From assembly GCA_003388555.1 (NCBI GenBank), contig QQVD01000056.1, positions 186,001-250,000 of the forward strand: a stretch of 64,000 bases of DNA. Direction: 5' to 3'. The position numbers and the translations under genes are program-made. This DNA is from Acidobacteriota bacterium. GTDB lineage: Bacteria; Acidobacteriota; Thermoanaerobaculia; Multivoradales; Multivoraceae. Shown here in pieces: positions 1-64,000 of this stretch (the stretch's first letter is position 1; the number at the start of each line of letters is the position of its first letter). Below the pieces are notes generated by a model. It made no database searches and had not been told where the DNA came from. It saw only the letters and a list, made by a program, of their open reading frames with translations.

Positions 1-1842
1 GGGCGCTCCTCGCACGGCATCGCCGTGCTCGACGAACGCCTGGTCGTCGCCGGCGGCTGGCAGATGCACGGCGCCGGTGAGGAGTCTCGGTGGACCCGCG
101 AGGTGCTGGCGCTGGATCTCGCCGGGCTGGAGACGGCCGACGTCAGCGACGCCGACCGCGCGGTGCCTGGGTGGACAGTGCTCACCGAGGCGCCCGTGGC
201 GGTGCGCGCCAACGCGGTCGCCGCTGTCGGCGACGAGCTCTGGATCCTCGGCGGCCTCGACGCCGAGGGCGAGACCACCAGCCGGGTCGACGTCTACGAC
301 GCGGCGCGCGACGCCTGGCGACGCGGCCCCGACCTGCCCGACGCCGGACGCCTGCGCGGCTTCGGCTCGGCCGCCGTGGTGGTCGGCGGACACCTGCTGG
401 TGAGCCAGAACGACGGAGTCGTGTACGTGCTCGAGCGCTCGGCTGCCGGCGAAGAGAGCTGGCGCGAGGTCGCCTCGCTCGAGCACCGGCGCTTCTTCCA
501 CCGCCTCGCCAGCGACGGCGCGAACCTCTACGCACTCGGCGGCGCCGGCCGCGGCGGCCACTTCGACTCGGTGGAGGCGCACCGCCTGCCGAACCTCGCT
601 AAGGCGCCGGAGACTTCGGCAGCGAAGCCGAGCCCCTCGTCAGCGCCGAGCGACGTCGACGTCGCCTCCGCGGCGCCCCCGGCGTCCAACGACTCCGGGC
701 GCCGCTGGACCAGCTTCCGCAATGGCGGCAGCGACCGCGCGGACGGATCTCTGCCCATCCAGTGGGACAACGCGTCGCTCACCTGGCAGGCGGCACTGCC
801 GGGCTTCGGGCATTCGAGCCCGGTGGCCTGGGACGGCACCGTCTATGTCACCTCGGTGACCGGCGCGAACCTCGAAACGCTGTGGCTCACCGCCCTCGAC
901 CTGGCGACCGGTGAGGAGCAGTGGCGGCGCAGCTGGTCCGCGTCCGAGGAGATGGAATCCAGCGAGATGATGGCCCGCGCCGCGCCGACGCCCGCGGTCT
1001 CGGAGGATGGCCTCGTGCTGTTTTTCGGCAGCGGCGACCTCTTCGCCGTCGACCACGACGGCGAGCGCCTCTGGCACCGCGATCTGGTCGCCGAGTACGG
1101 CACCTTCACCGGCAACCACGGGGTCGGCAACTCGGTGCTGCTCAACGACGATCTCGCCGTCGTGCTGCTGGCGCGCAAGACCTACTCCTACCTGCTGGCG
1201 GTCGACCGGGAGACCGGCGCGACGCGGTGGAAGACCGACCGGGCCGCGGGGGTGTCGTGGAGCACGCCGATGCTGTCGCCGGACGGCCGGGAGATCGTGG
1301 TCAGCGCCAACGGCAGCGTCGACGGCTTCGACCCTGTCACCGGCAAGCGTCTCTGGCAGGTGCCGGAGATCACCTCCAACACCACCCAGTCGCCGACCTT
1401 CGCCGGCGATCTGGTCCTCGTCGCCGGCGGCGAGCGCGGCGCCAACTTCGCCTTGCGTCTCGGCCTGCGCGGGACCCTCGGTGACGAAGCGATCGCATGG
1501 CGCTCACCGTCGACGTCCCACTTCGCTTCCCCGGTCGTCACAGCGCACTGCATCGTGTGGTCGAACAAGGCCGGCGTCGTGCAGTGCGTCGACCCCTCCA
1601 GCGGCGAAGAACGCTGGACCCACCGCGGCGCCGAGCCCCAGTGGGCGACCCCGATCGTGGCGGACGGCCGGATCTACCTCTTCGGCGAGAACGGCACCGT
1701 CGAGGTGCTACGCGACTCGGCCGAGGCGCCCGAAGTGCTGGCCACCAACCGCCTCGAGCTGCCCAGCACGCTCACCGGCGTCGCGGCGGCCGCCGGCACC
1801 CTGCTGCTGCGTGCCGGCGAACAGCTGATCGCGGTGCGCTGA
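1..1842 (+). CDS. Kelch / PQQ-like beta-propeller protein (5' partial)
   Basis: The frame is open from the first base, so the N-terminus lies outside the window. The first ~190 residues carry Kelch-type blades (motifs such as LVVAGGW and LWILGGL, each followed by a conserved Tyr/Trp pair). After a Pro/Ser/Ala-rich linker, residues ~230-600 form a second propeller with PQQ-like repeats (TALDLATGEEQWRR, AVDRETGATRWKT, CVDPSSGEERWTH), the type seen in BamB and quinoprotein scaffolds. No catalytic residues were recognised, so a binding or scaffold role in the envelope is likely, but the signal peptide cannot be seen. It converges on the beta-helix gene downstream. The fold is clear; the function is unknown. 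Confidence 0.8.
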   Translation, partial: GRSSHGIAVLDERLVVAGGWQMHGAGEESRWTREVLALDLAGLETADVSDADRAVPGWTVLTEAPVAVRANAVAAVGDELWILGGLDAEGETTSRVDVYDAARDAWRRGPDLPDAGRLRGFGSAAVVVGGHLLVSQNDGVVYVLERSAAGEESWREVASLEHRRFFHRLASDGANLYALGGAGRGGHFDSVEAHRLPNLAKAPETSAAKPSPSSAPSDVDVASAAPPASNDSGRRWTSFRNGGSDRADGSLPIQWDNASLTWQAALPGFGHSSPVAWDGTVYVTSVTGANLETLWLTALDLATGEEQWRRSWSASEEMESSEMMARAAPTPAVSEDGLVLFFGSGDLFAVDHDGERLWHRDLVAEYGTFTGNHGVGNSVLLNDDLAVVLLARKTYSYLLAVDRETGATRWKTDRAAGVSWSTPMLSPDGREIVVSANGSVDGFDPVTGKRLWQVPEITSNTTQSPTFAGDLVLVAGGERGANFALRLGLRGTLGDEAIAWRSPSTSHFASPVVTAHCIVWSNKAGVVQCVDPSSGEERWTHRGAEPQWATPIVADGRIYLFGENGTVEVLRDSAEAPEVLATNRLELPSTLTGVAAAAGTLLLRAGEQLIAVR

Positions 1843-1909
1843 CTCCGGACGGTGCCGAACCGCCCGCTCGCAGCGGCGAGGCCCCGATCGGACGAGAGGA
1901 CGCGACGAA

Positions 1910-3679
1910 CTACGGGGAGCTCGCGCTCCACGAAGCCAGGTCTCCCGACTCGAAACCGTCGGTGAAGATCAGCGACACCGCGGTGACCAGGCAGACCCGT
2001 CGTACCGTGCCGACATCTCCCGGTGCACGGTCGGAGACGGTGACGTCCCAGGCGCCGGACGCGCCGTCGAGCGAAGACAGGTCGCCCAGCGGACGGTAGG
2101 CAGGATCGGGATAGGCCTCGAGGCCGAAGGCCGATCTGCAGTCGGAGGCGGCGTCGAGCGGCGCCTCGTCGTCGAACAGCGTGAGCACGTCCTCGCCGGA
2201 GCAGGCGCCGCCATCCGGGCGGTCGACCAGCGTCACCGGCACTCCGCCGGGGCCCGTCAGGGTGATCACCAGGTCGCCCACCGCAGGATGCTCGACGTCG
2301 ACCAGCACGTCGACGTCCGAGCCCGCCTGCAGCGCCGCGGAGAGCGGGAAGCTGACGCCCACCGGATCGTCGTCGGGGATCGCCAGCGGCGAGCCGGGCT
2401 CGAAGCACGCCGCCTCGCGCTCGAAGGCGCCGATGTCGCACGAGTTGCGCGGCATGCCGCGCTGGTCGAAGGCGACCGGACAACCGATCAGGTCGGGGCC
2501 CGAGAGCAGGCTGGCGTCACTGGTGATGGCGAAGGTCTCGGTGGGGCCGCCGTTGTCCTGCAGCGGTCCGAGGAAGAGATCCGCGGGGTCGACCAGGACC
2601 TGGTCCGTCAGCGTCGGCACGAAGCAGTCGGCGCCGGTGTCGACGTTGTGACCCAGGCTGGTGACCGACGCGATCGTGCCGCCGTCACAGCCACCGTCGA
2701 GCACCGAGTAGGAGAGCTCGACGGGCACCGAGGACGAAGAGAGGACCCCGGCGGGGCTGATCAGCGTCGAGTGGGCGATTCGCGCCATCGTCGCACCGCC
2801 ACCCGCGAAGAGGGTCAGCGGCGCCCCGACGGTGGAGTTGCGGACGGTGAGCTCACCACCGGACGGAAGGCTCGCCAGCAGCCCGTCGAAGATCCCTCCC
2901 TGCAGCGTGGTGCCCTCGATCACGACTCGCTGCGCCGTGAGCACCATGGTGGCCGATCCGTCGCCGCTGCGCAGCGAGGTGCGTCGGATCGTGATCGCCA
3001 CCGCGGTTCCACCAGAGTGCACGCTATAGCCGAACTGCGACGTGTTGTCTTCGAAGATGCAGTCCTCGAGCAGAGCCTCGACGCCGGCCTGGATCGAGAC
3101 CCCGCCGCCGAATCCGGAGCCGACGCCGCCGCTGGTCACCTGATTGCCGGCGACGAAGAGACCGCGGAGCAGCGCGTCGGCACCGACCAGGACTCCGCCT
3201 CCTTCGCCGCCGAATCCCAGATCGCCGCCCGTGACCATCAGATCTCGCAGCTCGATGGACGGCTGCGAGGGAGACGACGTCACCAGCTCGAAGACTCGTT
3301 CCCCCGCCACCGTCTGCTCGACGACGGTTTGATCCGAGTCGACGCCGCGGATGAGCACCGGGTGCAGCACGTCGAGATCGCCGGCGTCGTCGCCTCCGCC
3401 CGCCAGGGTCAGCTGGTAGGTCTCGGCCGCGAGCACGATCTCGTCGAAACCGGGACCGGCGTTGGCCAGGGCCAGCGCGTCACGCAGCGAGCAGTCGTCG
3501 AGACAACTGCCGTCGAGCTCGTCGATCGTGGTGTCGACGACGAAGACCTCCGCCGAAGCGACCGATGCCAGCAGGAGACCGGCGGCCAGGCCGTGCACCC
3601 AGGCTCTCTCGTGACGATTTCGAAGACTCGGTCGGTGCTCTGTGATCAACCGCTCCAGGACCATGTGCGCTCCATCCAA
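1910..3679 (-). CDS. Secreted CSLREA-type beta-helix protein with P-domain-like region and DGFESG C-terminal tag
   Basis: A predicted signal peptide (hydrophobic VHGLAAGLLLASVASA, residues ~28-43) is followed by a CSLREA-like segment: VDTTIDELDGSC, then CSLRDALALAN. Residues ~100-400 are Gly/Val-rich with repeated short strands, as expected for a right-handed beta-helix. Residues ~430-560 resemble a proprotein-convertase P-domain-like beta-sandwich (VDVEHPAVGDLVITLTGPGG, then GAWDVTVSD). The last residues, IFTDGFESGDLASWSASSP, form a tag shared with the secreted protein at 23341-24624. The protein is probably exported and surface-attached or released. It is transcribed away from the dehydratase gene, with a ~230 bp divergent spacer. 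Start at 3679 or a few codons later is possible. Substrate or partner unknown. Confidence 0.75.
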   Translation of the reverse strand: MDGAHMVLERLITEHRPSLRNRHERAWVHGLAAGLLLASVASAEVFVVDTTIDELDGSCLDDCSLRDALALANAGPGFDEIVLAAETYQLTLAGGGDDAGDLDVLHPVLIRGVDSDQTVVEQTVAGERVFELVTSSPSQPSIELRDLMVTGGDLGFGGEGGGVLVGADALLRGLFVAGNQVTSGGVGSGFGGGVSIQAGVEALLEDCIFEDNTSQFGYSVHSGGTAVAITIRRTSLRSGDGSATMVLTAQRVVIEGTTLQGGIFDGLLASLPSGGELTVRNSTVGAPLTLFAGGGATMARIAHSTLISPAGVLSSSSVPVELSYSVLDGGCDGGTIASVTSLGHNVDTGADCFVPTLTDQVLVDPADLFLGPLQDNGGPTETFAITSDASLLSGPDLIGCPVAFDQRGMPRNSCDIGAFEREAACFEPGSPLAIPDDDPVGVSFPLSAALQAGSDVDVLVDVEHPAVGDLVITLTGPGGVPVTLVDRPDGGACSGEDVLTLFDDEAPLDAASDCRSAFGLEAYPDPAYRPLGDLSSLDGASGAWDVTVSDRAPGDVGTVRRVCLVTAVSLIFTDGFESGDLASWSASSP

Positions 3680-3906
3680 GGGTCGTTTGCGAGGCTTTCG
3701 GCTTCGCCAAGTGCGTAGCCCTCACTGCCCCCAACGGAAAGCACCAGAAAAACCGCCATCGGGACCACCGGGCGACCATCCACGGCGCGAGCCTGCGCTG
3801 GCAGATCGCTCTCCCTCCTGCGACCTGATGCGGATACGGTTCCCCTGCCGGTCGAGCTACGGCCGCGTCTGCGGCCACCGTCCCGGTTCGACTCCCGAGC
3901 AAACCC

Positions 3907-4923
3907 ATGACCGAGCCCGCACCCCCTCCACCAGCGGCGTCCACTGCCCCCACCGTCACCCTGGAGGACGTGCGCGCCGCCGCTGAGCGCCTGCGCGGCC
4001 TCGCCTTCGAGACGCCGCTGCTGCGCAGCGTCGTGCTCGATCGGCACACCGGGGCGACGATCCTGCTGAAGCCCGAGTGCCTTCAGCGCACCGGCTCGTT
4101 CAAGTTCCGCGGCGCCTACAACCGGCTGGCGCGGCTCGACGAGGCGGGCCGGCGCGCCGGGGTCGTCGCCTGGTCGTCGGGTAACCACGCCCAGGGCATC
4201 GCGGCGGCGGGGCAGCTGCTCGGGGTGCGGTGCGCCATCGTGATGCCGTCGGACGCCCCCGCGGTCAAGCGCGACAAGACCGCGGGCTACGGCGCCGAGA
4301 TCATCGAGTACGACCGCTACAGCGAGAGCCGCGAGGAGATCGCCCGCGCTCTCGCGGCCGAGCGCGGCGCGGTGCTGGTGCCGTCGTACGACGACGCCGA
4401 CATCATCGCCGGCCAGGGCACCGCCGGTCTCGAGCTCGCCGAGCAGGCCGAGGCTCTCGGCCTCGAGCTCGACGCGGTGCTGGTGTGCTGCGGCGGCGGC
4501 GGCCTCACCGCCGGGGTCGCCACCGCGGTGAAGGGCCTGCGCCCTCGGGTCGCGATCCACACCGTCGAGCCCGCAGGCTTCGACGACCACGCGCGCTCCT
4601 TCGAAGCCGGCGAGATCCGCTCCGTCGACCCCGCGGCGCGCTCGATCTGCGACGCCCTGCAGGCCCCTCGGCCCGGCGACATGACCTTCGCCATCAACCG
4701 CCAGCTCGTCGCCGGCGGCCTGGTGGTCGACGACGACGAGGTGCGCGCCGCGATGCGCTACGCCTTCTCCGAGCTCAAGCTGGTGCTCGAGCCCGGCGGC
4801 GCCGTGGCGCTCGCCGCCGTTCTCCAGCGGCGGCTGCCGCTCGAGGGGCGCACCGTCGGCGTCGTGCTCAGCGGCGGCAACGTGGATGCGAAGCAGTTCG
4901 CGGAGATCGTGGCGGGTCGGTGA
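3907..4923 (+). CDS. Threonine/serine dehydratase (PLP, fold type II)
   Basis: This 338-residue protein matches the threonine/serine ammonia-lyase family, which uses PLP to deaminate threonine or serine to a 2-oxo acid. The Schiff-base Lys lies in GSFKFRGAYNRL (K66), the substrate loop is SSGNHAQG (90-97), the phosphate-binding glycine loop is CCGGGGLTAG (~194-203), and the C-terminal SGGN motif is present. There is no C-terminal ACT-like regulatory domain, so it resembles the catabolic, short form (TdcB/serine racemase-like) rather than feedback-inhibited biosynthetic IlvA. It appears to be transcribed alone, and the PQQ dehydrogenase gene converges on it from the right. Threonine versus serine specificity cannot be decided from sequence. 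Confidence 0.88.
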   Translation: MTEPAPPPPAASTAPTVTLEDVRAAAERLRGLAFETPLLRSVVLDRHTGATILLKPECLQRTGSFKFRGAYNRLARLDEAGRRAGVVAWSSGNHAQGIAAAGQLLGVRCAIVMPSDAPAVKRDKTAGYGAEIIEYDRYSESREEIARALAAERGAVLVPSYDDADIIAGQGTAGLELAEQAEALGLELDAVLVCCGGGGLTAGVATAVKGLRPRVAIHTVEPAGFDDHARSFEAGEIRSVDPAARSICDALQAPRPGDMTFAINRQLVAGGLVVDDDEVRAAMRYAFSELKLVLEPGGAVALAAVLQRRLPLEGRTVGVVLSGGNVDAKQFAEIVAGR

Positions 4924-4941
4924 ACTCTCGCCGCAGCCTCT

Positions 4942-7128
4942 TCAACGGCTCGTAGACTCGCTCACTCGATACGCCACCAGCTCCTGCACCTCGCCGCGGT
5001 CTCCGATCGGCAGCACGATGTACTGCCGCCCGCGGTGCACGTAGGTCATCGGGGCGCCGCCGACGACCTTGGGCAGGCGCAGCTCGGCCCGCTGCTCGCC
5101 GCTCTGCTTGTCGAAGGCGAGCAGGTAGCCGACGTCGGTGGCCTGGGAGGGGTCGCCAAGGGTCCAGGCGTCCCAGTCACCGATCTCGGTGACGCCGAGA
5201 GCGACGAAGAGCAGGGCGCCGGTCGCCATCGGCCAGCGGGGGGCCAGACCGGCCACCGGGTAGGCGCCGAGCGTCGACGCGTCGAGCCCCTCGATGCCCT
5301 CGAGGACGGGATGCTCGGGCGGCGGGCCGAGCGGCACCTGCCAGGCGATCTCGCCGCGTCGCAGGTCGATCGCGGTGAGCCGGGTCCACGGCGGCTTGAC
5401 CAGCGGCAGTCCGTGAGGACCGACGGCGAGCACGAACTGCGGCAGGTAGTCGCGGTCGGAGCGCTGCCGGCCGCTCGGCGGGATCAGCGCCATGGTGCCG
5501 ATCTCGGTCTGCGACGGCACGAAGAGCAGGCCGCTGCGGGGATCGACCGCCGCGCCGCCCCAGTTGGCGCCGCCGGCCTGGCCGGGCAGCTGGATCATCG
5601 CGCGCAGAGCCTTGCCTCCGATCACCTGGCCCTGCACGATCGGCGGCGTGAACAGCGGGCCGCCGAGCAGCTCGTCGTAGACGGCGCGCACCTCGGCGGC
5701 GAGCTCGGGGGTGAAGTCGAGCAGGTCGTGCGGCATCACGCCCTGGCGCTCGAACGGCGGCGGCCGGGTGGGGAACGGCTGGGTCGGCGAGGTCCACTCG
5801 CTGGCGACCAGCGACGGCGGCACCGGGCGCTCCGTGATCGGCCACAGGGGCTCGCCGGTGCGGCGGTCGAAGACGTAGGTGAAGCCCTGCTTGCTCACCT
5901 GGGCGACGGCGGGCACCGTCTGGCCGTCGATCTCGAGGTCGATCAGGTTCGGGGCGCAAGGGAAGTCGTAGTCCCAGAGCCCATGGTGCACCGCCTGGAA
6001 GTGCCACTGCCGCTCGCCGGTGCGGGCGTCGAGAGCGACCAGGCTCTCGGCGTAGAGGTTGTCGCCCGGCCGGTGACCGCCGTAGTAGTCGCTGGTCGGC
6101 GTCGCCACCGGGAGGTAGACCCAGCCGGTCTGCTCGTCGCAGCTCATCATCGACCAGACGTTGGTGTTGCCGGCCTTGCGCCACGAGTCGTCGAGCCAGG
6201 TCTCGACCCCCGGCTGCCCCTCGCGCGGCACGGTGTGGAAGGTCCAGCGCAGGGCGCCGCTGCGCACGTCGTAGCCGCGCACCGCGCCTGACGGCATCTG
6301 CTGGGTCAGCGCGAAGTCGTTCATCGTCATGCCGACGACCACGGTGTCGGCGCAGACGATCGCCGGCGAGTTGAGGCCGGTCTGGCGGATCTCCGAGGGG
6401 GCGCCGACGTCGCCGCGCATGTCGACCATGCCGGCCTCGCCGAAGCGCAGGTCGAGCTGCCCGGTCTTCGCATCGAGCGACACCAGCTGGTGCACGCCGG
6501 TCGCCAGCAGGATGCGCTCGGCGCCGGTCTCCTCGTCGCGCCACCACTCCAGGCCGCGCTGAGTGAAGCCGCCGTGGGTCGGCACCCCGCGCTCGTAGGC
6601 CTTGGGATCGTAGCTCCACAGCTCCGCACCGCTCGCCGGATCGAGAGCGGTGACCACGTTGAGCGACGAGATCGCGTAGAGCACGCCGCCGCGCATCACC
6701 GGGGTGCCCTTGAGCTGGCCGTAGGGAGCGCGCACACCGAGCTCGTGATCGCGCGTCTGCCAGCGCCAGGCGAGCTCGAGCAGGTCGACGTTGTCGGCGG
6801 TGATCTCGGCCGCCGGCGAGTACTTGCTCGAGGCGCGGTCGGCGGCGTAGTGGGGCCACTCGACGTCGGGCAGGTCCGCTCCGCTGGCGGCGGGATGCTC
6901 CGCGGTTCCGGAAGCGGGCGTCGTCTCGGTCGCTGTCTGGGCGGCGAGGCCGGGCACGAAGCCGATCAGGGCGATCAGGATGAAGAGAACCGACGGGGCG
7001 ACGAGCGCGCTGCTGTGGATGATCGGCGCGATCCGCCCGGGAACCTGCAGCGTCGGTCCGTCCGTCGCCAGCGGCACGGAGCGACGGCAGGCGGGGCGAG
7101 GCGATGGCGAGGCGAGGGCGTCACGCAT
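4942..7128 (-). CDS. PQQ-dependent quinoprotein dehydrogenase, soluble/periplasmic type
   Basis: At 728 residues it fits the eight-bladed quinoprotein dehydrogenase family (glucose/alcohol type). It starts the mature region with WPHYAADRASSKYSP, a typical first-blade motif, and contains the HHGLWDYDFPCAPNL motif with the family's catalytic-region Asp, and GGANWGGAAVDPRSGLLF near the C-terminus. Trp-containing propeller repeats occur throughout. A hydrophobic segment at ~43-61 ending in GLAAQ looks like a signal peptide, preceded by an unusually long N-terminal stretch, so a later start is possible. It would oxidise a sugar or alcohol in the periplasm and pass electrons to quinone or cytochrome c. 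No PQQ biosynthesis genes are in the window. The substrate cannot be assigned. Confidence 0.85.
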   Translation of the reverse strand: MRDALASPSPRPACRRSVPLATDGPTLQVPGRIAPIIHSSALVAPSVLFILIALIGFVPGLAAQTATETTPASGTAEHPAASGADLPDVEWPHYAADRASSKYSPAAEITADNVDLLELAWRWQTRDHELGVRAPYGQLKGTPVMRGGVLYAISSLNVVTALDPASGAELWSYDPKAYERGVPTHGGFTQRGLEWWRDEETGAERILLATGVHQLVSLDAKTGQLDLRFGEAGMVDMRGDVGAPSEIRQTGLNSPAIVCADTVVVGMTMNDFALTQQMPSGAVRGYDVRSGALRWTFHTVPREGQPGVETWLDDSWRKAGNTNVWSMMSCDEQTGWVYLPVATPTSDYYGGHRPGDNLYAESLVALDARTGERQWHFQAVHHGLWDYDFPCAPNLIDLEIDGQTVPAVAQVSKQGFTYVFDRRTGEPLWPITERPVPPSLVASEWTSPTQPFPTRPPPFERQGVMPHDLLDFTPELAAEVRAVYDELLGGPLFTPPIVQGQVIGGKALRAMIQLPGQAGGANWGGAAVDPRSGLLFVPSQTEIGTMALIPPSGRQRSDRDYLPQFVLAVGPHGLPLVKPPWTRLTAIDLRRGEIAWQVPLGPPPEHPVLEGIEGLDASTLGAYPVAGLAPRWPMATGALLFVALGVTEIGDWDAWTLGDPSQATDVGYLLAFDKQSGEQRAELRLPKVVGGAPMTYVHRGRQYIVLPIGDRGEVQELVAYRVSESTSR

Positions 7129-7498
7129 GGGAGTCCCGCAGGGGAGTGGCGCAGGGGTTCTTGGTCCGGCGCGTCGATTCCGCCGCCACGTCGCGAAGCG
7201 CGAGCCATGTCGCGAGGCGCGGCGTTGGTGGGCGCAGAGGTTGGTGAGCGGAGGTTCGTCCGGACTCTAGCGCGCGGCCGTCTCCGGCGATGGCGGCAGG
7301 GTGAGTCTGCGTCGGAGTCCTCGTCGCTGGAGCCCAGAGGCAGCGAGCTGAGCCGCACGTATTGGCAGTCGGGCCTGCGAAGACTGACGCTCGTTCCCCA
7401 TCCTCCCCTGAAGGGGGTCGCTTCATGAGACACCCCCACCCAGCCTCCCCCTGAAGGGGGAGGGGTCGGAGGCTCGCGGTCTTCGGGCGAGGCGTTGG
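7129..7498. repeat. Intergenic region with palindromic repeat mosaic
   Basis: No gene is supported here. The left part (7129-7320) shows nothing recognisable. From ~7324 to 7480 there is a mosaic also found elsewhere: CAGCGAGCTGAGCCG, then CTGACGCTCGTTCC, then a near-palindrome CCTCCCCTGAAGGGGG, and then a 20-bp palindrome of the form CCTCCCCCT..AGGGGGAGG at 7444-7463. The same blocks recur at 9.2-9.5, 24.7, 28.7-29.0 and 58.2-58.7 kb. There is no T-run after the palindromes, so a standard Rho-independent terminator is not supported. Confidence 0.75.
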
Positions 7499-8902
7499 CT
7501 ACCGACCGGGCAGCCAGGAGAGGAGGCGCTGCCACCAGCTCCGCTTCGCGGGGCGGCGGACGTGCAGGGTCGTCTCCATCTCCGAGGGCGGCCGCGGCGG
7601 GCGCCGCGGGGTCGAGCCTGCGGAGGGACGCTGGGTCGGCGTTGGGGCGACCGGCGGCGACGGAGGAGAAGCCGTGCTGCGGGGCGCCGGCTCGGCCGAG
7701 CTGCCGGCCGCTGCCGCCGGAGCGGGACGGGAATCGGCGGCCGCGGCCGGTGCCTGGGGCTGCGGGGGCAGAAGCCGCCCCGGCTCGGTCTTGGCCTCGG
7801 TGGGGTCCTGCCTGGAGCGAGTCGCGCCGCGCGCAGGGCGTGGAGCGGCAGGCGAGGCGGACCCGGCGACGCCCGGGGGCGGCCCCTCCCTGGCCCACTG
7901 CTCCTCCAGCTTGCGCACCTCGTCGCGTGAGATCAGCACCGTGGCGGCTTCGTCGGCGGTGTCCTCCTCGGGATCGCCGAGCAGGCGACCGACCTCGCGC
8001 GCCAGCGCGTCGCGCTCCTGCGCCGGTGGCCGCAGGCGGGCGAACACGGCGAGTACTTCGCCCGCCGTCTCGGGACGCTCCTCGGGCGCCTTGGCGAGCA
8101 GTCGCACGATGACCTGGCGCAGACCGCCGGGAACCCGCGCCGCCGGATCGGCCTCGTCGAACTCCATTGGCGGCTTGAACAGCTGGTTGGAGAGCACGTC
8201 GGCGAAGCTCTTGCCGGCGATCGGGCAGGTGCCGGTGAGCAGCTCGAAGGCGAGCACGCCGAAGCCGTAGAGGTCGCTGACCGGACTCAGGTTCTGCGAA
8301 CCGCCCTCCTTGAACTGCTCCGGAGCGGTGTAACGCGCCTTGCCGACGAACGAACCGATGGCTGTGTTGCCGCCCAGCGAGTCGCCCTTGGCGGTCGCCT
8401 TGATGATGCCGAGGTCGATCAGCTTGACGTCCGGTCCACCCTGGAGGTCGCGCGAGAGCATCAGGTTGTCGGGCGCGATGTCGCGGTGCACGAAGCCCTG
8501 CGAATGGAGCAGCTGGATCGCCTCCAGGCCCTGGCAGAGGATCTCGACCCCGAGCTCGAGCGAGGGAGGACCGTGGTCCTCGAGCACCCGCGAGAGGTCT
8601 TTGCCGGCGATGTGCTCCATGATGATGTAGGAGCTGCCGTCCTCCTCGATCGAGAAGTCGTAGAGCTGGGCGACGCGGGCGTGGCGCAGACGCGAGGCCG
8701 CCTTCGCCTCGCGCAGGAAGCGCTCACGGGCGGTGTCGGTGAGCTCGACCTGCGGCCGGATCAGCTTCACCACCCTCAGCTCGCCGAGCAGCTTGTGGCG
8801 CACGCGGTAGATGGCGCCCATGCCGCCCTCACCGAGCTTCTCGAGGATCTCGTACTTGCCCTCGAGCGGGCGCAGAGCCGGTTCGTCGGAGGTGAGTGTC
8901 AT
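7499..8902 (-). CDS. Soluble Ser/Thr protein kinase with Pro/Ala-rich tail
   Basis: The start at 8902 (MTLTSDEP) lies just before the kinase domain; the longer frame upstream runs through repeat DNA and is not supported. Residues ~17-280 form a Hanks-type kinase: P-loop GEGGMG (24-29), Lys in VVKLIRP (K46), catalytic loop HRDIAPDN (139-146; Ala where Lys is usual, a variant seen in some bacterial kinases), a DLG variant of DFG (163-165), and YTAPEQF. The tail is rich in Pro, Ala and Ser, contains Thr motifs EAATVL and METTLHV, and ends in a Trp-rich amphipathic segment (SWWQRLLSWLPGR). No clear membrane span is visible. It follows the FHA/cytochrome gene block in the same orientation after ~640 bp and is the obvious candidate to create phospho-Thr sites for those FHA domains; this link is inference. 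Confidence 0.88.
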   Translation of the reverse strand: MTLTSDEPALRPLEGKYEILEKLGEGGMGAIYRVRHKLLGELRVVKLIRPQVELTDTARERFLREAKAASRLRHARVAQLYDFSIEEDGSSYIIMEHIAGKDLSRVLEDHGPPSLELGVEILCQGLEAIQLLHSQGFVHRDIAPDNLMLSRDLQGGPDVKLIDLGIIKATAKGDSLGGNTAIGSFVGKARYTAPEQFKEGGSQNLSPVSDLYGFGVLAFELLTGTCPIAGKSFADVLSNQLFKPPMEFDEADPAARVPGGLRQVIVRLLAKAPEERPETAGEVLAVFARLRPPAQERDALAREVGRLLGDPEEDTADEAATVLISRDEVRKLEEQWAREGPPPGVAGSASPAAPRPARGATRSRQDPTEAKTEPGRLLPPQPQAPAAAADSRPAPAAAAGSSAEPAPRSTASPPSPPVAPTPTQRPSAGSTPRRPPRPPSEMETTLHVRRPAKRSWWQRLLSWLPGR

Positions 8903-9158
8903 CGGTTCGAGGGAAGCGCCGGGGGAGCGGCTTGCGGCCGGTCGACGGGTCGGTTTCGATGCTGCTGGATCATACGGGCTCAGAGCGGGATGCGTTCCGT
9001 CTGCGGTGGTCGCGGAGCGCGGATCCTGCTGGTGGATGGGAAACCGAGCGATGCGTGGGATCGCCTCACGGACGGGAGCAGAAACGGGCGGCGGCGAGCT
9101 GAGCGGCGACAGCGGCAGTCGACCCGCGAAGACTCTGGGCTGTCGCCTCGGAACGAGC

Positions 9159-9212
9159 CGGATGGTTGGGGAAACCCCCACCTCTTTCCTCCCCCTGAAG
9201 GGGGAGGAGGTC
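9159..9212 (-). repeat. Inverted partial copy of the 115-bp repeat with palindrome
   Basis: Read on the minus strand, this contains the palindromic core CCTCCCCCTTCAGGGGGAGG (9188-9207 on the plus strand) and then GGTGGGGGTTTCCCCAACCATCC, matching the end of the tandem units at 9288-9517. The rest of the 8903-9539 spacer outside the repeats shows no gene or tRNA. Confidence 0.75.
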
Positions 9213-9287
9213 GGAAGGCTCGCGGTCGACGAGGGTGCTCGCAGGCGAACCAGAGAAGACCGAGCAAGTCCCCGACCCCGGCCGTCC

Positions 9288-9517
9288 GGCTGGTCGCGAC
9301 GAAGCCCTTGCTTCTCAATGATTCCCAGCCCCCAAACCCCTGACGCCGGACTCTTCCCCCTGTAGGGGCAAAGGCTGGGAGGGAGGTTTCCTGCCATCCG
9401 GCTGGTCGCGACGAGGTCGTTGCTTCTCTCTGATTCCCAACCCCCCAACCCCTGACGCTTGACTCCTCCCCCTGCAGGGGGAGGCTGGGTGGGGGTTTCC
9501 CAGCCATCCGGCTGGTC
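9288..9517 (+). repeat. Two direct ~115-bp tandem repeat units
   Basis: Two head-to-tail units begin at about 9288 and 9403. Shared blocks in order: GGCTGGTCGCGACGA, TTGCTTCTC, TGATTCCCA, AACCCCTGACGC, a CCCCCTG.AGGGG palindrome, and GCCATCC. A third unit begins at ~9518 with GGCTGGTCGCG but is cut short. The units lie between the flavoprotein gene and the kinase gene, about 20-250 bp past the flavoprotein stop codon. They are too long and too few to be CRISPR repeats. Confidence 0.85.
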
Positions 9518-9539
9518 GCGGCAAGGCCGATCGCCTCCC

Positions 9540-11900
9540 CTACTCCACCACCTCCACCACCACCGGACCGGTCACCCGCGCCATGCAGGCGAGGCGGCAG
9601 GGGCCGGGCTCGAGCTCGCAGACGTCCTCGAGGGTCTCGGCCTCCTGGTCGCCGAGTGCCACCAGGTGCTCGGCGCCCTCGAGGATGCGGATGGGGTCGC
9701 TGCCGCAGATGCCGGCGTGGCACTCGGCCTTGAGGCGGATGCCGTGCTGCTCGGCGAGGTCGCAGATCGACTGCCCCTCGGCGATGGGCAGGGTGCGGCC
9801 GTCGGGGCGGAAGGTGACGCTGGGACCGTCGCCGGCTGCGGGGCTCGCTTCCGGTGCGGTTGGCTGTGGCGTCGACAGGCTCGACGCGGGCGCGGTCGCG
9901 GCGGCGCGCGGCGCCGCGGCGGCGGGACGCACCCCCGACAGCGTGCCCGGCCGCGCCGGCTGGTGCAGGTCGAGGTCGACCAGGGCTTCCCCGATCTGCA
10001 GCGCCAGCTGCTGCTGGCCGATGCGGAAGCGGGAGCCGTGCTCCAGCCTGGCGCCGCGGCGCAGGCGCAGGAAGGTGCCGTTGGCGCTGCGCAGGTCCTT
10101 GACCTCGACCTCGCCCTCGACCACCGCGAGCGCCAGGTGCCGCCGCGACAGCGAGCGGTCTCCGGCGTCGAGCACGACGTCCGGGGCGTCGCGTCCGAGC
10201 ACGCTCCAGTGGTCGTCGATCGGATACCGGCCGACGACCTGGCCGCGGGCGTCGTAGTGCACCAGTTGCTGCTGCGCGCCGAGTTGCAGGAACTGGCGGC
10301 CGACCTGCAGCAGGTCGCCCTCTTCGAGTACTGTGCGCAAGCCCGGGCGCAGGCGCAGGTAGGTGCCGGAGGCACTGCCGGCGTCGCGCAACACCACCGT
10401 GCCGTCGGGCTCGATCTCGAGGTCGGCGTGGTGCTCGGCGACCAGGCCGTCGTCGAAGCCGAGGTCGGCGGAAGAGTCGCTGCCGATGCGCACGGTGGTG
10501 CCTGGCCTGAAGGTCCGCAGCTCCTCGGTCTCGCCGCCAGGCGTCACCCGCAGCACGGTGGCGCCCGTCGCACCCTGGCCCTCGCCCCGGTCCGACGTAG
10601 CGCCTGCCGTGGCTGCCGGTTCTTCTTCGGCGCCGTGGATCGTCTCGGCGGTGGCCACCGCGAGACCGTCCTCCGCGGCGATCTGCTCGGCGTCCTCGAC
10701 GGTGACCCGCGGCTGGTCGACGCCCTGCAGCCGCTGCGCCACCGCCTCCGCGACGAGCACGCCGTCGCGCAGGGCGGTCTTGATGTTGCCGCGATGGCGG
10801 ACCTCGCGGAAGCCTGCCGGGTCGGCGGCGAAGTCGTCGCACTCGAAGTAGGCCTGGCTCAACAGGTCGCCGAGCACGAAGACGTTGCGCCGGCAGCTCT
10901 CGAGGATCGGGCTGGCGACCATGCGCCGACGTCCCTTCGGTCCACCCTCGACCCTCGAGATGCCGAGCGATCCGAGCAGCGCCTCCGGCAGGTCCTCGCC
11001 GATGCAGGCGATGCAGCACTGCTTGGGGAACTCGAGGTGGGTCGTCTCGTTGGGGCGGCCGACGAGCTCGCGCCGATCGACACGCAACGAGAGGTACTCC
11101 TGGTGATCGTCGCCGGTGACCACGGCCGCCGGCTCGGAGCGCGGGAAGTAGCGGATGTTGCCGTTGCCGACGTAGGCGGCGAAGAAGACGTCGGCGAGCG
11201 CCTGGGAGACGCGCGGCATGCGGTCTCCACGGTACGACCAGTAGACGGCGGTGGGGTCGTCGGCCGCCGCCTTGGCATTGGAGATCGCGATCACCGCCTC
11301 CGCCGCCGAGGTGCCGCCGCCGACGACGCAGGCGGGGCGGCCGACGTACTCGCCGGCGTTCTCGAGGCGCAGGGCGATGCCCTCGGTGTTGCCCGGAATG
11401 TCGAAGCGACGCGGCACGCCGCGCCCGAGCGCCAGCGCCACCGCACGCGCCTGGACGCCGGTCTCGGCGTGCTCGCGGTGATCGAAGAGGCGCACCGAGA
11501 AGCCTGCCTCGTTGCGGGCGTCTGTTGCCTCGCCGTCGATGCCGAGCAGCTCGACGCCGACCGCGTAGGACACGCCGTGGTCGGCATACAGCGCCTTCCA
11601 CCGACGGCACATGTCGTCCTTGTCGATCGGATCGAAGCGCAGCGCCGCGATGGCGTCGCCCCCCTTGGGGAAGGCCACCCGATCGCCGCCGCCGAACGAC
11701 GGCAGGATGAGCTTGTCCTTCGAGTAGTCGCGGATGCGCTTCATCAGGTCGTCGAAGTCGACGACCAGCACCGACAGGCCGAGCTCGCGCGCCCGGAAGG
11801 CCGCCGCGGTGCCGGCGGGGCCGCCGCCGACCACGAGCAGGTCGACCGGCCCGTCCGCGGCCACCGGCAGGCCGGTCGGTGGCGGGTCCGTGGTACTCAT
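9540..11900 (-). CDS. Flavoprotein oxidoreductase - FHA - FHA - [2Fe-2S] ferredoxin fusion
   Basis: The 786-residue protein starts at 11900 (MSTTDPPP), 100 bp after the double-FHA gene. Residues ~18-395 form a two-dinucleotide-fold oxidoreductase: FAD motif VVGGGPAGTAA (23-33), NAD(P) motif VVGGGTSAAEA (192-202), a Cys-rich CCIAC (295-299) and the terminal FAD motif VFVLGDL. Two FHA-like domains follow (~449-542, weak; ~558-640 with RSLSRRHLAL and SANGTFL). A Pro/Ala linker leads to a ferredoxin-like domain (~693-786) with C727, C732 and C772, but Asp735 stands where the third cluster Cys is expected; C761 and C768 are extra. It probably moves electrons between NAD(P)H and the locus's Fe-S/heme chain, with FHA docking to phospho-Thr. 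It is cytoplasmic: no signal peptide is seen. Specific reaction unknown. Confidence 0.85.
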   Translation of the reverse strand: MSTTDPPPTGLPVAADGPVDLLVVGGGPAGTAAAFRARELGLSVLVVDFDDLMKRIRDYSKDKLILPSFGGGDRVAFPKGGDAIAALRFDPIDKDDMCRRWKALYADHGVSYAVGVELLGIDGEATDARNEAGFSVRLFDHREHAETGVQARAVALALGRGVPRRFDIPGNTEGIALRLENAGEYVGRPACVVGGGTSAAEAVIAISNAKAAADDPTAVYWSYRGDRMPRVSQALADVFFAAYVGNGNIRYFPRSEPAAVVTGDDHQEYLSLRVDRRELVGRPNETTHLEFPKQCCIACIGEDLPEALLGSLGISRVEGGPKGRRRMVASPILESCRRNVFVLGDLLSQAYFECDDFAADPAGFREVRHRGNIKTALRDGVLVAEAVAQRLQGVDQPRVTVEDAEQIAAEDGLAVATAETIHGAEEEPAATAGATSDRGEGQGATGATVLRVTPGGETEELRTFRPGTTVRIGSDSSADLGFDDGLVAEHHADLEIEPDGTVVLRDAGSASGTYLRLRPGLRTVLEEGDLLQVGRQFLQLGAQQQLVHYDARGQVVGRYPIDDHWSVLGRDAPDVVLDAGDRSLSRRHLALAVVEGEVEVKDLRSANGTFLRLRRGARLEHGSRFRIGQQQLALQIGEALVDLDLHQPARPGTLSGVRPAAAAPRAAATAPASSLSTPQPTAPEASPAAGDGPSVTFRPDGRTLPIAEGQSICDLAEQHGIRLKAECHAGICGSDPIRILEGAEHLVALGDQEAETLEDVCELEPGPCRLACMARVTGPVVVEVVE

Positions 11901-12000
11901 CCGATCCGTCTCCCCCGCGGCCCGGACCGGCGATCTCTCGAGCCGCCAGACCAGCGCGTCGTCATGCCACGCTCCCGGCAGGGAGCCGGAGCGCCGTCCG

Positions 12001-12981
12001 TCATGGCGGCTCGTACTCGAGCTCGGCCCGCACGTCACCGAAGGCCAGGTGGGCCCCTTCGTCGAGCTCGGTCCGATGGTCGATCTCGCGCCCCTCGACG
12101 AAGGTGCGGTTGCTGCTGCCCAAGTCTTCCACAGCGACGGTGTCGCCGACGTCGAAGCGGGCGTGGCTGCGCGAGAGGTGCGGATGGTCGATGCGCAGCT
12201 CGGCCTTGGTGCCACGGCCGAGCACGTGTGAGCCGCGGGCGAGCGGGAATCGGTACTGCTGCGCTCTCGGCTCCTCGACACGGACCACCAGGACCCAGCG
12301 ACCGCCGCTCGGCCGCACGGCAGGCGGGCGCGCAGCGCGCTGACCAACCGGGCCAGGGGCGGCCTCGGCCGCAGGTGTCTCGGCGACGGGCTGCCCAGGC
12401 TGGCGCGACTCCGCAGACTCCGCAACGGGCGGGGAACCGGCCCGCTGGCCGGCCGAAGCGTCGTCCTCGGGGCGCCCTCCGCCGAGCGCTCCGGGCAGCA
12501 CCGGCGCCTCCATCCCGACGACGGTGCGGTCCGGCGAAGCCTCCTGCGCCTCGGGGATCCGCGACAGCACGTCGGCGAGGAACTCCGGCCCCTCGCTGAT
12601 CGTGGTGCGATCGGGCACGTCGGTGGTGTCGTGCTCGCCGGCGAAGAGGGGGGCTACAGCGCCGCCAGCAGCCGGACCCGAGAAGATCAACTCTCCGACG
12701 CCGGCGAAGCCGATGATGGCGACGTCGCCGAGCGGCGTCGGACCGCGGACCGGCATGCCGTCGACCCTGGTGCCGTTGCTGCTGCCCTCGTCGTGCAGCA
12801 CGAAGCGGACCGCCTCGGGGTCCCACTGGATGCGGGCGTGGCGCTGCGACACCGCGGGATCGGCGAGCACGACGTCGTTGCCGTGGCCACGACCGATCGT
12901 GATCAGGTCGCCGACCGAGACCTCGAGACCCTTGAAGGGGCCGTACTTCCCGAACAGGCGCGCCGGCGTCGGCTGGCTCAC
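12001..12981 (-). CDS. Double-FHA domain protein
   Basis: The 326-residue protein begins with GTG at 12981, overlapping the decaheme gene's stop as GTGA, which points to translational coupling. FHA 1 (~10-95) has GRGHGNDVVLAD, SQRHARI and GSSNGTRVDG, all core phospho-Thr-binding motifs. FHA 2 (~228-318) has GRGTKAELRI, LSRSHARF and GSSNRTFVEG. The ~130-residue linker is Pro/Ala-rich and holds two DRT motifs, DRTTI (124-128) and DRTVV (151-155), which look like possible phosphorylation sites that could bind the protein's own FHA domains. No membrane span or enzyme domain is visible. It probably acts as a phospho-dependent adaptor between the kinase and the redox proteins beside it; partners are inferred from position only. 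Confidence 0.88.
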   Translation of the reverse strand: MSQPTPARLFGKYGPFKGLEVSVGDLITIGRGHGNDVVLADPAVSQRHARIQWDPEAVRFVLHDEGSSNGTRVDGMPVRGPTPLGDVAIIGFAGVGELIFSGPAAGGAVAPLFAGEHDTTDVPDRTTISEGPEFLADVLSRIPEAQEASPDRTVVGMEAPVLPGALGGGRPEDDASAGQRAGSPPVAESAESRQPGQPVAETPAAEAAPGPVGQRAARPPAVRPSGGRWVLVVRVEEPRAQQYRFPLARGSHVLGRGTKAELRIDHPHLSRSHARFDVGDTVAVEDLGSSNRTFVEGREIDHRTELDEGAHLAFGDVRAELEYEPP

Positions 12982-14708
12982 GGCGCCCCTCCGGAAGACC
13001 AGCTCGCGCCCCCCGATCGACTGGCGCGACCCGCCACGCGGGGAGTCACCGAGCCGAGCGAGAGCGGGTGGTAGCCGTGGCAGGTGGTACAGGAGTCACT
13101 CGCCTCGTCGGCGCGATGACACTCCTGGCACCTGGCGACGCCCGGCAGGTTGATCGTCTCGGCGCGATCCGAGCCCGCAGCCGCGGCCTCGGCGTCGACG
13201 CTCTCGCCGGCCAGCAGGTCCACGAGCTCGGGGATGCGGTCGTGACAGCTGGCGCAGTCGGCCTGCAGCCGGTGCGCCTCGTGATCGAACGCGGCGCGCT
13301 CGAAACGCGCCAGATCCGGCTCGACCCGCACCAGCGCGAGCCGCTCCAGCCGGTGGCATACCAGGCACTCGCCGGCGAGCGCCTGCACCGTCTCGTCGAG
13401 GCGGGCGCGACCCGCGTCGCTGAGCGGCATCCGATCGCGCACCGCGAAGGCCTCGGGGTCGAGCTGCTGGCTCGACTCCTCCAGCCGGCGCCGCGCCGCC
13501 GCCAGCAGCGCCTCGACCTGTCGCGCCTCGTCGCGGGTCGCCGCGTCGGCGGCGCTGCGCTCTAAGCGCCGCGCACGCTCTTCGAGCTCGGCGATCGCCT
13601 GACGGTAGAGCCGACGTGGATCGGTTTCGTCCTCGTCTCCGGCGACGGGCACCAGATCGGCGAGGGGCGTGGTCGCGTAGACCTGCGAACGCAGGAAGGC
13701 GAGGTTCTGCACCACCCACGGGTCGGGATGCTCGAGACCTCTCTTGCGCACCCGCCCGCGGCGCTCGTCGAAGTCGCCGCCGTGCAGCTCCTCGGCCCAG
13801 CGAGGTCCCAGCGCCCGCCGCAACTCGGCGAACGAGCGCACGCCGAAATCTCCCTCGGCGCCCGCGTCGTCCTGGGCCTGCAGCGCGCTGGCGAGCCCCA
13901 GCCACTCGGTGCTCTTGGCGGCGCCGAGGTGGCACGACGAGCAGTGCGCCTCGAAGTCGAGCGGCGCGAAGCCGCGAGCGCCGGGCTGGGGCACGTGGCA
14001 GAGCCCACAGGTCGCCGCGGCGTCGCCAGCGCGGTCGCTGCGCACCAGCTCCTCGCTATGGAAGACGTGGGTGAAGGCCAGGGCGGCTGCCGGCGGCTGT
14101 GCTGTCGCCGGCGCCGGAGACTCCGCCTGGTCGAGGGCGGCGAACTGCGGGTGCTCGGCGAAGCGGTCGAGATCGTGGCAGGACCGGCAGCCGGTGTCGG
14201 CCGTCGCCGCGAGATCGTGTCCGCGCCCACGGTGCTCGTGGTGGCACTCGCTGCAGGTGGCTTCAGCGACCACCGCGCGGTGAGGGTTGCCGTAACGGGC
14301 GGCGTGTGCGTCCACCGACCAGCTGGAGAACGGCGGCGCCGTGGCTGCAGCTCCGAGCTCGTCCGCGCCCGTCGCCGACGACGCCAGGACGGGCTCGGGC
14401 GCCAACTCTGGATCGTGGCATTCGATGCAGCGAGCGTCGGTGGCGCCGCGGCCCGGCTCGTGGCACGCCGCGCACTGCGCGCCGAGTCCGGCGTGTGCCG
14501 ACGACAGATCGCCGCTCGACAGCAGCACCGGATCGGCGCGCCCGGCGTCGAACGCCGCGTAGGCGGCGAAGACGAGGCCGAGACCGAGACCCACCCAGAG
14601 CATGATCCGCCGCCGGGCCAGCGGAACATACGCCGCCGCGACCGGCAACAGGCCGTGGGCGAAGGTCCCCTTGCGGTTGAGCGTCGGAGGTCTGTCGGGA
14701 GGCGTCAC
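12978..14708 (-). CDS. Membrane-anchored decaheme cytochrome c
   Basis: The chosen GTG start at 14708 lies 28 bp after the cytochrome b gene and has AGGA upstream. The 576-residue product has an N-terminal membrane segment (~33-55, IMLWVGLGLGLVFAAYAAF) and ten CXXCH heme sites at ~79, 94, 152, 174, 234, 256, 448, 485, 527 and 540. Six hemes precede and four follow a ~190-residue insert, which includes a charged, Leu-rich likely coiled coil (~365-415). Spare His residues (for example HHEHRG, FTHVFHSEE, FDHEAHR) could give bis-His ligation. It would face the periplasm, taking electrons from or giving them to the cytochrome b encoded just before it. It resembles the cytochrome c3/c7-type multiheme group in general; no close named family is recognised. 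Confidence 0.85.
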   Translation of the reverse strand: MTPPDRPPTLNRKGTFAHGLLPVAAAYVPLARRRIMLWVGLGLGLVFAAYAAFDAGRADPVLLSSGDLSSAHAGLGAQCAACHEPGRGATDARCIECHDPELAPEPVLASSATGADELGAAATAPPFSSWSVDAHAARYGNPHRAVVAEATCSECHHEHRGRGHDLAATADTGCRSCHDLDRFAEHPQFAALDQAESPAPATAQPPAAALAFTHVFHSEELVRSDRAGDAAATCGLCHVPQPGARGFAPLDFEAHCSSCHLGAAKSTEWLGLASALQAQDDAGAEGDFGVRSFAELRRALGPRWAEELHGGDFDERRGRVRKRGLEHPDPWVVQNLAFLRSQVYATTPLADLVPVAGDEDETDPRRLYRQAIAELEERARRLERSAADAATRDEARQVEALLAAARRRLEESSQQLDPEAFAVRDRMPLSDAGRARLDETVQALAGECLVCHRLERLALVRVEPDLARFERAAFDHEAHRLQADCASCHDRIPELVDLLAGESVDAEAAAAGSDRAETINLPGVARCQECHRADEASDSCTTCHGYHPLSLGSVTPRVAGRASRSGGASWSSGGAP

Positions 14709-14736
14709 CTGGCTCGTCCTGGTTGCAGGCCGGCGA

Positions 14737-15618
14737 TCAGTAGTAGAGGTTCGCCCCGACGTGCAGGGCGACCGCGAAGACCAGCAGGATCGAGGTCGGC
14801 ACGTGCAGCCAGAGCCACCACCGTAGCGCCCGCTGCACCGAGTAGCTGGCGTCGATCTCGATCTTGGTCTGCAACATGCGCTCGAGCTCACTCAGCGCAC
14901 GCCCCGCCGAGTCGTCGACCCGCTCGGCGAGGTGATCGAATCCTCGCCGCCACTGCTGACGCCCGCCGGAGACGTCGAGCAGGTAGCTCCAGCGCGGCTG
15001 CAGTCGCGCGAAGCGTCGCTCGAGCGACGACTCGTAGAAGCTGGAGATCGGCGGTCCGGCCTCCGACGCAACCCGCCGCGCCCGCTGCCGCAGCTCGTCC
15101 ACCAGCTCGTCGGCGCGCTGGTACAGCACCTCCACCGAGAGACTCGACGCCAAGATGCGCGGCAGGATCCGCTGCGCCAACAATCCGAGCAGTCCGCTGG
15201 CGACGGTCCAGATCGAGAGCACGAGGAGCAGGCGGCCGAGGGCTCCGGTCGGCCACCGGAAGCCGCCGTGCATCAGCACCAGAACGAGGAACACGACCCC
15301 GCCCGCGAGGTGCAGGTCGAGCCAGGCGCGCGCCGATCCGAGGCGCAGCCTGGTCGCCGTCGCCTGTGCCCGGCGCCTCCCGGCGAGCGCCAGAGCGGCG
15401 AGCAGCAGGAAGACGGCGACGCCGCCGTACCAGAGACTCCAGGAGTTGCCCGGCTCGAGCTCGCCGAGCCAGACATTCAGAGTCAGGACCAGGCCGAGGG
15501 CCAGGATCCCGGCGACGCTCTGACGCACCCAGGTACTGAGCTGCGGCATGAAGACGCCGCGCGCGGCGCTGGCATCGCGCGAACGGCGCAGCACCGCCTG
15601 GCGCGGCGAGGCGCTCAC
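14737..15618 (-). CDS. Membrane diheme cytochrome b
   Basis: The GTG start at 15618 overlaps the upstream stop as GTGA; the longer frame is spurious. The 293-residue protein has about five membrane segments (~33-50, 60-80, 100-118, 127-147, 267-290). His pairs H103/H117 and H272/H286 are each 14 residues apart in two different helices, the usual arrangement for two stacked b hemes in a four-helix bundle. A soluble loop of ~110 residues (150-260) rich in charged residues lies between helices 4 and 5. It could connect the cytoplasmic Fe-S protein encoded upstream with the periplasmic decaheme cytochrome encoded downstream, possibly through quinone. The family name is uncertain; the b-heme reading rests on the His spacing. 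Confidence 0.8.
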   Translation of the reverse strand: MSASPRQAVLRRSRDASAARGVFMPQLSTWVRQSVAGILALGLVLTLNVWLGELEPGNSWSLWYGGVAVFLLLAALALAGRRRAQATATRLRLGSARAWLDLHLAGGVVFLVLVLMHGGFRWPTGALGRLLLVLSIWTVASGLLGLLAQRILPRILASSLSVEVLYQRADELVDELRQRARRVASEAGPPISSFYESSLERRFARLQPRWSYLLDVSGGRQQWRRGFDHLAERVDDSAGRALSELERMLQTKIEIDASYSVQRALRWWLWLHVPTSILLVFAVALHVGANLYY

Positions 15619-17285
15619 GATCCGTCCTCGCGATCGGCGGGACGATTCCTCAGCAGCGCCTCGAACTCCTCCAGGCTCTCGACCCGGAACGCGCAGCCCT
15701 GCGGACAGTTGCTGACACACGCGGGATCGTGCCCGCGGTCGAAGCAGAGGTCGCACTTGCTGGCGACCTCGCGACGCTGGCTGCGCAACGACTCCGGCAC
15801 CATGTCGAGCGGCCAGGTCTCTCCGGTGTCGTGCATCACGATCGCATCGTAGGGACAGTTGCGGGCGCAGGTGCCGCAGCCGATGCAGATCTCCTCGGCG
15901 ATCGCCACCACGTCGCCGACGCCGGCGCGGTGGATGGCGCCAGTCGGGCAGCCGACCAGGCAGACCGGGTCCTGACAGTGCAGGCACGAGCGCGCGATCA
16001 GCACGTTGTCGACCTTGTCTCCCTCGCGCACGAATCGGGCCCTGCCACCGTGGGTGGCGGCGCAGGCGCGCACGCAGTCGTCGCAACGCGTGCAGCGGCC
16101 GAGATCGATCGCCAGGATGCTGTTGCCCTGCACCAGGCCGCTGTCGAGAGCGATCTCGACGAACTCGGCGTGGGCGAGGTCGGCGCGGCTGACCGCCGCC
16201 TCCTTGTGCCGCTCGGCGGCGCTCTGCCAGAGCTGCTCCTCCACTGCCGGGTAGGACGCCACCACCCGCTCGAGCGCGACGAGTGGGACCACGACCACCT
16301 CGGAGTACTCGACCGATGTCGCCGACGAGGTCCATCCAGCGCCGGGCCTGAGCAGCAGCTCGAGCTCGCCGAGGGTCATGCCCTTGGAGAGGTAGGTCGA
16401 GACGATCTCGCCGCTACCGTAGCGCTCCGACAGGCGCAGGAAACCGGAGCGCAAGAGGTAGAGCGCCTCGACCTGGTCGCCCTGCTGCACCAGGACCTCA
16501 CCCGGCTCCAGCGACACCAGCTCGACGGCCTCGGCGAGCGCCTCGACGAACAGCGGCGGGCATTCGTTCAGCAGCGGTGTCTGTCGCAGCTGGGTGCTCA
16601 GGGTGCGCTCGCGGTAGACCGCATCCAGCCGGTCCTTGAGGGCCGACGACTTGCGTTTCATCGCCCGCAGCGCGGGCAGGCGGATCTGCACCAGCAGCGT
16701 GTCCTCGGCGCAGCGAGCGGTGACCGACTGGGGCCATCCGCTCATCGCTCCGATCTCGCCGAACACCTCGCCCGGTCCGAGCTCGGCCAGCCGCCCCTTG
16801 TCGAGGTCGAAGTCCATGCTGGCCAGCATGGTGATGCTGGCCGACACGGCGTCGGGCCGCTGCGCCCGCGGTGGCCGCGCGGCACTCGGTCTGGAGCCGA
16901 GAGCAGGCGGGACCACCATCGACTCGCCCACCGCGGTGCGGTCGGCGTCGAAGATCGGCGCATGCCCGGCGAGCGTCTCGGTCGAGACGATGACCGAGCC
17001 CTCGACGACGAAGAAGGCCAGGTCTATGTAGGCGCCCTCCTCGAACAGCACAGCGCCCCGCCGCCACAGAGCCACGCTGACGTCGGACGAGATGCGCTCG
17101 AGGAACTTGTCGTCGTAGCTGGCGAAGAGCTCGTAGCCGCGCAGCTGCTCGGGGCTGAGGCGTTCAGAGAGCTCGAGCAGGCCACTGGTGCGGTCGAACG
17201 AGCTCCAACGATCGCGGAACTGGAGCGCCCTTCGACGACCCGTCTTGCCGGGATCGGGCATCGTGCCTCTGCCCGGAGAGCTCAT
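15615..17285 (-). CDS. Double cyclic-nucleotide-binding-like domain fused to four-cluster ferredoxin
   Basis: The ATG at 17285 overlaps the octaheme gene's stop (ATGA). Of 556 residues, ~52-205 and ~240-345 form two cyclic-nucleotide-binding (CNB) domains. The first has a phosphate-cassette-like stretch GEVFGEIGAMSG...SVTARC (172-192) but carries a ~60-residue insert; the second (GMTLGELELLLRPG) lacks the usual Arg. Residues 398-531 hold four cluster motifs of the HybA/NrfC/DmsB type: CTRCDDCVRAC, CLHCQDPVCLVGCP, CIGCGTCARNCP and CDLCFDRGHDPACVSNCP. It lacks a signal peptide, so it is likely cytoplasmic and passes electrons to the membrane cytochrome b encoded next. Ligand control by cAMP, cGMP or another molecule is possible but not shown. 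Confidence 0.88.
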   Translation of the reverse strand: MSSPGRGTMPDPGKTGRRRALQFRDRWSSFDRTSGLLELSERLSPEQLRGYELFASYDDKFLERISSDVSVALWRRGAVLFEEGAYIDLAFFVVEGSVIVSTETLAGHAPIFDADRTAVGESMVVPPALGSRPSAARPPRAQRPDAVSASITMLASMDFDLDKGRLAELGPGEVFGEIGAMSGWPQSVTARCAEDTLLVQIRLPALRAMKRKSSALKDRLDAVYRERTLSTQLRQTPLLNECPPLFVEALAEAVELVSLEPGEVLVQQGDQVEALYLLRSGFLRLSERYGSGEIVSTYLSKGMTLGELELLLRPGAGWTSSATSVEYSEVVVVPLVALERVVASYPAVEEQLWQSAAERHKEAAVSRADLAHAEFVEIALDSGLVQGNSILAIDLGRCTRCDDCVRACAATHGGRARFVREGDKVDNVLIARSCLHCQDPVCLVGCPTGAIHRAGVGDVVAIAEEICIGCGTCARNCPYDAIVMHDTGETWPLDMVPESLRSQRREVASKCDLCFDRGHDPACVSNCPQGCAFRVESLEEFEALLRNRPADREDGS

Positions 17286-19504
17286 CGACGGTTCCCCTGG
17301 CGCCGGCTGCCCGGAGGGTCGGCAGGCGGCTCGGCAGGCGTGCGGCGCTGGAGGTCGTCGAGACGCTTCTTCAGCGTCTCCAGCAGCTCGTCGAGCGGTG
17401 CCTCGGGGTCGACCTCGAGCGGCTGCAGCGGCTCGGCCTCGGCTTCGGCGGCGGTGGCGCGCGGAGCCCGGGACCGCGAGGCGTCGGCGGGCGAGCCGAC
17501 CGGCGAGCCCGAATCCTCCGGCGCGGCGCCCGGCGCCGACCCGCCGGAGTTGGCGCCCCCGTCGGCAGCGGCGGTGGTCGGCAACGGAGCGCGAACGCGG
17601 CGCGACGGCGGGGCGCGCCGGATCGGCACGTCCGGCACCGGCCCACGGGCCGCCAGCGCCGCGCGTGCCGCGTCCCGCACCACGCCGGCCGCATGGATCG
17701 GTGCCTCCCAGTGGCGGATCGTGGTCATCGCGCTCGCATAGTCGAAGTCGGCGCCCGACGGATGGCCCGAGGAGATGAGGCGCTCGTCGGTGACGTAGTG
17801 GCAGCGGCTGCACGTCTCGAGCCGCGCCGGTAGATCGGCCAGGCGCGTCATGCCGAGGCGCAGCGCCGCCTGGTAGCCCGGTCGCGCGTCACCGAGCTCC
17901 TTCTCTCCCTGCTGGTGGGGCTCGAGGTAGTCGCCACCCGGACCGTGACAGCTCTCGCAACCGACCCCGTCCTGCACCTCCCGGCTCTCCTTGCCGGTCA
18001 CCACCGTGGCATGACAGCTGGTGCAGATTCGATCGCCGCGCAACAGCTCGGTGCGACCGAGGCCGTAGTTGGACGCGATCTCCAGCGCCCGCGGCGTCTC
18101 GTCGAAGAGACGATCGGCGGCCGCGTAGTGGGCGTCGCCGAACCACCACTCGTTCTGTGGCGCGTGGCAGCTGCTGCAGGCGCCGCCGAGGGTGGCGTGG
18201 GACGACGCCGGCCACAGGCGGCGCTTCTTCTCGCCGACCACCTCGACCGGCGCTTCGGGCTCGGGCTCGCCGAGATCGGCGACGACCGCCCCGCCCGGCG
18301 GGCCCGGCGTCGTCGCATCCGGAGCGGCCGCCTCGGGCGCCGCGCCGACGTCGGTCACACGCTCGTCCTCAGGGGGAAGGTCGCGAGGCCGGCGCGGCAG
18401 CTCGCGAAGTTCCGGCAGATCCGGCTCCGGTCGGCCGAGCAGGTAGGCGTCCAGAACCTCGAGCTGCGCCGGCTCGAGTCTGGCCAGCAGCCCCGCTGTC
18501 TGCGTCCGCACGACTTCGGCGGCAGCGAGCAGCTCGCCGCTGCGTCCCTCCTCCACCGGCGCGAGATGGGCGGCGAGGATCGCCTGCCAGAGCTCGTCGG
18601 CAGGCAGCCTGCGGTGCACCTCGCGCAGCTCGGCGAGGGCGCTGCGCAGTCGGCGCTGCATCGCCTTCAGGTAGAGACCGTCGCTGGTGGCGCGGGAGGC
18701 GCCGCGCAGCGAGTACTCCACCGACAGCGCGGCGCCGGCCAGCTCGAGCTCGCGCCGACGCTCGATGCCGCGCTCGGCGTTGTCGCTGGAGCCGCCACGC
18801 TGTGCGGCGAGGAAGTTGTGGCGGATGGTGCCCTGGGTCTGCTCCCAGAGGTCGAAGGACGCCGCACCGGTGCTGTGGCCGCCCGTGTCCACCAGCGTCT
18901 CGTCGGTGACGAAGTGACACCCGAAGCAGGCGGCGCCGAGCGCCAGCACGTCGTCGACCCGATGCATCCCGGCGGCGCGGCTGCGCTCGATGCGCATCTG
19001 CCGGTGATCGGCGCTCTCGCTGGCGAAGTCGGCGCCGGCGCCGTAGTCGTTGTGCACCTCGATCCAGTCGGCCGCCTCGCCGTGGCACGACTCGCAGGAG
19101 ACTCCGGAGCGCGCCCGCAGCTCGACGCCGCCGTCGCGTGCCTCCTCGAGCTCGGGCGTGTAGTGACAGCGTAGGCAGACGCTGTCGCGCTTGATCAGGG
19201 GGAAGCCGAGTCGCTCGGCGATCTCCTCGGCCGCCTCCTGGCGGTGCAGGGTCTTGAAGCCGGTCTCGTGCGCGGTCTGCTGCCAGACGGCGTGCTCGGC
19301 GACGTGGCACTCGCCGCAGGCCTCGGCTCCGCGCACCTTCGAGAGGTCGAGGCGGCTGTACGCGGCGAGGGCCTCCGGTGGCGACTCCGCGACCGGCGGC
19401 GCCGCTCTCGCCCCGACGCTCGAGCCGGCGGCAGCGGCGGCGCCCAGAGCCAGGACGAGTGCACGGCGGCCGGAGCGCGAGAGCCTCGGGGCGCCTCGCG
19501 GCAC
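17282..19504 (-). CDS. Octaheme cytochrome c made of two tetraheme halves
   Basis: The GTG at 19504 follows a good ribosome site (GGAGGAGGGTCC), giving 740 residues. A basic, then Ala-rich start (RRALVLALGAAAAAGSSVGARA) looks like a signal peptide. CXXCH sites lie at ~63, 110, 137, 193 and again at ~443, 494, 516, 565. Each half ends alike: CFGCHFVTDETL...GTIRHNF and CSRCHYVTDERL...TTIRHWE, so the protein arose by internal duplication; the ~250-residue region between is helical and Pro-rich. The third heme of each half shares CESCHG. It resembles cytochrome c554-type tetraheme proteins. The C-terminus (~610-740) is Pro/Ala/Arg-rich and heme-free, with a short amphipathic helix. It is expected in the periplasm as a relay between the decaheme cytochrome and outer-membrane components. 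Confidence 0.85.
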   Translation of the reverse strand: MPRGAPRLSRSGRRALVLALGAAAAAGSSVGARAAPPVAESPPEALAAYSRLDLSKVRGAEACGECHVAEHAVWQQTAHETGFKTLHRQEAAEEIAERLGFPLIKRDSVCLRCHYTPELEEARDGGVELRARSGVSCESCHGEAADWIEVHNDYGAGADFASESADHRQMRIERSRAAGMHRVDDVLALGAACFGCHFVTDETLVDTGGHSTGAASFDLWEQTQGTIRHNFLAAQRGGSSDNAERGIERRRELELAGAALSVEYSLRGASRATSDGLYLKAMQRRLRSALAELREVHRRLPADELWQAILAAHLAPVEEGRSGELLAAAEVVRTQTAGLLARLEPAQLEVLDAYLLGRPEPDLPELRELPRRPRDLPPEDERVTDVGAAPEAAAPDATTPGPPGGAVVADLGEPEPEAPVEVVGEKKRRLWPASSHATLGGACSSCHAPQNEWWFGDAHYAAADRLFDETPRALEIASNYGLGRTELLRGDRICTSCHATVVTGKESREVQDGVGCESCHGPGGDYLEPHQQGEKELGDARPGYQAALRLGMTRLADLPARLETCSRCHYVTDERLISSGHPSGADFDYASAMTTIRHWEAPIHAAGVVRDAARAALAARGPVPDVPIRRAPPSRRVRAPLPTTAAADGGANSGGSAPGAAPEDSGSPVGSPADASRSRAPRATAAEAEAEPLQPLEVDPEAPLDELLETLKKRLDDLQRRTPAEPPADPPGSRRQGNRR

Positions 19505-19708
19505 GGACCCTCCTCCAGACGATGTGCGAAGCGCTGCGATGGCGGCTCTCAACGCCGGGACCGGCCTCTCCAAGTCAGGTGGGTGGAGCTGCAAAGGTAC
19601 CACTCGTGAGCCCGGGTGAGCGGGCGTCTCAGGGTCCGAACGGGGCTGGTGCGTCGGGTGATGATTCGGCTCCGGATCGATGCCCGTCCGCCCCCTGAGC
19701 CACGGGCG

Positions 19709-21250
19709 TCAGAACTTGGTCAGCAGCTCCAGTCGCCCGCCGAACGACGAGGCGTCCTCCTCACCGGGGATCAGCGACTCGCGAACGCCGACGAAGCTGT
19801 CGGCGACGATCACGAAGCGGCGTCCGAAGGCGCGCTGGTAGCGGAACGTCGCGGCGGCCGCGTCGGCGACATCGCTGGCGGTGCCGACGCGCAGTCCGAG
19901 CTCCGCGATCCACTGGCTGCGCTTGTCCTTGGCGAACCACTGGTAGCCGACCGCGCCACCGGCGACGTCGCGCGCCTGGCTGCTGAGCGGCGCACCGTAG
20001 TTGCCGAGGCCGACCGCGGCGAAGCTGATGCCGACCCGGCCGAGAGGCCCCCCCAGCGCCGGGTCGCGCACCACCGGCGCATAGTCGTCGAAGGCGGCGA
20101 AGGCGGCGATGTAGGGGTGGTCCTTGGTGCCGTGCGGGATCCAGGAGACCTCGCCGAAGACCAGCGAACCGTCGGTGGCCACGGCGCCCTCTCCGTCGGT
20201 GGCGCTGGAATGGGCGAGGAAGAGCGAAGTGGCGAGCTTGCCGATGCGCTGCACGCCGCTGAGCCCGAGGTTGAGCTGCGAGGCGCCGTCGCGCGAGGCG
20301 TCGAGCCAGGCGAGGTCGACGTCGATCGTCGAGCGCCGCACGTCGGTCGAGGTCAGCAGCGCCAGCAGGCGGGCGTCGTCGTCCTCGAGGTTGGCCCTCC
20401 CGGCGCTGCGGTCGGCGCGGTGCAGGTTGTTCCAGGCGTAGAACAGGGTGGCCCGGAAGTTGGAGGTGCCGCGCGGCAGCAGGGTGTTGCGGGTGATCCC
20501 GATGCCGTCGACGACGTCGTTGATGAGGAAGCCGTCCTGGAAGACGAGCGGCTGACGTCCGACCGAGAAGCCCCAGTCGGTGGCCTTGAAGTCGCTGCGG
20601 CTGAGATTGGGGAAGATCTCGCCGAAGTCGCCCTCGAAGAACAGGGTGCCGAGACGGGTGTTGAGCTCGTCCTGGAAGCCCTCGTCGAGCGCCGCGCCGT
20701 CCGACTCGACGACGTAGCTGGTGAAGCGGCCCGCCTCGTCGAGACTGCGCAAGCCGATCACCAGGCGCTCGGTGCCCGACAGCTGCAGGTTTCCGAACAG
20801 ATCGAGCCGCGCCGGAGCCTCGATGGTCTGCACGTCGTTGTCGTCGAAGACCTGGGCGGCGACGCGCAGCGAGCCGAAGACGAGGAACGCGGGCTGCCAC
20901 ACCGCACCGGTGGGCAGCTCGATGCCCTCCGACAGGGTGCCGGTGCCGAGGAACGGCTCGCCGAGCTCGAGCAGCGGCTCGGGACGCTGCGGGAAGTCCT
21001 CGATCTGCAGTGGGATGCGCTCGGCGCTCAGCCGGCTCGAGTGCTTCTCGCCGTGCTCCGCGTCGGCCTTCGCGTCGCCGTCGTCTTCATCGTCCTTCTC
21101 GTCACCCGCCTCGTGCCCAGAGGCGGCACGGCCCTCCTCCTCGGCCCGCCCCTCGGATCGCGTCGCCTGCGGCTGACCGGCCGCGGCGCCGGCCGACGCG
21201 ACGAGCAGGACGGCGGCACCGATCAGGGCTGCGCTGCGGTCACCGGACAT
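19709..21250 (-). CDS. Outer-membrane beta-barrel protein (porin-like) with acidic/His linker
   Basis: The 513-residue protein has a short signal peptide (AALIGAAVLLVASAGAAAG), then a strongly acidic stretch with His residues (~30-72), then ~440 residues of alternating hydrophobic/polar strands with aromatic girdles. It ends in LELLTKF, a terminal Phe typical of proteins inserted by the BAM machinery. It overlaps the pentaheme gene by 11 bp and is followed by the octaheme gene after 204 bp, so it probably forms the outer-membrane part of the same system. It is shorter than MtrB-type barrels and has no N-terminal CXXC, so I do not assign it to that family. A general porin or a sheath around a cytochrome are both possible. 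Confidence 0.75.
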   Translation of the reverse strand: MSGDRSAALIGAAVLLVASAGAAAGQPQATRSEGRAEEEGRAASGHEAGDEKDDEDDGDAKADAEHGEKHSSRLSAERIPLQIEDFPQRPEPLLELGEPFLGTGTLSEGIELPTGAVWQPAFLVFGSLRVAAQVFDDNDVQTIEAPARLDLFGNLQLSGTERLVIGLRSLDEAGRFTSYVVESDGAALDEGFQDELNTRLGTLFFEGDFGEIFPNLSRSDFKATDWGFSVGRQPLVFQDGFLINDVVDGIGITRNTLLPRGTSNFRATLFYAWNNLHRADRSAGRANLEDDDARLLALLTSTDVRRSTIDVDLAWLDASRDGASQLNLGLSGVQRIGKLATSLFLAHSSATDGEGAVATDGSLVFGEVSWIPHGTKDHPYIAAFAAFDDYAPVVRDPALGGPLGRVGISFAAVGLGNYGAPLSSQARDVAGGAVGYQWFAKDKRSQWIAELGLRVGTASDVADAAAATFRYQRAFGRRFVIVADSFVGVRESLIPGEEDASSFGGRLELLTKF

Positions 21251-23084
21251 CGCCGAGATCGACCTCTCGCTCCCAAAGCACCTGGTGCCCGGCGACGACT
21301 CGCTCGGCGATCTCGCGAGCGCTCATGAAGTAGTCGAAGCCGACCTCCTTGATCTCGTCGACCAGGTTGACCGGCACCATCGCCGCCTTGAGCCGCACCT
21401 CGGCGCGGTAGGGGCCGTTGCCGGTGAGGTTCCTGGCGGGCACCCGGTACTCGGCCCAGCGGTGGCCGAGAGGCTCGATGTTCTGCTTGTGCTTGCGGGC
21501 GCCGAGGGGCCGACCGGTGAGGATGGTCGAGGTGGTCGAAGGGCGCAGGAACGGCAGCGGGTCGGGCGAGTAGTTCACCGCCAGCACCTGCTCGCGCTCG
21601 CCGCCGCGCACCATACGGGTGAGGAAGCGCGACTGCAGCGAGAAGAGATGCCGGTCGAGCGGCAGCTCGCCGTTGTGCACGTAGAGCGAGTGGGTGTCGC
21701 GCACGTCGCCGTTGGGATCCAGGTCGCCGGAGCGGAAGACGATCTCGCCATCGCGGTCGAAGACGTCGACCGCCAGCCAGACCAGGCGCTCGGCGTCGAA
21801 GCCGGTCGGCACGCCGTGGCCCGGCGTGGCGTTGCGCACCTGCACCCGGAAACGCAGGTCCTTGCGGCCACCCTCCGCGACCTCGATGTCGCCGAGCTGG
21901 TATCCCGCGCGCAGGAGCTCCCGCCGCGCCCGGTGCGCCTCGTCCAGCAGCTGCTGGTTGTCGTCGAGGATGTCGCGGGCGTCGTAGCGGTCGTCGGCCG
22001 AGCGCCAGCGCTCCGGGAACTCGTAGTCGTCGGGGCGGCTGAGCTCGAACTCGTCGGTGCCCCAGCCGGCCTCGTGGTCGAACTGCAGCCACTCGCGGAT
22101 CGTCGCCAGCTCCGAGGCGGCGGTGTTGTGCGGGAAGATCCCGGGATGCACCACTGAGTAGTCGGGACCGATGAACATGTGATCGGTGCGCTTGCGCGGC
22201 AGCGTCGGCCTGTCGCCGACGACCGCCGCCGGCTCCTCGCGGTAGCCGGAGACGACTCCGGGCTCCCTGCCCATGTGGCAGTCCTGGCAGCTGACCCCGT
22301 CCTTCGCCGCCGGCGACGTCTTGAACTCGGAGAACGCCTCTTCGAGCCGGAAGCCGTTCATCAGGTTGACGTCGTGGCAGGTGCCGCAGAAGCCCGAGGT
22401 CGAGAGCTGGAAGAACTTCTCGGCCTCGAGGTGGATGTCGCGGCCGCCGCGCTCCGGATCGGTGTTGACGAAGTACTCACCGCTGTCGATCACCCGCTGC
22501 AGCTCGTCGTTCCCCTTCGGCCCGTAGACGGTCTCGAAGATGTCGCCCTCGACCAGGGCGAGGCGACCGCTGAGCTTGCCGTAGGCGTTGTTGACCCGGT
22601 GGCAGACGATGCAGGTGACGCCTTCGCGCGAAGTCGGGTGGCGGTCCATGTTCGACATGAACTCGGGCTCGCCGAGGTTCATCCCCACCGGGGTGTGGCA
22701 GCGGATGCAGAAGTCGCCGTTGGTGCCGTTGGTGCGCTTGAGGATCGTCCCGTGCATGGCGTTGAACACCGGACTCATCTGCGCGTAGGCGTGCGGCGAG
22801 ACCGACCACTCGCGGTAGTGCGACGGATGGCAGGTGGCGCAGGTCACCGCTGAGGGGAAGCGATCCTCGAGGAAGAGCGCCGCGTGCTCGGCGTCGGCCG
22901 AGGCGGCCGCCGGCGTCTCGTCGGCGGCGGCACCGACGGAGCTCGAGAACGCGAAGGCGGAGGCTCCGGCCGCGGCCGTCAGCAGGACGAGGCCGGTGAG
23001 CGCCACGAGCGGCGAGCGGGCGACGAGTGCGACGCGACCCGCCGCGAGATGGCGCGGAGCATCACACCGAGGAGATCCGGACAT
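21240..23084 (-). CDS. Secreted pentaheme cytochrome c with C-terminal beta-domain
   Basis: The ATG at 23084 has AGGAG nine bases upstream; the longer frame lacks support. The 614-residue protein has a long signal peptide (~17-45) and CXXCH sites at ~82, 126, 158, 233 and 266, in the cytochrome c554/hydroxylamine-oxidoreductase-like style (CATCHPSHYREW, CHTPVGM, CIVCHRV, CGTCHDV, CQDCHMG). After the hemes comes a heme-free half (~290-614) with Trp/Tyr-rich strand patterns, such as LRFRVQVRNATPGHGVPTG, which resembles a C-terminal beta-domain found in related multiheme proteins. It is the first gene of the locus; the promoter should lie in the 256-bp divergent space before 23341. It may be the terminal donor or acceptor at the outer membrane. 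Confidence 0.85.
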   Translation of the reverse strand: MSGSPRCDAPRHLAAGRVALVARSPLVALTGLVLLTAAAGASAFAFSSSVGAAADETPAAASADAEHAALFLEDRFPSAVTCATCHPSHYREWSVSPHAYAQMSPVFNAMHGTILKRTNGTNGDFCIRCHTPVGMNLGEPEFMSNMDRHPTSREGVTCIVCHRVNNAYGKLSGRLALVEGDIFETVYGPKGNDELQRVIDSGEYFVNTDPERGGRDIHLEAEKFFQLSTSGFCGTCHDVNLMNGFRLEEAFSEFKTSPAAKDGVSCQDCHMGREPGVVSGYREEPAAVVGDRPTLPRKRTDHMFIGPDYSVVHPGIFPHNTAASELATIREWLQFDHEAGWGTDEFELSRPDDYEFPERWRSADDRYDARDILDDNQQLLDEAHRARRELLRAGYQLGDIEVAEGGRKDLRFRVQVRNATPGHGVPTGFDAERLVWLAVDVFDRDGEIVFRSGDLDPNGDVRDTHSLYVHNGELPLDRHLFSLQSRFLTRMVRGGEREQVLAVNYSPDPLPFLRPSTTSTILTGRPLGARKHKQNIEPLGHRWAEYRVPARNLTGNGPYRAEVRLKAAMVPVNLVDEIKEVGFDYFMSAREIAERVVAGHQVLWEREVDLGDVR

Positions 23085-23340
23085 GGCTGCTGACTCCTGC
23101 TGGGCCGCACGGGTGATCGGTTCGACTTCCGAGTGTACCCCTGAGGTGACTCCTGAGCCCGAAGCCCCTCTGTTGGATTGACGAAGACGGCACACGCGAC
23201 AGGACCCTGCTGACTCACAACCGCCGTGGCCCTCGCTTCGAGCCCCGGACCGGTCAGGGCCCGCATGAGCTTCGGCGTATCCGATGTCCCCCAGCCGATC
23301 CGGCCGACGCACGAAGAGGGGAAGGAGGGACCAAGACCCC

Positions 23341-24624
23341 ATGTGCACTCGAATCTCCAAGTCGCGACGGCGCGGGCCCACGCGCTTCGCTCTCGTTGGT
23401 CTCGCGCTCTCCTGCGCCACTCTCACCCTGGCCTCCCGAGCTCCGGCGCAGACGCCCGTGCGGGGCACCGACCACCGTGTCGTCTGGCCGGACGTGCTGC
23501 CGGCCGACTCCTACTTCGGACGCACCGTCTGTGCGGCTCGCGGTACCGAGTACGCTCACGCCGGGGCGCCGAACGGGCCGGGCCGGGCCGAGCTCGCCTT
23601 CGACGGCCAGCAGTGGTTCGTCGACGCGCGCTTCACGAGTCCGGTGGGCTCGCAGCCCTACGCCTGCGCACGCGACGGCGACACCGCGGGCATGGTGCGC
23701 GCGCTGCTCCGCTCCGACGGCACCTACAGCGTCTACGCAATGCCCTCCGGCGACGAGCTGATCGGAGGCATCGACGGCGGCGAGGTCGACACTCTGGCCA
23801 AGAGCGGACCCACCCTGGTCGTCGGCCAGCCCGACTACGGGGTCGGTGGCCGGGTGACGATCTACGAGGACAACCAGCAGTTCGGCTGGCTGGCGGTCCA
23901 CACCATCGAAGGCACCGCCGACCAGGACCTCGGTGCGTCCCTCGCTCTGCGTGATCACGGCTTCCTCTTCGTCGGAGCGCCGGGCGCTGCTCCCAACGGC
24001 GAGGTGCAGACCTGGGTACGGCTGAACGACGGCAGCTGGGTGCCCTACCTGGTGCTGACGTCGCCGGCGGTCAGCCAGAGTGGCAACGCGAACTTCGGAG
24101 CCGCGGTCGCTGCCGACGGGGACCTGGTGGCGATCGGCTCGCCACGCTGGGACCGCCCGCTGATCGGAGCCAGCGCCACCGACCAGGGAACCGTCTACCT
24201 GTACAGACCCGACGGCCTCGGCTTTGCCCTGGAGGCGACGGTGCGACCGCCGGAGTCGCAGCCGTTCGACTACTACGGCGACAGCCTCGATCTGGAGGTC
24301 GGTGACAGCGGCCGGGCGCTGCTCGTCGTCGGCGCACCGCGCGAGGACGTCACCTGGATCAATACCGGCGCCGCCTACGTGTGGAGCTACGACGGCACGA
24401 GCTGGAGGCCGGTCTGGCGCCTGATCGACACCTCGAGGACCGCTCTCGACCGCATGGGAGAGGCGCTCTCACTGACCTCCAACGGCGGCGTGCTCGTCGG
24501 CTCGCCGAACTGGAACGCCAACGGCGTCAACGACCAGGGCGCCGTGGTGTTCTTCGACCTGGCTCTGTTCCGCGACGGTTTCGAATCCGGGAACGTCTCG
24601 GCGTGGTCGGCGACCACACCGTAG
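23341..24624 (+). CDS. Secreted FG-GAP-like beta-propeller protein with DGFESG tag
   Basis: The ATG at 23341 follows GGAGGG by ~10 bases and opens a signal peptide (RFALVGLALSCATLTLASRAPAQ). The 427-residue product has repeated blades of the FG-GAP/integrin-alpha type, such as FGRTVCA, LVVGQPDYG, FLFVGAPG, VAIGSPRWD, LVVGAPRED and VLVGSPNWN, seven or so in all. It ends in LFRDGFESGNVSAWSATTP, closely matching the tag on the protein at 1910-3679. It is probably exported and retained at, or released from, the surface by a tag-dependent route. It is divergent from the multiheme locus, and the two may share a regulatory region. No enzymatic motif was recognised. Confidence 0.8.
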   Translation: MCTRISKSRRRGPTRFALVGLALSCATLTLASRAPAQTPVRGTDHRVVWPDVLPADSYFGRTVCAARGTEYAHAGAPNGPGRAELAFDGQQWFVDARFTSPVGSQPYACARDGDTAGMVRALLRSDGTYSVYAMPSGDELIGGIDGGEVDTLAKSGPTLVVGQPDYGVGGRVTIYEDNQQFGWLAVHTIEGTADQDLGASLALRDHGFLFVGAPGAAPNGEVQTWVRLNDGSWVPYLVLTSPAVSQSGNANFGAAVAADGDLVAIGSPRWDRPLIGASATDQGTVYLYRPDGLGFALEATVRPPESQPFDYYGDSLDLEVGDSGRALLVVGAPREDVTWINTGAAYVWSYDGTSWRPVWRLIDTSRTALDRMGEALSLTSNGGVLVGSPNWNANGVNDQGAVVFFDLALFRDGFESGNVSAWSATTP

Positions 24625-24699
24625 CCGTTCCGCACTCTGGATGAAGTCCTCCGGCGCCGTCGGCGCCGGCGCGTTCCGCGAGTCGGGAGGAAGGTGGGT

Positions 24700-24830
24700 C
24701 TGCGCGACACCTCCCCTTTCTCCCCCTTCAGGGGGGTACGACCGAGGAATGAGCGTCAGCCTTCACGGCTCACCTGCCGCTCCTGAGTTCAGCTCGCTGC
24801 CGCTCGCCTCGGCACCCGGGGCTCACCCAT
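24700..24830. repeat. Repeat mosaic between convergent genes
   Basis: Between the FG-GAP gene and the TPR kinase gene (24625-24899) lies a palindromic CTCCCCCTTCAGGGGGG, then ATGAGCGTCAGCCTTC (inverse of the 7.38-kb block CTGACGCTCGTTCC), then CAGCTCGCTGCCGCTCGC, which also occurs in the 28.9- and 58.3-kb copies. No gene is supported in this spacer. Confidence 0.7.
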
Positions 24831-24899
24831 ACAACGATCTCGGCCAACCGCCGCACTGGACCCATCAGCGCGGTCGTCCAACCCAAGAATCTGCAACCC

Positions 24900-27884
24900 C
24901 TACGAGTCCTCGAGCCACCGCACCACCTGCCGCGTGTACTCGTTGTCGCCTCCCCGCCGCCGCTCGAGGATCTCGTGCCCGCGGCGCAGCAGGCCGACCG
25001 ACCGCTCCGGATCCTCTCCCTGCAGATGCAGGCAGCGTCCCAGCGCGGCCAGGGCGAAGCCGCGCTGCCAGTGGTTCTCGGGGCGACTGCCTTCGAGGAT
25101 CTCGAGTCCCTGCTCGAGGTGCGGCAACGCCGCCGCGGGCCGGTCTGACTCGAGCTGGCCGAGGCCGACCAGCACCAGGCTCCAGCCGACGGTCGGATGG
25201 TCGGGCGCCCCGACGCGTTGCAGCATCGCCGCCGCGTCCCGATGGAGCGCGACGGCCCCATCCGAGTCGCCGAGGTCGGCGAGCACCAGGCCCTTGGTGT
25301 TCATCGCGCCCGCCACCAGACGATGCTCTCCCAACGCCGCACGCAACCCGTTCAGGGCTGCGTCGGCCTCGCTCGACGCCTCCTCCAGTCGGCCGCTCGC
25401 ACGCAGCACCTCGGCCCGCCGCAGACGGGCCATCGCGGTCACGTAGTGCTCGGCACCCGCCTCCTCGACGCACATCTCGAGCGCCCCGTCGACCGCCTCC
25501 CGCGCCTCCACGACCCTCCCCAGCAGAGCCAGGGTGGCGCCGCGCGAGCTCCAGGTGTTGCAGAGCTGAACGCTCGACGGACCGAGGCTCTCGCGCAGCA
25601 TCCCTTCGATACGCGCCTGTACGGCAGCGAGCTCCTCGTACTCTCCGAGCTCGTTGAGGTTGAACCCACGGTTGTTCAGGGCCGCGGCGAGGTGCGGATG
25701 ATTGGCCGGCAGGATCTCCTCCTGGATCGCGATCGCTTCGCGGAGCATCGCCTCGGACCCTTCGAGGTCTCCCATCGTCTGCCGATTCGAGGCCAGGTTG
25801 GTCAGCGCGGTCGCCACCGCCGAGCTTCGATCCCCGTGCAGCCGGCGGTCACTCTGCAGGACCTGCTGCAGGTATCGATCCGCCTCTTCGAGCTCGCCAA
25901 GCCCCGAGAGCAGCAGACCGAGGTTGCCGCGGATCGTCACCACCCAGGGATCGTCCGCTCCCCGCTCGGCGGTCGCCAGCCGCAGCGACTCTTCGTAGAC
26001 CTCCCTCGCCTCCTCGAAGCGCGACGCATCGTCGAGCAGCAGCGCCAGATCGTTGAGGGTCGCAGAGAGCGCCGAGCTCTCCGCCGGCAGCTCGCTGCGT
26101 CGAATGGCGATCGCCTCGTCCAAGGCCGTCTCGGCGGGCTCGTACGCGCCCAGCAGATGATGCGATTTGCCGAGCTCGCGCAGCGCGTCGGCCAACGTCT
26201 CCGAGTCCCTCGGCGCTATCCGGCGGGCCTCGGCGACGGCAAGCGTCGCCACCTCGTTCATCTTCGTCGCCTCGCCGAGAGCTGCGTAGACACGGGCGAT
26301 GGCGAGCAGCAGGGCGGCCCGTACCTCCGGCTGCTCGTCGAGCTCAGAGCTCACCTTCTCGAGCCCGCGATCGAGGAGCTCGACGGCAGTGACCGGCTCG
26401 CCCGCCGTGGCGTCGGGATCGGCCTGCGAGAAGACCTCGACCAGGAGCTCCTGCACGTCACGTGCCTTGGCCGCCTCGAGCCGCGCCCGGTCACGCTCCT
26501 GCTGCGCCACCCGTGCCTGCCACAGGCTCGCCGTCAGGCCGGCGACGAGCGCCAGCACCGCCGCCGCGATCGCGGAACTCACCGCCCAGTGGCGGCGCAG
26601 CAACTTGCCGGCACGGTAGCGCAGCGTCGCGGTGCGCGCCTGCACCGGCAGGCCCCGTAGATGGCGACGCAGGTCGTCGGCGAGGGCGTCGACCGTCGGG
26701 TAGCGCAGCTGCGGATCGACCTCGAGGCACTGCTCGACGATCGCCTCGAGGTCACCGCGCAGCAGACGACTCAGTTGCCTGGGGGTCGTACCGCGTCGCT
26801 CGGCGATCTGCTCGGCCTGCGAAGTGAGCTCCTGTCTCCCCTCGTCCGAGCCGACGGTGCCGGCCGAGGATCCGTCGCGCACCACCGCCGACGGGCGTTC
26901 GGCCCTCGACAGCGAGCCGCGAGGTCCGTCGCGCTTCGGACGCCTGCCGGTCAGCAGCTCGTAGAGCACGACACCCAGCGAGTAGACGTCGCTGGCGACG
27001 GTGGCGGGCTCTCCGACCAGCAGCTCCGGAGCGGCGTAGCCAGGCGTGTGCGGAGTCATGCCGGTGCGTGTCAGAGACCCTTCCGCGCCGCCACCCGCGC
27101 CGCCCTGCATCGTCTCCGGGTCGACCGCCTTGGCGATACCGAAGTCGAGCAGCTTCAGGGTGCCGTGCGCGTCGACCAGCATGTTCGACGGTTTGAGATC
27201 GCGGTGTACGACGAGGCGGGAGTGGGCCGCCTGCACCGCACGACACGCCTGCTCGAACAGCTCGACGCGGCCGCGGACACCGATGGCAGCCTCGTCGCAC
27301 CGACGGGTCAACGGCACGCCGTCGACGAGCTCCATGGCGAAGTAGGGTTGTCCGTCGTCGGTGACGCCGCCGTCGAGCAGGCGCGCGATGTTCGGATGCT
27401 CGAGCCGCGCCAGGATCTGGCGTTCGAGCTCGAAGCGCTGTCGCAGCGCCGCGGATCCGGGTGCCGCCCCGAGCACCGAGAAGCGGTGGTGGATCAGTTT
27501 GAGCGCCACCTCCTGCTCGAAACCACCCTCGACGCGTCGGGCCCGGAAGACGGTGCCCATGCCCCCCGCTCCCAGCGTCTCGACGATCTCGTAGGGGCCG
27601 ATGCGGCGGCCGGCGGCAGCGGCGAAGGGATCGGGCTCGCGCTCCATTCCGAGCACTTCGGCCGCGGGAACGCCGAGGAAGTCGCCGCCGTCGGCCCGTG
27701 CAGCCAACAGGCCTTCCAGCTCGCGGTACGCCTCGGGGTGCGTGCTGGCCAGCTCGGCGAGGAAGGCGGCGCGCTGCTCCCCGTGCAGCTCGCTGGCCCG
27801 GCCGAAGAGCTCGACCAGGTCTGGGCCGGAGATCGCGGCGTCGGGGCCGTCGTTCGCTCCCCTGCCTCCGGAACGCTGCGCCAC
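24900..27884 (-). CDS. Transmembrane Ser/Thr kinase with TPR sensor
   Basis: This 994-residue protein has a regulatory N-terminus (~1-90), a Hanks-type kinase (~95-400: GAGGMGTVFRA, VALKLIHH, HRDLKPSNML, DFGIAK, APELLVGEPATVASDVYSLG), one membrane span (~435-460, SSAIAAAVLALVAGLTASLW) and a long C-terminal region with about ten tetratricopeptide repeats (for example LNDLALLLDDASRFEEAREVYEES and ALNNRGFNLNELGEYEELA). All catalytic residues are present. A sigma factor gene ends 40 bp upstream, and the pair is probably co-transcribed. This ECF plus kinase-TPR arrangement is common in Acidobacteria and Planctomycetes, where the kinase is thought to act with the sigma factor. The signal sensed is unknown. 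Confidence 0.92.
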   Translation of the reverse strand: MAQRSGGRGANDGPDAAISGPDLVELFGRASELHGEQRAAFLAELASTHPEAYRELEGLLAARADGGDFLGVPAAEVLGMEREPDPFAAAAGRRIGPYEIVETLGAGGMGTVFRARRVEGGFEQEVALKLIHHRFSVLGAAPGSAALRQRFELERQILARLEHPNIARLLDGGVTDDGQPYFAMELVDGVPLTRRCDEAAIGVRGRVELFEQACRAVQAAHSRLVVHRDLKPSNMLVDAHGTLKLLDFGIAKAVDPETMQGGAGGGAEGSLTRTGMTPHTPGYAAPELLVGEPATVASDVYSLGVVLYELLTGRRPKRDGPRGSLSRAERPSAVVRDGSSAGTVGSDEGRQELTSQAEQIAERRGTTPRQLSRLLRGDLEAIVEQCLEVDPQLRYPTVDALADDLRRHLRGLPVQARTATLRYRAGKLLRRHWAVSSAIAAAVLALVAGLTASLWQARVAQQERDRARLEAAKARDVQELLVEVFSQADPDATAGEPVTAVELLDRGLEKVSSELDEQPEVRAALLLAIARVYAALGEATKMNEVATLAVAEARRIAPRDSETLADALRELGKSHHLLGAYEPAETALDEAIAIRRSELPAESSALSATLNDLALLLDDASRFEEAREVYEESLRLATAERGADDPWVVTIRGNLGLLLSGLGELEEADRYLQQVLQSDRRLHGDRSSAVATALTNLASNRQTMGDLEGSEAMLREAIAIQEEILPANHPHLAAALNNRGFNLNELGEYEELAAVQARIEGMLRESLGPSSVQLCNTWSSRGATLALLGRVVEAREAVDGALEMCVEEAGAEHYVTAMARLRRAEVLRASGRLEEASSEADAALNGLRAALGEHRLVAGAMNTKGLVLADLGDSDGAVALHRDAAAMLQRVGAPDHPTVGWSLVLVGLGQLESDRPAAALPHLEQGLEILEGSRPENHWQRGFALAALGRCLHLQGEDPERSVGLLRRGHEILERRRGGDNEYTRQVVRWLEDS

Positions 27885-27924
27885 CTCCGATGTCCTCCTT
27901 CTCGACTGCGAAGCGGACCTCGCC

Positions 27925-28530
27925 TCACCCGCTCCATTGACGATAGAGCCAGGCCTGGGCGAACGACCAGTCTCGTTTCACCGTGCGCTCGGAGACTCCG
28001 AGCACCTGCGCCGTCTCCTCCCCCGACAGGCCGCCGAAGAAGCGGCACTCGACCACCCGCGCCGGACGAGGGTACTGCTCGGCGAGCGCCTCGAGCGCCT
28101 GGTGCACCCAGATCACCTGTTCGTCGTTGCGCGCGTCGGTGGGGTCGAGCCCGACGAGTCCGTCGAGGGAGGCAGGGCGTTCGCCGCCACGCTTCGCCCG
28201 CGCCCGATGGCGCGCCGCATCGACCAGGATCTGCCGCATCGCGCGTGCCGCGGCGCCGAAGAAGTACGCCTTGCCGTGCTCGGAGACCTGCTCGACGTCC
28301 TGCAGCTTGAGGTAGGCCTCGTGCACCAGCGCGGTCGTCTGCAACGTGCGCTGATCCCGCTCGCCGCGCAGGAAGTGGCGCGCCATGCGCCGCAGCTCGT
28401 CGTAGACCGCACGCAGGAACTCGTCCTCGTCTGTGGCCGCGGCGAAACGCTCCGAGGCGTCGTCGCGATCGCCCGATGCCACTTCGCCAGACCCGGCCGA
28501 AGAAGACGGAGGCTCGACGGAGGAGGACAC
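27925..28530 (-). CDS. ECF-family RNA polymerase sigma factor
   Basis: The 201-residue protein shows region 2 (AVYDELRRMARHFLRG, then LVHEAYLKL and KAYFFGAAARAMRQILVD) and region 4 (LEALAEQYPRPARVVECRFF, GGLSGEETAQVLGVSERTVKRDW), matching the ECF subgroup usually found beside Ser/Thr kinases. The acidic N-terminus (~1-35) is extra. It precedes the TPR kinase by 40 bp in the same direction, and no anti-sigma gene is visible, so control by phosphorylation is plausible. The region before it carries dispersed repeats and no recognisable promoter. Confidence 0.9.
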   Translation of the reverse strand: MSSSVEPPSSSAGSGEVASGDRDDASERFAAATDEDEFLRAVYDELRRMARHFLRGERDQRTLQTTALVHEAYLKLQDVEQVSEHGKAYFFGAAARAMRQILVDAARHRARAKRGGERPASLDGLVGLDPTDARNDEQVIWVHQALEALAEQYPRPARVVECRFFGGLSGEETAQVLGVSERTVKRDWSFAQAWLYRQWSG

Positions 28531-28689
28531 GAGGTCAGTCTAGAGAGATCGGCGCACGTGTCAATGAGCGATGCGACACCACAACAGCCCTTGCCTTTCC
28601 CAGCTCGAGATGAAGTCCCCCAGCGCCGACCGCGCATCGCGGAACAGCCGCCCCGACCCTGCCTCTTGAGCCACCAGACTGAACAACGC

Positions 28690-28765
28690 GAGCATCTGGC
28701 CTCCTCCCCCTACAAGGGGGAGCACACGAGGAGGGGGTGAGGATGTCCCTGGAACGAGCTCGCTG
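28690..28765 (+). repeat. Dispersed repeat, short copy
   Basis: It reads CATCTGGCCTCCTCCCCCT, AAGGGGGAGCACACGAGG, GGGGTGAGGATGTCCCTGGA, then ACGAGCTCGCTGC. Relative to the full copy it lacks the ~70-bp middle block that begins TAGATGCGGACTC. Confidence 0.8.
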
Positions 28766-28865
28766 CTGAGCCGCGGCGAGCTCTCGCTTTCACGAACTCG
28801 CCCGCGTCTCGTGAAGCGACACGTCGCACCGGCGCCGAGCAGAGCCACCAGACTGTCCGAACAAC

Positions 28866-28990
28866 GCGGGCTTGGCTTCCTCCCCCTACGAGGTGAGAGG
28901 ACACGAGGGTAGATGCGGACTCTTCGCAGGCTCGACTCCGCGTCTTTGGGCTCAGCTCGCTGTCGCTCGCCTCGGCCTTGGGGTGAGGAT
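28866..28990 (+). repeat. Dispersed repeat, full copy
   Basis: Blocks in order: TCCTCCCCCTACGAGG, GAGAGGACACGAGGGTAGAT, GCGGACTCTTCGCAGG, CTCGACTCCGCGTCTT, CAGCTCGCTGTCGCTCGCC, GGGGTGAGGATG, GAGCTCGCTGC. It matches the reverse complement of 58243-58388 nearly base for base. Confidence 0.88.
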
Positions 28991-29245
28991 GCTCCTGAAA
29001 TGAGCTCGCTGCTTGGCCGCGTCGAGTTGGCGGTCTCGACGGGGCGGTCGCGCTTCGTGGAGCGATCCGCCTCAACACGCCTCGCTTCAGCCACCCGCCT
29101 GCTCGTCGAACGCGAGCCTCCGGCCGCATGCCAGCAGACGCCGTGCGTTCGATGCCGATCCGGCGTTGTCTCTTCGAACCGCTGACGATCCCCCCGGCCG
29201 CAGCTCCGCGGCGGCGGAGAGTCCCGACCAGAGAGGACGACAACC

Positions 29246-29938
29246 GTGAGAAACCAGACACCGCACCTTCCGCTCGACGACTCCAGGCTCAACCCCTCCA
29301 GGTACGCCGCGCGCGCGCAGCGCGGGGCCATCCGACCGCACCGCGGCGACCTGCGGCGGCACCTTCGTGCCCTGTGCGCCCTGCTCCTCCTGGTCACCTG
29401 CGGCACTCCGGCCGCTCTGCCGGCCGAGGGTGGTGCCGACTCGATCGAGGAGCTGGCGCAGCGACTCCAGACCGCCCGCCAGAACTACGACACACGGGCA
29501 TGGATGCTGGCCCTGCATCCCGACTATCGCGTCGTGGCGACGATCGAACAGGTCGTCCGTGCCTCCTTCGCCGCTGCAACGTCCGACAGATCCGCGGCGG
29601 CCGAGAAGTCGCTGAACGACCTGCTCGCCAGGCACGGCGTCGCGGGCCTGGTCGACGAGATCGCAGCGCTCGAAGGGAAGGGAGAGGGGGGACCGGAAGG
29701 CCTCCGACGGTATGCCCGACGAGCCCTGGCCGACGTCGACGTGATCGCACTGGCCGAGGGGGCGGGATCCATCCTCGCCGAGCACAGCGGTCCCTACGAC
29801 AACAAGGGGTGGATCGACACCCCAGCAGCCCTCGAGGACGTTGAGATCGACGGCGACGAGGCCGAGGCGACGCTCGACGGCAGCCGCGTGCGCCTGACCC
29901 GGCTCGAGGGCCGCTGGTACCTGAACGGCGCGAAGTAG
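29246..29938 (+). CDS. Exported protein of unknown function
   Basis: A GTG start with GAGAGG ahead gives 230 residues. After a basic ~40-residue lead, the segment LRALCALLLLVTCGTPAALPA resembles a signal peptide, possibly a lipoprotein one, though the residue before Cys is not ideal. A later start would give a more normal signal. The mature part has an alpha-helical N-terminal half (IEELAQRLQTARQNYDTRAWMLALHPDY) and a C-terminal beta motif (VEIDGDEAEATLDGSRVRLTRLEGRWYLNG) like those in NTF2-like or substrate-tolerant 'SnoaL' sheets. I do not recognise a family. It is transcribed alone, convergent with the cyclodeaminase-like gene. Confidence 0.6.
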   Translation: MRNQTPHLPLDDSRLNPSRYAARAQRGAIRPHRGDLRRHLRALCALLLLVTCGTPAALPAEGGADSIEELAQRLQTARQNYDTRAWMLALHPDYRVVATIEQVVRASFAAATSDRSAAAEKSLNDLLARHGVAGLVDEIAALEGKGEGGPEGLRRYARRALADVDVIALAEGAGSILAEHSGPYDNKGWIDTPAALEDVEIDGDEAEATLDGSRVRLTRLEGRWYLNGAK

Positions 29939-29983
29939 CCGCAGCGACTCGCGAGATCGCGGTCGCCGGCTCGACCGAAGGGA

Positions 29984-30946
29984 TCAGCTCGACCCCTCCT
30001 CCACGAAACGCCGGTACACCAGCTCGGCCGCCACCAGGTCCTGCGCCGCGACGCCGAGGGAGACGTAGACGGTGATCTGCTCGTCACCGGTGCGCCCGTC
30101 AGCCTCGCCGCCCAGTACCTCGGCGATCTCGCCGCGCACGTCGTCCCAGGCGATCGCGCCCTCACGCACGGCGAGGTCGACGTCGCCCGATTCGGCCTTG
30201 GCCGACTCCCAGGTGTCGACGTAGATCTCGGCCCTGCGCATCAGGGCGGCGTCGGCCTCGCGGGTCGAGAGGGTGTGGGCACCGACCAGGTTGACGTGGG
30301 CGCCGGTCCGTACCCACTCGCCCCTCAGGATGGGCTCAGGCGACCCGGTGACGGTGCAGACGACGTCGCAGGCCGCGGCGTCCTCCGGCGACGCCGGCCG
30401 CAGCTCGACCTGGTGGCGCTCGCTCTGCAACCTGCAGAAGGCTGCCGCCCGCGCCTCGTCCCGCGCCCACACCCGCACCTCCTCGATCGCGCGCACGGCG
30501 AGCACCGCATCGAGGTGGGTCCCTGCCTGCACGCCGGCACCGAAGACACCCAGCGTGCGCGCATCCGAGCGGGCCAGCTCTCTGGTCGCCAGGCCGCTCG
30601 CCGCGGCGGTGCGGATCGCCGTCAACGAGGCCCCCTCGACGAAGGCCAGGGGGCGCCCGGTCTCGTGCTCGAAGAGCGCCACGAATCCCTGGATCACCGG
30701 TCGGGCGTGGCGCGGATTCTCGGGATGCAGGGAGATCACCTTGGCGCCGTAGACCTCCGGCTCGAGCGAGGAGCCGGGCATCAGGCCGAGCGTGCCGCTG
30801 CCGTCGGCGAGTGGCGAGAAGCTGCGCTGCGGCAGCACGATGCGGCCCGCCCGCAGGCCGGTCATGGCCAGCGCCATGGCGTCGATACATCGATCCATCG
30901 GCAAGAGACGCCGGACGTCCTCGGCACCGATCCAGACGGGTTCCAT
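29984..30946 (-). CDS. Ornithine cyclodeaminase / mu-crystallin family protein
   Basis: The start at 30946 (MEPVWIGAED) has GGAGG about eight bases upstream, giving 320 residues. The NAD(P)-binding motif GVFGAGVQAGTH, the substrate-side LMPGSSL, the GFVALFEHETGRPLAF strand and IRTAAASGLATREL are all typical of the family, which includes ornithine cyclodeaminase, alanine dehydrogenase of the archaeal type and ketimine reductases. The protein would act on an amino acid or imine in the cytoplasm; the exact substrate cannot be assigned. It is a single gene, divergent from the Yip1/MacAB operon. Confidence 0.88.
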   Translation of the reverse strand: MEPVWIGAEDVRRLLPMDRCIDAMALAMTGLRAGRIVLPQRSFSPLADGSGTLGLMPGSSLEPEVYGAKVISLHPENPRHARPVIQGFVALFEHETGRPLAFVEGASLTAIRTAAASGLATRELARSDARTLGVFGAGVQAGTHLDAVLAVRAIEEVRVWARDEARAAAFCRLQSERHQVELRPASPEDAAACDVVCTVTGSPEPILRGEWVRTGAHVNLVGAHTLSTREADAALMRRAEIYVDTWESAKAESGDVDLAVREGAIAWDDVRGEIAEVLGGEADGRTGDEQITVYVSLGVAAQDLVAAELVYRRFVEEGSS

Positions 30947-31342
30947 CGCAGCTCCCTCCAAGTACGAATCACCCTCCGGCCTGGTCACCTGATGGAGGAC
31001 ACTGAGGCCGCTGCGAGCGCCAGCGACGCCGGAGGGATGGCGCGGGCACTACCATTCTCGCCGCGGTGGCTCGGGACGCGTCCGTCCGCACCGATGTGCA
31101 ACCGGGGATGGTATCGGGCGAAACGGGAGGAAGCCGCTCCCCGTCCCCCTGCTGACCCCTCGGACACCTCGCCGGCAGTGAGGACGAGGCTCCGTGACCG
31201 CAGACCTGGTCGACCGGCGAGGAGGAAGGTGGGACGGGGCCGCTCACCGGGGAATGCCACGGCAGAGACGACCGTAGGGTGTGCGACGCTCGACGCACGA
31301 CGACCCGACAGCCGCGAGAACCATCGCACCAGAGGCCCACCC
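30947..31342. other. Divergent intergenic region without recognised genes
   Basis: About 396 bp separate the cyclodeaminase-like gene and the export operon. No coding bias, repeat family or tRNA stands out. Promoters for both sides should be here, but I could not find good sigma-70 boxes. Confidence 0.5.
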
Positions 31343-32113
31343 ATGAGCCACGACCTGACTCCCCCAGACGATTCCGCCTCCACCGAGGACGCCACGCCCC
31401 TCTCGGCACCTTCCCGTCTGACCGCGGTGCTCTTCGATCCGGCCAAGGCGTTCGGCGACGTCGCCCGCCACCGGCCGTGGGTCGCCGCCCTGGTGGTGCT
31501 GCTGATCAGCAGTCTCGCCTTCCAGTTCGCGGCGGCGCCGAAGATCGACTTCGAGCAGACGCTGCGCGACCAGCTCGAGAGCAGCGACCAGGGCCTCGAC
31601 GAGGCGCAGGTCGAACAGGCGGTGCAGGTCATGCAGCGCTTCGGCTGGGTCTTCGGCGTGCTCGGGGCGTTGATCCTGCAGCCGCTCATGCTGGTGCTCG
31701 GGGCACTGCTCTTCTGGGGGATCTTCAAGCTCTGCGGCAGCGAGCTGGGGTTCAAGACGAGCTGGGCGGTCGTCCTGCATGCGGTGATGCCCCTGGTCGT
31801 CGTCTCGCTGATCAGCATCGGCATGGTCCTGGCGCGCGAGGAGGTGGACGCGGAAACGCTGCAGTACGGACTGCTGGCGTCGAACCTCTCCCACTTCGCT
31901 CCCGACGACGCCTCACCGACCACGCTCGCGGCGCTCGCCACGGTCGACTTCTTCGGCCTATGGAGCTTCGTGCTGCTCGGCATCGGCTACGGCATCGCGA
32001 CACGGCTGCGCGCGGCGACGGTGTGGACGAGCGTGACCGCGGTGTGGCTGGCGACGGTGGTCCTGCGGGTCGGCATGACCTGGCTGGGGACCCTGTTCGG
32101 GGGTGGCGCTTGA
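31343..32113 (+). CDS. Yip1-family membrane protein
   Basis: The ATG at 31343 (MSHDLTPP) opens a 256-residue protein. A polar N-terminus with LFDPAKAFGDVARHRPW, the typical Yip1 entry motif, precedes about five membrane segments (WVAALVVLLISSLAF, WVFGVLGALILQPLMLVLGALLFW, SWAVVLHAVMPLVVVSLISIG, and two near the C-terminus). Bacterial Yip1 proteins have no fixed role; here it is the first gene of an operon with a MacA-like adaptor, an ATPase and a permease, which suggests a membrane-organising role in that exporter. The ~60-bp gap to the next gene supports co-transcription. Confidence 0.82.
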   Translation: MSHDLTPPDDSASTEDATPLSAPSRLTAVLFDPAKAFGDVARHRPWVAALVVLLISSLAFQFAAAPKIDFEQTLRDQLESSDQGLDEAQVEQAVQVMQRFGWVFGVLGALILQPLMLVLGALLFWGIFKLCGSELGFKTSWAVVLHAVMPLVVVSLISIGMVLAREEVDAETLQYGLLASNLSHFAPDDASPTTLAALATVDFFGLWSFVLLGIGYGIATRLRAATVWTSVTAVWLATVVLRVGMTWLGTLFGGGA

Positions 32114-32171
32114 GGACGGCGGCGGCAGCGCAGCGCCAGCGCCAGCGCCACGTCAGAACCGGAGTCGCGCG

Positions 32172-33401
32172 ATGAGGCGGATCGTGATCACCGCGGCGAT
32201 GGTGCTCGCCGTCGGCGGGATCGTCGTCGCCAGCCTGCTCTCGGACGGCCGATCCGACAGTGGGGTCGAGGTCTACCTGGAGGCGGCGGAGGTCGGCGAG
32301 CTCGCCAGGGTCATCAAGGCGAGCGGCAAGGTCGACCCGCGGGTCAAGGTCGACATCTCGGCCCACGTGATCGGCAAGATCGAGCGCCTCTACGTCGAGG
32401 AGGGCGACGAGGTGCGCGCCGGACAGCCGTTCCTGCTGCTCGAGCAGGAGGCGTTCCTGGCGGTGCGCGACCGGGCCGCCGCGCAGCTCGAGATCGCCCG
32501 CTCACAGGTGCGCCAGGCCGAGATCAATCTCGCCGACAGCGAGATCCGCCTGCGTCGCGCCCGGCGGCTGCGCGAGGAGAGCGTGCTCTCCGAGGAGTCG
32601 GCCGATCAGGTCGAGCTCAACCACAAGTCGGCCCAGCTCGCGCTCGAGCAGGCGCGGGAGGCGGTGCGTCAGGCGACCGCCGATCTCGAGAAGGCCGAGG
32701 ACGACCTCACCAAGACGACGATCTACTCGCCGCTCGACGGCCGGGTCATCGCGCTCAACGCGGAGCAGGGCGAGGTCGTCGTCTCCGGGACGATGAACAA
32801 CCCGGCGTCGGTGATCGGCACGGTGGCGGACCTCTCCGAGATCCTGGTCGAGATCGACGTCGACGAGAACGAGATCGTGCTGGTCGAGAGGGACCAGCCG
32901 ACACGGGTCTTCGTCGACGCCATCCCCGACCACGCCTACGCCGGTCACGTGGTCGAGATCGGCAGCTCGGGCTTCGAGCGGCCGGGGCAGCAGGACGTCA
33001 CCTTCTTCAAGGTCAAGGTCCTCCTCGACGAACCGGACGGCCGGCTGCGGCCGGGCATGTCGGCCCGCGCCGAGATCGAGGTCGAACGCAAGACCTCGGC
33101 GCTGCGGCTGCCGATCCAGGCGGTGGTCTACCGCGAGGCCGAGGACGCGGCCGAGAGCCGTGAGGAGAAGGTGGTCTACGTCGCCGCGACCGCGGACACC
33201 GACGGCGAGGACGCCACCGCCGAGCGCCGGGTCGTCGAAACCGGCATCTCCGACGCCACCCACATCGAGATCACCGACGGCCTGAGCGCCGGCGAGCTGG
33301 TGGTCACCGGGCCCTACCGCACCCTGCGCGACCTCGAGGACGGCGAGTCGCTGCGGCGCAAGGAGCCCGAGGACCAGGCTTCGACCAGCGAAGGAGACTG
33401 A
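32172..33401 (+). CDS. MacA-like periplasmic adaptor (HlyD/RND family)
   Basis: Starting at ATG 32172, this 409-residue protein has a signal anchor (RIVITAAMVLAVGGIVVASLL), a lipoyl-like hairpin (IGKIERLYVEEGDEVRAGQPFLLLE in pieces), a long alpha-hairpin (~85-165, heptad-rich), a second lipoyl half (TIYSPLDGRVIALNAEQGE) and a beta-barrel/membrane-proximal domain (GMSARAEIEVERKTSALRLP). The order fits MacA-like adaptors that join MacB permeases to an outer-membrane exit duct. The gap to the ATPase gene is 3 bp. No TolC gene is in the window. The substrate is unknown; a macrolide role should not be assumed from the family name. Confidence 0.9.
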   Translation: MRRIVITAAMVLAVGGIVVASLLSDGRSDSGVEVYLEAAEVGELARVIKASGKVDPRVKVDISAHVIGKIERLYVEEGDEVRAGQPFLLLEQEAFLAVRDRAAAQLEIARSQVRQAEINLADSEIRLRRARRLREESVLSEESADQVELNHKSAQLALEQAREAVRQATADLEKAEDDLTKTTIYSPLDGRVIALNAEQGEVVVSGTMNNPASVIGTVADLSEILVEIDVDENEIVLVERDQPTRVFVDAIPDHAYAGHVVEIGSSGFERPGQQDVTFFKVKVLLDEPDGRLRPGMSARAEIEVERKTSALRLPIQAVVYREAEDAAESREEKVVYVAATADTDGEDATAERRVVETGISDATHIEITDGLSAGELVVTGPYRTLRDLEDGESLRRKEPEDQASTSEGD

Positions 33402-33404
33402 GCG

Positions 33405-34294
33405 GTGGCCGTCGCCGAGCCGCGTGCCGAGCGCGGCGCGACCGCTGCCCCCTCGCCGGCTCTGATCGAGGTGCGCGGCGTGCACAAGCTGTACACCGTC
33501 GGCTCGCAGGAGGTGCGGGCGCTCGACGGCGTAGACCTCGACATCCGCCGCGGCGAGTACGTCGCCATCATGGGCGCCTCCGGCAGCGGCAAGTCGACGC
33601 TGATGAACCTCATCGGCTGCCTCGACACCCCGACCCGAGGCAGCTACCGACTCGACGGACTGGCGGTGGAGCGGCTGCGCGACGAGGAGCTGGCGCGGGT
33701 GCGCAACCGTCAGATCGGCTTCGTCTTCCAGACCTTCCACCTGCTGCCGCGCACCACCGCGCTGGCCAACGTCGAGCTGCCGCTGGTCTACGCCCGCATG
33801 CCGCGTGGCGAGCGTCACGAGCTGGCCCGCAAAGCGATCGCCGAGGTGGGTCTGAGCGAGCGCTCGCACCACACCCCCAACGAGCTCTCCGGCGGACAGC
33901 GCCAGCGCGTCGCCATCGCCCGAGCTCTGGTCAACCAGCCGTCGATCCTGCTCGCCGACGAGCCCACCGGAAACCTCGACAGCACGACGTCCGACGAGAT
34001 CATGGAGCTCTTCGACCGCCTCGCCGCGGCCGGCAAGACGGTGATCCTGGTCACCCACGAGGACGACATCGCCGAGCACGCCAGGCGGGTGATCGTGATG
34101 CGCGACGGAAAAGTGATCAGCGACCGCCAGCAGCCGGGCTCGCGTGCGGCACGGCCGACCGACGGCGGAGCCATCGAGGCGAACGCGGAGCCGGACCCGG
34201 ACGACGAGGCGGCTGACGCGGAGTCGGTGGTGGGCTCCGGAGCCGACGAGGCGGAAGAGGTCGCCGCGGTCGAGCCCGCGCAAGGAGACTCGCG

Positions 34295-34298
<4 letters not shown>
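33405..34298 (+). CDS. ABC transporter ATP-binding protein, MacB/LolD type
   Basis: The GTG-started, 297-residue ATPase has Walker [11 protein letters not shown]-loop VFQTFHLL, signature [15 protein letters not shown], Walker [13 protein letters not shown] and switch His VTHEDD. It shares the fold and usual ~230-residue length with LolD/MacB ATPases. Unusually, an acidic, low-complexity tail of about 60 residues follows (rich in Asp, Glu and Ala, before QGDSR). The stop overlaps the permease start as GTGA, so translation is coupled. It powers the permease encoded next. Confidence 0.92.
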
Positions 34299-35515
<1,217 letters not shown>

Positions 35516-35597
35516 GGCCACCTCCCCGGAATCGAGGGTTCAGCGACCGCGACGGCGGCTCCGCACCGGGGCACGGTGGCCGGTCGGTCGCGCGAGC

Positions 35598-36164
35598 TCA
35601 GTCCGTGCGCCTCCTGGCGCGCTCGAGTAGATCCGCGACCCCGAGCTCGCTGGCGCTCTCGTCTAGGTATTCGTCGTCGAGCTTCGCGCCGCCGACCTCG
35701 AGCACCGAAAGCACGTCCCGCCACTGGCGATCGGACACCTCGTTGCCCTTGCGATACCAGACCAGCTTCTGCAGCACGACGTCTTCGGCGCTGGCTACCC
35801 AGATGGCCTTGTCCGGAGCCAGCTCGACCCGCCGCCGCCGTGACATCTCTCGCAACGACGAAGGCGTCCGCTCGGGCACGAAGACGTCCGCCTTGAACAT
35901 CGTCTTCAGATGGAGCGCGTTGAAGGAGGCCTTCCGGGCCACGGCCCTGCGCACCCGGTCGAGGTCGACGTAGAAGTCCTTCTCGATCGATGCGACGAGG
36001 GGCGCCACGTGATCGGGCTCCAGGAACGCCACGAAGTCGACGTCCTGCGTCGATCTCGGCTCGCCGTACAGGGAGCTGGCGAGCGACCCTCCGACGAGGT
36101 AGGGCACATCGAGTCGCTCGAACGTCGCGGCGAGCGCCAGCGTGACGTCGAGGGCCGAGTCCAT
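35598..36164 (-). CDS. Nucleotidyltransferase-fold protein (AbiEii/MNT-like), pair 1
   Basis: The ATG at 36164 (MDSALDVT) gives 188 residues; a TTG six bases earlier is a possible alternative. The NTase core is visible: VPYLVGGSLASSLYG followed by STQDVDFVA, i.e. the GG/S motif and the DXD metal-binding pair, with a later strand holding LKTMFKADVFV. The C-terminal helical part (SAEDVVLQKLVWYRKG...RQWRDVLSVLE) fits the AbiEii/MNT superfamily. Upstream, 16 bp away, lies an 86-residue protein, and the same two-gene order recurs at 59682-60544. It could be the toxin of a two-gene system, or a housekeeping transferase; no activity can be claimed. Confidence 0.78.
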   Translation of the reverse strand: MDSALDVTLALAATFERLDVPYLVGGSLASSLYGEPRSTQDVDFVAFLEPDHVAPLVASIEKDFYVDLDRVRRAVARKASFNALHLKTMFKADVFVPERTPSSLREMSRRRRVELAPDKAIWVASAEDVVLQKLVWYRKGNEVSDRQWRDVLSVLEVGGAKLDDEYLDESASELGVADLLERARRRTD

Positions 36165-36180
36165 GGGCAAGCGCGAACCC

Positions 36181-36441
36181 TCAGAGCCCCTGCGCGGCGG
36201 GATCCCACCCGAACGCCGCGATCATGGTCTCGCGATCGATGTGCAGGGAGGCCAGGCGCAGCTCGATCTCACGCTCGCTCGACGGCTGGTAGGTCGCAAC
36301 GATCCGCGCCCTGGCCATGGTCTCGACGGTACGGTTCAGGTCGATGACGCGCTGCATCTTCTCGATGCTGGTCATGCGCCGGTAGCCCTCGATCTGGCGG
36401 CGCTCGATCTCGGGGTCGGTGTCGAGGGTCAGGGTCGTCAC
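36181..36441 (-). CDS. 86-residue helical protein partnered with nucleotidyltransferase, pair 1
   Basis: The GTG at 36441 has a CGGAG site. The 86-residue product is acidic at the start, then helical: MTSIEKMQRVIDLNRTVETMA, then SEREIELRLASLHIDRETM, ending AFGWDP. The pattern of a Lys-containing helix, then an EI..RLA(S) helix, is shared with the 86-residue protein at 60284-60544. No DNA-binding motif is clear. The position just before a nucleotidyltransferase-fold gene suggests an antitoxin or accessory role. I do not know a named function. Confidence 0.7.
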   Translation of the reverse strand: MTTLTLDTDPEIERRQIEGYRRMTSIEKMQRVIDLNRTVETMARARIVATYQPSSEREIELRLASLHIDRETMIAAFGWDPAAQGL

Positions 36442-36489
36442 GGTGTGGCTCCGGGCAGGAGGAGTCTAGCCGGCCGCCGGAGAGGACGC

Positions 36490-36823
36490 GGAAGAGGAAG
36501 GGGTTGGGGGTTGGGGGTTGGGGGCCAGCAGGCTGAGGTCGCAAGGGAACTGTGGCTGAGGGAGAGACCAGACCGCAGCGGAGTGGAGAACGCGGTGCGG
36601 AGGGAAGAGCGACGATCCCAGATGGGGAGAATGGGTCGTCGGCGCACTCGAGATCGTGGGTGCGGCTACGGATCCGAGCCTCTTCCCTCTCCTGTTCCCT
36701 GTTCCCTGTTCCCTTTTCCCTTTTCCCTTTTCCCTTTTCCCTAACCCCTAATCCCTGATCCCTGATCCCCAACCCCAGACCCCTAGCCCCTAATCCCTGA
36801 CCCCCAACCCCTGACCCCTTCCG
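36490..36823. repeat. Low-complexity G/C-run tract between genes
   Basis: Part of the 382-bp gap between the small protein and isocitrate lyase. At ~36503-36530 GGTTGGG units repeat. At ~36686-36740 there are about seven TTCCCTT/GTTCCC units, followed by CCCTAATCCCTGATCC-like units to ~36822. Read on the minus strand these are G-runs separated by 3-5 bases. The tract is just downstream of the isocitrate lyase stop. No gene is supported here. Confidence 0.85.
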
Positions 36824-39091
36824 TCACGCAGCGCTCGGCTGCTCCTTGCGGATCAGGGCACCGAGCGCCTCGTGATCGGCCTCGAGCAGCTCGGCGACGC
36901 GGGCCTCGTCGACCTTGGCGACGATGATCTGGCCGACCTCCTCGTTGACCTCGGAGAAGAGGCCGTGCGAGCGCATCTTCTGGGTCTGGTAGCGGTTGTC
37001 CTCGGTCGGGCTGACGTAGTGCACCGAGGTCGCCTTGTAGCGGTGGATCAGGAAGAGGTGCACCAGGGTCATCAGGCGCTTCTGCCGCAGCGACACCTCG
37101 AAGGTGTTCTGGTCGCGCACCGAGAGGATGGCGCGGCCGTTGCGGTCCTCCATCGGGCTGAAGACGACGTTGGCGACGACCTCTCCGTCGGGGCCGAAGA
37201 CCTGCAGCTCGAGCAGCTCGGAGCCGGCGATGTGCGGTCGCAGCTTGACCTTGAGCGGCGACGGCAGGTCGTAGTGCGCCGTCCAGTGCGCCAGCAGCTC
37301 CTCGAGCAGCTTCGGCGGCACCTCGGTCTGGATGAGGTGCTGGAACTGGGTCGAGCCCTTGCCCATCGCCTTGGTCGCCGCTGTGCGTCCCGACGACGCC
37401 ATCAGCGCCGCATCGAGGCGCGGCCCGCCGACCAGCGTCTGCGGCGTCTTGTACGGCGACTCGACGAGGCGCAGGCGACGCTGCAGGCGGGCCAGCGCCA
37501 GCATGCCGTCCTCGCGCAGGGCGCGCGCGAAGTCCTCGCCCGCCAGCCCGTCGACCTGGTGGCCGCCGTAGGTGATGAAGTTGAAGACGAAGCCCAGCTT
37601 GCCGATCTCCTCGGGGAAGCGGGTCATCTCCTCGTCGCTCATCCCGGTGGTGTCCCAGTTGAACGACGGTGAGAGGTTGTAGGCCAGCATCTTGTCGGGG
37701 AACTCGGCGTGGATCGCCTCGGCGAACTCTCGCGCGTCGGCGAGGTCGGCGGTCTTGGTCTCCATCCACAGGATGTCGCAGAACGGTGCCACCGCCAGCG
37801 ACTTGGCGATCGCGTACTCGATGCCGCCGCGGATCTGGTAGTAGCCGTCCGGCGTCTTCGGCAGCTCGCAGTCCCACACCACGTGGGCGCCCATCGACTT
37901 GGCCTGCTCACGCGCCTCGTAGAACGACGCCCGCTTGGCGAACTCGACCCACTGGGCCACGTCCATCTCGAAGGTCTCGCCGTCCTCGATGCGGAACTGC
38001 ATCGCGTCGGCGATCGCCTCGCTGTAGGTCTTGAGGCCTGCCTCGGCCTGCCAGCTCTCGATGTTGGCGCTCGAGACCAGGTCGAGCAGCGCGCTGTCGG
38101 TGAGCTCACCGCTGCGGTACTGCTGGATACCCTCGTCGGCCTTCGCGGCGACGCCGGCGCGCTGCATCCAGGCCATCGCCTTGTCGAGCTCGGCGCGCGA
38201 GATCTGCCACAGCAGATGACCACGGATCTCGTCGACCCCGGCGTCCGCCAGGTAGTGGAGAACCGCCGCGAACGCCGCCTTGTAGCTCGGCAGGTCGACG
38301 TTGGTGGCGCCGAGGATGAACGGCTGATCGCGCTCGTCACCGCGACCCTCGAGGAAGGTCGCCGACTCGGCGTCGGTGCGGGCGACGATGATCCCCGGCA
38401 CTCCCATCACGTCGAGCTGGAAGCGGGCGGCGTTGAGGCGCTTGATCTGCTCGTCGACCCCGACCAGCACCTTGCCGCCCTGGTGGCCGCACTTCTTGAC
38501 CCCGGGCTTCTGGTCCTCGATGTGGTAGCCCGGCACCCCGACCTCGACGAAGCGGCGGATCAGGTTGCGCACGTGCGCGTCGCCGCCGTGGCCGGTGTCG
38601 GCGTCGGCGATGATGAAGGGACGGTAGTCGTACTCGGGGGTCGCGGCGCGCTGCTTGTCGGTCATGCGCGAGCGCGCGAAGTGCTGGTTGGCGTCGGCGG
38701 CGAGCAGCGCCCGGACGATCGGCGCCGCTTCGTCCGGGACCTGGCTGAGCGGGTAGCTGGCCAGGTCGGCGCCCGGATCCTCGTGCTTCGAGCCCTTGGC
38801 CGAGGTCGCCCAGCCGCCGAGGTAGATCCCCTCGATGCCGATGCGCTTGGCGGAGACCGCCTGGCCGGGCGAGTAGGGCCCGAAGGTGGTGATCCCCCTC
38901 TTCTCGGCGAACAGCTCGCGCAGCCGGGTGTAGAAGCCCTCCGCCGCCTCGCGCGCGACGGTGTAGTCCTTGGCGATCGAGCCGCGCTGCTCGGCGACCT
39001 GGCGGGCGGTGAACAGACGGGTGATCTCGGCGAATCGCTCCTCCTCGAACCACTCCTGGATCGAGGCGATCTGCTCATCGAGTCGGGACAT
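36824..39091 (-). CDS. aceA: Isocitrate lyase, long form
   Basis: The ATG at 39091 has AGGGAG ahead. The protein splits isocitrate to glyoxylate and succinate, the first glyoxylate-shunt step. The catalytic motif [15 protein letters not shown] is complete, with [12 protein letters not shown] and GYHIEDQ metal-site segments, and [10 protein letters not shown] near the C-terminal catalytic loop. At 755 residues it matches the long form (like mycobacterial AceA2) rather than the ~430-residue E. coli type; the extra part is inserted in the middle and at the C-terminus (from ~590, with [35 protein letters not shown]). Malate synthase is not in the window. A palindrome sits 21-36 bases before the start and may be an operator. 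Confidence 0.95.
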
Positions 39092-39111
39092 GAAGAGGAC
39101 TCCCTTGTTGC

Positions 39112-39127
39112 GTTCACATATGCGAAC
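39112..39127. promoter_or_regulatory. Near-perfect 16-bp palindrome upstream of isocitrate lyase
   Basis: The sequence GTTCACATATGCGAAC has seven of eight matching pairs and lies 21-36 bases before the isocitrate lyase ATG, a position that fits a repressor site overlapping the promoter or 5' leader. The regulator is unknown; no candidate regulator gene is beside it. Confidence 0.5.
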
Positions 39128-39330
39128 AGCATGTCGGTATTCTGAACGGCTCCGCGATGTCGACACCCTACACCACTGACTGCGTGGGTCAACCCCAGAA
39201 AGCGACGTCGCTCGGGTCGCCGTGAGAATGCGTCACCAGGGCGAACGGGAACGCCTGGATGAGCCGTCGACGGCACCGCGCGTCGCCGCGCCTGCGTCAG
39301 CCTCGAGGGGCCTCGAGGGGCCTCGAGGGT

Positions 39331-41211
39331 TCACGAGCCGCCGATGCTGGCGAGCGACAGCGCCTCGACGCCACCGACGTCGTCGCGCACCGCCACGCTG
39401 ACCTCGATCGCATCGCTGCGGTACGGCAGCTCGATCTCGTACTCGAAGCTCTGCGTCGCCTGGTCCACCTCGCTGGCGCGCACGTCGATCTGCTTGAAGC
39501 CCACCGGCAGGTAGCGGCCGTTGCTCTGGCGACCGCCGACCGCGACGGTGAAGCGCCCGAGGCGATCCTCGCCCACCGGCACCAGCGCCAGGCTGGAGAG
39601 CGGCACCCGCACGGTGATGTCGACCTTCGAGCCGCCACCTCCGGTCGCCACAGGCTCGCCGACGTCCAGCCGGACTCCCAGGGGATTGTCGCCGCGACCG
39701 AAGACCAGCGCCGAGACCGCCAGGTCGACGAGGCGCGACGCCGCGGTGCGCGAGGTGAAGCTCTTGCGGTGGCGCAGCTGCACCCCCGGGCGATCGACCT
39801 CGACCCGGATCTCGTGCGCGCCCGGCTCGATGCCGGAGAGCGGCTCGAAGGTGATCTGGTAGCCGACCTCGGCGTCGCTCGCCGCCTCGACCAGCGCGTC
39901 GCCGAAGCGGTTGGTGTCGAAGAAGGCCTCACCGCCGGTCTCGTCGGCGATCAGGAAGAGAGAGTCGCGCGGGTTGCCGAGCGCGGCCTGGGCGAAGCTC
40001 TGGGTGGTGCGCACGTTGGAGACCCCGGCCGCGTCGAGGGTCTGCAGCCCGGTGGCCTGGATCGGGTAGATCGAGACCTGCTGGGCGTTGGCGTAGGCGG
40101 CGATCTCGCGCCACTGCCGCGTGGTGTCGAAGTCGAGCATCTCGGTGCGCGCGGCGCGTGGATCCCAGCGGCTGAAGCGACCGCCTCCGAACTCCTGGGT
40201 GTCGACCGCATTGGGCAGCCCCTGGCGAGCGGCGGTGCCGTCGCACATCTCGATGGCGTAGGTGTAGACCTCCATGCCGGGCACCAGGGGAACGCCGTCG
40301 CTGACGTAGAGCAGCGACTTGCGCCCCGGGTAGCGGCCCAGCGTTCCCACCAGCAGCCTCAGGCCGCCGATCGACTGGTCCGTGGCGGCGGCGGCCTGCT
40401 GGGCGCTGGTGCGCGCCAGACCGCCGATGTCGACACACGGATCGGTGCCGCTGGGCCGGGCTCCGAGGGGCGAGCCGCCGCTCTTCTCCTGGGTCTCGTC
40501 CTCCATCCGCTGGTGCACGACCGCGATCGCGCGCGCCGGATCGGCGAGCGAGGCCATCATCGGGATGCTGGTCGAGTCCATCGCCTCGTCGAGCACGTCG
40601 CGTAGCGCCTTCTTGTCGCTCGACGGCGGCAGCAGCAACTTCAGCTTGCCGTCGAAGGCGACGACGGTGACCCGCCCGCCGGCATCGATCAACTCGTCGG
40701 CGATCCCGCGTGCCTGCTTGAGCACCCGCTTGCGGTGCACCGGCTTCATGTGCAGCTCGTCGAGGAACAGCACCAGGGTCTGCGGCCCTGCGACGGCTGC
40801 GTCATCCGTCAACGTCTCGCCATCGTCCCCGGCCGCGGTCGGAGCGCTCGCCCGAGCGGGCGACGATCCTTCGCGCCCGGAGGCCGGAGGCGGCGAGAAG
40901 CCGAGGATCTCGACCTCGGTGCCGTCGACGTAGACACGCAGCTCACCCGCTTCGAGATCGAGCACCGGGCGACCGCCCTGCTCGGCCACCAGATCGACCA
41001 CGACCCGCTGCACCTCGACCCGGTCGAGCACCAGGTCCCGGGGCCCGTCGGCTTCCGCTTCGCCCTGGCGCGTCGTCGCACCGAGATCCGCGATGGCGAC
41101 GAGCATCGCCAACGCTGCCGCGACCGAAGCGCGCGACGCGAAGCACGAGAGGGCCGACGCCGGCCTCCGATTGCGTTCGACCCCTGATCCGGTCGTGCCG
41201 TTCGATCCCAC
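39331..41211 (-). CDS. Exported VWFA-like protein, acidobacterial type
   Basis: The GTG at 41211 follows AGGAGG at a good distance and gives 626 residues. A signal-like segment (SVAAALAMLVAIADLGA) precedes a beta-domain (VVVDLVAEQGGRPVLDLEAGELRVYVDG), then the VWFA-like domain (~145-400: TLVLFLDELHMKP, RVTVVAFDGKLKLL, SLLYVSDGVPLVPG) with a non-standard metal motif (DELHM), and a C-terminal beta-sandwich region (~420-626). These features match the VWFA-related family described from Acidobacteria. The function is unknown; a role in envelope interactions is a guess. It is divergent from the pseudouridine synthase gene with a ~200-bp gap. Confidence 0.82.
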   Translation of the reverse strand: MGSNGTTGSGVERNRRPASALSCFASRASVAAALAMLVAIADLGATTRQGEAEADGPRDLVLDRVEVQRVVVDLVAEQGGRPVLDLEAGELRVYVDGTEVEILGFSPPPASGREGSSPARASAPTAAGDDGETLTDDAAVAGPQTLVLFLDELHMKPVHRKRVLKQARGIADELIDAGGRVTVVAFDGKLKLLLPPSSDKKALRDVLDEAMDSTSIPMMASLADPARAIAVVHQRMEDETQEKSGGSPLGARPSGTDPCVDIGGLARTSAQQAAAATDQSIGGLRLLVGTLGRYPGRKSLLYVSDGVPLVPGMEVYTYAIEMCDGTAARQGLPNAVDTQEFGGGRFSRWDPRAARTEMLDFDTTRQWREIAAYANAQQVSIYPIQATGLQTLDAAGVSNVRTTQSFAQAALGNPRDSLFLIADETGGEAFFDTNRFGDALVEAASDAEVGYQITFEPLSGIEPGAHEIRVEVDRPGVQLRHRKSFTSRTAASRLVDLAVSALVFGRGDNPLGVRLDVGEPVATGGGGSKVDITVRVPLSSLALVPVGEDRLGRFTVAVGGRQSNGRYLPVGFKQIDVRASEVDQATQSFEYEIELPYRSDAIEVSVAVRDDVGGVEALSLASIGGS

Positions 41212-41409
41212 GATGAACCTCCTGCGTCGATGCGCCGAGTCGCTCGGCATGCAAAGGGACGATCTCTGGTGGATGTGCCACGGCAACCCGAGAAGGCGCC
41301 GGAAGCTTCCCGCTCGGGCCGGAAGTACCTGCTCTGGGCACCTCGCGCGCGACTGCCTTACGCTGGGACTCGACGATCACGGATCGGCTCTGCTCTGCCA
41401 CGTCCACGC

Positions 41410-42483
41410 ATGCCCCGCCACGATCCCAAGGCCCGGGAACGCCGTTTCCAGCGCGACCTCTCGGCCGACCAGCATCTCTACGAGCTCGACGTCGGCGAGG
41501 ACGATGACGGCCGTCGCCTCGACGCCTACCTGACCTCCAGGCTGTCGTGGCGTAGCCGCGACCAGATCCGGCAGTGCATCCAGGACGGCGACGTCTCCGT
41601 GCAACCGGCCAAGGACCAGAAGGGCGCTCTGCTGCCTCGCCTGCGGCCGAGCTTCCGCCTGCGCACCGGTCAGCGCGTCTCGGTGCGTCTGCGCCCGTCC
41701 GCCGTCGGCGTCGAGGAGCAGGGGCTCGAAGCGCTTCGCAGCGGCACGGCCGCCGACGACGAGGTGCCCGAGATCGGGGTCGAGGTACTGCACGACGACG
41801 CCGCTCTGCTCGCCGTCGCCAAGCCCGCCGCCACCAGCCTCTACCCCAGCCGGCGCCACGCCGGACGCTCGCTGATCGAGCTGGTGCACGCACGCCACGC
41901 CCGCCGCAGCGACCCCGGACCGCCCCCCTCGCCCTGTCACCGGCTCGACCGCGACACCACCGGAGTCGTCGTCTTCGCCCGCTCGCTCGCCGCGCGTGCC
42001 TTCGTCGGCGAGCAGTTCGAGCGGCGCACCGTAGGCAAGACCTATCTCGCTCTGGTGCGCGGCACCCCGATTTCGGACGATGGAGTCATCGACGCGCCCC
42101 TGGGCCCGCACCCCGCCTCCGCGGTGCAGCTCAAGCAGGGAGTGCGCACGGACGAGGGCGGCAAGCCGGCCCGCACCGCCTGGCGGGTGCTGCGTCGCGC
42201 ACGCGAGCACGCGCTGCTCGAGCTGCGACCGGAGACCGGGCGCCAGCACCAGTTGCGGGTGCACCTCGCCGAGCTCGGCCACCCGATCCTCGGCGACGTG
42301 CTCTATCTCGGCGGCGACGAGATGTTCCTGCGCTCGTTGGAGGAGCCGCTGAACGCGTCCGACTTCGCCAGACTCGGGCGCGAGACCCTGGCGCTGCACG
42401 CCTGGCGACTGAGCCTCGTGCACCCTTCCGGCGGCGAGGCGATCGAGATCGAAGCATCGCCGCCCGCGGACCTCATGCCGTAA
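41410..42483 (+). CDS. RluA-family pseudouridine synthase
   Basis: The start at 41410 (MPRHDPKA) gives 357 residues. An S4-like N-terminal RNA-binding part (DGRRLDAYLTSRLSWRSRDQIRQ, in segments) precedes the catalytic domain. The active-site motif HRLDRDTTGVVVFA holds the catalytic Asp, and further motifs are VGKTYLALVRG and RPETGRQHQLRVHLAELGHPILGD. It isomerises uridine in rRNA or tRNA; the exact position (RluA, C or D type) cannot be told. It is followed by a convergent methyltransferase gene 25 bp away. Confidence 0.93.
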   Translation: MPRHDPKARERRFQRDLSADQHLYELDVGEDDDGRRLDAYLTSRLSWRSRDQIRQCIQDGDVSVQPAKDQKGALLPRLRPSFRLRTGQRVSVRLRPSAVGVEEQGLEALRSGTAADDEVPEIGVEVLHDDAALLAVAKPAATSLYPSRRHAGRSLIELVHARHARRSDPGPPPSPCHRLDRDTTGVVVFARSLAARAFVGEQFERRTVGKTYLALVRGTPISDDGVIDAPLGPHPASAVQLKQGVRTDEGGKPARTAWRVLRRAREHALLELRPETGRQHQLRVHLAELGHPILGDVLYLGGDEMFLRSLEEPLNASDFARLGRETLALHAWRLSLVHPSGGEAIEIEASPPADLMP

Positions 42484-42508
42484 GGCTGATCGGCGACGCC
42501 CTGACGGC

Positions 42509-43729
42509 TCAGCGGCCGACGACTTCGATCCGCACCGGCACCGGCTCGGAGCTGCGGTGGCGGAACCAGGTGACCTGCTCGGAGACCAAGTCGAGCTCGA
42601 GCTCGTAGGTGCCAGTACGCCGGAAGCGCAGGGGGAGCAGCAGCTCGCAGACCTCTCCCGGTCGCAGGTCGCGCTCGAGACCGACCCGCGGCAGGTCGAC
42701 ACCCCAGGCGCCTTCGACGCCGTCCTCGGGCCCCGACACCAGCCGCCCGCCGAGCCGCACGACGCCGAGGTCGCGAGGTCCCGAGGCCCTCCAGATCGCC
42801 TCGCCCGAGTTCTCGATCTCGAGCACGAAGGCGGCGTCCTCTCCGACGACTGCCTGCCCGGCCAGCTCGCGCCGCCGCACCCGGTACTCGAGGCCCTCGG
42901 GTCTGCGGCTGTCGATCGCCGGCTCACCCTTGCAGAGCAGCGTGATCGAACGGTTGCGCATCGAAGCGCGCAGCTGCCGGAAGAGACGCACCAGCACCTC
43001 GAGCGACGGCAGTCCGCCGACCAGGCCTCGGCGTCGCCGGGGATTCAGCATCGGCGGCTGGTCGAGCAGCGGCATGCTCCACACCGCGGTGAAGCCGGCC
43101 CGGTGCGCGAGCCGGGCGAGCTCGTCGGGATCGATGTTGTTCTCGAGCACGTCGTAGCGTCGCATCTCGGACTGCGACGCCGCCGTGTAGGCGTGCAGAG
43201 CGCCCGGTTCGCTGAGCGCCACCAGACCTCCCGGGCGCAGCACCCGGTACATCTCGGCGAGCACCTCGCCCGGATTCGGCACGTGGTGGAAGGCGTCGAA
43301 GCTGACCACACGGTCGACGGACTGGTCGTCGAGCGCGATCCGGTGGCCGTCGAAGACGACGAAGCGCGGCGCCACCCACAGCGGCCGGCGCACGTCCTCG
43401 GCAGCGAGCTTCTCGCCCAGCTCGAGGGCACGCGCCGACGGGTCGACCGCGATCGCTTCGACCCCGATCTGCGCCAGCGCCCGGGTCAGCCAGGCGGTGC
43501 CGGCGCCGGAGTCGACGACCGTCATCCCGACCCCCAGCTGCAGCGCTCCCAGCACCTGCCCCAGGTGCAGCAGGCAGCGCGGCGCGTCGTCGAGCGTGCC
43601 GAAGGGCTTGAAGTTGCTCTGCTCGTCGGCACCGAAGCCGTGGAAGTACTCGTCCGCGGTGCGGCACAGACCTTCGACGCCGAGGCGGTCGATCAGCTCC
43701 TGCGGTTCGATCAGCGATCCCTGACGCAA
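42509..43729 (-). CDS. SAM-dependent methyltransferase with C-terminal beta-sandwich domain
   Basis: The TTG at 43729 follows GGGAGGG, which favours it over the TTG at 43744. The 406-residue protein has a class I methyltransferase fold: VVDSGAGTAWLTRAL (motif I), AIAVDPSARAL (acidic residue II), SFDAFHHVPNP and MYRVLRPGGLVALSEPG. After ~270 residues comes an Ig-like region (~275-406: GEDAAFVLEIENSGEAIWRA, EVCELLLPLRFRRTGTYELELDLV), as found in carbohydrate- or surface-related proteins. The substrate is unknown; a sugar or glycolipid target is one possibility. It starts divergently from the operon at 44046. Confidence 0.82.
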   Translation of the reverse strand: MRQGSLIEPQELIDRLGVEGLCRTADEYFHGFGADEQSNFKPFGTLDDAPRCLLHLGQVLGALQLGVGMTVVDSGAGTAWLTRALAQIGVEAIAVDPSARALELGEKLAAEDVRRPLWVAPRFVVFDGHRIALDDQSVDRVVSFDAFHHVPNPGEVLAEMYRVLRPGGLVALSEPGALHAYTAASQSEMRRYDVLENNIDPDELARLAHRAGFTAVWSMPLLDQPPMLNPRRRRGLVGGLPSLEVLVRLFRQLRASMRNRSITLLCKGEPAIDSRRPEGLEYRVRRRELAGQAVVGEDAAFVLEIENSGEAIWRASGPRDLGVVRLGGRLVSGPEDGVEGAWGVDLPRVGLERDLRPGEVCELLLPLRFRRTGTYELELDLVSEQVTWFRHRSSEPVPVRIEVVGR

Positions 43730-44045
43730 GGCGGGCCCTCCCAACGTCCCGATGGGCTAACAGCATAGCGACTCGGGTCGAGCAGCGACGAGATGCTGCA
43801 GGCGGCCGCGGGTCGAGGGGGTTCGCCCTCTGACATCGGAGATCTCCGCCGATGCGTGCGCTACGCCTCTTCCGATCGTTGCTCTGGGTACGAGAGCTGC
43901 GCCACGGAGTTCTCGCAGCCCGTGCCGAGATTCATCGCCACGATCTCCGCGACCTGCCGCTCCATCGTGCCTCGCCGCCGAGTCCGGCCAGTCGAGGGCT
44001 CGCCGCGCCTCTCGTCGTCGCCACCCAACGATCCAGGAGATGCCG
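43730..44045. other. Divergent intergenic region without recognised genes
   Basis: About 316 bp between the methyltransferase and the next operon. Reading frames present are short and unsupported. Promoters should be here but none is recognised. CCAGGAG just before 44046 is the ribosome site of the next gene. Confidence 0.5.
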
Positions 44046-44771
44046 ATGAACCTACCCCTCGGAGCAGGACCGCTCGCCGCCATCGGCTTCGTCTGTCTGG
44101 TCGCCTTCCTCTTCGTCTACTCGATCCGCCACTGGCGTCGCCGCGCCGAGGAGATGGAGCAGCAGATGCCTCTGCTCGGCTACTCGAGCCTCGCCGAGCC
44201 GACGGCGGCCGAGCTGCTCCCGGACCTCCTCTTCCACCCCCACCGCTTCGCCGGCGAGGAAGGCTCCAGCAGCCGCTGGGGCGACCTGCGCCGCCACGTG
44301 CGCGCCGCGTGGCGCGGAGAGCTGGCCGGGCAGGCGATCGTGGTCGCCGACATCTCGGTCGATCGGCAGCGCCCCGAGGCCGGCCCGCATCGCGAGCACC
44401 GCACCCACCAGCTCAACCGCACCGTGGTGCGCTGCCAGCTGCCGCCGCCGCACCCACCCGACTTCCTGATCGAGGAACAGGTGCTGCTGAAGAGCCAGGT
44501 GCGCGGCGCGGTGCCGATCGACGGCCAGACCCTGCTGCCCGAGCACTACTTCGTGTACTCGCGCGCCGGCAGCGGCGAGCTCGAGGGCTGGGTCGACGGC
44601 GGATTGCGCGATCAGCTGGCTCGCCACCGCCTGTGGGAGATCGCGACCCACGACGGCGTGCTCTTCATGACCCGCAACCACAGCTGGCAGAAGCCGGACG
44701 AGATGCAGGGTTTCCTCGCCGAGGCCGAAGCCTTCCTCGGTTGTATCCTCGCCGGGCATGCGCGGCGATGA
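44046..44771 (+). CDS. Membrane-anchored protein of unknown function
   Basis: The ATG at 44046 has AGGAG about seven bases upstream. The 241-residue product starts with one membrane helix (LAAIGFVCLVAFLFVYSI) followed by basic residues, so the rest is likely cytoplasmic. The soluble part has a beta-rich domain (GQAIVVADISVDRQRP; LNRTVVRCQLP; FLIEEQVLL; EHYFVYSRAGSGE; GVLFMTRNHSWQKP). I recognise no family. It precedes an ECF sigma factor/kinase pair by 15 bp, so it may be part of the same operon and act in that pathway. Confidence 0.65.
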   Translation: MNLPLGAGPLAAIGFVCLVAFLFVYSIRHWRRRAEEMEQQMPLLGYSSLAEPTAAELLPDLLFHPHRFAGEEGSSSRWGDLRRHVRAAWRGELAGQAIVVADISVDRQRPEAGPHREHRTHQLNRTVVRCQLPPPHPPDFLIEEQVLLKSQVRGAVPIDGQTLLPEHYFVYSRAGSGELEGWVDGGLRDQLARHRLWEIATHDGVLFMTRNHSWQKPDEMQGFLAEAEAFLGCILAGHARR

Positions 44772-44786
44772 AACCGGCAGCGGGCG

Positions 44787-45347
44787 ATGAGCGAGCTCGC
44801 GTCCACCGCCGTCCTGGTGTCGAGGATCCAGGCGGGCGATCTCGAGGCGCGCGAGGAGCTCTTCCAGCGATCGCTCCCTCTGCTGAGACGCTGGGCGCAC
44901 GGTCGTCTGCCGCCCTACGCTCGCAACACCGCCGAGACCGACGACCTGGTGCAGGTGACGCTGCAGCGCGCCATCAACCAGCTCGGCTCGTTCGAGGTCC
45001 GGCACGAAGGCGCCTTCCTGGCCTATCTGCGACGCATCTTCCTCAACACCGTGCGCGACGAGATCCGGCGCTACGGCCGCTCGCCCGACTTCGTGGAGGT
45101 GGCGCCGAGCCTCGGCGACGATGCTCCCTCGGCGGTCGAGCGCATCCTCGGCAAGCAGAAGCTCGAGCGCTACGAGGCGGCGCTGGCGGCGCTGCCCGAA
45201 GAGCACCGCGAGGCGGTGATCCTGCGGGTCGAGTTCGGCATGCAGTTCGACGAGATCGCACGGGCGCTCGAGCGCCCGTCGGCCAATGCGGCGCGCATGA
45301 CCGTCACCCGGGCCCTCGCCAAGCTCGCCGAGGCGCTCGATGAGTGA
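44787..45347 (+). CDS. ECF-family sigma factor
   Basis: The 186-residue protein has region 2 (DLEAREELFQRSLPLLRRWA, DDLVQVTLQRAINQL, AFLAYLRRIFLNTVRDEIRR) and region 4 (AALAALPEEHREAVILRVEFG, FDEIARALERPSANAARMTVTRAL). It overlaps the kinase gene by 8 bp (ATGAGTGA), so the two are translationally coupled. No anti-sigma factor is seen; regulation by the adjacent kinase is plausible. Confidence 0.9.
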   Translation: MSELASTAVLVSRIQAGDLEAREELFQRSLPLLRRWAHGRLPPYARNTAETDDLVQVTLQRAINQLGSFEVRHEGAFLAYLRRIFLNTVRDEIRRYGRSPDFVEVAPSLGDDAPSAVERILGKQKLERYEAALAALPEEHREAVILRVEFGMQFDEIARALERPSANAARMTVTRALAKLAEALDE

Positions 45348-47154
45348 CCCCGACGCGGCGGCCCCAGACGAGAGGAACGAACGGATCTACGAGGAGACCG
45401 CGGCGCGGGTCGGCGAAGGTCTCGCAGTCGACTGGGACCGGCTCGAGGCCGAGCACCCCGAGCTGCGATCGCGACTGCGCGCGCTACGACGGGTGCAGGA
45501 GATCGACAGCGCCTTCCGCGGCGCTGGCGACGAGATCGCGGGGGACGATCCGTCCTCCGTGTCGGCAGCCTCAGCCGGGCGCGGCGACAGCGCTCGCACG
45601 ACGACTGCCTGGGGACCGTTCGAGCTGATCGAGCGGATCGGCGAGGGCAGCTTCGCCGAGGTCTACCGGGCGCTCGACCCGGTGCTCGACCGCGAGGTAG
45701 CGCTCAAGCTGGCACGTGGCGAGAGCGCTGCCCAGCGCCGCCGCTTCCTGCAGGAAGGGCGCCTGCTCGCCCAGCTCGACCATCCCGGCGTGGTGCGCGT
45801 GCACGGCGCCGCGGTGCACGACGACCGTGCCGGCGTCTGGATGGACCTGGCCGGCGGCCGCACCCTGGAGCAGCGGCTGGAGCAGGACGGGCTGTTCACC
45901 GAGCGCGAGACGATCGACGTCGGCCTGCAGCTCAGCGCCGCGCTGATGGCGGTGCACTCGTCCGGGCTGGTGCACGGCGACGTCAAGGCGGCGAACGTGC
46001 TGCGCCGGGAGAGCGGCGCGCTGCTGCTCGGCGACTTCGGGTCGTCGCTCGAGCTGCGGGCGGCCGATCGCCAGACCTCCGCCACTCCCCTGACCGCCGC
46101 TCCCGAGGTGCTCGAGGGCGCCCAGCCCGATGCGCGCTCCGACCTCTTCTCGCTCGGCGTGCTGCTCTACCGACTGCTCACCGGTGTGTACCCGTTCGCG
46201 GGTGACAGCCTCGAGCAGATCCGGGAACGGCAGCGCGCCGGAGCGCCGGCGCTGCGACGCCTGCGCCCCGAGGCATCGAGCGCCGTCGCCGACCTGGTGC
46301 AGCGCGCCCTGCAGGAGGACCCGAGCCGGCGCTGGGCCGACGCCGAGTCGCTGCACCGCGCCCTCGAGGGCCTCGCGGAGGGCGGAGCCGCGCCAGCTTC
46401 GCGGGGCCTCGCGGCGCGGGGAGTCGTCACCGTCCTGGTCGCCGGCGCCGTGCTCTCGACCGTGATCTGGTTGCTGTCGGCGCCGAGCCGACGCGGCCCC
46501 GACAGCGTCGACGTCGGGCCGGACGGTGAGGAGAGTGCTCCGTCCGCGGCGCTCTTCGACACCACGGCCCCGAGCCCTGGCCACGAAGAGACCGCCGGCG
46601 CGGCCGCGCCAGCCTGGAGCGTCGAGCTCTGGCGCACCGGAGACCGCGAGGCTCTCGGCGACGGCGACCGGGTGCGGGTCGGCGACGCCCTGCACCTGCG
46701 CGTCGACCATCGCGGCGACGAGCCGCTGTGGCTCTACCTGGTCAACGAAGACTCCAACGGCAGCGCCTTCACCCTCTTCCCGCTGCCCGGCTCGAGCCTG
46801 CGCAACCCCTTGCCGCCGGGCGAGCTCCGCCTGCCCGGCGCCATCGACGGTCGCGAGCAGGACTGGGTCGTGACCAGCCGCGGCGGGCCGGAGAGCTTCC
46901 TCCTGGTCACCAGTCGGGGGCCGTTGCCGGAGCTGGAGCGCGCGCTCGGTCGCATGCGGGTCGCCGGCAGCGAGAGCGGCCAGTCGCTCCCGGCGCCGGG
47001 CGACAGGGTGCGAGGCGTCGGCGGGCTCGAGACCTCGGTCAGCGGCGCACGGCCCCAGACGCTGCTGGCGCTGCAGGAGCTCGCGCTCGAGTCGGTCGAA
47101 ACGGCGAGCGAGGCGCGGATCGTGACTCTGCGCGGCGAGGCGCCGCGCCAGTAA
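45340..47154 (+). CDS. Transmembrane Ser/Thr kinase-like protein with C-terminal DUF4384-like domain
   Basis: Of 604 residues, ~85-345 form a kinase domain: GEGSFAEVYRA, VALKLARG, HGDVKAANVL and GDFGSS. The HRD motif is HGD here, which occurs in some non-RD kinases and may change activation, while the catalytic Asp, Lys and DFG Asp are kept. One membrane helix (GVVTVLVAGAVLSTVIWLL) leads to an outside domain (~425-560: VELWRTGDREALGDGDRV, LWLYLVNEDSNGSAFTLFP) like the DUF4384 domain found on other bacterial kinases. The N-terminal ~80 residues may bind the sigma factor encoded by the overlapping gene. The sensed signal is unknown. Confidence 0.85.
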   Translation: MSDPDAAAPDERNERIYEETAARVGEGLAVDWDRLEAEHPELRSRLRALRRVQEIDSAFRGAGDEIAGDDPSSVSAASAGRGDSARTTTAWGPFELIERIGEGSFAEVYRALDPVLDREVALKLARGESAAQRRRFLQEGRLLAQLDHPGVVRVHGAAVHDDRAGVWMDLAGGRTLEQRLEQDGLFTERETIDVGLQLSAALMAVHSSGLVHGDVKAANVLRRESGALLLGDFGSSLELRAADRQTSATPLTAAPEVLEGAQPDARSDLFSLGVLLYRLLTGVYPFAGDSLEQIRERQRAGAPALRRLRPEASSAVADLVQRALQEDPSRRWADAESLHRALEGLAEGGAAPASRGLAARGVVTVLVAGAVLSTVIWLLSAPSRRGPDSVDVGPDGEESAPSAALFDTTAPSPGHEETAGAAAPAWSVELWRTGDREALGDGDRVRVGDALHLRVDHRGDEPLWLYLVNEDSNGSAFTLFPLPGSSLRNPLPPGELRLPGAIDGREQDWVVTSRGGPESFLLVTSRGPLPELERALGRMRVAGSESGQSLPAPGDRVRGVGGLETSVSGARPQTLLALQELALESVETASEARIVTLRGEAPRQ

Positions 47155-47168
47155 CCGCGAGGTCATCG

Positions 47169-48728
47169 ATGGAGCTCCCGGACATGCGAGCGAGTGGAGC
47201 GGCTTCGGAGTCGCGACGAGCGGAGGAGGCGCGAGCTCGCGCGAAGCGTCGACCATCGCCGCTCCTCCCCGCCCTCCTGCTGGGGGCCGGTGTTGTCGTC
47301 ACCCAGCCGGGAGACGCCACCCAGCAGCCCGTCGAGACGACGCCAGCCTCGACAGGGGAAGCTGCGAGCGAGCCTCGATCCGCGCCCACCCTGACCGCCT
47401 GTCGCCCCGAGGGCTCGCAAGAAGAGGCGCTCTGCGGCGAGCTAGAGGTGCCCGAGGACTGGTCGGATCCGGAGGGGCGATCGATCCGCCTGGCAGTCAC
47501 CGTGCTGCCGGCGCGCGGAACGGAAACGGACGCGCCGCTCTACCATCTCTCCGGCGGCCCGGGCTCGAGCAGCGGATTCCCGATCCTCGTGTACACCGGG
47601 TCGCTTCCCTGGCCAGCGATGCAAGGTGCGACGCGGCTGCGGGAGGGGCGGCGGATCGTGCTCGTCGACCACCGCGGCACCGGGAGCTCGAATCCACTGC
47701 ACTGCCCGGAGCTGCCCAGCTTCGGCAGCCTCGACACGCTCTTTCCGCTCGATGCCGTGGCCGCCTGCCGGGACCGCCTCCAGAGACACGCCGATCTGAC
47801 CCAGTACGGCGCACCGCAGGCGGTGCACGACCTGGAGGCGGTTCGATCTGCGCTCGGCGACGAACAGCTCCACCTGCGCGGCGGCTCGTACGGTTCGCAC
47901 CTCGCTCTCGCCTACCTGCGCCAGTATCCGGAGCGCGTGCGCAGCGCGGTGCTGCAGGGAATCCTGCCGCTCGACAACCGGGTGCCGCTCGAGCACGCCC
48001 GCAACGCCGACCGGGTCTTCGATCTCGTCGTCGCGGAGTGCAGCACGGACGACGCCTGCTCGGCCGCGTTCCCCGATCTGGGGCGACGCTGGCGCCACGC
48101 CCTCGAAGGCTTGCCCGTCGTCGACCGGGCTGCGGGAGAACTGCCTCGCGGAGTGCTGGTCGAGCTGCTGCGCTCGACGCTCGGCTTCTACGCAGAGCAA
48201 CGCCATCTACCACGCCGCCTCGATGCCGTCGCCCGGGGCGATCTCGCCGAGCTGCGCTCGATCGCCGAGCAGAGCCGCTCCTCCGACTTCGCGCTCGGTC
48301 TGTATCTCTCGGCGCAGTGTCCACACACCCTCGACGCCGAGGGCCACGTCTTGGAGACTGCGGGCACCGCCCTGGGGGCGTACCGGATCGAGCGTCAGCT
48401 CGCTGCCTGCGAGATCTGGCCGCGCGTGGCCTTGCCGCAGGGCTGGAAGGAGCCGGTCGAGGTCGACGTGCCGGTCCTCCTGGTCTCCGGCGCCTTCGAC
48501 CACGAGACGCCGCCGGAGTGGGGCGACCGTGTGGCGTCCCGCCTGCCGCGATCGCGTCACGTCGTCGCGCCCAACCTGGGCCACGTGCCCTACGACGCCG
48601 GCGCCTGCTACTGGGAGGTGCTCGCGAGCTTCTACCGCGATCCCGACCCGATCGGCGTCGACACCTCCTGCCTGAGCGCGATCGAGCCACTGCCCTTCGA
48701 GCTGTCGCCCATGGACCGTATGGAGTGA
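47169..48728 (+). CDS. Alpha/beta-hydrolase, S33 aminopeptidase-like, secreted
   Basis: From ATG 47169 the 519-residue protein has an N-terminal basic stretch and a signal-like segment (SPLLPALLLGAGVVVTQPG). The fold follows the tripeptidyl/proline iminopeptidase type: HLSGGPGSSSG (oxyanion region), VLVDHRGTGSSN, nucleophile motif GGSYGSHLA, then the lid, and the C-terminal SGAFDHETPP (Asp) and NLGHVPYD (His). It may be a periplasmic aminopeptidase or esterase; the substrate is uncertain. It follows the kinase gene by 14 bp and may share its transcript. Confidence 0.85.
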   Translation: MELPDMRASGAASESRRAEEARARAKRRPSPLLPALLLGAGVVVTQPGDATQQPVETTPASTGEAASEPRSAPTLTACRPEGSQEEALCGELEVPEDWSDPEGRSIRLAVTVLPARGTETDAPLYHLSGGPGSSSGFPILVYTGSLPWPAMQGATRLREGRRIVLVDHRGTGSSNPLHCPELPSFGSLDTLFPLDAVAACRDRLQRHADLTQYGAPQAVHDLEAVRSALGDEQLHLRGGSYGSHLALAYLRQYPERVRSAVLQGILPLDNRVPLEHARNADRVFDLVVAECSTDDACSAAFPDLGRRWRHALEGLPVVDRAAGELPRGVLVELLRSTLGFYAEQRHLPRRLDAVARGDLAELRSIAEQSRSSDFALGLYLSAQCPHTLDAEGHVLETAGTALGAYRIERQLAACEIWPRVALPQGWKEPVEVDVPVLLVSGAFDHETPPEWGDRVASRLPRSRHVVAPNLGHVPYDAGACYWEVLASFYRDPDPIGVDTSCLSAIEPLPFELSPMDRME

Positions 48729-48755
48729 CCGGCCCGTAGCAAGACGCCCTGCGGC

Positions 48756-51700
48756 TCAGTCGAGGTCGCCGATGAGCTGGAACGCGGCCCAGTGGTAGGG
48801 ATGGGCGTGCTCGGCCGCGGCGCCGCGCGCAGGCGCCACGCCGCCCACGGCGCGGGTACGCTCGGAGTCCGTCGGCGCGGAGCCCTTCAGCAGCGCCAGC
48901 TGGGCGGCGCGCAGCGCCTCCGACTTCGGGCGACCAGCGGACAGCGCCTCGTAGAAGCGGTCCATCAGCTCGGCGGTGGATTCGTCCGACACCTGCCAGA
49001 GGGAAGCGACGATCGAACGCGCGCCGGCGTACTGGAAGGCTCGGGTGAGCCCCACCAGACCCTCGCTGAAGCGCTCGGCGCCGAGGCCGGTCTCGCAGGC
49101 GGAGAGCGTGACCAGATCGGCACGCAGATCGAGCGATTCGAAGATCTCCCAGGCCTGGAGCAGACCGTCGGCGCGACGATCGACCACACCCGCGGCGACC
49201 TCGGGTGCCGGCGCCAGCACGAGTCCCGAGTCCAGCGGAACGCGCTCGTCGACGAAGCCGTGGCTGGCGATGTGGATCCAACGCGCCGCGGGAGCGAGCG
49301 AGCGGAAGCGGTCCTCGCGCGCCTCACGTCCGCCGAGCACGACGACCCGTCCCGGGAACCGGTCACTCAGCGCCCGCGCCTCGCGTGCGGCGGCGGGCAG
49401 TGGGCCGAGAGCCGCGAGCTCGCCGCCGAGCCGCTCCGCGGCCGGGCTTCCGGCGTCGGGAAGGTGGGGGTCGGCCAGCACCACGATAGGAGCGTCCCCG
49501 TTCGCAGCGGGCAGCTGGCGCAGCGTGCGCAGGAGGGTCGCCGACTGCACCGTCGCGACCGCCGCCCGCTCGACCAGGTAGCGGCCTCCGTCGTCGATCA
49601 GCACCTGGAACGGCAGGGTGTGCAGCGGGCCGTCGGGGCTGATCAACAGGTTCTCGAAACCGTCGATGCGCTCGGCGACCGGACCGAGCAGGCGGCGCCA
49701 GAGCTCTCTCGCCTGCTCGGAGAAGCCCTCGTCGCGCTGCTGCACAGCCTCGCGCAGCTCGTCGACTGCCGCCACCAGCTCGTCGCGCCCGAGCTCGATC
49801 GCTGCGGCGTCGACGAACGCCGGTGCATTGCCGTGCGCTCTGCCGAGAGCGAAGACGAGGCTGCGCTGCTCGCCGACCAGGTAGCTGATCAGGAGCGTCG
49901 AGGGGGGCAGCACCGCCAGCGCTCCGGCGGCGTCGAGCGGCTCCACCGCGGTGAGCTCGGCGTAGCGTGGGTCCGCCTGACGTAGCGCGCGTTCGAGCGA
50001 GGTCCGCTGGGAGGCCAGCTCGGCGAGGCGCTGCTCGACCTCCTGTCGGCGATCGGCCCGAGCATCGTCTCCCAGTTCGGCGTAGGCCTCGGCGAAGCGC
50101 TCCGCCAGCTCGCGCTGCTCGGCCCGCAGCTCGGGCGGCAGCTCGGCGGCGAGCTCGAGGTCGCGCGCCGCGATCAGGCCCAGCAGACCCCGTACGCGCG
50201 CGGCCTCGACCCTGGCGAAGGCGGCAGCGGGCTCTCCGGCGTCGACCAGAGCCGACGCGCAGCGTCCGTAGTAGTCGAGGTAGAAGCGGTCGAAGGCGCT
50301 GCCGGTCTGGCGGTTGCCGCCGAGCCGCAGCTTCTGCGACTCCAGCGCGTCGACCGCGGCGCAGTACGAGCGGCGCGCCTCTTCGGCGCGCCCGAGGTCC
50401 TCGAGCGAGCGACCGGCGTTGTGCAGGAGCTGGGCGTGCAGCGAGCTGTCCGGCGCCGTGCGCTCGACGATCTCGAGCGCCTCCTCGAACTCCGCCAGCG
50501 CCGCCTCGGGGCGGCCGAGCTTGCGCCGCATGCGCGCGGTGTACTCGAGCGCGTGGGCCACGCGCAGGCTGCCGGGCGCCGAGCTACGGGTCGACTGCAG
50601 AGCCAGCTCGAAGATCGCCAGAGCCTCCTCGCTGCGCCCCTCGTCGTCGAGGGTCGAGGCGCGGATGATCCTGCCCAGGGCGTGGGTCCGCGAGTCGGGA
50701 GCCACCTGGGCGGTGATCGCCTGCGACTCGTCGAGGTACCGGGCCACCTCGGTGTAGCGCTCCATCCGCCGGGCGTTGTTGGCGCGGTTGTTGAGGCACC
50801 GCGCCAGGGCGATGCTTCCCGGCACCTCCTGGCGGTAGATCTCGAGGGCCTCGGCGTAGAGCGCGTCGGCCTCCTCGTACTCACCGCGCTCGTTGTGCAC
50901 GATCGCCAGGTTGTTGATCACGTCGGCCATGTCTCGTCGCTCGCCCTCGAGGCGGCGCTGCGCCAGGCTGCCCAGGCTGCGGCGGTGGTAGAGCTCGGCG
51001 CTCTGGTAGTCGCCCCGGTTGGAGGCGATGAGTCCGAGGTTGTTCAGATACATGCCGAGGTAACCCTCGGGCGCGGGCTCCATCGCCTCGAGCAGGCGCA
51101 GCGCCTGCTCGTTGGTGCGCTGCGCCGCCGCCAGCTCGCCGTGCCCCCACTGGGCCCTGGCCAGCGAAGAGAGTGCGGAGAGGTGGTCGAGGGAACCTGG
51201 CGCCAGCCGTTCGCAGATCTCGACCGCCTCGCTCGCCCGCCGTATCGCCGCGACGTAGTCGCCGAGCTCGAACAGCACGTTGCTCGCGCCCATCAGGCTC
51301 TGCGCCAGGAGAACGGTGGGCTCGCTCGCGGCCCGCCGCGCCAGGTCCACCGCCTGCTCGAGGTCCGCCCTCGCCTCCTCGAGCTGGTTGAGCCCCGCGC
51401 GGGCGCGTCCGAGCAGCAGCAGGTTCCGGGCCTCGAGGAGGGCGAGGCCACCGTGCTGGGCCTGTTCGATCTGTTGCGCCAGCAGCGTCACCTCGAGCGC
51501 CCGTTGCCACTGCTTCAGCTCGAGGGCGACCCAGGCGACGCCGCGCAGCAGGACCGAGCGGTGCGCGGCGGAGAGGCTCCAGTCTCCCATCGCCGAGGTC
51601 CGCGGTTCCTCCGCAGAGGACGCGGGCGGGTCCGGGTCGGGAGCCGATCCTGGGCCCGCCGCGGCGTCCTCGGTCCTCCACTCCGATCCGACCAGGACGC

Positions 51701-52277
51701 CGCCCCACGCCTCCAGCCGCTCGGCCGTCGGCTCCCGGCGCAGCGCCTCGAGGCCCCACCAGGCCGCCCTGGCCGGCTCCGAGGCCGCCAGCGTCAGGGC
51801 CTGGTCCCACAGCGCGGCAGCGGTCTCTGCCACCTCGATCGCTTCGCCAGCGTCGGACGCGGACCTCGCGGTGACCTCGCTCCAGGCGGCGTGGTCGGCG
51901 GCGGCCACCACGCTCGGTCTCAGCGTCGCCGCCGCCGGCACCCGGCGCCAGTCGCGGTTCCCTGCCGCGTCCTCGACCAGCAGCTCAGGGCGCAGATGAG
52001 CGGCCAGCACCCACTCGAGGTCGAGCGGAATCGTCAGCTCGGCAGCTGTGCCCTGCGTGGATCCCTCTTCGGGCGCCGCACGCCAGGCGTGCACCCGTTC
52101 CCCAGGCTCGAGGAGCTCGTACCAGGGCTCGACGACGAGCAGCTCGCCGTGCGCTGGCATCGCCAGCAGCAGAAAGAGCGGGGCGAGCAGCCGGCTCGGC
52201 CTGATCGCAGGTGGTTTCCTGCCACCGGCTCGCGGCGAGGAGAAGGGCTCGGGAGCGGGTGCGACGACGGAAGGCAC
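48756..52277 (-). CDS. Secreted TPR-CHAT protease-like protein
   Basis: At 1173 residues it has a signal peptide (LLAPLFLLLAMPAHG), then ~15 TPR-like repeats over residues ~230-680 (for example YLGMYLNNLGLIASNRGDYQ, INNLAIVHNERGEYEEADAL), a charged linker (~690-770) and a CHAT domain (~830-1173). The caspase-like dyad is visible as His in HIASHGF (~1005) and Cys in SACETG (~1060), with the ending HPYHWAAFQLIGDLD as usual. CHAT domains cleave proteins in defence or signalling. No partner gene is adjacent (the S33 hydrolase converges with it), so its target is unknown. The GTG start is uncertain by a few codons. Confidence 0.88.
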   Translation of the reverse strand: MPSVVAPAPEPFSSPRAGGRKPPAIRPSRLLAPLFLLLAMPAHGELLVVEPWYELLEPGERVHAWRAAPEEGSTQGTAAELTIPLDLEWVLAAHLRPELLVEDAAGNRDWRRVPAAATLRPSVVAAADHAAWSEVTARSASDAGEAIEVAETAAALWDQALTLAASEPARAAWWGLEALRREPTAERLEAWGGVLVGSEWRTEDAAAGPGSAPDPDPPASSAEEPRTSAMGDWSLSAAHRSVLLRGVAWVALELKQWQRALEVTLLAQQIEQAQHGGLALLEARNLLLLGRARAGLNQLEEARADLEQAVDLARRAASEPTVLLAQSLMGASNVLFELGDYVAAIRRASEAVEICERLAPGSLDHLSALSSLARAQWGHGELAAAQRTNEQALRLLEAMEPAPEGYLGMYLNNLGLIASNRGDYQSAELYHRRSLGSLAQRRLEGERRDMADVINNLAIVHNERGEYEEADALYAEALEIYRQEVPGSIALARCLNNRANNARRMERYTEVARYLDESQAITAQVAPDSRTHALGRIIRASTLDDEGRSEEALAIFELALQSTRSSAPGSLRVAHALEYTARMRRKLGRPEAALAEFEEALEIVERTAPDSSLHAQLLHNAGRSLEDLGRAEEARRSYCAAVDALESQKLRLGGNRQTGSAFDRFYLDYYGRCASALVDAGEPAAAFARVEAARVRGLLGLIAARDLELAAELPPELRAEQRELAERFAEAYAELGDDARADRRQEVEQRLAELASQRTSLERALRQADPRYAELTAVEPLDAAGALAVLPPSTLLISYLVGEQRSLVFALGRAHGNAPAFVDAAAIELGRDELVAAVDELREAVQQRDEGFSEQARELWRRLLGPVAERIDGFENLLISPDGPLHTLPFQVLIDDGGRYLVERAAVATVQSATLLRTLRQLPAANGDAPIVVLADPHLPDAGSPAAERLGGELAALGPLPAAAREARALSDRFPGRVVVLGGREAREDRFRSLAPAARWIHIASHGFVDERVPLDSGLVLAPAPEVAAGVVDRRADGLLQAWEIFESLDLRADLVTLSACETGLGAERFSEGLVGLTRAFQYAGARSIVASLWQVSDESTAELMDRFYEALSAGRPKSEALRAAQLALLKGSAPTDSERTRAVGGVAPARGAAAEHAHPYHWAAFQLIGDLD

Positions 52278-52384
52278 GTCGCGAGTCTGCCAGCCTGGCG
52301 CCGCGGAAGCGAACCGCCGGCCGTTCGGCGATCCGGCCCGACGACTCGGGACGAGTCCTGGTCGCCGCCGCGCGATCTCCGCTG

Positions 52385-53278
52385 TCAGGAGCCGGTCGAA
52401 CGCAGTCCGGCCTCAGTCCGCGAAGGCTGACACCCAGGGCACCAGAAGGTGCGGCGGTTGCCCCGTCCCATGCGCCGCTCGACGATCGGCGCCGCGCAAT
52501 CGAGGCAGGCCTCCCCCACCCTGCCGTAGACGTGCAGGCGCGGCAGCCCCGGCTTCGACGACCTGCCTTCGCGCGGATCCCAGGTCGTGGTACGCAGCCA
52601 CGGCCCGAGGTTCTGCAGCAGCAACCGGCGGGCGTCGCGGTACAGAGCGACGACCTCTGCGTCGTCTAGGATGCCGGCGGGAGTCGCCGGCTCGATGCGG
52701 TGCAGGAAGAGCAGCTCGCTCTTGTAGACGTTGCCGATCCCCGAGGCGACCCGCTGATCGAGCAGCAGATCGCAGACCGGGCGTTCGGAGGCCACGAAGC
52801 GGCGTGCCCGCGCCACCACGATGTCGTCGGCCGGGGCGATTTCGGCGAGCAGATCGGGGCCGATGCGCGCCAGCCCCGGCGTCGCCAGCCTTCGGCCACT
52901 CGGCACGCAGTCGGCGAGCTCGGCATCGAAGCAGACGAAGGCACCGTGGCGGTTGACCAGCACCAGGGAGCGCCTGCGCGGCGCCTCGAAGCCACGGCGG
53001 CGTCCCGTCGCCTCGGCGCCGACGCCACGGCTGAGCGAGGCCAGCTCGCCCTGCGATGCGAAGCGGCGCCAGTTGCCGTGCATGCCGAGGTGGTTGCGGA
53101 TCGTCTCGCCACCTTCGAGCCCGATCAGCAGGTGCTTGCCGAGCGCCCGCACCGACTCGACGCGGCGCCGCAGGCTGGGCTCGGGTCGTCCCCAGAGCTC
53201 GACGTGCTCGAGCGGCTCCCCCACCAGGTGCGGCGCCAGTACCGCGGCCAGCCGATGGATCGTGTCGCCCTCGGGCAT
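52385..53278 (-). CDS. Formamidopyrimidine-DNA glycosylase / endonuclease VIII-like
   Basis: It starts MPEGDTIHR, with the catalytic Pro2-Glu3 of the Fpg/Nei family, and keeps Lys in RALGKHLLIGLEGG, the H2TH region (DLLLDQRVASGIGNVYKSELLF) and a C-terminal zinc finger (CLDC...CPGC). MPEGDT, rather than MPELPEV, makes it like Nei. The 297-residue enzyme removes oxidised bases in DNA. Its start codon overlaps the stop of the S41 gene (TGATG), so the two are coupled. The genes look unrelated in function. Confidence 0.92.
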   Translation of the reverse strand: MPEGDTIHRLAAVLAPHLVGEPLEHVELWGRPEPSLRRRVESVRALGKHLLIGLEGGETIRNHLGMHGNWRRFASQGELASLSRGVGAEATGRRRGFEAPRRRSLVLVNRHGAFVCFDAELADCVPSGRRLATPGLARIGPDLLAEIAPADDIVVARARRFVASERPVCDLLLDQRVASGIGNVYKSELLFLHRIEPATPAGILDDAEVVALYRDARRLLLQNLGPWLRTTTWDPREGRSSKPGLPRLHVYGRVGEACLDCAAPIVERRMGRGNRRTFWCPGCQPSRTEAGLRSTGS

Positions 53279-54843
53279 CAGCCGCGCTCTTCCTCCGGAT
53301 CTCCTCCCAGTGCCGAATCCGACTCCGATTCCACGCCGTCGGCCGCGGCCTGCTCGGCGATCCAGCGCAGGGCCGCCTCCATCGGCTCGTCACGGCCCTG
53401 GCGCAGCCCCTCGCGGGTGTGCGGCACCTCGAGATCGGGCTCGACGCCTTCGCCCTCGACCCGGCCGCCGCCGGGGCGCTCGAGGTCGGCCATGGCGTGC
53501 ATCAGGAAGTCGCCGTTGGGCAGTTCCTGGATCACCGCCGGCAGCGCCGCTCCCATCGATCGCTCACCGACGACGTGTGCCCGACCGAGGTCCTGCAGGC
53601 CGGCGGCGAAGATCTCCGAGGTGCTGGCGCTGAACTGATCGATCAGGATCGCCAGGGGTCCGCTGTAGGGCTCGATGCGCTCGCCGCTGCGCGACACCAG
53701 GCGCGGGTTGATCCGCAGGTGCAGGGTGTCCTGCCGGTACCTGAGGGTGCCGAGCGATTCGGCGGTGGGCACGAAGTAGCCTGCCAGGCCTGGCGAGAGG
53801 CCGGCGACGCCTCCCGGGTTGCCGCGCAGATCGAGCACCACGCCGGCGACCTGCTCCTCGCCGCCCAGCGCCGCCAGCAGCGCGTTCTCGAACGCCTCGG
53901 CCACCGGCATCATCCAGACGTTGAAGCGCAGCACGAGAGCTCTGCCGTCGGCATCGCTCCACCCCGGCAGCGGCGCCAGGGCGTCGGCGAAACGGAAGTC
54001 CATCGGCGGCAGGTTGCCGAAGGACACCGTCTTGGTGTCGGCGGGGATGGTGCGCCGCAGCGCCAGATCGTGGTCGACCGTGGCGCCACCTTCACCGGGC
54101 TCGACCAGGCGCAACCGGAGGGTGGTGTCCTCGTCGCCGAGAAGCAGTCGGCTGACCACCTTGTAGACCAACGCTTCGAGGGCCCGAGGCTCGAGCGAAG
54201 CGCCGAGGCAGCCCGCGATCTGCTCCACCGACTGACCGTCGACCTCATGCAGGCCCCAGCCGGGCGCCACTCCGGACTGCGCCGCCGGGCCGCCGTCATC
54301 CACCTGGACGACCAGGGCCTCGCCTTCGACGAAGCGGAAGTCGAAGCCCGGGCCAGCGCTCTGCAGCTCGAGGCCGTCGGCGGCGATCAGCTCCTGCACC
54401 CGCTGCGACAGCTCGCGTGAGCACTCGGGTCCGTCGTCGCTGACGCTCTCGTCACGCGAGTCGGCGGACGGAATCACCCCGAAGTGCGACTGCCCCAGGC
54501 GAGAGATCATCTCCTCGAGAACGTCACGCAGCTCGGCGTTGGTGCGCGCCTCGGCGGCACGCGGACGCAGCTCCTCGCGCACCGCCTGCCAGTCGAGACC
54601 GCCGAAGTCGGGGTCCCAGTAGCGCTGATCGATGAGCGACCAGGCCTTCTCGAAGCTCTCCATCTGCAGAGCGGAGGCTCCGTCGCTCGACGACGCCGCC
54701 GCGGGCGCCGCGAACGCGGCACCTGCCGCCAGCGCCAGCGTCGCCAGCAGCAGCACGCTGTTGCTTGGCGCTCCGGAACTCGCGGAGAGCGATTGCAGGA
54801 TCGAGTGGAGGGGAGTCTGGCGCTCCCGACGGTTGCGGTGCAT
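53278..54843 (-). CDS. S41-family serine peptidase-like protein, secreted
   Basis: The start at 54843 (MHRNRRER) follows GAGGAG and gives 521 residues. A signal peptide (SVLLLATLALAAGAAFAAPA), a helical N-terminal domain (KAWSLIDQRYWDPDFGGLDW), a PDZ-like segment (ALVVQVDDGGPAAQSGVAPGW) and the catalytic domain follow. The nucleophile is Ser in DQFSASTSEIFAAGLQD and GVVLDLRGNPGG is conserved. In the next motif (GERSMGAALP) the Lys of C-terminal processing proteases is missing, as in tricorn-type (S41B) members. It probably acts on peptides or unfolded proteins in the periplasm. Confidence 0.85.
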   Translation of the reverse strand: MHRNRRERQTPLHSILQSLSASSGAPSNSVLLLATLALAAGAAFAAPAAASSSDGASALQMESFEKAWSLIDQRYWDPDFGGLDWQAVREELRPRAAEARTNAELRDVLEEMISRLGQSHFGVIPSADSRDESVSDDGPECSRELSQRVQELIAADGLELQSAGPGFDFRFVEGEALVVQVDDGGPAAQSGVAPGWGLHEVDGQSVEQIAGCLGASLEPRALEALVYKVVSRLLLGDEDTTLRLRLVEPGEGGATVDHDLALRRTIPADTKTVSFGNLPPMDFRFADALAPLPGWSDADGRALVLRFNVWMMPVAEAFENALLAALGGEEQVAGVVLDLRGNPGGVAGLSPGLAGYFVPTAESLGTLRYRQDTLHLRINPRLVSRSGERIEPYSGPLAILIDQFSASTSEIFAAGLQDLGRAHVVGERSMGAALPAVIQELPNGDFLMHAMADLERPGGGRVEGEGVEPDLEVPHTREGLRQGRDEPMEAALRWIAEQAAADGVESESDSALGGDPEEERG

Positions 54844-55210
54844 CTTCTGGTCTCCTCGGGGGCAGTGCTCGCCGCCGGCGCAGGTAGCTCGCAGTCTTGC
54901 GGCCGGGGCTCCAGCCGACGGCGACCCGCCCATCCTACGAGCCACGCAGTGCGCCTCTTCCCGCAGGGCCTCTGGCGTCGGCCTCGGCGGCTCGGGTGAA
55001 GAGGAGTTCGGCGGCCGGCGGCGCGCGGTTGTCGACCCTCTCGCGGCGGCTGGACGGCGGAGCTCCTGCGCGACCTGCGGTCGACCTCGTCCCAAGCCCG
55101 GCGAACAACGCCGTCGGCGCTTTGGCTATTCTGGGCAGCGAGCGACGCCGCAGCAGCACCGCGCGACGTCCTTGCCCGCCTCCCTCGTCCGCCAGCCGAC
55201 CAGACCAGCG
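54844..55210. other. Divergent intergenic region before tryptophan dioxygenase
   Basis: About 367 bp between the peptidase and the dioxygenase. A possible extended -10-like TTGGCTATTCT occurs at ~55121-55131, but no matching -35 is clear. Nothing else is recognised. Confidence 0.4.
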
Positions 55211-56398
55211 ATGACCCACGATCCCGCACGCCCCACCACCTACTGGGAGTACATCAAGGTCGAGGAGCTGCTCGCCCTGCAGGGCGGCCTGTCGAGCGAC
55301 GAGTCCGAGCTGAGCAACGACGAGGTGCTGTTCATCGTCATACACCAGATCGACGAGCTGTGGTTCAAGCTGCTGCTGCGCGATCTGGTGGCGACCCGCG
55401 ACCTCTTCGCCCAGCGCTACGTGCCCGACACGGCGCTCGCCGCGGCGGTACGCGGCCTCGACCGCATGGCCAAGATCCTCCATCACGCCGCCAGCCACTT
55501 CGAGCTGATGGAGACCATGACGACGCGCGACTACATGGGCTTCCGCGACAAGCTCTACCCGGCGAGCGGCTTCCAGTCGGCGCAGCTGCGCGAGATCGAG
55601 ATCCTGATGGGCCTCGAGCCCGACGAGCGGATCTCGCTCGGACACGAGAGCTACAAGAAGGCGCTCGAGCAACCGGACGGCTCGGCCTCGGCGGCGCTGC
55701 GCCGGGTCGAGGCGCGGCTCGACGACGCGCCGAGCCTGGTCAAGGCGCTCAGCGCCTGGCTCTACCGCACCCCGATCGACGGCTCGACTCCCGACGATCC
55801 GGGCGACCGCGAGACGGTCGAGGGCTTTGCCGAGCGCTACCTCGAGGCGATGCGCGGCGAGCTCGCCTCGCTCAGCGAGCGGGCGGTGCGCTTCGCGCTC
55901 ACCGAGAAGGACCGCGACCGGCTGCGCCAGCGCTACGAGAAGGAGGTCTCCGGAGCGCGCGCCCACCTGCTCGCCGAGGAGTTCGAGGACCCAGAGCAGC
56001 GCTGGCGTCACCTGCGCACACGGGTGGCGATCCTGTTCATCGAGAGCTACCGCGAGCACCCGCTGCTGTCGTGGCCGCGGGCCGTGGTCGACCAGACGGT
56101 GGCTCTGGAGCAGGCGTTCCTGGTCTTCCGCCAGCGCCACGCCCGCATGGTCGAGCGGCTGATCGGTAGGCGCACCGGCACCGGCGGCTCGGCCGGCGTC
56201 GAGTACCTCGACCAGACGGCGCTGCGCTACCGCATCTTCAAGGAGCTCTGGGCGACCCGCACGTTGCTGATCCGCAAGGACGCCCTGCCCGAGCTCGCCG
56301 ATCCCGACTCCTACGGCTTCACCTTCGACCGCGATCGCGACGGCCGTCGACGCGGCGTCGGAGACGCCGAGGGCGATCGCGGTAGCGACGACCGCTGA
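55211..56398 (+). CDS. kynA: Tryptophan 2,3-dioxygenase
   Basis: The 395-residue protein opens L-tryptophan's indole ring to N-formylkynurenine, using heme. Family motifs are complete: TYWEYIKVEELLALQ, VIHQIDELWFKLLLRDL (with the active-site His), HFELMETM, and FRQRHARMVERLIG (heme-binding His), then GTGGSAGVEYLDQT. The C-terminal ~25 residues are extra and charged. Start ATG 55211. It is 50 bp before the CoA ligase gene and likely co-transcribed. A formylkynurenine formamidase gene is not recognised nearby. Confidence 0.94.
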   Translation: MTHDPARPTTYWEYIKVEELLALQGGLSSDESELSNDEVLFIVIHQIDELWFKLLLRDLVATRDLFAQRYVPDTALAAAVRGLDRMAKILHHAASHFELMETMTTRDYMGFRDKLYPASGFQSAQLREIEILMGLEPDERISLGHESYKKALEQPDGSASAALRRVEARLDDAPSLVKALSAWLYRTPIDGSTPDDPGDRETVEGFAERYLEAMRGELASLSERAVRFALTEKDRDRLRQRYEKEVSGARAHLLAEEFEDPEQRWRHLRTRVAILFIESYREHPLLSWPRAVVDQTVALEQAFLVFRQRHARMVERLIGRRTGTGGSAGVEYLDQTALRYRIFKELWATRTLLIRKDALPELADPDSYGFTFDRDRDGRRRGVGDAEGDRGSDDR

Positions 56399-56448
56399 GC
56401 GACCGACGGGCGCAGGCGGAGTCGAGGCTAGGACCGGAGAGGGCGGAG

Positions 56449-58101
56449 ATGACGGACGACGACAGCAGCGGCCCCTTCCCCTACGTCACCGCCGACGAGG
56501 CCACCGACTGCAGGTTCGATCCGCGCCAGGGGCACGCCAACCTCGCCCACTGGTTCGTGCACCGGCGCTGCGAGCTCGGCGACGGCGACCGCGTCGCGCT
56601 GCGCGTCGACGTCGAGGGGGCGCAGGGCACGGGCACGTCGTCGGTCGTCACCTACGACCAGCTCGCCGATCGGGTGCGCCGCGTGGCGTCGATGCTCGAG
56701 ACTCGCGGCCTGCGCTGCGAGGAGCGGGTGCTGCTGGCGATCCCCGACGGGGTGGAGATGGCGCAGAGCATCCTCGGCGTCGTGCACGCGGGCGCCGTCG
56801 CGGTGATGATCAACCCCGAGCTCGACCAGGATCTGCTGCAGCACCTGCTCGACGAGTCGCGGGCGCGCCTGGTGCTCACCACGACGGCGCTGCGCCAGCG
56901 CCTCGAGGCCTGCGAGCGGCGTTTCCTGCTCGACGTCCTCTACTGGGACGACCCGGCGACGCAGGCGGCTTTCGAGAGGGCCGAGCCACGGCCCGAGCCC
57001 TTCGCGAGCCATCCCGACGACGCGGCGATCTGGCTCTTCTCCGGCGGCACCACCGGCAGGCCCAAGGCCGTCGTGCAGAGTCACCAGTCGTTCGTGCACA
57101 CGACGCGGCGCTACGCCCACGGCGTGCTCGGGCTGAACGAGGGCGACGTGACCCTCTCGGTGCCCAAGCTGCACTTCGGCTACGCCACCGGCTCGAACCT
57201 GCTCTTCCCGCTCTCGGTCGGCGCCAGCGCCGTGCTCTTCCCCGAGCGCTGCACCGCGCAGCGCCTCTTCGAGCTGATCGAGCGCCACCGCCCCACGATC
57301 CTCATCAACGTGCCGACGATGATCGGCAAGATGCTCTCCGGGGAGGGCGTTGAGCAGCGCGACCTGTCCTGCCTGCGCCTGGTGACCAGCGCCGGCGAGG
57401 CGCTGCCCGAGGAGCTCGACCGCCGCTGGCGCGAGACCTTCGGCGCCCCGATCCTCGACGGCCTCGGCACCGCCGAGATGTGGCACGTCTTCCTCACCAA
57501 CCACCCCGGCGACGTGCACCCGGGAACCCTCGGCCGCGCCGTCGAGGGCTTCGACGTCGAGGTGCGCGGCGACGACGGCCTGCCGCTCGCCGACGGCCAG
57601 GTCGGCTGGCTCTGGGTGCGCGGCGACTCGCGCGCCCACGGCTACTGGCAGCGGCGCGAGCGCAGCCGGCAGTCCTTCCGCGGCGAGTGGGTGGTCACCG
57701 GCGACATGGTGCGCCGCGACGCGAGCGGCGTCTTCACCTACTGCGGCCGCGGCGACGACATGGTCAAGGTCAGCGGCAAGTGGCTGTCGCCCAAGGAGGT
57801 CGAGAACTGCCTGCTCGGCCACCCCGCGGTGCGCGAGGCCGCGGTGCTCGGCGTCGAGGACGCGGCGGGTCTGGTGAAGCCGTGGGCGTTCGTGCTGCTG
57901 CAGGAGGCCGCCGAAAACGCAGAGTCCGATGACAGCGCTGCGACGAGCCGATCGGTCGCCGAGCAGCTGCGCCAGCACGCCCTCGCCTGCCTCGAGCCCT
58001 ACAAGGCGCCGCGCGAGGTGCGCGTTCTCGACGACTTCCCGAGGACCCATCTGGGCAAGGTCGACCGCGGGGCGCTGCGGAGGTTGGCGCGGGGAGAGTG
58101 A
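56449..58101 (+). CDS. Aryl-CoA ligase (benzoate/2-aminobenzoate-CoA ligase type)
   Basis: This 550-residue AMP-forming ligase has the P-loop FSGGTTGRPKA (~197-207), a benzoate-ligase-like SVPKLHFGYATGSNLLFPL, GTAEMWHVF (A5), GDMVRRDASGVFTYCGR (A7/A8), GDDMVKVSGKWLSPKEVE and the C-terminal catalytic Lys in HLGKVDRG. It joins aromatic acids to CoA with ATP. Because it directly follows tryptophan dioxygenase and shares the locus with a monooxygenase/reductase of the aminobenzoyl-CoA type, anthranilate is the most likely substrate, though benzoate or salicylate are possible. Confidence 0.87.
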   Translation: MTDDDSSGPFPYVTADEATDCRFDPRQGHANLAHWFVHRRCELGDGDRVALRVDVEGAQGTGTSSVVTYDQLADRVRRVASMLETRGLRCEERVLLAIPDGVEMAQSILGVVHAGAVAVMINPELDQDLLQHLLDESRARLVLTTTALRQRLEACERRFLLDVLYWDDPATQAAFERAEPRPEPFASHPDDAAIWLFSGGTTGRPKAVVQSHQSFVHTTRRYAHGVLGLNEGDVTLSVPKLHFGYATGSNLLFPLSVGASAVLFPERCTAQRLFELIERHRPTILINVPTMIGKMLSGEGVEQRDLSCLRLVTSAGEALPEELDRRWRETFGAPILDGLGTAEMWHVFLTNHPGDVHPGTLGRAVEGFDVEVRGDDGLPLADGQVGWLWVRGDSRAHGYWQRRERSRQSFRGEWVVTGDMVRRDASGVFTYCGRGDDMVKVSGKWLSPKEVENCLLGHPAVREAAVLGVEDAAGLVKPWAFVLLQEAAENAESDDSAATSRSVAEQLRQHALACLEPYKAPREVRVLDDFPRTHLGKVDRGALRRLARGE

Positions 58102-58242
58102 GGGAGCGCCCGCGCGGGGCGCGGCGCCGTGTGGCGGGCGCTCGGCCCACTGCCTGGTGGGTGGGTGTGGCGAGGTGCGACGTGTCGCAGCATGAGACGC
58201 AGGTGTGGTCGCAGGAACGAAGCTCGTCGCGGCTCTGGATCG

Positions 58243-58388
58243 AGCTCGTTCCAAGGACATCCTCACCCCCACGCCGAAGCGAGCGACAGCGAGCTGAGCC
58301 GAAAGATGCGGAGTCGAGCCTGCGAAGAGTCCGCATCTACCCTCGTGTCCTCTCGCCTTGTAGGGGGAGGAAGCCAGATGCTCGCGCT
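58243..58388 (-). repeat. Dispersed repeat, inverted full copy
   Basis: Reverse-complemented, it reproduces 28866-28990 with about ten differences in 130 bases, including GAGAGGACACGAGGGTAGAT, GCGGACTCTTCGCAGG and CAGCTCGCTGTCGCTCGC. The orientation is opposite to the copy at 28.9 kb. Confidence 0.88.
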
Positions 58389-58483
58389 CGACGATCGCTC
58401 TGGTGGCTGACGCGCAGCACCATCCGACGACACCGCTCGCCAGCGCCAAGCCCCAGAAGCCGCTTCGTCAACACCGCGCCGCC

Positions 58484-58555
58484 CGGTTCCCTCCCCCTAC
58501 GAGGGAGAGGGACAGGGTGGGGGTGAGGATGTCCCTGGTATAGAGGTCGAATCTG
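58484..58555 (+). repeat. Dispersed repeat, short copy
   Basis: GGTTCCCTCCCCCTACGAGG, GAGAGGGACAGGGTGG, GGGTGAGGATGTCCCTGG: the two ends of the repeat without the middle block. A further degraded copy of the right end (GGTGAGGATGCACCAGGGAC, GAGCTCGGACCTGAG) is at ~58640-58678. Confidence 0.72.
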
Positions 58556-58781
58556 AGCGGCGGGAGTCTTCCTGTTCGCGAACACCCTCGCGCCCCGATC
58601 AGCGACCGCGAGTCCGACGAGGGGACTAGAGGGCCAATGGTGAGGATGCACCAGGGACGAGCTCGGACCTGAGCGGCGAAGCCCTTGCGGCTCTCGAGCA
58701 CGCCCGCGTCCCAGGCAGCCACAGGGCAACACCGCTAGTCTCGATCCACACAACCCCGAGATCCCACCACCCGGAGACCCC

Positions 58782-59627
58782 ATGACCCGCCACCGCTCCG
58801 TCCCGCCGCTTCCACTCCTCGCTCTCCTGCTCGCCCTCCTTCTCTGCCTCCCGGTCACCGCCCAGACCCCGGTGCCCCACGCTCCCACCACCGGCGACGC
58901 CCTGCCGCCGGCGATCGTCGGCGAGGCCGGCGAGCTGATGGGCACGCGGCTGGCCTACTTCGAGGGCGACGCAGAGGCGAGCGGCTACCTCTCGGTGCCG
59001 GCGGGCGACGGCCCCTTCCCCTCGGTGATCCTGATCCACGAGTGGAACGGCCTGGTCGAGCGGGTGCAGCAGACCGCCGACGCGTTCGCCGCCGAGGGCT
59101 ACGTCGCGCTGGCGGTCGATCTCTACAGCGGCCGCACCGGCACCAATCCCCAGGAGAACATGGCCCTGGTGCGCGAGACCCTGGCCGACGAGGCGAAGCT
59201 CATCGCCAACCTCGACGCCGCGGTCGCCTACCTGCGCGGTCGCGACGACACCACCGACAAAGTCGCCACCATCGGCTGGTGCTACGGCGGCGGCGTGGCC
59301 CTCTCCTTCGCCCTCGGCGGCGAGCACCACGACGGCACCGCGATCTTCTACGGCCGTCTGCTCGCCGATCCCGAGCAGATGAAGACCATCGACCACCCCG
59401 TCTACGGCACCTTCGTCGAGAACGACCGCGGCATCCCGGTCGAGGACGTCGAGAGGTTCGTCGAGACCCTGCGCGCCGCCGGCATCGCCAACGACGTGCA
59501 CATCTACGACGAGGTCGCCCACGGCTTCTGGCTGCACGTCGACCGCGACCCGGAGAAGAACACACCCGCCGCGATCGACGCGTGGAAGCGGCTGAGGACG
59601 TACCTGCAGAGTGTGCTCGGCGGCTGA
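58782..59627 (+). CDS. Secreted dienelactone-hydrolase-family protein
   Basis: The 281-residue protein has a strong signal peptide (LPLLALLLALLLCLPVTAQ) and then the DLH fold: VILIHEWNGL, ALAVDLYSGRTG, nucleophile motif GWCYGGG (Cys), ENDRGIP (Asp), and VAHGFW (His). It is a periplasmic or secreted hydrolase. Although it sits among aromatic-degradation genes, the export signal makes it an unlikely cytoplasmic kynurenine formamidase. The real substrate is unknown. It is separated from the ligase gene by repeat-rich DNA, so it probably has its own promoter. Confidence 0.88.
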   Translation: MTRHRSVPPLPLLALLLALLLCLPVTAQTPVPHAPTTGDALPPAIVGEAGELMGTRLAYFEGDAEASGYLSVPAGDGPFPSVILIHEWNGLVERVQQTADAFAAEGYVALAVDLYSGRTGTNPQENMALVRETLADEAKLIANLDAAVAYLRGRDDTTDKVATIGWCYGGGVALSFALGGEHHDGTAIFYGRLLADPEQMKTIDHPVYGTFVENDRGIPVEDVERFVETLRAAGIANDVHIYDEVAHGFWLHVDRDPEKNTPAAIDAWKRLRTYLQSVLGG

Positions 59628-59681
59628 GGCGAGACCGCCGAGCTCGATCCCAAGAGGGCCCCTGCCCCTAGACAGCGCGAA

Positions 59682-60287
59682 TCACCCGTTCGAGCTGTCG
59701 CTGCGCGCCTGTTCGACGATCCGGTCGAGCTCGGCCTCGAGATCCTTGCCGCGGTGCAGACCCTGCCGCGCGATGACCTCGAGATCGGCACGAGCGAGGT
59801 CGAGCTCCTCGGGCGGCGCCACCTGCACCAGCCCGACGGCATCGATCTGGTCCTGCGGTCGGCCCGCCAGCACTTTGAGTGCCAGCAGATCGCCGATGCG
59901 AGCCACCGGGACCTGGACCGCGTCGGTGATCGCCAGCCGCTCGGCGCGCGAGACCAGCCCCGCTTCGACGCCCGACGAGAAGAAGATCAGGTCGACGACC
60001 ACCCCGTGTTCCTCCCCGGCTACTGGACTGACGACGCGAACGGTACCGAGCCTCCCCGTCGAGGTCTCCTCGAGGAACTCACCGATCGAATAACCGAGAC
60101 CGCGCAGCTTCCCGACGAGTGCCTCGGCCTCGTCGTCGGACGACACCGACACTGCGACGTCGAGGTCGCGTGTGGTGCGCGGCTCGACCCGGGCCGAGAT
60201 CGCCAGCCCACCGACCAACGCGTAGCGCGTGCCTGCAGACTCGAGGTCTCGCGACAACCTGCCGAGAGCCGCTTCGAGACCGGTCAC
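59682..60287 (-). CDS. Nucleotidyltransferase-fold protein, pair 2
   Basis: The GTG at 60287 overlaps the small gene's stop as GTGA, giving 201 residues. The NTase core is seen as TRYALVGGLAISARVEPRTTRDLDVAV (motif GG, then DLD in segments), with a third acid in VVVDLIFF. The C-terminal helical region (RIGDLLALKVLAGRPQDQID) is like other AbiEii/DUF6036-type proteins. Pair 1 at 35598-36441 has the same organisation. It might be a toxin of a two-gene system; no function is known. Confidence 0.78.
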   Translation of the reverse strand: MTGLEAALGRLSRDLESAGTRYALVGGLAISARVEPRTTRDLDVAVSVSSDDEAEALVGKLRGLGYSIGEFLEETSTGRLGTVRVVSPVAGEEHGVVVDLIFFSSGVEAGLVSRAERLAITDAVQVPVARIGDLLALKVLAGRPQDQIDAVGLVQVAPPEELDLARADLEVIARQGLHRGKDLEAELDRIVEQARSDSSNG

Positions 60288-60544
60288 GGAGTCCGCAGCG
60301 CCTTGCGCGGGCGGAAGAACTCCGTCTCGTTCTCGTGGCCGTCCTGTTCGAGGCGCCACTGCTGCAGTCGCTCGGCGATCTCCTCCTCCGTGGCGTCGGG
60401 GTGCCGACGCCGCAGCACCTGCTGCATCGCCCGCTCGGCGAACTCGGCGAGCTCGAGCGCGGCACGCAGCTTCTGTGCGGGTGTCCAGGAGCGCGGACAG
60501 GCCTGCGCGACCGTCGAAGAGTCGCTGTCCTCGGTCCTCGTCAC
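60284..60544 (-). CDS. 86-residue helical protein partnered with nucleotidyltransferase, pair 2
   Basis: From GTG 60544 the protein has 86 residues, as in pair 1. GGAG lies close to the start. Helical segments TPAQKLRAALELAEFAERAM and DATEEEIAERLQQWRLEQ match the layout of pair 1 (SIEKMQRVIDLNRTVETMA; SEREIELRLASLHI). The C-terminal residues FFRPRKALRTP are basic. Its gene overlaps the nucleotidyltransferase by 4 bp, so both are made together. The start is moderately certain. Confidence 0.65.
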   Translation of the reverse strand: MTRTEDSDSSTVAQACPRSWTPAQKLRAALELAEFAERAMQQVLRRRHPDATEEEIAERLQQWRLEQDGHENETEFFRPRKALRTP

Positions 60545-60608
60545 GATCTCCGATTCTACCGTCCCGTGCTCTCGCGTCGAAGCAGTGGACACCGCTGGCT
60601 TCCGTCGC

Positions 60609-61831
60609 CTACAGCCCTCCCAGCCTCTCCACCAGCGCCTCGACGTCACCGCCGTCCTGGTAGACGCCGAAGCCGAAACGGATGCGCTCGCCACGCACGT
60701 CGGTGACGACGCCTCGCTCGGCCAGCCCCCGGTGCAGCGCCGCGGCGTCGGCGCGCTGGAAGGTGAGGAAGTGGCCGCGTTCGCTCAGCGAACGATCGGG
60801 GACGAGCTGATCGAGGCGCAGCGAGCCGGCGCGCTCCTGCTCCACGGCGTCGAGGAGCTGCTGCTGCAGCACCACGACGTGGCGGTGGACGTCCTCCACC
60901 GTGGCGCCGAGATCGTGCAGCCAGTCGAGCACCGCGAGCTGGCGGTAGAGACCGGAGGGATCGAAGGTGGCGCCGAACAGGCGCATGCCGTCGCGCGCGT
61001 AAGGGACCTCGTGCCCGCCGCCGCGCGGCTTGGCGAGATCGCCGAAGGCGGCGTACCAGCCGGTGTTGACCGGCCGCTCGGCGTAGCCGGGCGGACAGTG
61101 GGCGAAGCAGCATCCCTCGCCGGCCATGGCGTACTTGTAGCCGCCGGAGAGGTAGAAGGCGCGCTGCTCGAGGCCGCTCCAGTCGACCGGTAACGCCATC
61201 CAGCTGTGGTAGCCGTCGACGACCATCATCGTCTCGGCGGGCAGCGCCTCGGCCAGCTCACTCAGGGCCGGGAAGACGTAGCCGGAACCGAAGAAGACGT
61301 GGCTCAGGTAGCAGAGCTCGCCGCCGAAGGCGCGGGCGCGCTCGAGGAAGCGCTTTGGGAAGGTGGCGAACGGCTCGAGCGGCACCCGCTCGACGGTGAC
61401 CTGGCCGGCCTCCTCCCAGCGCCGCGTCTGCCGTTCGAAGCTGTGGAACTCGCCGTCGCTCGACAGGATGCGCAGCGGCTCACCGGCCGGGCGCTCGAAC
61501 GCCGAGACCAGGCGCACCAGCAGCTCGTGGGTGTTGGGGGCGAAGCAGAGACTGCGCGGATCGCTCAGGCTCAGGGCGCGGGCGATCGACTGCTGCAGCC
61601 GCGGCAGCACGTCGCCGAACACGGCCGCGTCCCACTTGCGGTCGACGTGGCGCGCCGCATCGAGCCAGACGCGCTGCTGAGCCTCGAAGGTGACGTCGGG
61701 CCAGTAGTGATGGCTGTGGGCGGCGAAGTGCAGCTGGTCGGGATCGGCGTCGCGGAAGCGGCTGAAGCCGGCCTTCCAGTCGATCGTCGCCGTGGCCGCG
61801 GCCGGCGGGCTGGCCGATTCGTGGCCGTCGC

Positions 61832-61835
<4 letters not shown>
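60609..61835 (-). CDS. Kynureninase-like PLP enzyme (class V aminotransferase fold)
   Basis: The GTG at 61835 overlaps the upstream monooxygenase stop (GTGA), giving 408 residues; the longer frame upstream is a shadow. The fold-type I signals are present: NTHELLVRLVSAF near the PLP phosphate site, MMVVDGYHSW (Asp207 to the pyridine N) and SGGYKYAMAGEG (Schiff-base Lys234, in the same GYKY setting as kynureninases). The C-terminus RGERIRFGFGVYQDGGDVEALVERL also fits. Next to tryptophan dioxygenase and an aminobenzoyl-CoA enzyme, cleavage of kynurenine to anthranilate and alanine is the natural role. Similarity is not strong enough to exclude another class V enzyme. Confidence 0.62.

Positions 61836-64000
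<2,165 letters not shown>

Follow-up and report, generated by a model that had tools for sequence, protein, structure and literature searches.

In the window, by which we mean the whole 64,000-nucleotide stretch of Acidobacteriota contig QQVD01000056.1 that was analysed, we found eight genes on the minus strand (23084-9540) in the order PENTA-BARREL-OCTA-CNBFD-CYTB-DECA-FHA-FADFHA. The explanation that we favor, with modest confidence, is that they encode an NAD(P)H:multiheme-c oxidoreductase that would export electrons through swappable outer-membrane conduits and be restrained by FHA phosphothreonine readers. The analysis shows the gene order, the cofactor ligands, fusions, the predicted topology of the fusions and the FHA residues, and from these we infer the electron order at each step, the direction of flow, the gating and the outer-membrane placement.

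An eight-gene locus with a conserved order

The eight genes and the kinase gene that follows them are:

PENTA, 23084-21240, minus strand, 614 aa: five CXXCH motifs; predicted secreted pentaheme c-type cytochrome of the c552/ExtKL-like (PHC) family
BARREL, 21250-19709, minus strand, 513 aa: putative outer-membrane beta-barrel
OCTA, about 19504-17282 (start uncertain), minus strand: eight CXXCH motifs; predicted periplasmic octaheme c with two c554-type tetraheme halves
CNBFD, 17285-15615, minus strand, 556 aa: two CNB domains and a ferredoxin with sites for four [4Fe-4S] clusters
CYTB, 15618-14737, minus strand, 293 aa: predicted five-TM diheme cytochrome b
DECA, about 14708-12978 (start uncertain), minus strand: ten CXXCH motifs; predicted inner-membrane-anchored periplasmic decaheme c
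FHA gene, 12981-12001, minus strand, 326 aa: predicted cytoplasmic protein with two FHA domains (FHA1, FHA2)
FADFHA, 11900-9540, minus strand, 786 aa: predicted NAD(P)H-binding FAD oxidoreductase-FHA3-FHA4-Fer2 ferredoxin
KIN, 8902-7499, minus strand, 467 aa: Ser/Thr protein kinase

A preliminary description had reported eight co-oriented genes with three 4-bp overlaps, and the gene coordinates bear this out, the overlaps being OCTA/CNBFD, CNBFD/CYTB and DECA/FHA. PENTA and BARREL overlap by 11 bp, the FHA gene and FADFHA are about 100 bp apart, and a gap of 637 bp with palindromic repeats separates FADFHA from KIN. Two other points of that description need correction: the locus encodes six redox proteins (PENTA, OCTA, CNBFD, CYTB, DECA and FADFHA) rather than five electron carriers, and the genes do not run strictly from outer membrane to cytoplasm, as DECA comes after CNBFD and CYTB. 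By consensus scan of 7300-23400, we found no sigma-70-like promoter; the same region has 6 terminator-like sites as compared to 2.6 ± 2.2 in shuffles, and two of the 6 are on the minus strand, within the PENTA and FHA genes. These scans neither support nor refute one transcript for the eight genes. Rfam (at the gathering threshold) and tRNA searches gave no match.

Of 27 related loci, 12 have exactly the gene order of the window, another 10 are broken by contig ends yet agree with the order, and 5 differ. The named relatives belong to Acidobacteriota, Gemmatimonadetes and Ca. Troglogloeales. Since it is found again in loci of several phyla, this order is not a product of chance, which upholds the earlier claim of one system with a conserved gene order. 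The phylum searches scored the best 2-5 candidates per genome, and their counts are lower bounds. Among the chosen genomes, PENTA was found in 14 of the 18 that have type A and in none of the 5 that lack it. In one variant (L063), neither CYTB nor DECA is present within the stretch read and DECA is missing from the whole genome, suggesting that the FAD/FHA/CNB-ferredoxin part can function independently of the conduit. In plasmid searches, neither DECA nor FADFHA as query gave a match.

A predicted path from NAD(P)H to periplasmic hemes

FADFHA matches the Pfam families Pyr_redox, FHA (twice) and Fer2 (Pyr_redox_2 E 5.8e-13), and its dinucleotide motifs GGGP and GGGTSAAEA are conserved in 25/25 rows; with both motifs present, we predict that it is an NAD(P)H-FAD oxidoreductase. 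A stretch after the second nucleotide motif, R-G-x-[RK]-[ML]-P-[RK], is found in 25/25 and, by analogy with thioredoxin reductase, makes NADPH the more likely substrate. CNBFD has two cNMP_binding stretches and Fer4 domains by Pfam, and 16 Cys are invariant in 19/19. CYTB has five hydrophobic helices, and H103, H117, H272 and H286, invariant in 21/21, form two His pairs on two helices, which suggests a diheme membrane cytochrome b. These pairs are also kept in rows from other architectures, except L111, whose sequence stops short of the second pair; L108, L112, L119 and L120 had no called CYTB ORF. CYTB matched no Pfam family at E 0.01, with weak b561/DUF4405-like matches only, and reached 0.014 at best against Ferric_reduct, in 4/21 members. 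DECA has one hydrophobic helix upstream of its first heme, and 22 of 23 full-length relatives have 10 hemes.

The inner part (CNB-ferredoxin, diheme b, multiheme c, FHA and FAD) recurs in several phyla with differing outer parts, and its components are fused in several relatives. CNB-ferredoxin is fused to cytochrome b in L065 and, by profile, in L114-L117; FAD is fused to CNB-ferredoxin in L080 (Pfam) and in L102-L106 and L120 (profile); and FHA is fused to decaheme c in L103 (Pfam, above cut-off) and in L102, L104-L106 and L080 (profile). A single FHA-TM-hemes-TM-Fe/S-FAD protein is present in L114 (Pfam) and L115-L117 (profile), and Sphingobium megaplasmids encode FAD-CNB-CNB-ferredoxin and FHA-TM-decaheme proteins. 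In the eight two-helix proteins, hydropathy predicts that FHA and FAD share one side, across the membrane from the hemes. Together with the invariant cofactor ligands, the fusions back the path suggested earlier, from NAD(P)H through flavin, Fe/S and heme b to periplasmic hemes. In this path, the cytoplasmic flavoprotein FADFHA would oxidise NAD(P)H, and electrons would move from its Fer2 domain to the four-cluster ferredoxin of CNBFD, on to the cytoplasmic-side heme of CYTB (H103/H272), across to the periplasmic-side heme (H117/H286) and then to membrane-tethered DECA.

CYTB might instead exchange electrons with the (mena)quinone pool, with the FAD/CNB-ferredoxin/FHA part only regulating or branching off. 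Most of the known diheme b subunits that accompany multiheme c proteins (CbcL, Hmc, Tmc, Dsr) do react with quinones; however, the fusion of CNB-ferredoxin to CYTB and of FAD to a heme protein points to direct transfer, and we consider a quinone-linked CYTB quite unlikely. The locus resembles the Dsr, Hmc, Tmc, Qrc and CbcL complexes, whose gene groups likewise combine a Fe/S ferredoxin subunit with diheme b and multiheme c, but CNBFD matches to the DsrO and HmcB models are far under the curated cut-offs (49.7 against 200 and 29.8 against 420), and those complexes are not known to contain FAD, FHA or CNB domains. With NOX/FRE it would share two stacked b hemes (His pairs 14 residues apart), a cytoplasmic NAD(P)H-FAD and outward electrons; in contrast, there is no common sequence family at a trusted score, and Fe/S clusters and multiheme c are added here.

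The outer part and its possible roles

By Pfam, the multiheme proteins of the locus are C554/c3/c7-type cytochromes. PENTA matches Cytochrome_C554, and its positions 77-277 match PDB 5ze8 with profile E 9.2e-18, the five-heme domain being homologous; it is thus predicted to be a member of the pentaheme PHC family (c552/ExtKL). The ExtKL equivalog NF040886 gave 31 bits on PENTA, below its curated cut-off of 250. OCTA has two Cytochrome_C554 stretches, and the heme count is 8 in 15/17 full-length relatives. No protein scored above cut-off with the models for MtrA/DmsE-type decahemes (TIGR03508; OCTA 37.3, PENTA 28, cut-off 192.2) or OmcA/MtrC-type extracellular decahemes (TIGR03507; PENTA 23.2, DECA 22.3, cut-off 209.3).

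BARREL has a hydrophobic segment at its N-terminus and an invariant C-terminal K-F (14/14). Its C-terminal Phe signature, signal peptide and context are our basis for calling it a putative outer-membrane barrel. BARREL matched no Pfam family at E 0.01 and had no usable PDB match, and comparison of BARREL and CYTB with solved structures by sequence gave only chance-level matches. Strand alternation in the BARREL alignment (75 windows vs 54.7 ± 13.6 in shuffles) was not significant. AlphaFold gave a pLDDT of 34 from a single sequence and 32.5 from three sequences, both too poor to use; the three-sequence model contains many long hairpins at low confidence, to which we give no weight.

In the proposed chain, DECA would pass electrons to periplasmic OCTA and on to PENTA and BARREL at the outer membrane, which would deliver them to an acceptor outside the cell. 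Alternatively, PENTA and OCTA could be an enzyme of the periplasm or outer membrane that acts on a soluble sulfur, selenium or nitrogen compound, with the barrel as substrate channel and no outward wire. Within the order, PENTA is conserved more strongly than any other protein compared (71-74% vs 22-65%), as enzymes are; of 12 aligned orthologs, 10 are 71-74% identical and the remaining two 37 and 40%. According to PMC11976967, ExtKL, a relative of PENTA, belongs to a Geobacter cluster that also has a gene for an outer-membrane protein, and a role in sulfur metabolism has been suggested for c552. In other architectures (Sphingobium megaplasmids), however, the inner part adjoins an unrelated outer module, in which an LVIVD multiheme cytochrome accompanies a putative barrel. 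The inner part is thus found coupled to two unrelated outer modules, which argues that what they have in common is delivering electrons, not acting on one substrate, and we consider the enzyme reading improbable.

Like the porin-cytochrome conduits (MtrCAB/MtoAB, ExtABCD, ExtHIJKL, PCC3), the locus groups genes for multiheme c cytochromes with one for a putative outer-membrane barrel, and its PENTA is PHC/ExtKL/c552-like. In contrast, the heme counts here are 5/8/10 with no MtrA/DmsE-type decaheme above cut-off, and the predicted inner end is NAD(P)H-FAD, Fe/S and diheme b with FHA/CNB, whereas that of the porin-cytochrome conduits is a CymA/NapC-type quinol oxidase.

Direction of electron flow and possible relatives in the literature

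Flow could also be inward, with Fe(II), Mn(II) or some other reduced donor supplying the outer module and the complex feeding NAD(P)+ or ferredoxin. Conduits can operate in both directions, a relative exists in Ca. Troglogloeales, and a table row in PMC10734462 lists an FHA-labelled decaheme, cluster 403 'Forkhead-associated protein' with 10 heme motifs, in 27/87 iron-oxidising Gallionellaceae genomes. By its FHA label on a decaheme this cluster resembles Sphingobium RS18445, an identity that we infer from the row; 'forkhead-associated' has a single occurrence in the main text. On bioenergetic grounds, however, transfer from such donors to NAD(P)+ would run uphill and would oppose the membrane potential, and the genes include none for an ion-pumping subunit. 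In addition, the Troglogloeales genome has no PENTA match and no BARREL match in the stretch read. We therefore regard inward flow as unlikely. Outward flow, which we favor, would pass over two b hemes without pumping and would thus be downhill and, like that of NADPH oxidases, waste membrane potential; the machine would therefore have to be kept shut.

In the open-access literature, represented mostly by titles and abstract openings, we found no description of this complex. Two candidates were set aside: PCC_1-3 of a Mn-oxidiser are porin-dodecaheme complexes, and the main text of PMC9040806 contains neither 'cyclic nucleotide' nor 'FHA'; the word 'forkhead' in PMC12575090 is an unrelated gloss on FoxEYZ.

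Signal domains and a possible phosphothreonine lock

A cNMP-binding CNB domain has a phosphate-binding cassette with Glu and Arg. At the aligned position this Arg is absent from both CNB domains in 19/19 type A rows (in CNB2 of L048 and L064, an Arg stands one position further on), and it is also missing in L112 and L113. It is present in both CNB domains of Sphingobium, L102-L106, L120 and L107-L111 and in CNB1 only of L114-L118. The 'ligand-controlled' label of the preliminary description, read as control by cNMP, is thus not borne out for type A, although more distant relatives keep the Arg. In this lineage the CNB domains would be a second input, probably non-cNMP, or a scaffold. In the CNBFD linker, many of 19 rows have a phospho-acceptor-like 'IFDxxRT', an observation to which we attach no weight.

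The phosphothreonine site of an FHA domain consists of Gly-Arg, Ser and Asn. In FHA4 all of these are kept (25/25), and the structural His is Gln in 9/25. Gly-Arg is found in 22/26 for FHA1, 23/24 rows having the domain for FHA2 and 20/25 for FHA3. The FHA gene matches Pfam FHA twice, and by their site residues the FHA domains are predicted to be phosphothreonine readers. Four FHA domains are present, as described earlier, but FHA3 is degenerate in the window, where it has lost key residues, including Gly-Arg. The FHA domain of Sphingobium scores under the Pfam cut-off, and L107-L111 gave no FHA match. FhaB and OdhI models match the FHA-containing proteins below cut-off; like the FHA-based kinase switches GarA/OdhI and FhaB, the locus has FHA domains with phosphothreonine-site residues, but here they lie within a redox chain, whereas the GarA/OdhI-type switch is a metabolic-enzyme inhibitor.

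KIN matches Pkinase (E 3.9e-39). A kinase following the genes, as had been reported, is present in the window but is not constant: including the window, 8/23 loci have one (7/22 related loci with enough sequence, within 2 kb downstream on either strand). It is probably an associated, separate transcription unit rather than a constant operon part. In two loci, PP2C and a kinase lie upstream. The FHA and CNB domains might be structural docking modules with no signal response, as the loss of the key Arg from type A cassettes, the degenerate FHA3, the FHA-less L107-L111 and the inconstant kinase would allow. Set against this are the FHA4 site kept in 25/25, the kinase and PP2C genes that do occur and the canonical CNB cassettes of more distant relatives, and we consider docking alone rather unlikely. 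In the proposal that we favor, the FHA domains, which are predicted to be cytoplasmic and in relatives are covalently joined to the heme protein, would act as a lock, a phosphothreonine signal assembling or releasing the FAD/ferredoxin end.

Known extracellular conduits are mostly viewed as passive wires that receive their electrons from the quinone pool and are regulated at the level of gene expression. With a predicted NAD(P)H flavoprotein entry, phosphothreonine readers and nucleotide-sensor folds, extracellular electron flow could switch within seconds. Tentatively, and with some doubt, we suggest an undescribed, phylum-spanning superfamily of signal-gated exporters in which an NAD(P)H-fed CNB-ferredoxin/diheme b/multiheme c engine with phosphothreonine readers, some of them linked to the heme subunit, would serve at least two unrelated, interchangeable outer-membrane modules. 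If so, bacteria would have their own equivalent of NADPH oxidase, one that sends its output through the envelope, under post-translational control by Ser/Thr kinases and, in some lineages, cyclic nucleotides. The inner part occurs with different outer modules, and domains have been shuffled among its proteins; this makes the electron order testable, and the condensed version on the megaplasmids of Sphingobium strains makes genetics possible now.

Gene order in the window

We found that all nine minus-strand genes of the preliminary description (23084 to 7499), eight co-oriented genes and then a Ser/Thr kinase, are present in the window, as are the three 4-bp overlaps claimed between them; a further junction overlaps by 11 bp. 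The window corresponds to positions 186001-250000 of its contig, in a draft genome of 6.8 Mb. In order, the first eight encode a 5-heme cytochrome c (PENTA), a putative barrel (BARREL), an 8-heme cytochrome c (OCTA), a CNB-ferredoxin (CNBFD), a 5-TM cytochrome b (CYTB), a 10-heme cytochrome c (DECA), a double FHA protein (FHA) and an FAD-FHA-FHA-ferredoxin (FADFHA). The kinase gene, ninth, is separated from the rest by 637 bp that contain palindromic repeats; with up to 3 mismatches allowed and on both strands together, this pattern occurs 11 times in the window as compared to 1.1 expected. Other features of the window are as follows.

9188-9484, 7401-7463, 24719-24738 and 28703-28718: REP-like palindrome CCTCCCCCTGAAGGGGGAGG, flanking the kinase gene on both sides and recurring further right
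9278-9480: direct repeats spaced by 112 nt, with the same palindrome
4942-7128, minus strand: gene for a PQQ-type dehydrogenase, on the downstream side of the kinase
26937-27599, minus strand, and 45613-46248, plus strand: two more Ser/Thr kinase domains

Conservation of the gene set in relatives

FADFHA is present in 19 of 60 relatives, the window's own genome counted. When genomes were scanned with it, there were four records, from MAGs of Acidobacteria (L029), Thermoanaerobaculia (L030), Gemmatimonadetes (L031) and Ca. Troglogloeales (L032), and it occurs in at least 9 of 347 genomes of the window's phylum, at least 2 of 249 in the phylum of L031 and at least 2 of 245 in that of L032. We compared 27 loci around FADFHA (L029, L031, L032 and L042 replaced by fuller or identical stretches), and the order proposed from the window recurred across Acidobacteriota genomes and other phyla: twelve loci carry the complete set of eight with order and strand unchanged (counting L068, whose contig begins within PENTA), ten run into contig ends and match in the part that can be read, and five differ. 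In L043 the upstream PENTA-BARREL pair is missing and PENTA is found on another contig; in L065 the pair is turned round and CNBFD is fused to CYTB; L064 is without OCTA, PENTA and BARREL within the stretch; L067 has a tetraheme in place of OCTA, with PENTA and BARREL not in the stretch; and L063 has CNBFD, FHA and FADFHA only. This last, cytochrome-free variant (L063:1883-10484) adjoins PP2C and kinase genes, and DECA was not found anywhere in its genome.

Heme numbers in full-length relatives are nearly constant (5 in 12/12 for PENTA, 8 in 15/17 for OCTA, 10 in 22/23 for DECA). Of the 18 chosen genomes with the window-like architecture (type A), 14 contain PENTA, as compared to none of five without it, among them G087, a type B carrier (Fisher p 0.004, relatedness ignored). 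In CYTB, four His are invariant (21/21) and form two pairs, on TM3 and TM5, each with a spacing of 14 residues, so that one heme would lie near each membrane face. The ferredoxin part of CNBFD has 16 Cys that are the same in 19/19, and FADFHA retains both dinucleotide motifs in 25/25. Its Fer2 domain (9827-9540) has three Cys and one Asp invariant in 25/25, with Asp at the place expected for the third Cys, and possibly holds a 2Fe-2S cluster with an Asp ligand.

Control domains and kinase linkage

The four FHA domains claimed for the window are present, but FHA3, the first of FADFHA, lacks Gly-Arg there; this pair is retained in 20 of 25 FHA3 rows. FHA4, the second, keeps Gly-Arg, Ser and Asn in 25/25, with His replaced by Gln in nine. 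In gene FHA, Gly-Arg is retained in 22/26 for FHA1 and in 23 of the 24 rows having FHA2.

The phosphate-binding Arg of a CNB cassette is required for cNMP. In type A it is missing at the aligned position of both cassettes in all 19 rows, which leaves the ligand control put forward earlier unsupported as far as cNMP is concerned. CNB1 has Gln there in 18 rows and Ile in L063; CNB2 of L048 and L064 has Arg one residue later. The Arg is likewise missing in L112 and L113, kept in both domains in architecture B and L107-L111, and kept in CNB1 only in L114-L118. The CNB1 insert in the CNBFD linker (16958-16839) varies in length; within it, 'IFDxxRT' recurs as a candidate phospho-acceptor.

Of the 22 loci with 2 kb or more of downstream sequence, 7 have a kinase domain within the first 2 kb, as does the window, and four of these eight kinases lie on the opposite strand. 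The genome has 81 Pkinase matches; about 78 kinases in 6.8 Mb would give an expectation of 3% per locus (p 5e-7, relatedness ignored). Thus, the kinase linkage is real, but the gene set does not invariably include a kinase. In L063 and L064, PP2C and a kinase lie upstream and divergent.

Condensed and fused architectures

A plasmid search with CNBFD gave 30 records, 12 of them Sphingobium megaplasmids, in which 67-69% of the query is aligned at an identity of about 30%; the other plasmid matches, among the rows listed, cover about 30%, and most carry the annotation of a DMSO-reductase subunit. In S. herbicidovorans MH (L080), a single 825-aa protein combines FAD, two CNB and Fe/S domains, the next gene encodes a homolog of CYTB (E 8e-9), and after it comes one for an FHA-TM-decaheme whose DECA part matches at E 6e-13 and whose FHA scores 17.6 bits, under the Pfam cut-off of 20.7. 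A condensed inner complex of this kind is carried by all 12 megaplasmid records, most of which annotate its genes as hypothetical; in L080 (10726-15901) its neighbours are an LVIVD multiheme cytochrome and a putative barrel.

With the 825-aa protein as query (E 1e-25), we found matches in at least 28 of 297 Acidobacteriota genomes, type A among them, and, for the Gemmatimonadetes phylum, in at least 2 of 249, each of them type A; the FHA-decaheme as query matched at least 1 of 245 genomes in the phylum of L032. Nineteen further stretches, 18 chosen Acidobacteriota matches of the 825-aa protein and the FHA-decaheme match L119 (phylum of L032), were read, and the architecture names B, C and D were assigned in this analysis.

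Architectures, with loci
B: FAD-CNB-CNB-Fd, CYTB, FHA-TM-decaheme (second TM and second FHA in four loci); L102-L106, L120, L080
C: CNB-Fd, CYTB, decaheme protein without FHA; L107-L111 among them, with no FHA match at all in these five stretches
D: fused CNB-Fd-CYTB, and FHA-TM-hemes-TM-Fe/S-FAD as one protein; L114-L117

In the D heme protein, the eighth CXXCH follows the second TM and probably belongs to an Fe/S site, which would leave seven hemes. No CYTB ORF was called in L108, L112, L119 or L120, the last two of which end with their contigs. In aligned rows of the other architectures the His of CYTB and the Cys of the ferredoxin are retained, barring alignment gaps at the second His pair of L111 and at the final group of Cys in L116. 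When 42 CNB-Fd sequences were placed in a tree, B and D each formed one well-supported group and type A formed one group save L063, which grouped with L112 and L113, both labelled C; the deep branching order is unsure because long branches were flagged.

Outer modules

Many B, C and D loci adjoin an outer gene set different from that of type A, so that one inner engine is found with two unrelated outer modules. A 9-10-heme cytochrome is found in 13 of 20 loci (the 19 stretches and L080; pairwise relatedness 40-71%) and was not within the stretch read in L110, L111, L113, L116, L117, L118 and L120. It is cut by the stretch in five loci and otherwise has 1238-1377 aa, except for a 1666-aa ORF in L112, where this outer module is combined with a type-A-like DECA (E 4e-65). 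Both cytochromes tested whole, from L080 and L107, have the LVIVD repeat by Pfam. A 578-835-aa protein with F or Y at its C-terminus is 36-66% related among ten loci, and B and L119 have an additional HbpS-like protein (by Pfam in L103, elsewhere by similarity, 32-36% in L080).

Proposed mechanism and known systems

An FHA gating step is proposed from the identity of the domains, the conservation of their residues, the linkage to kinases and, in relatives, the fusion of FHA with the heme protein; the proposed direction of electron flow follows from bioenergetic reasoning. The whole gene set resembles porin-cytochrome conduits, PENTA groups with c552 and ExtKL, and CYTB and CNBFD are like parts of Dsr/Hmc-type complexes, below the cut-offs of those models. 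Searches of an open-access library gave no account of the complex as a whole. The nearest mention, in PMC10734462, is a table row 'Forkhead-associated protein' with 10 heme motifs in 27 of 87 FeOB genomes, which is presumably the same FHA-decaheme.
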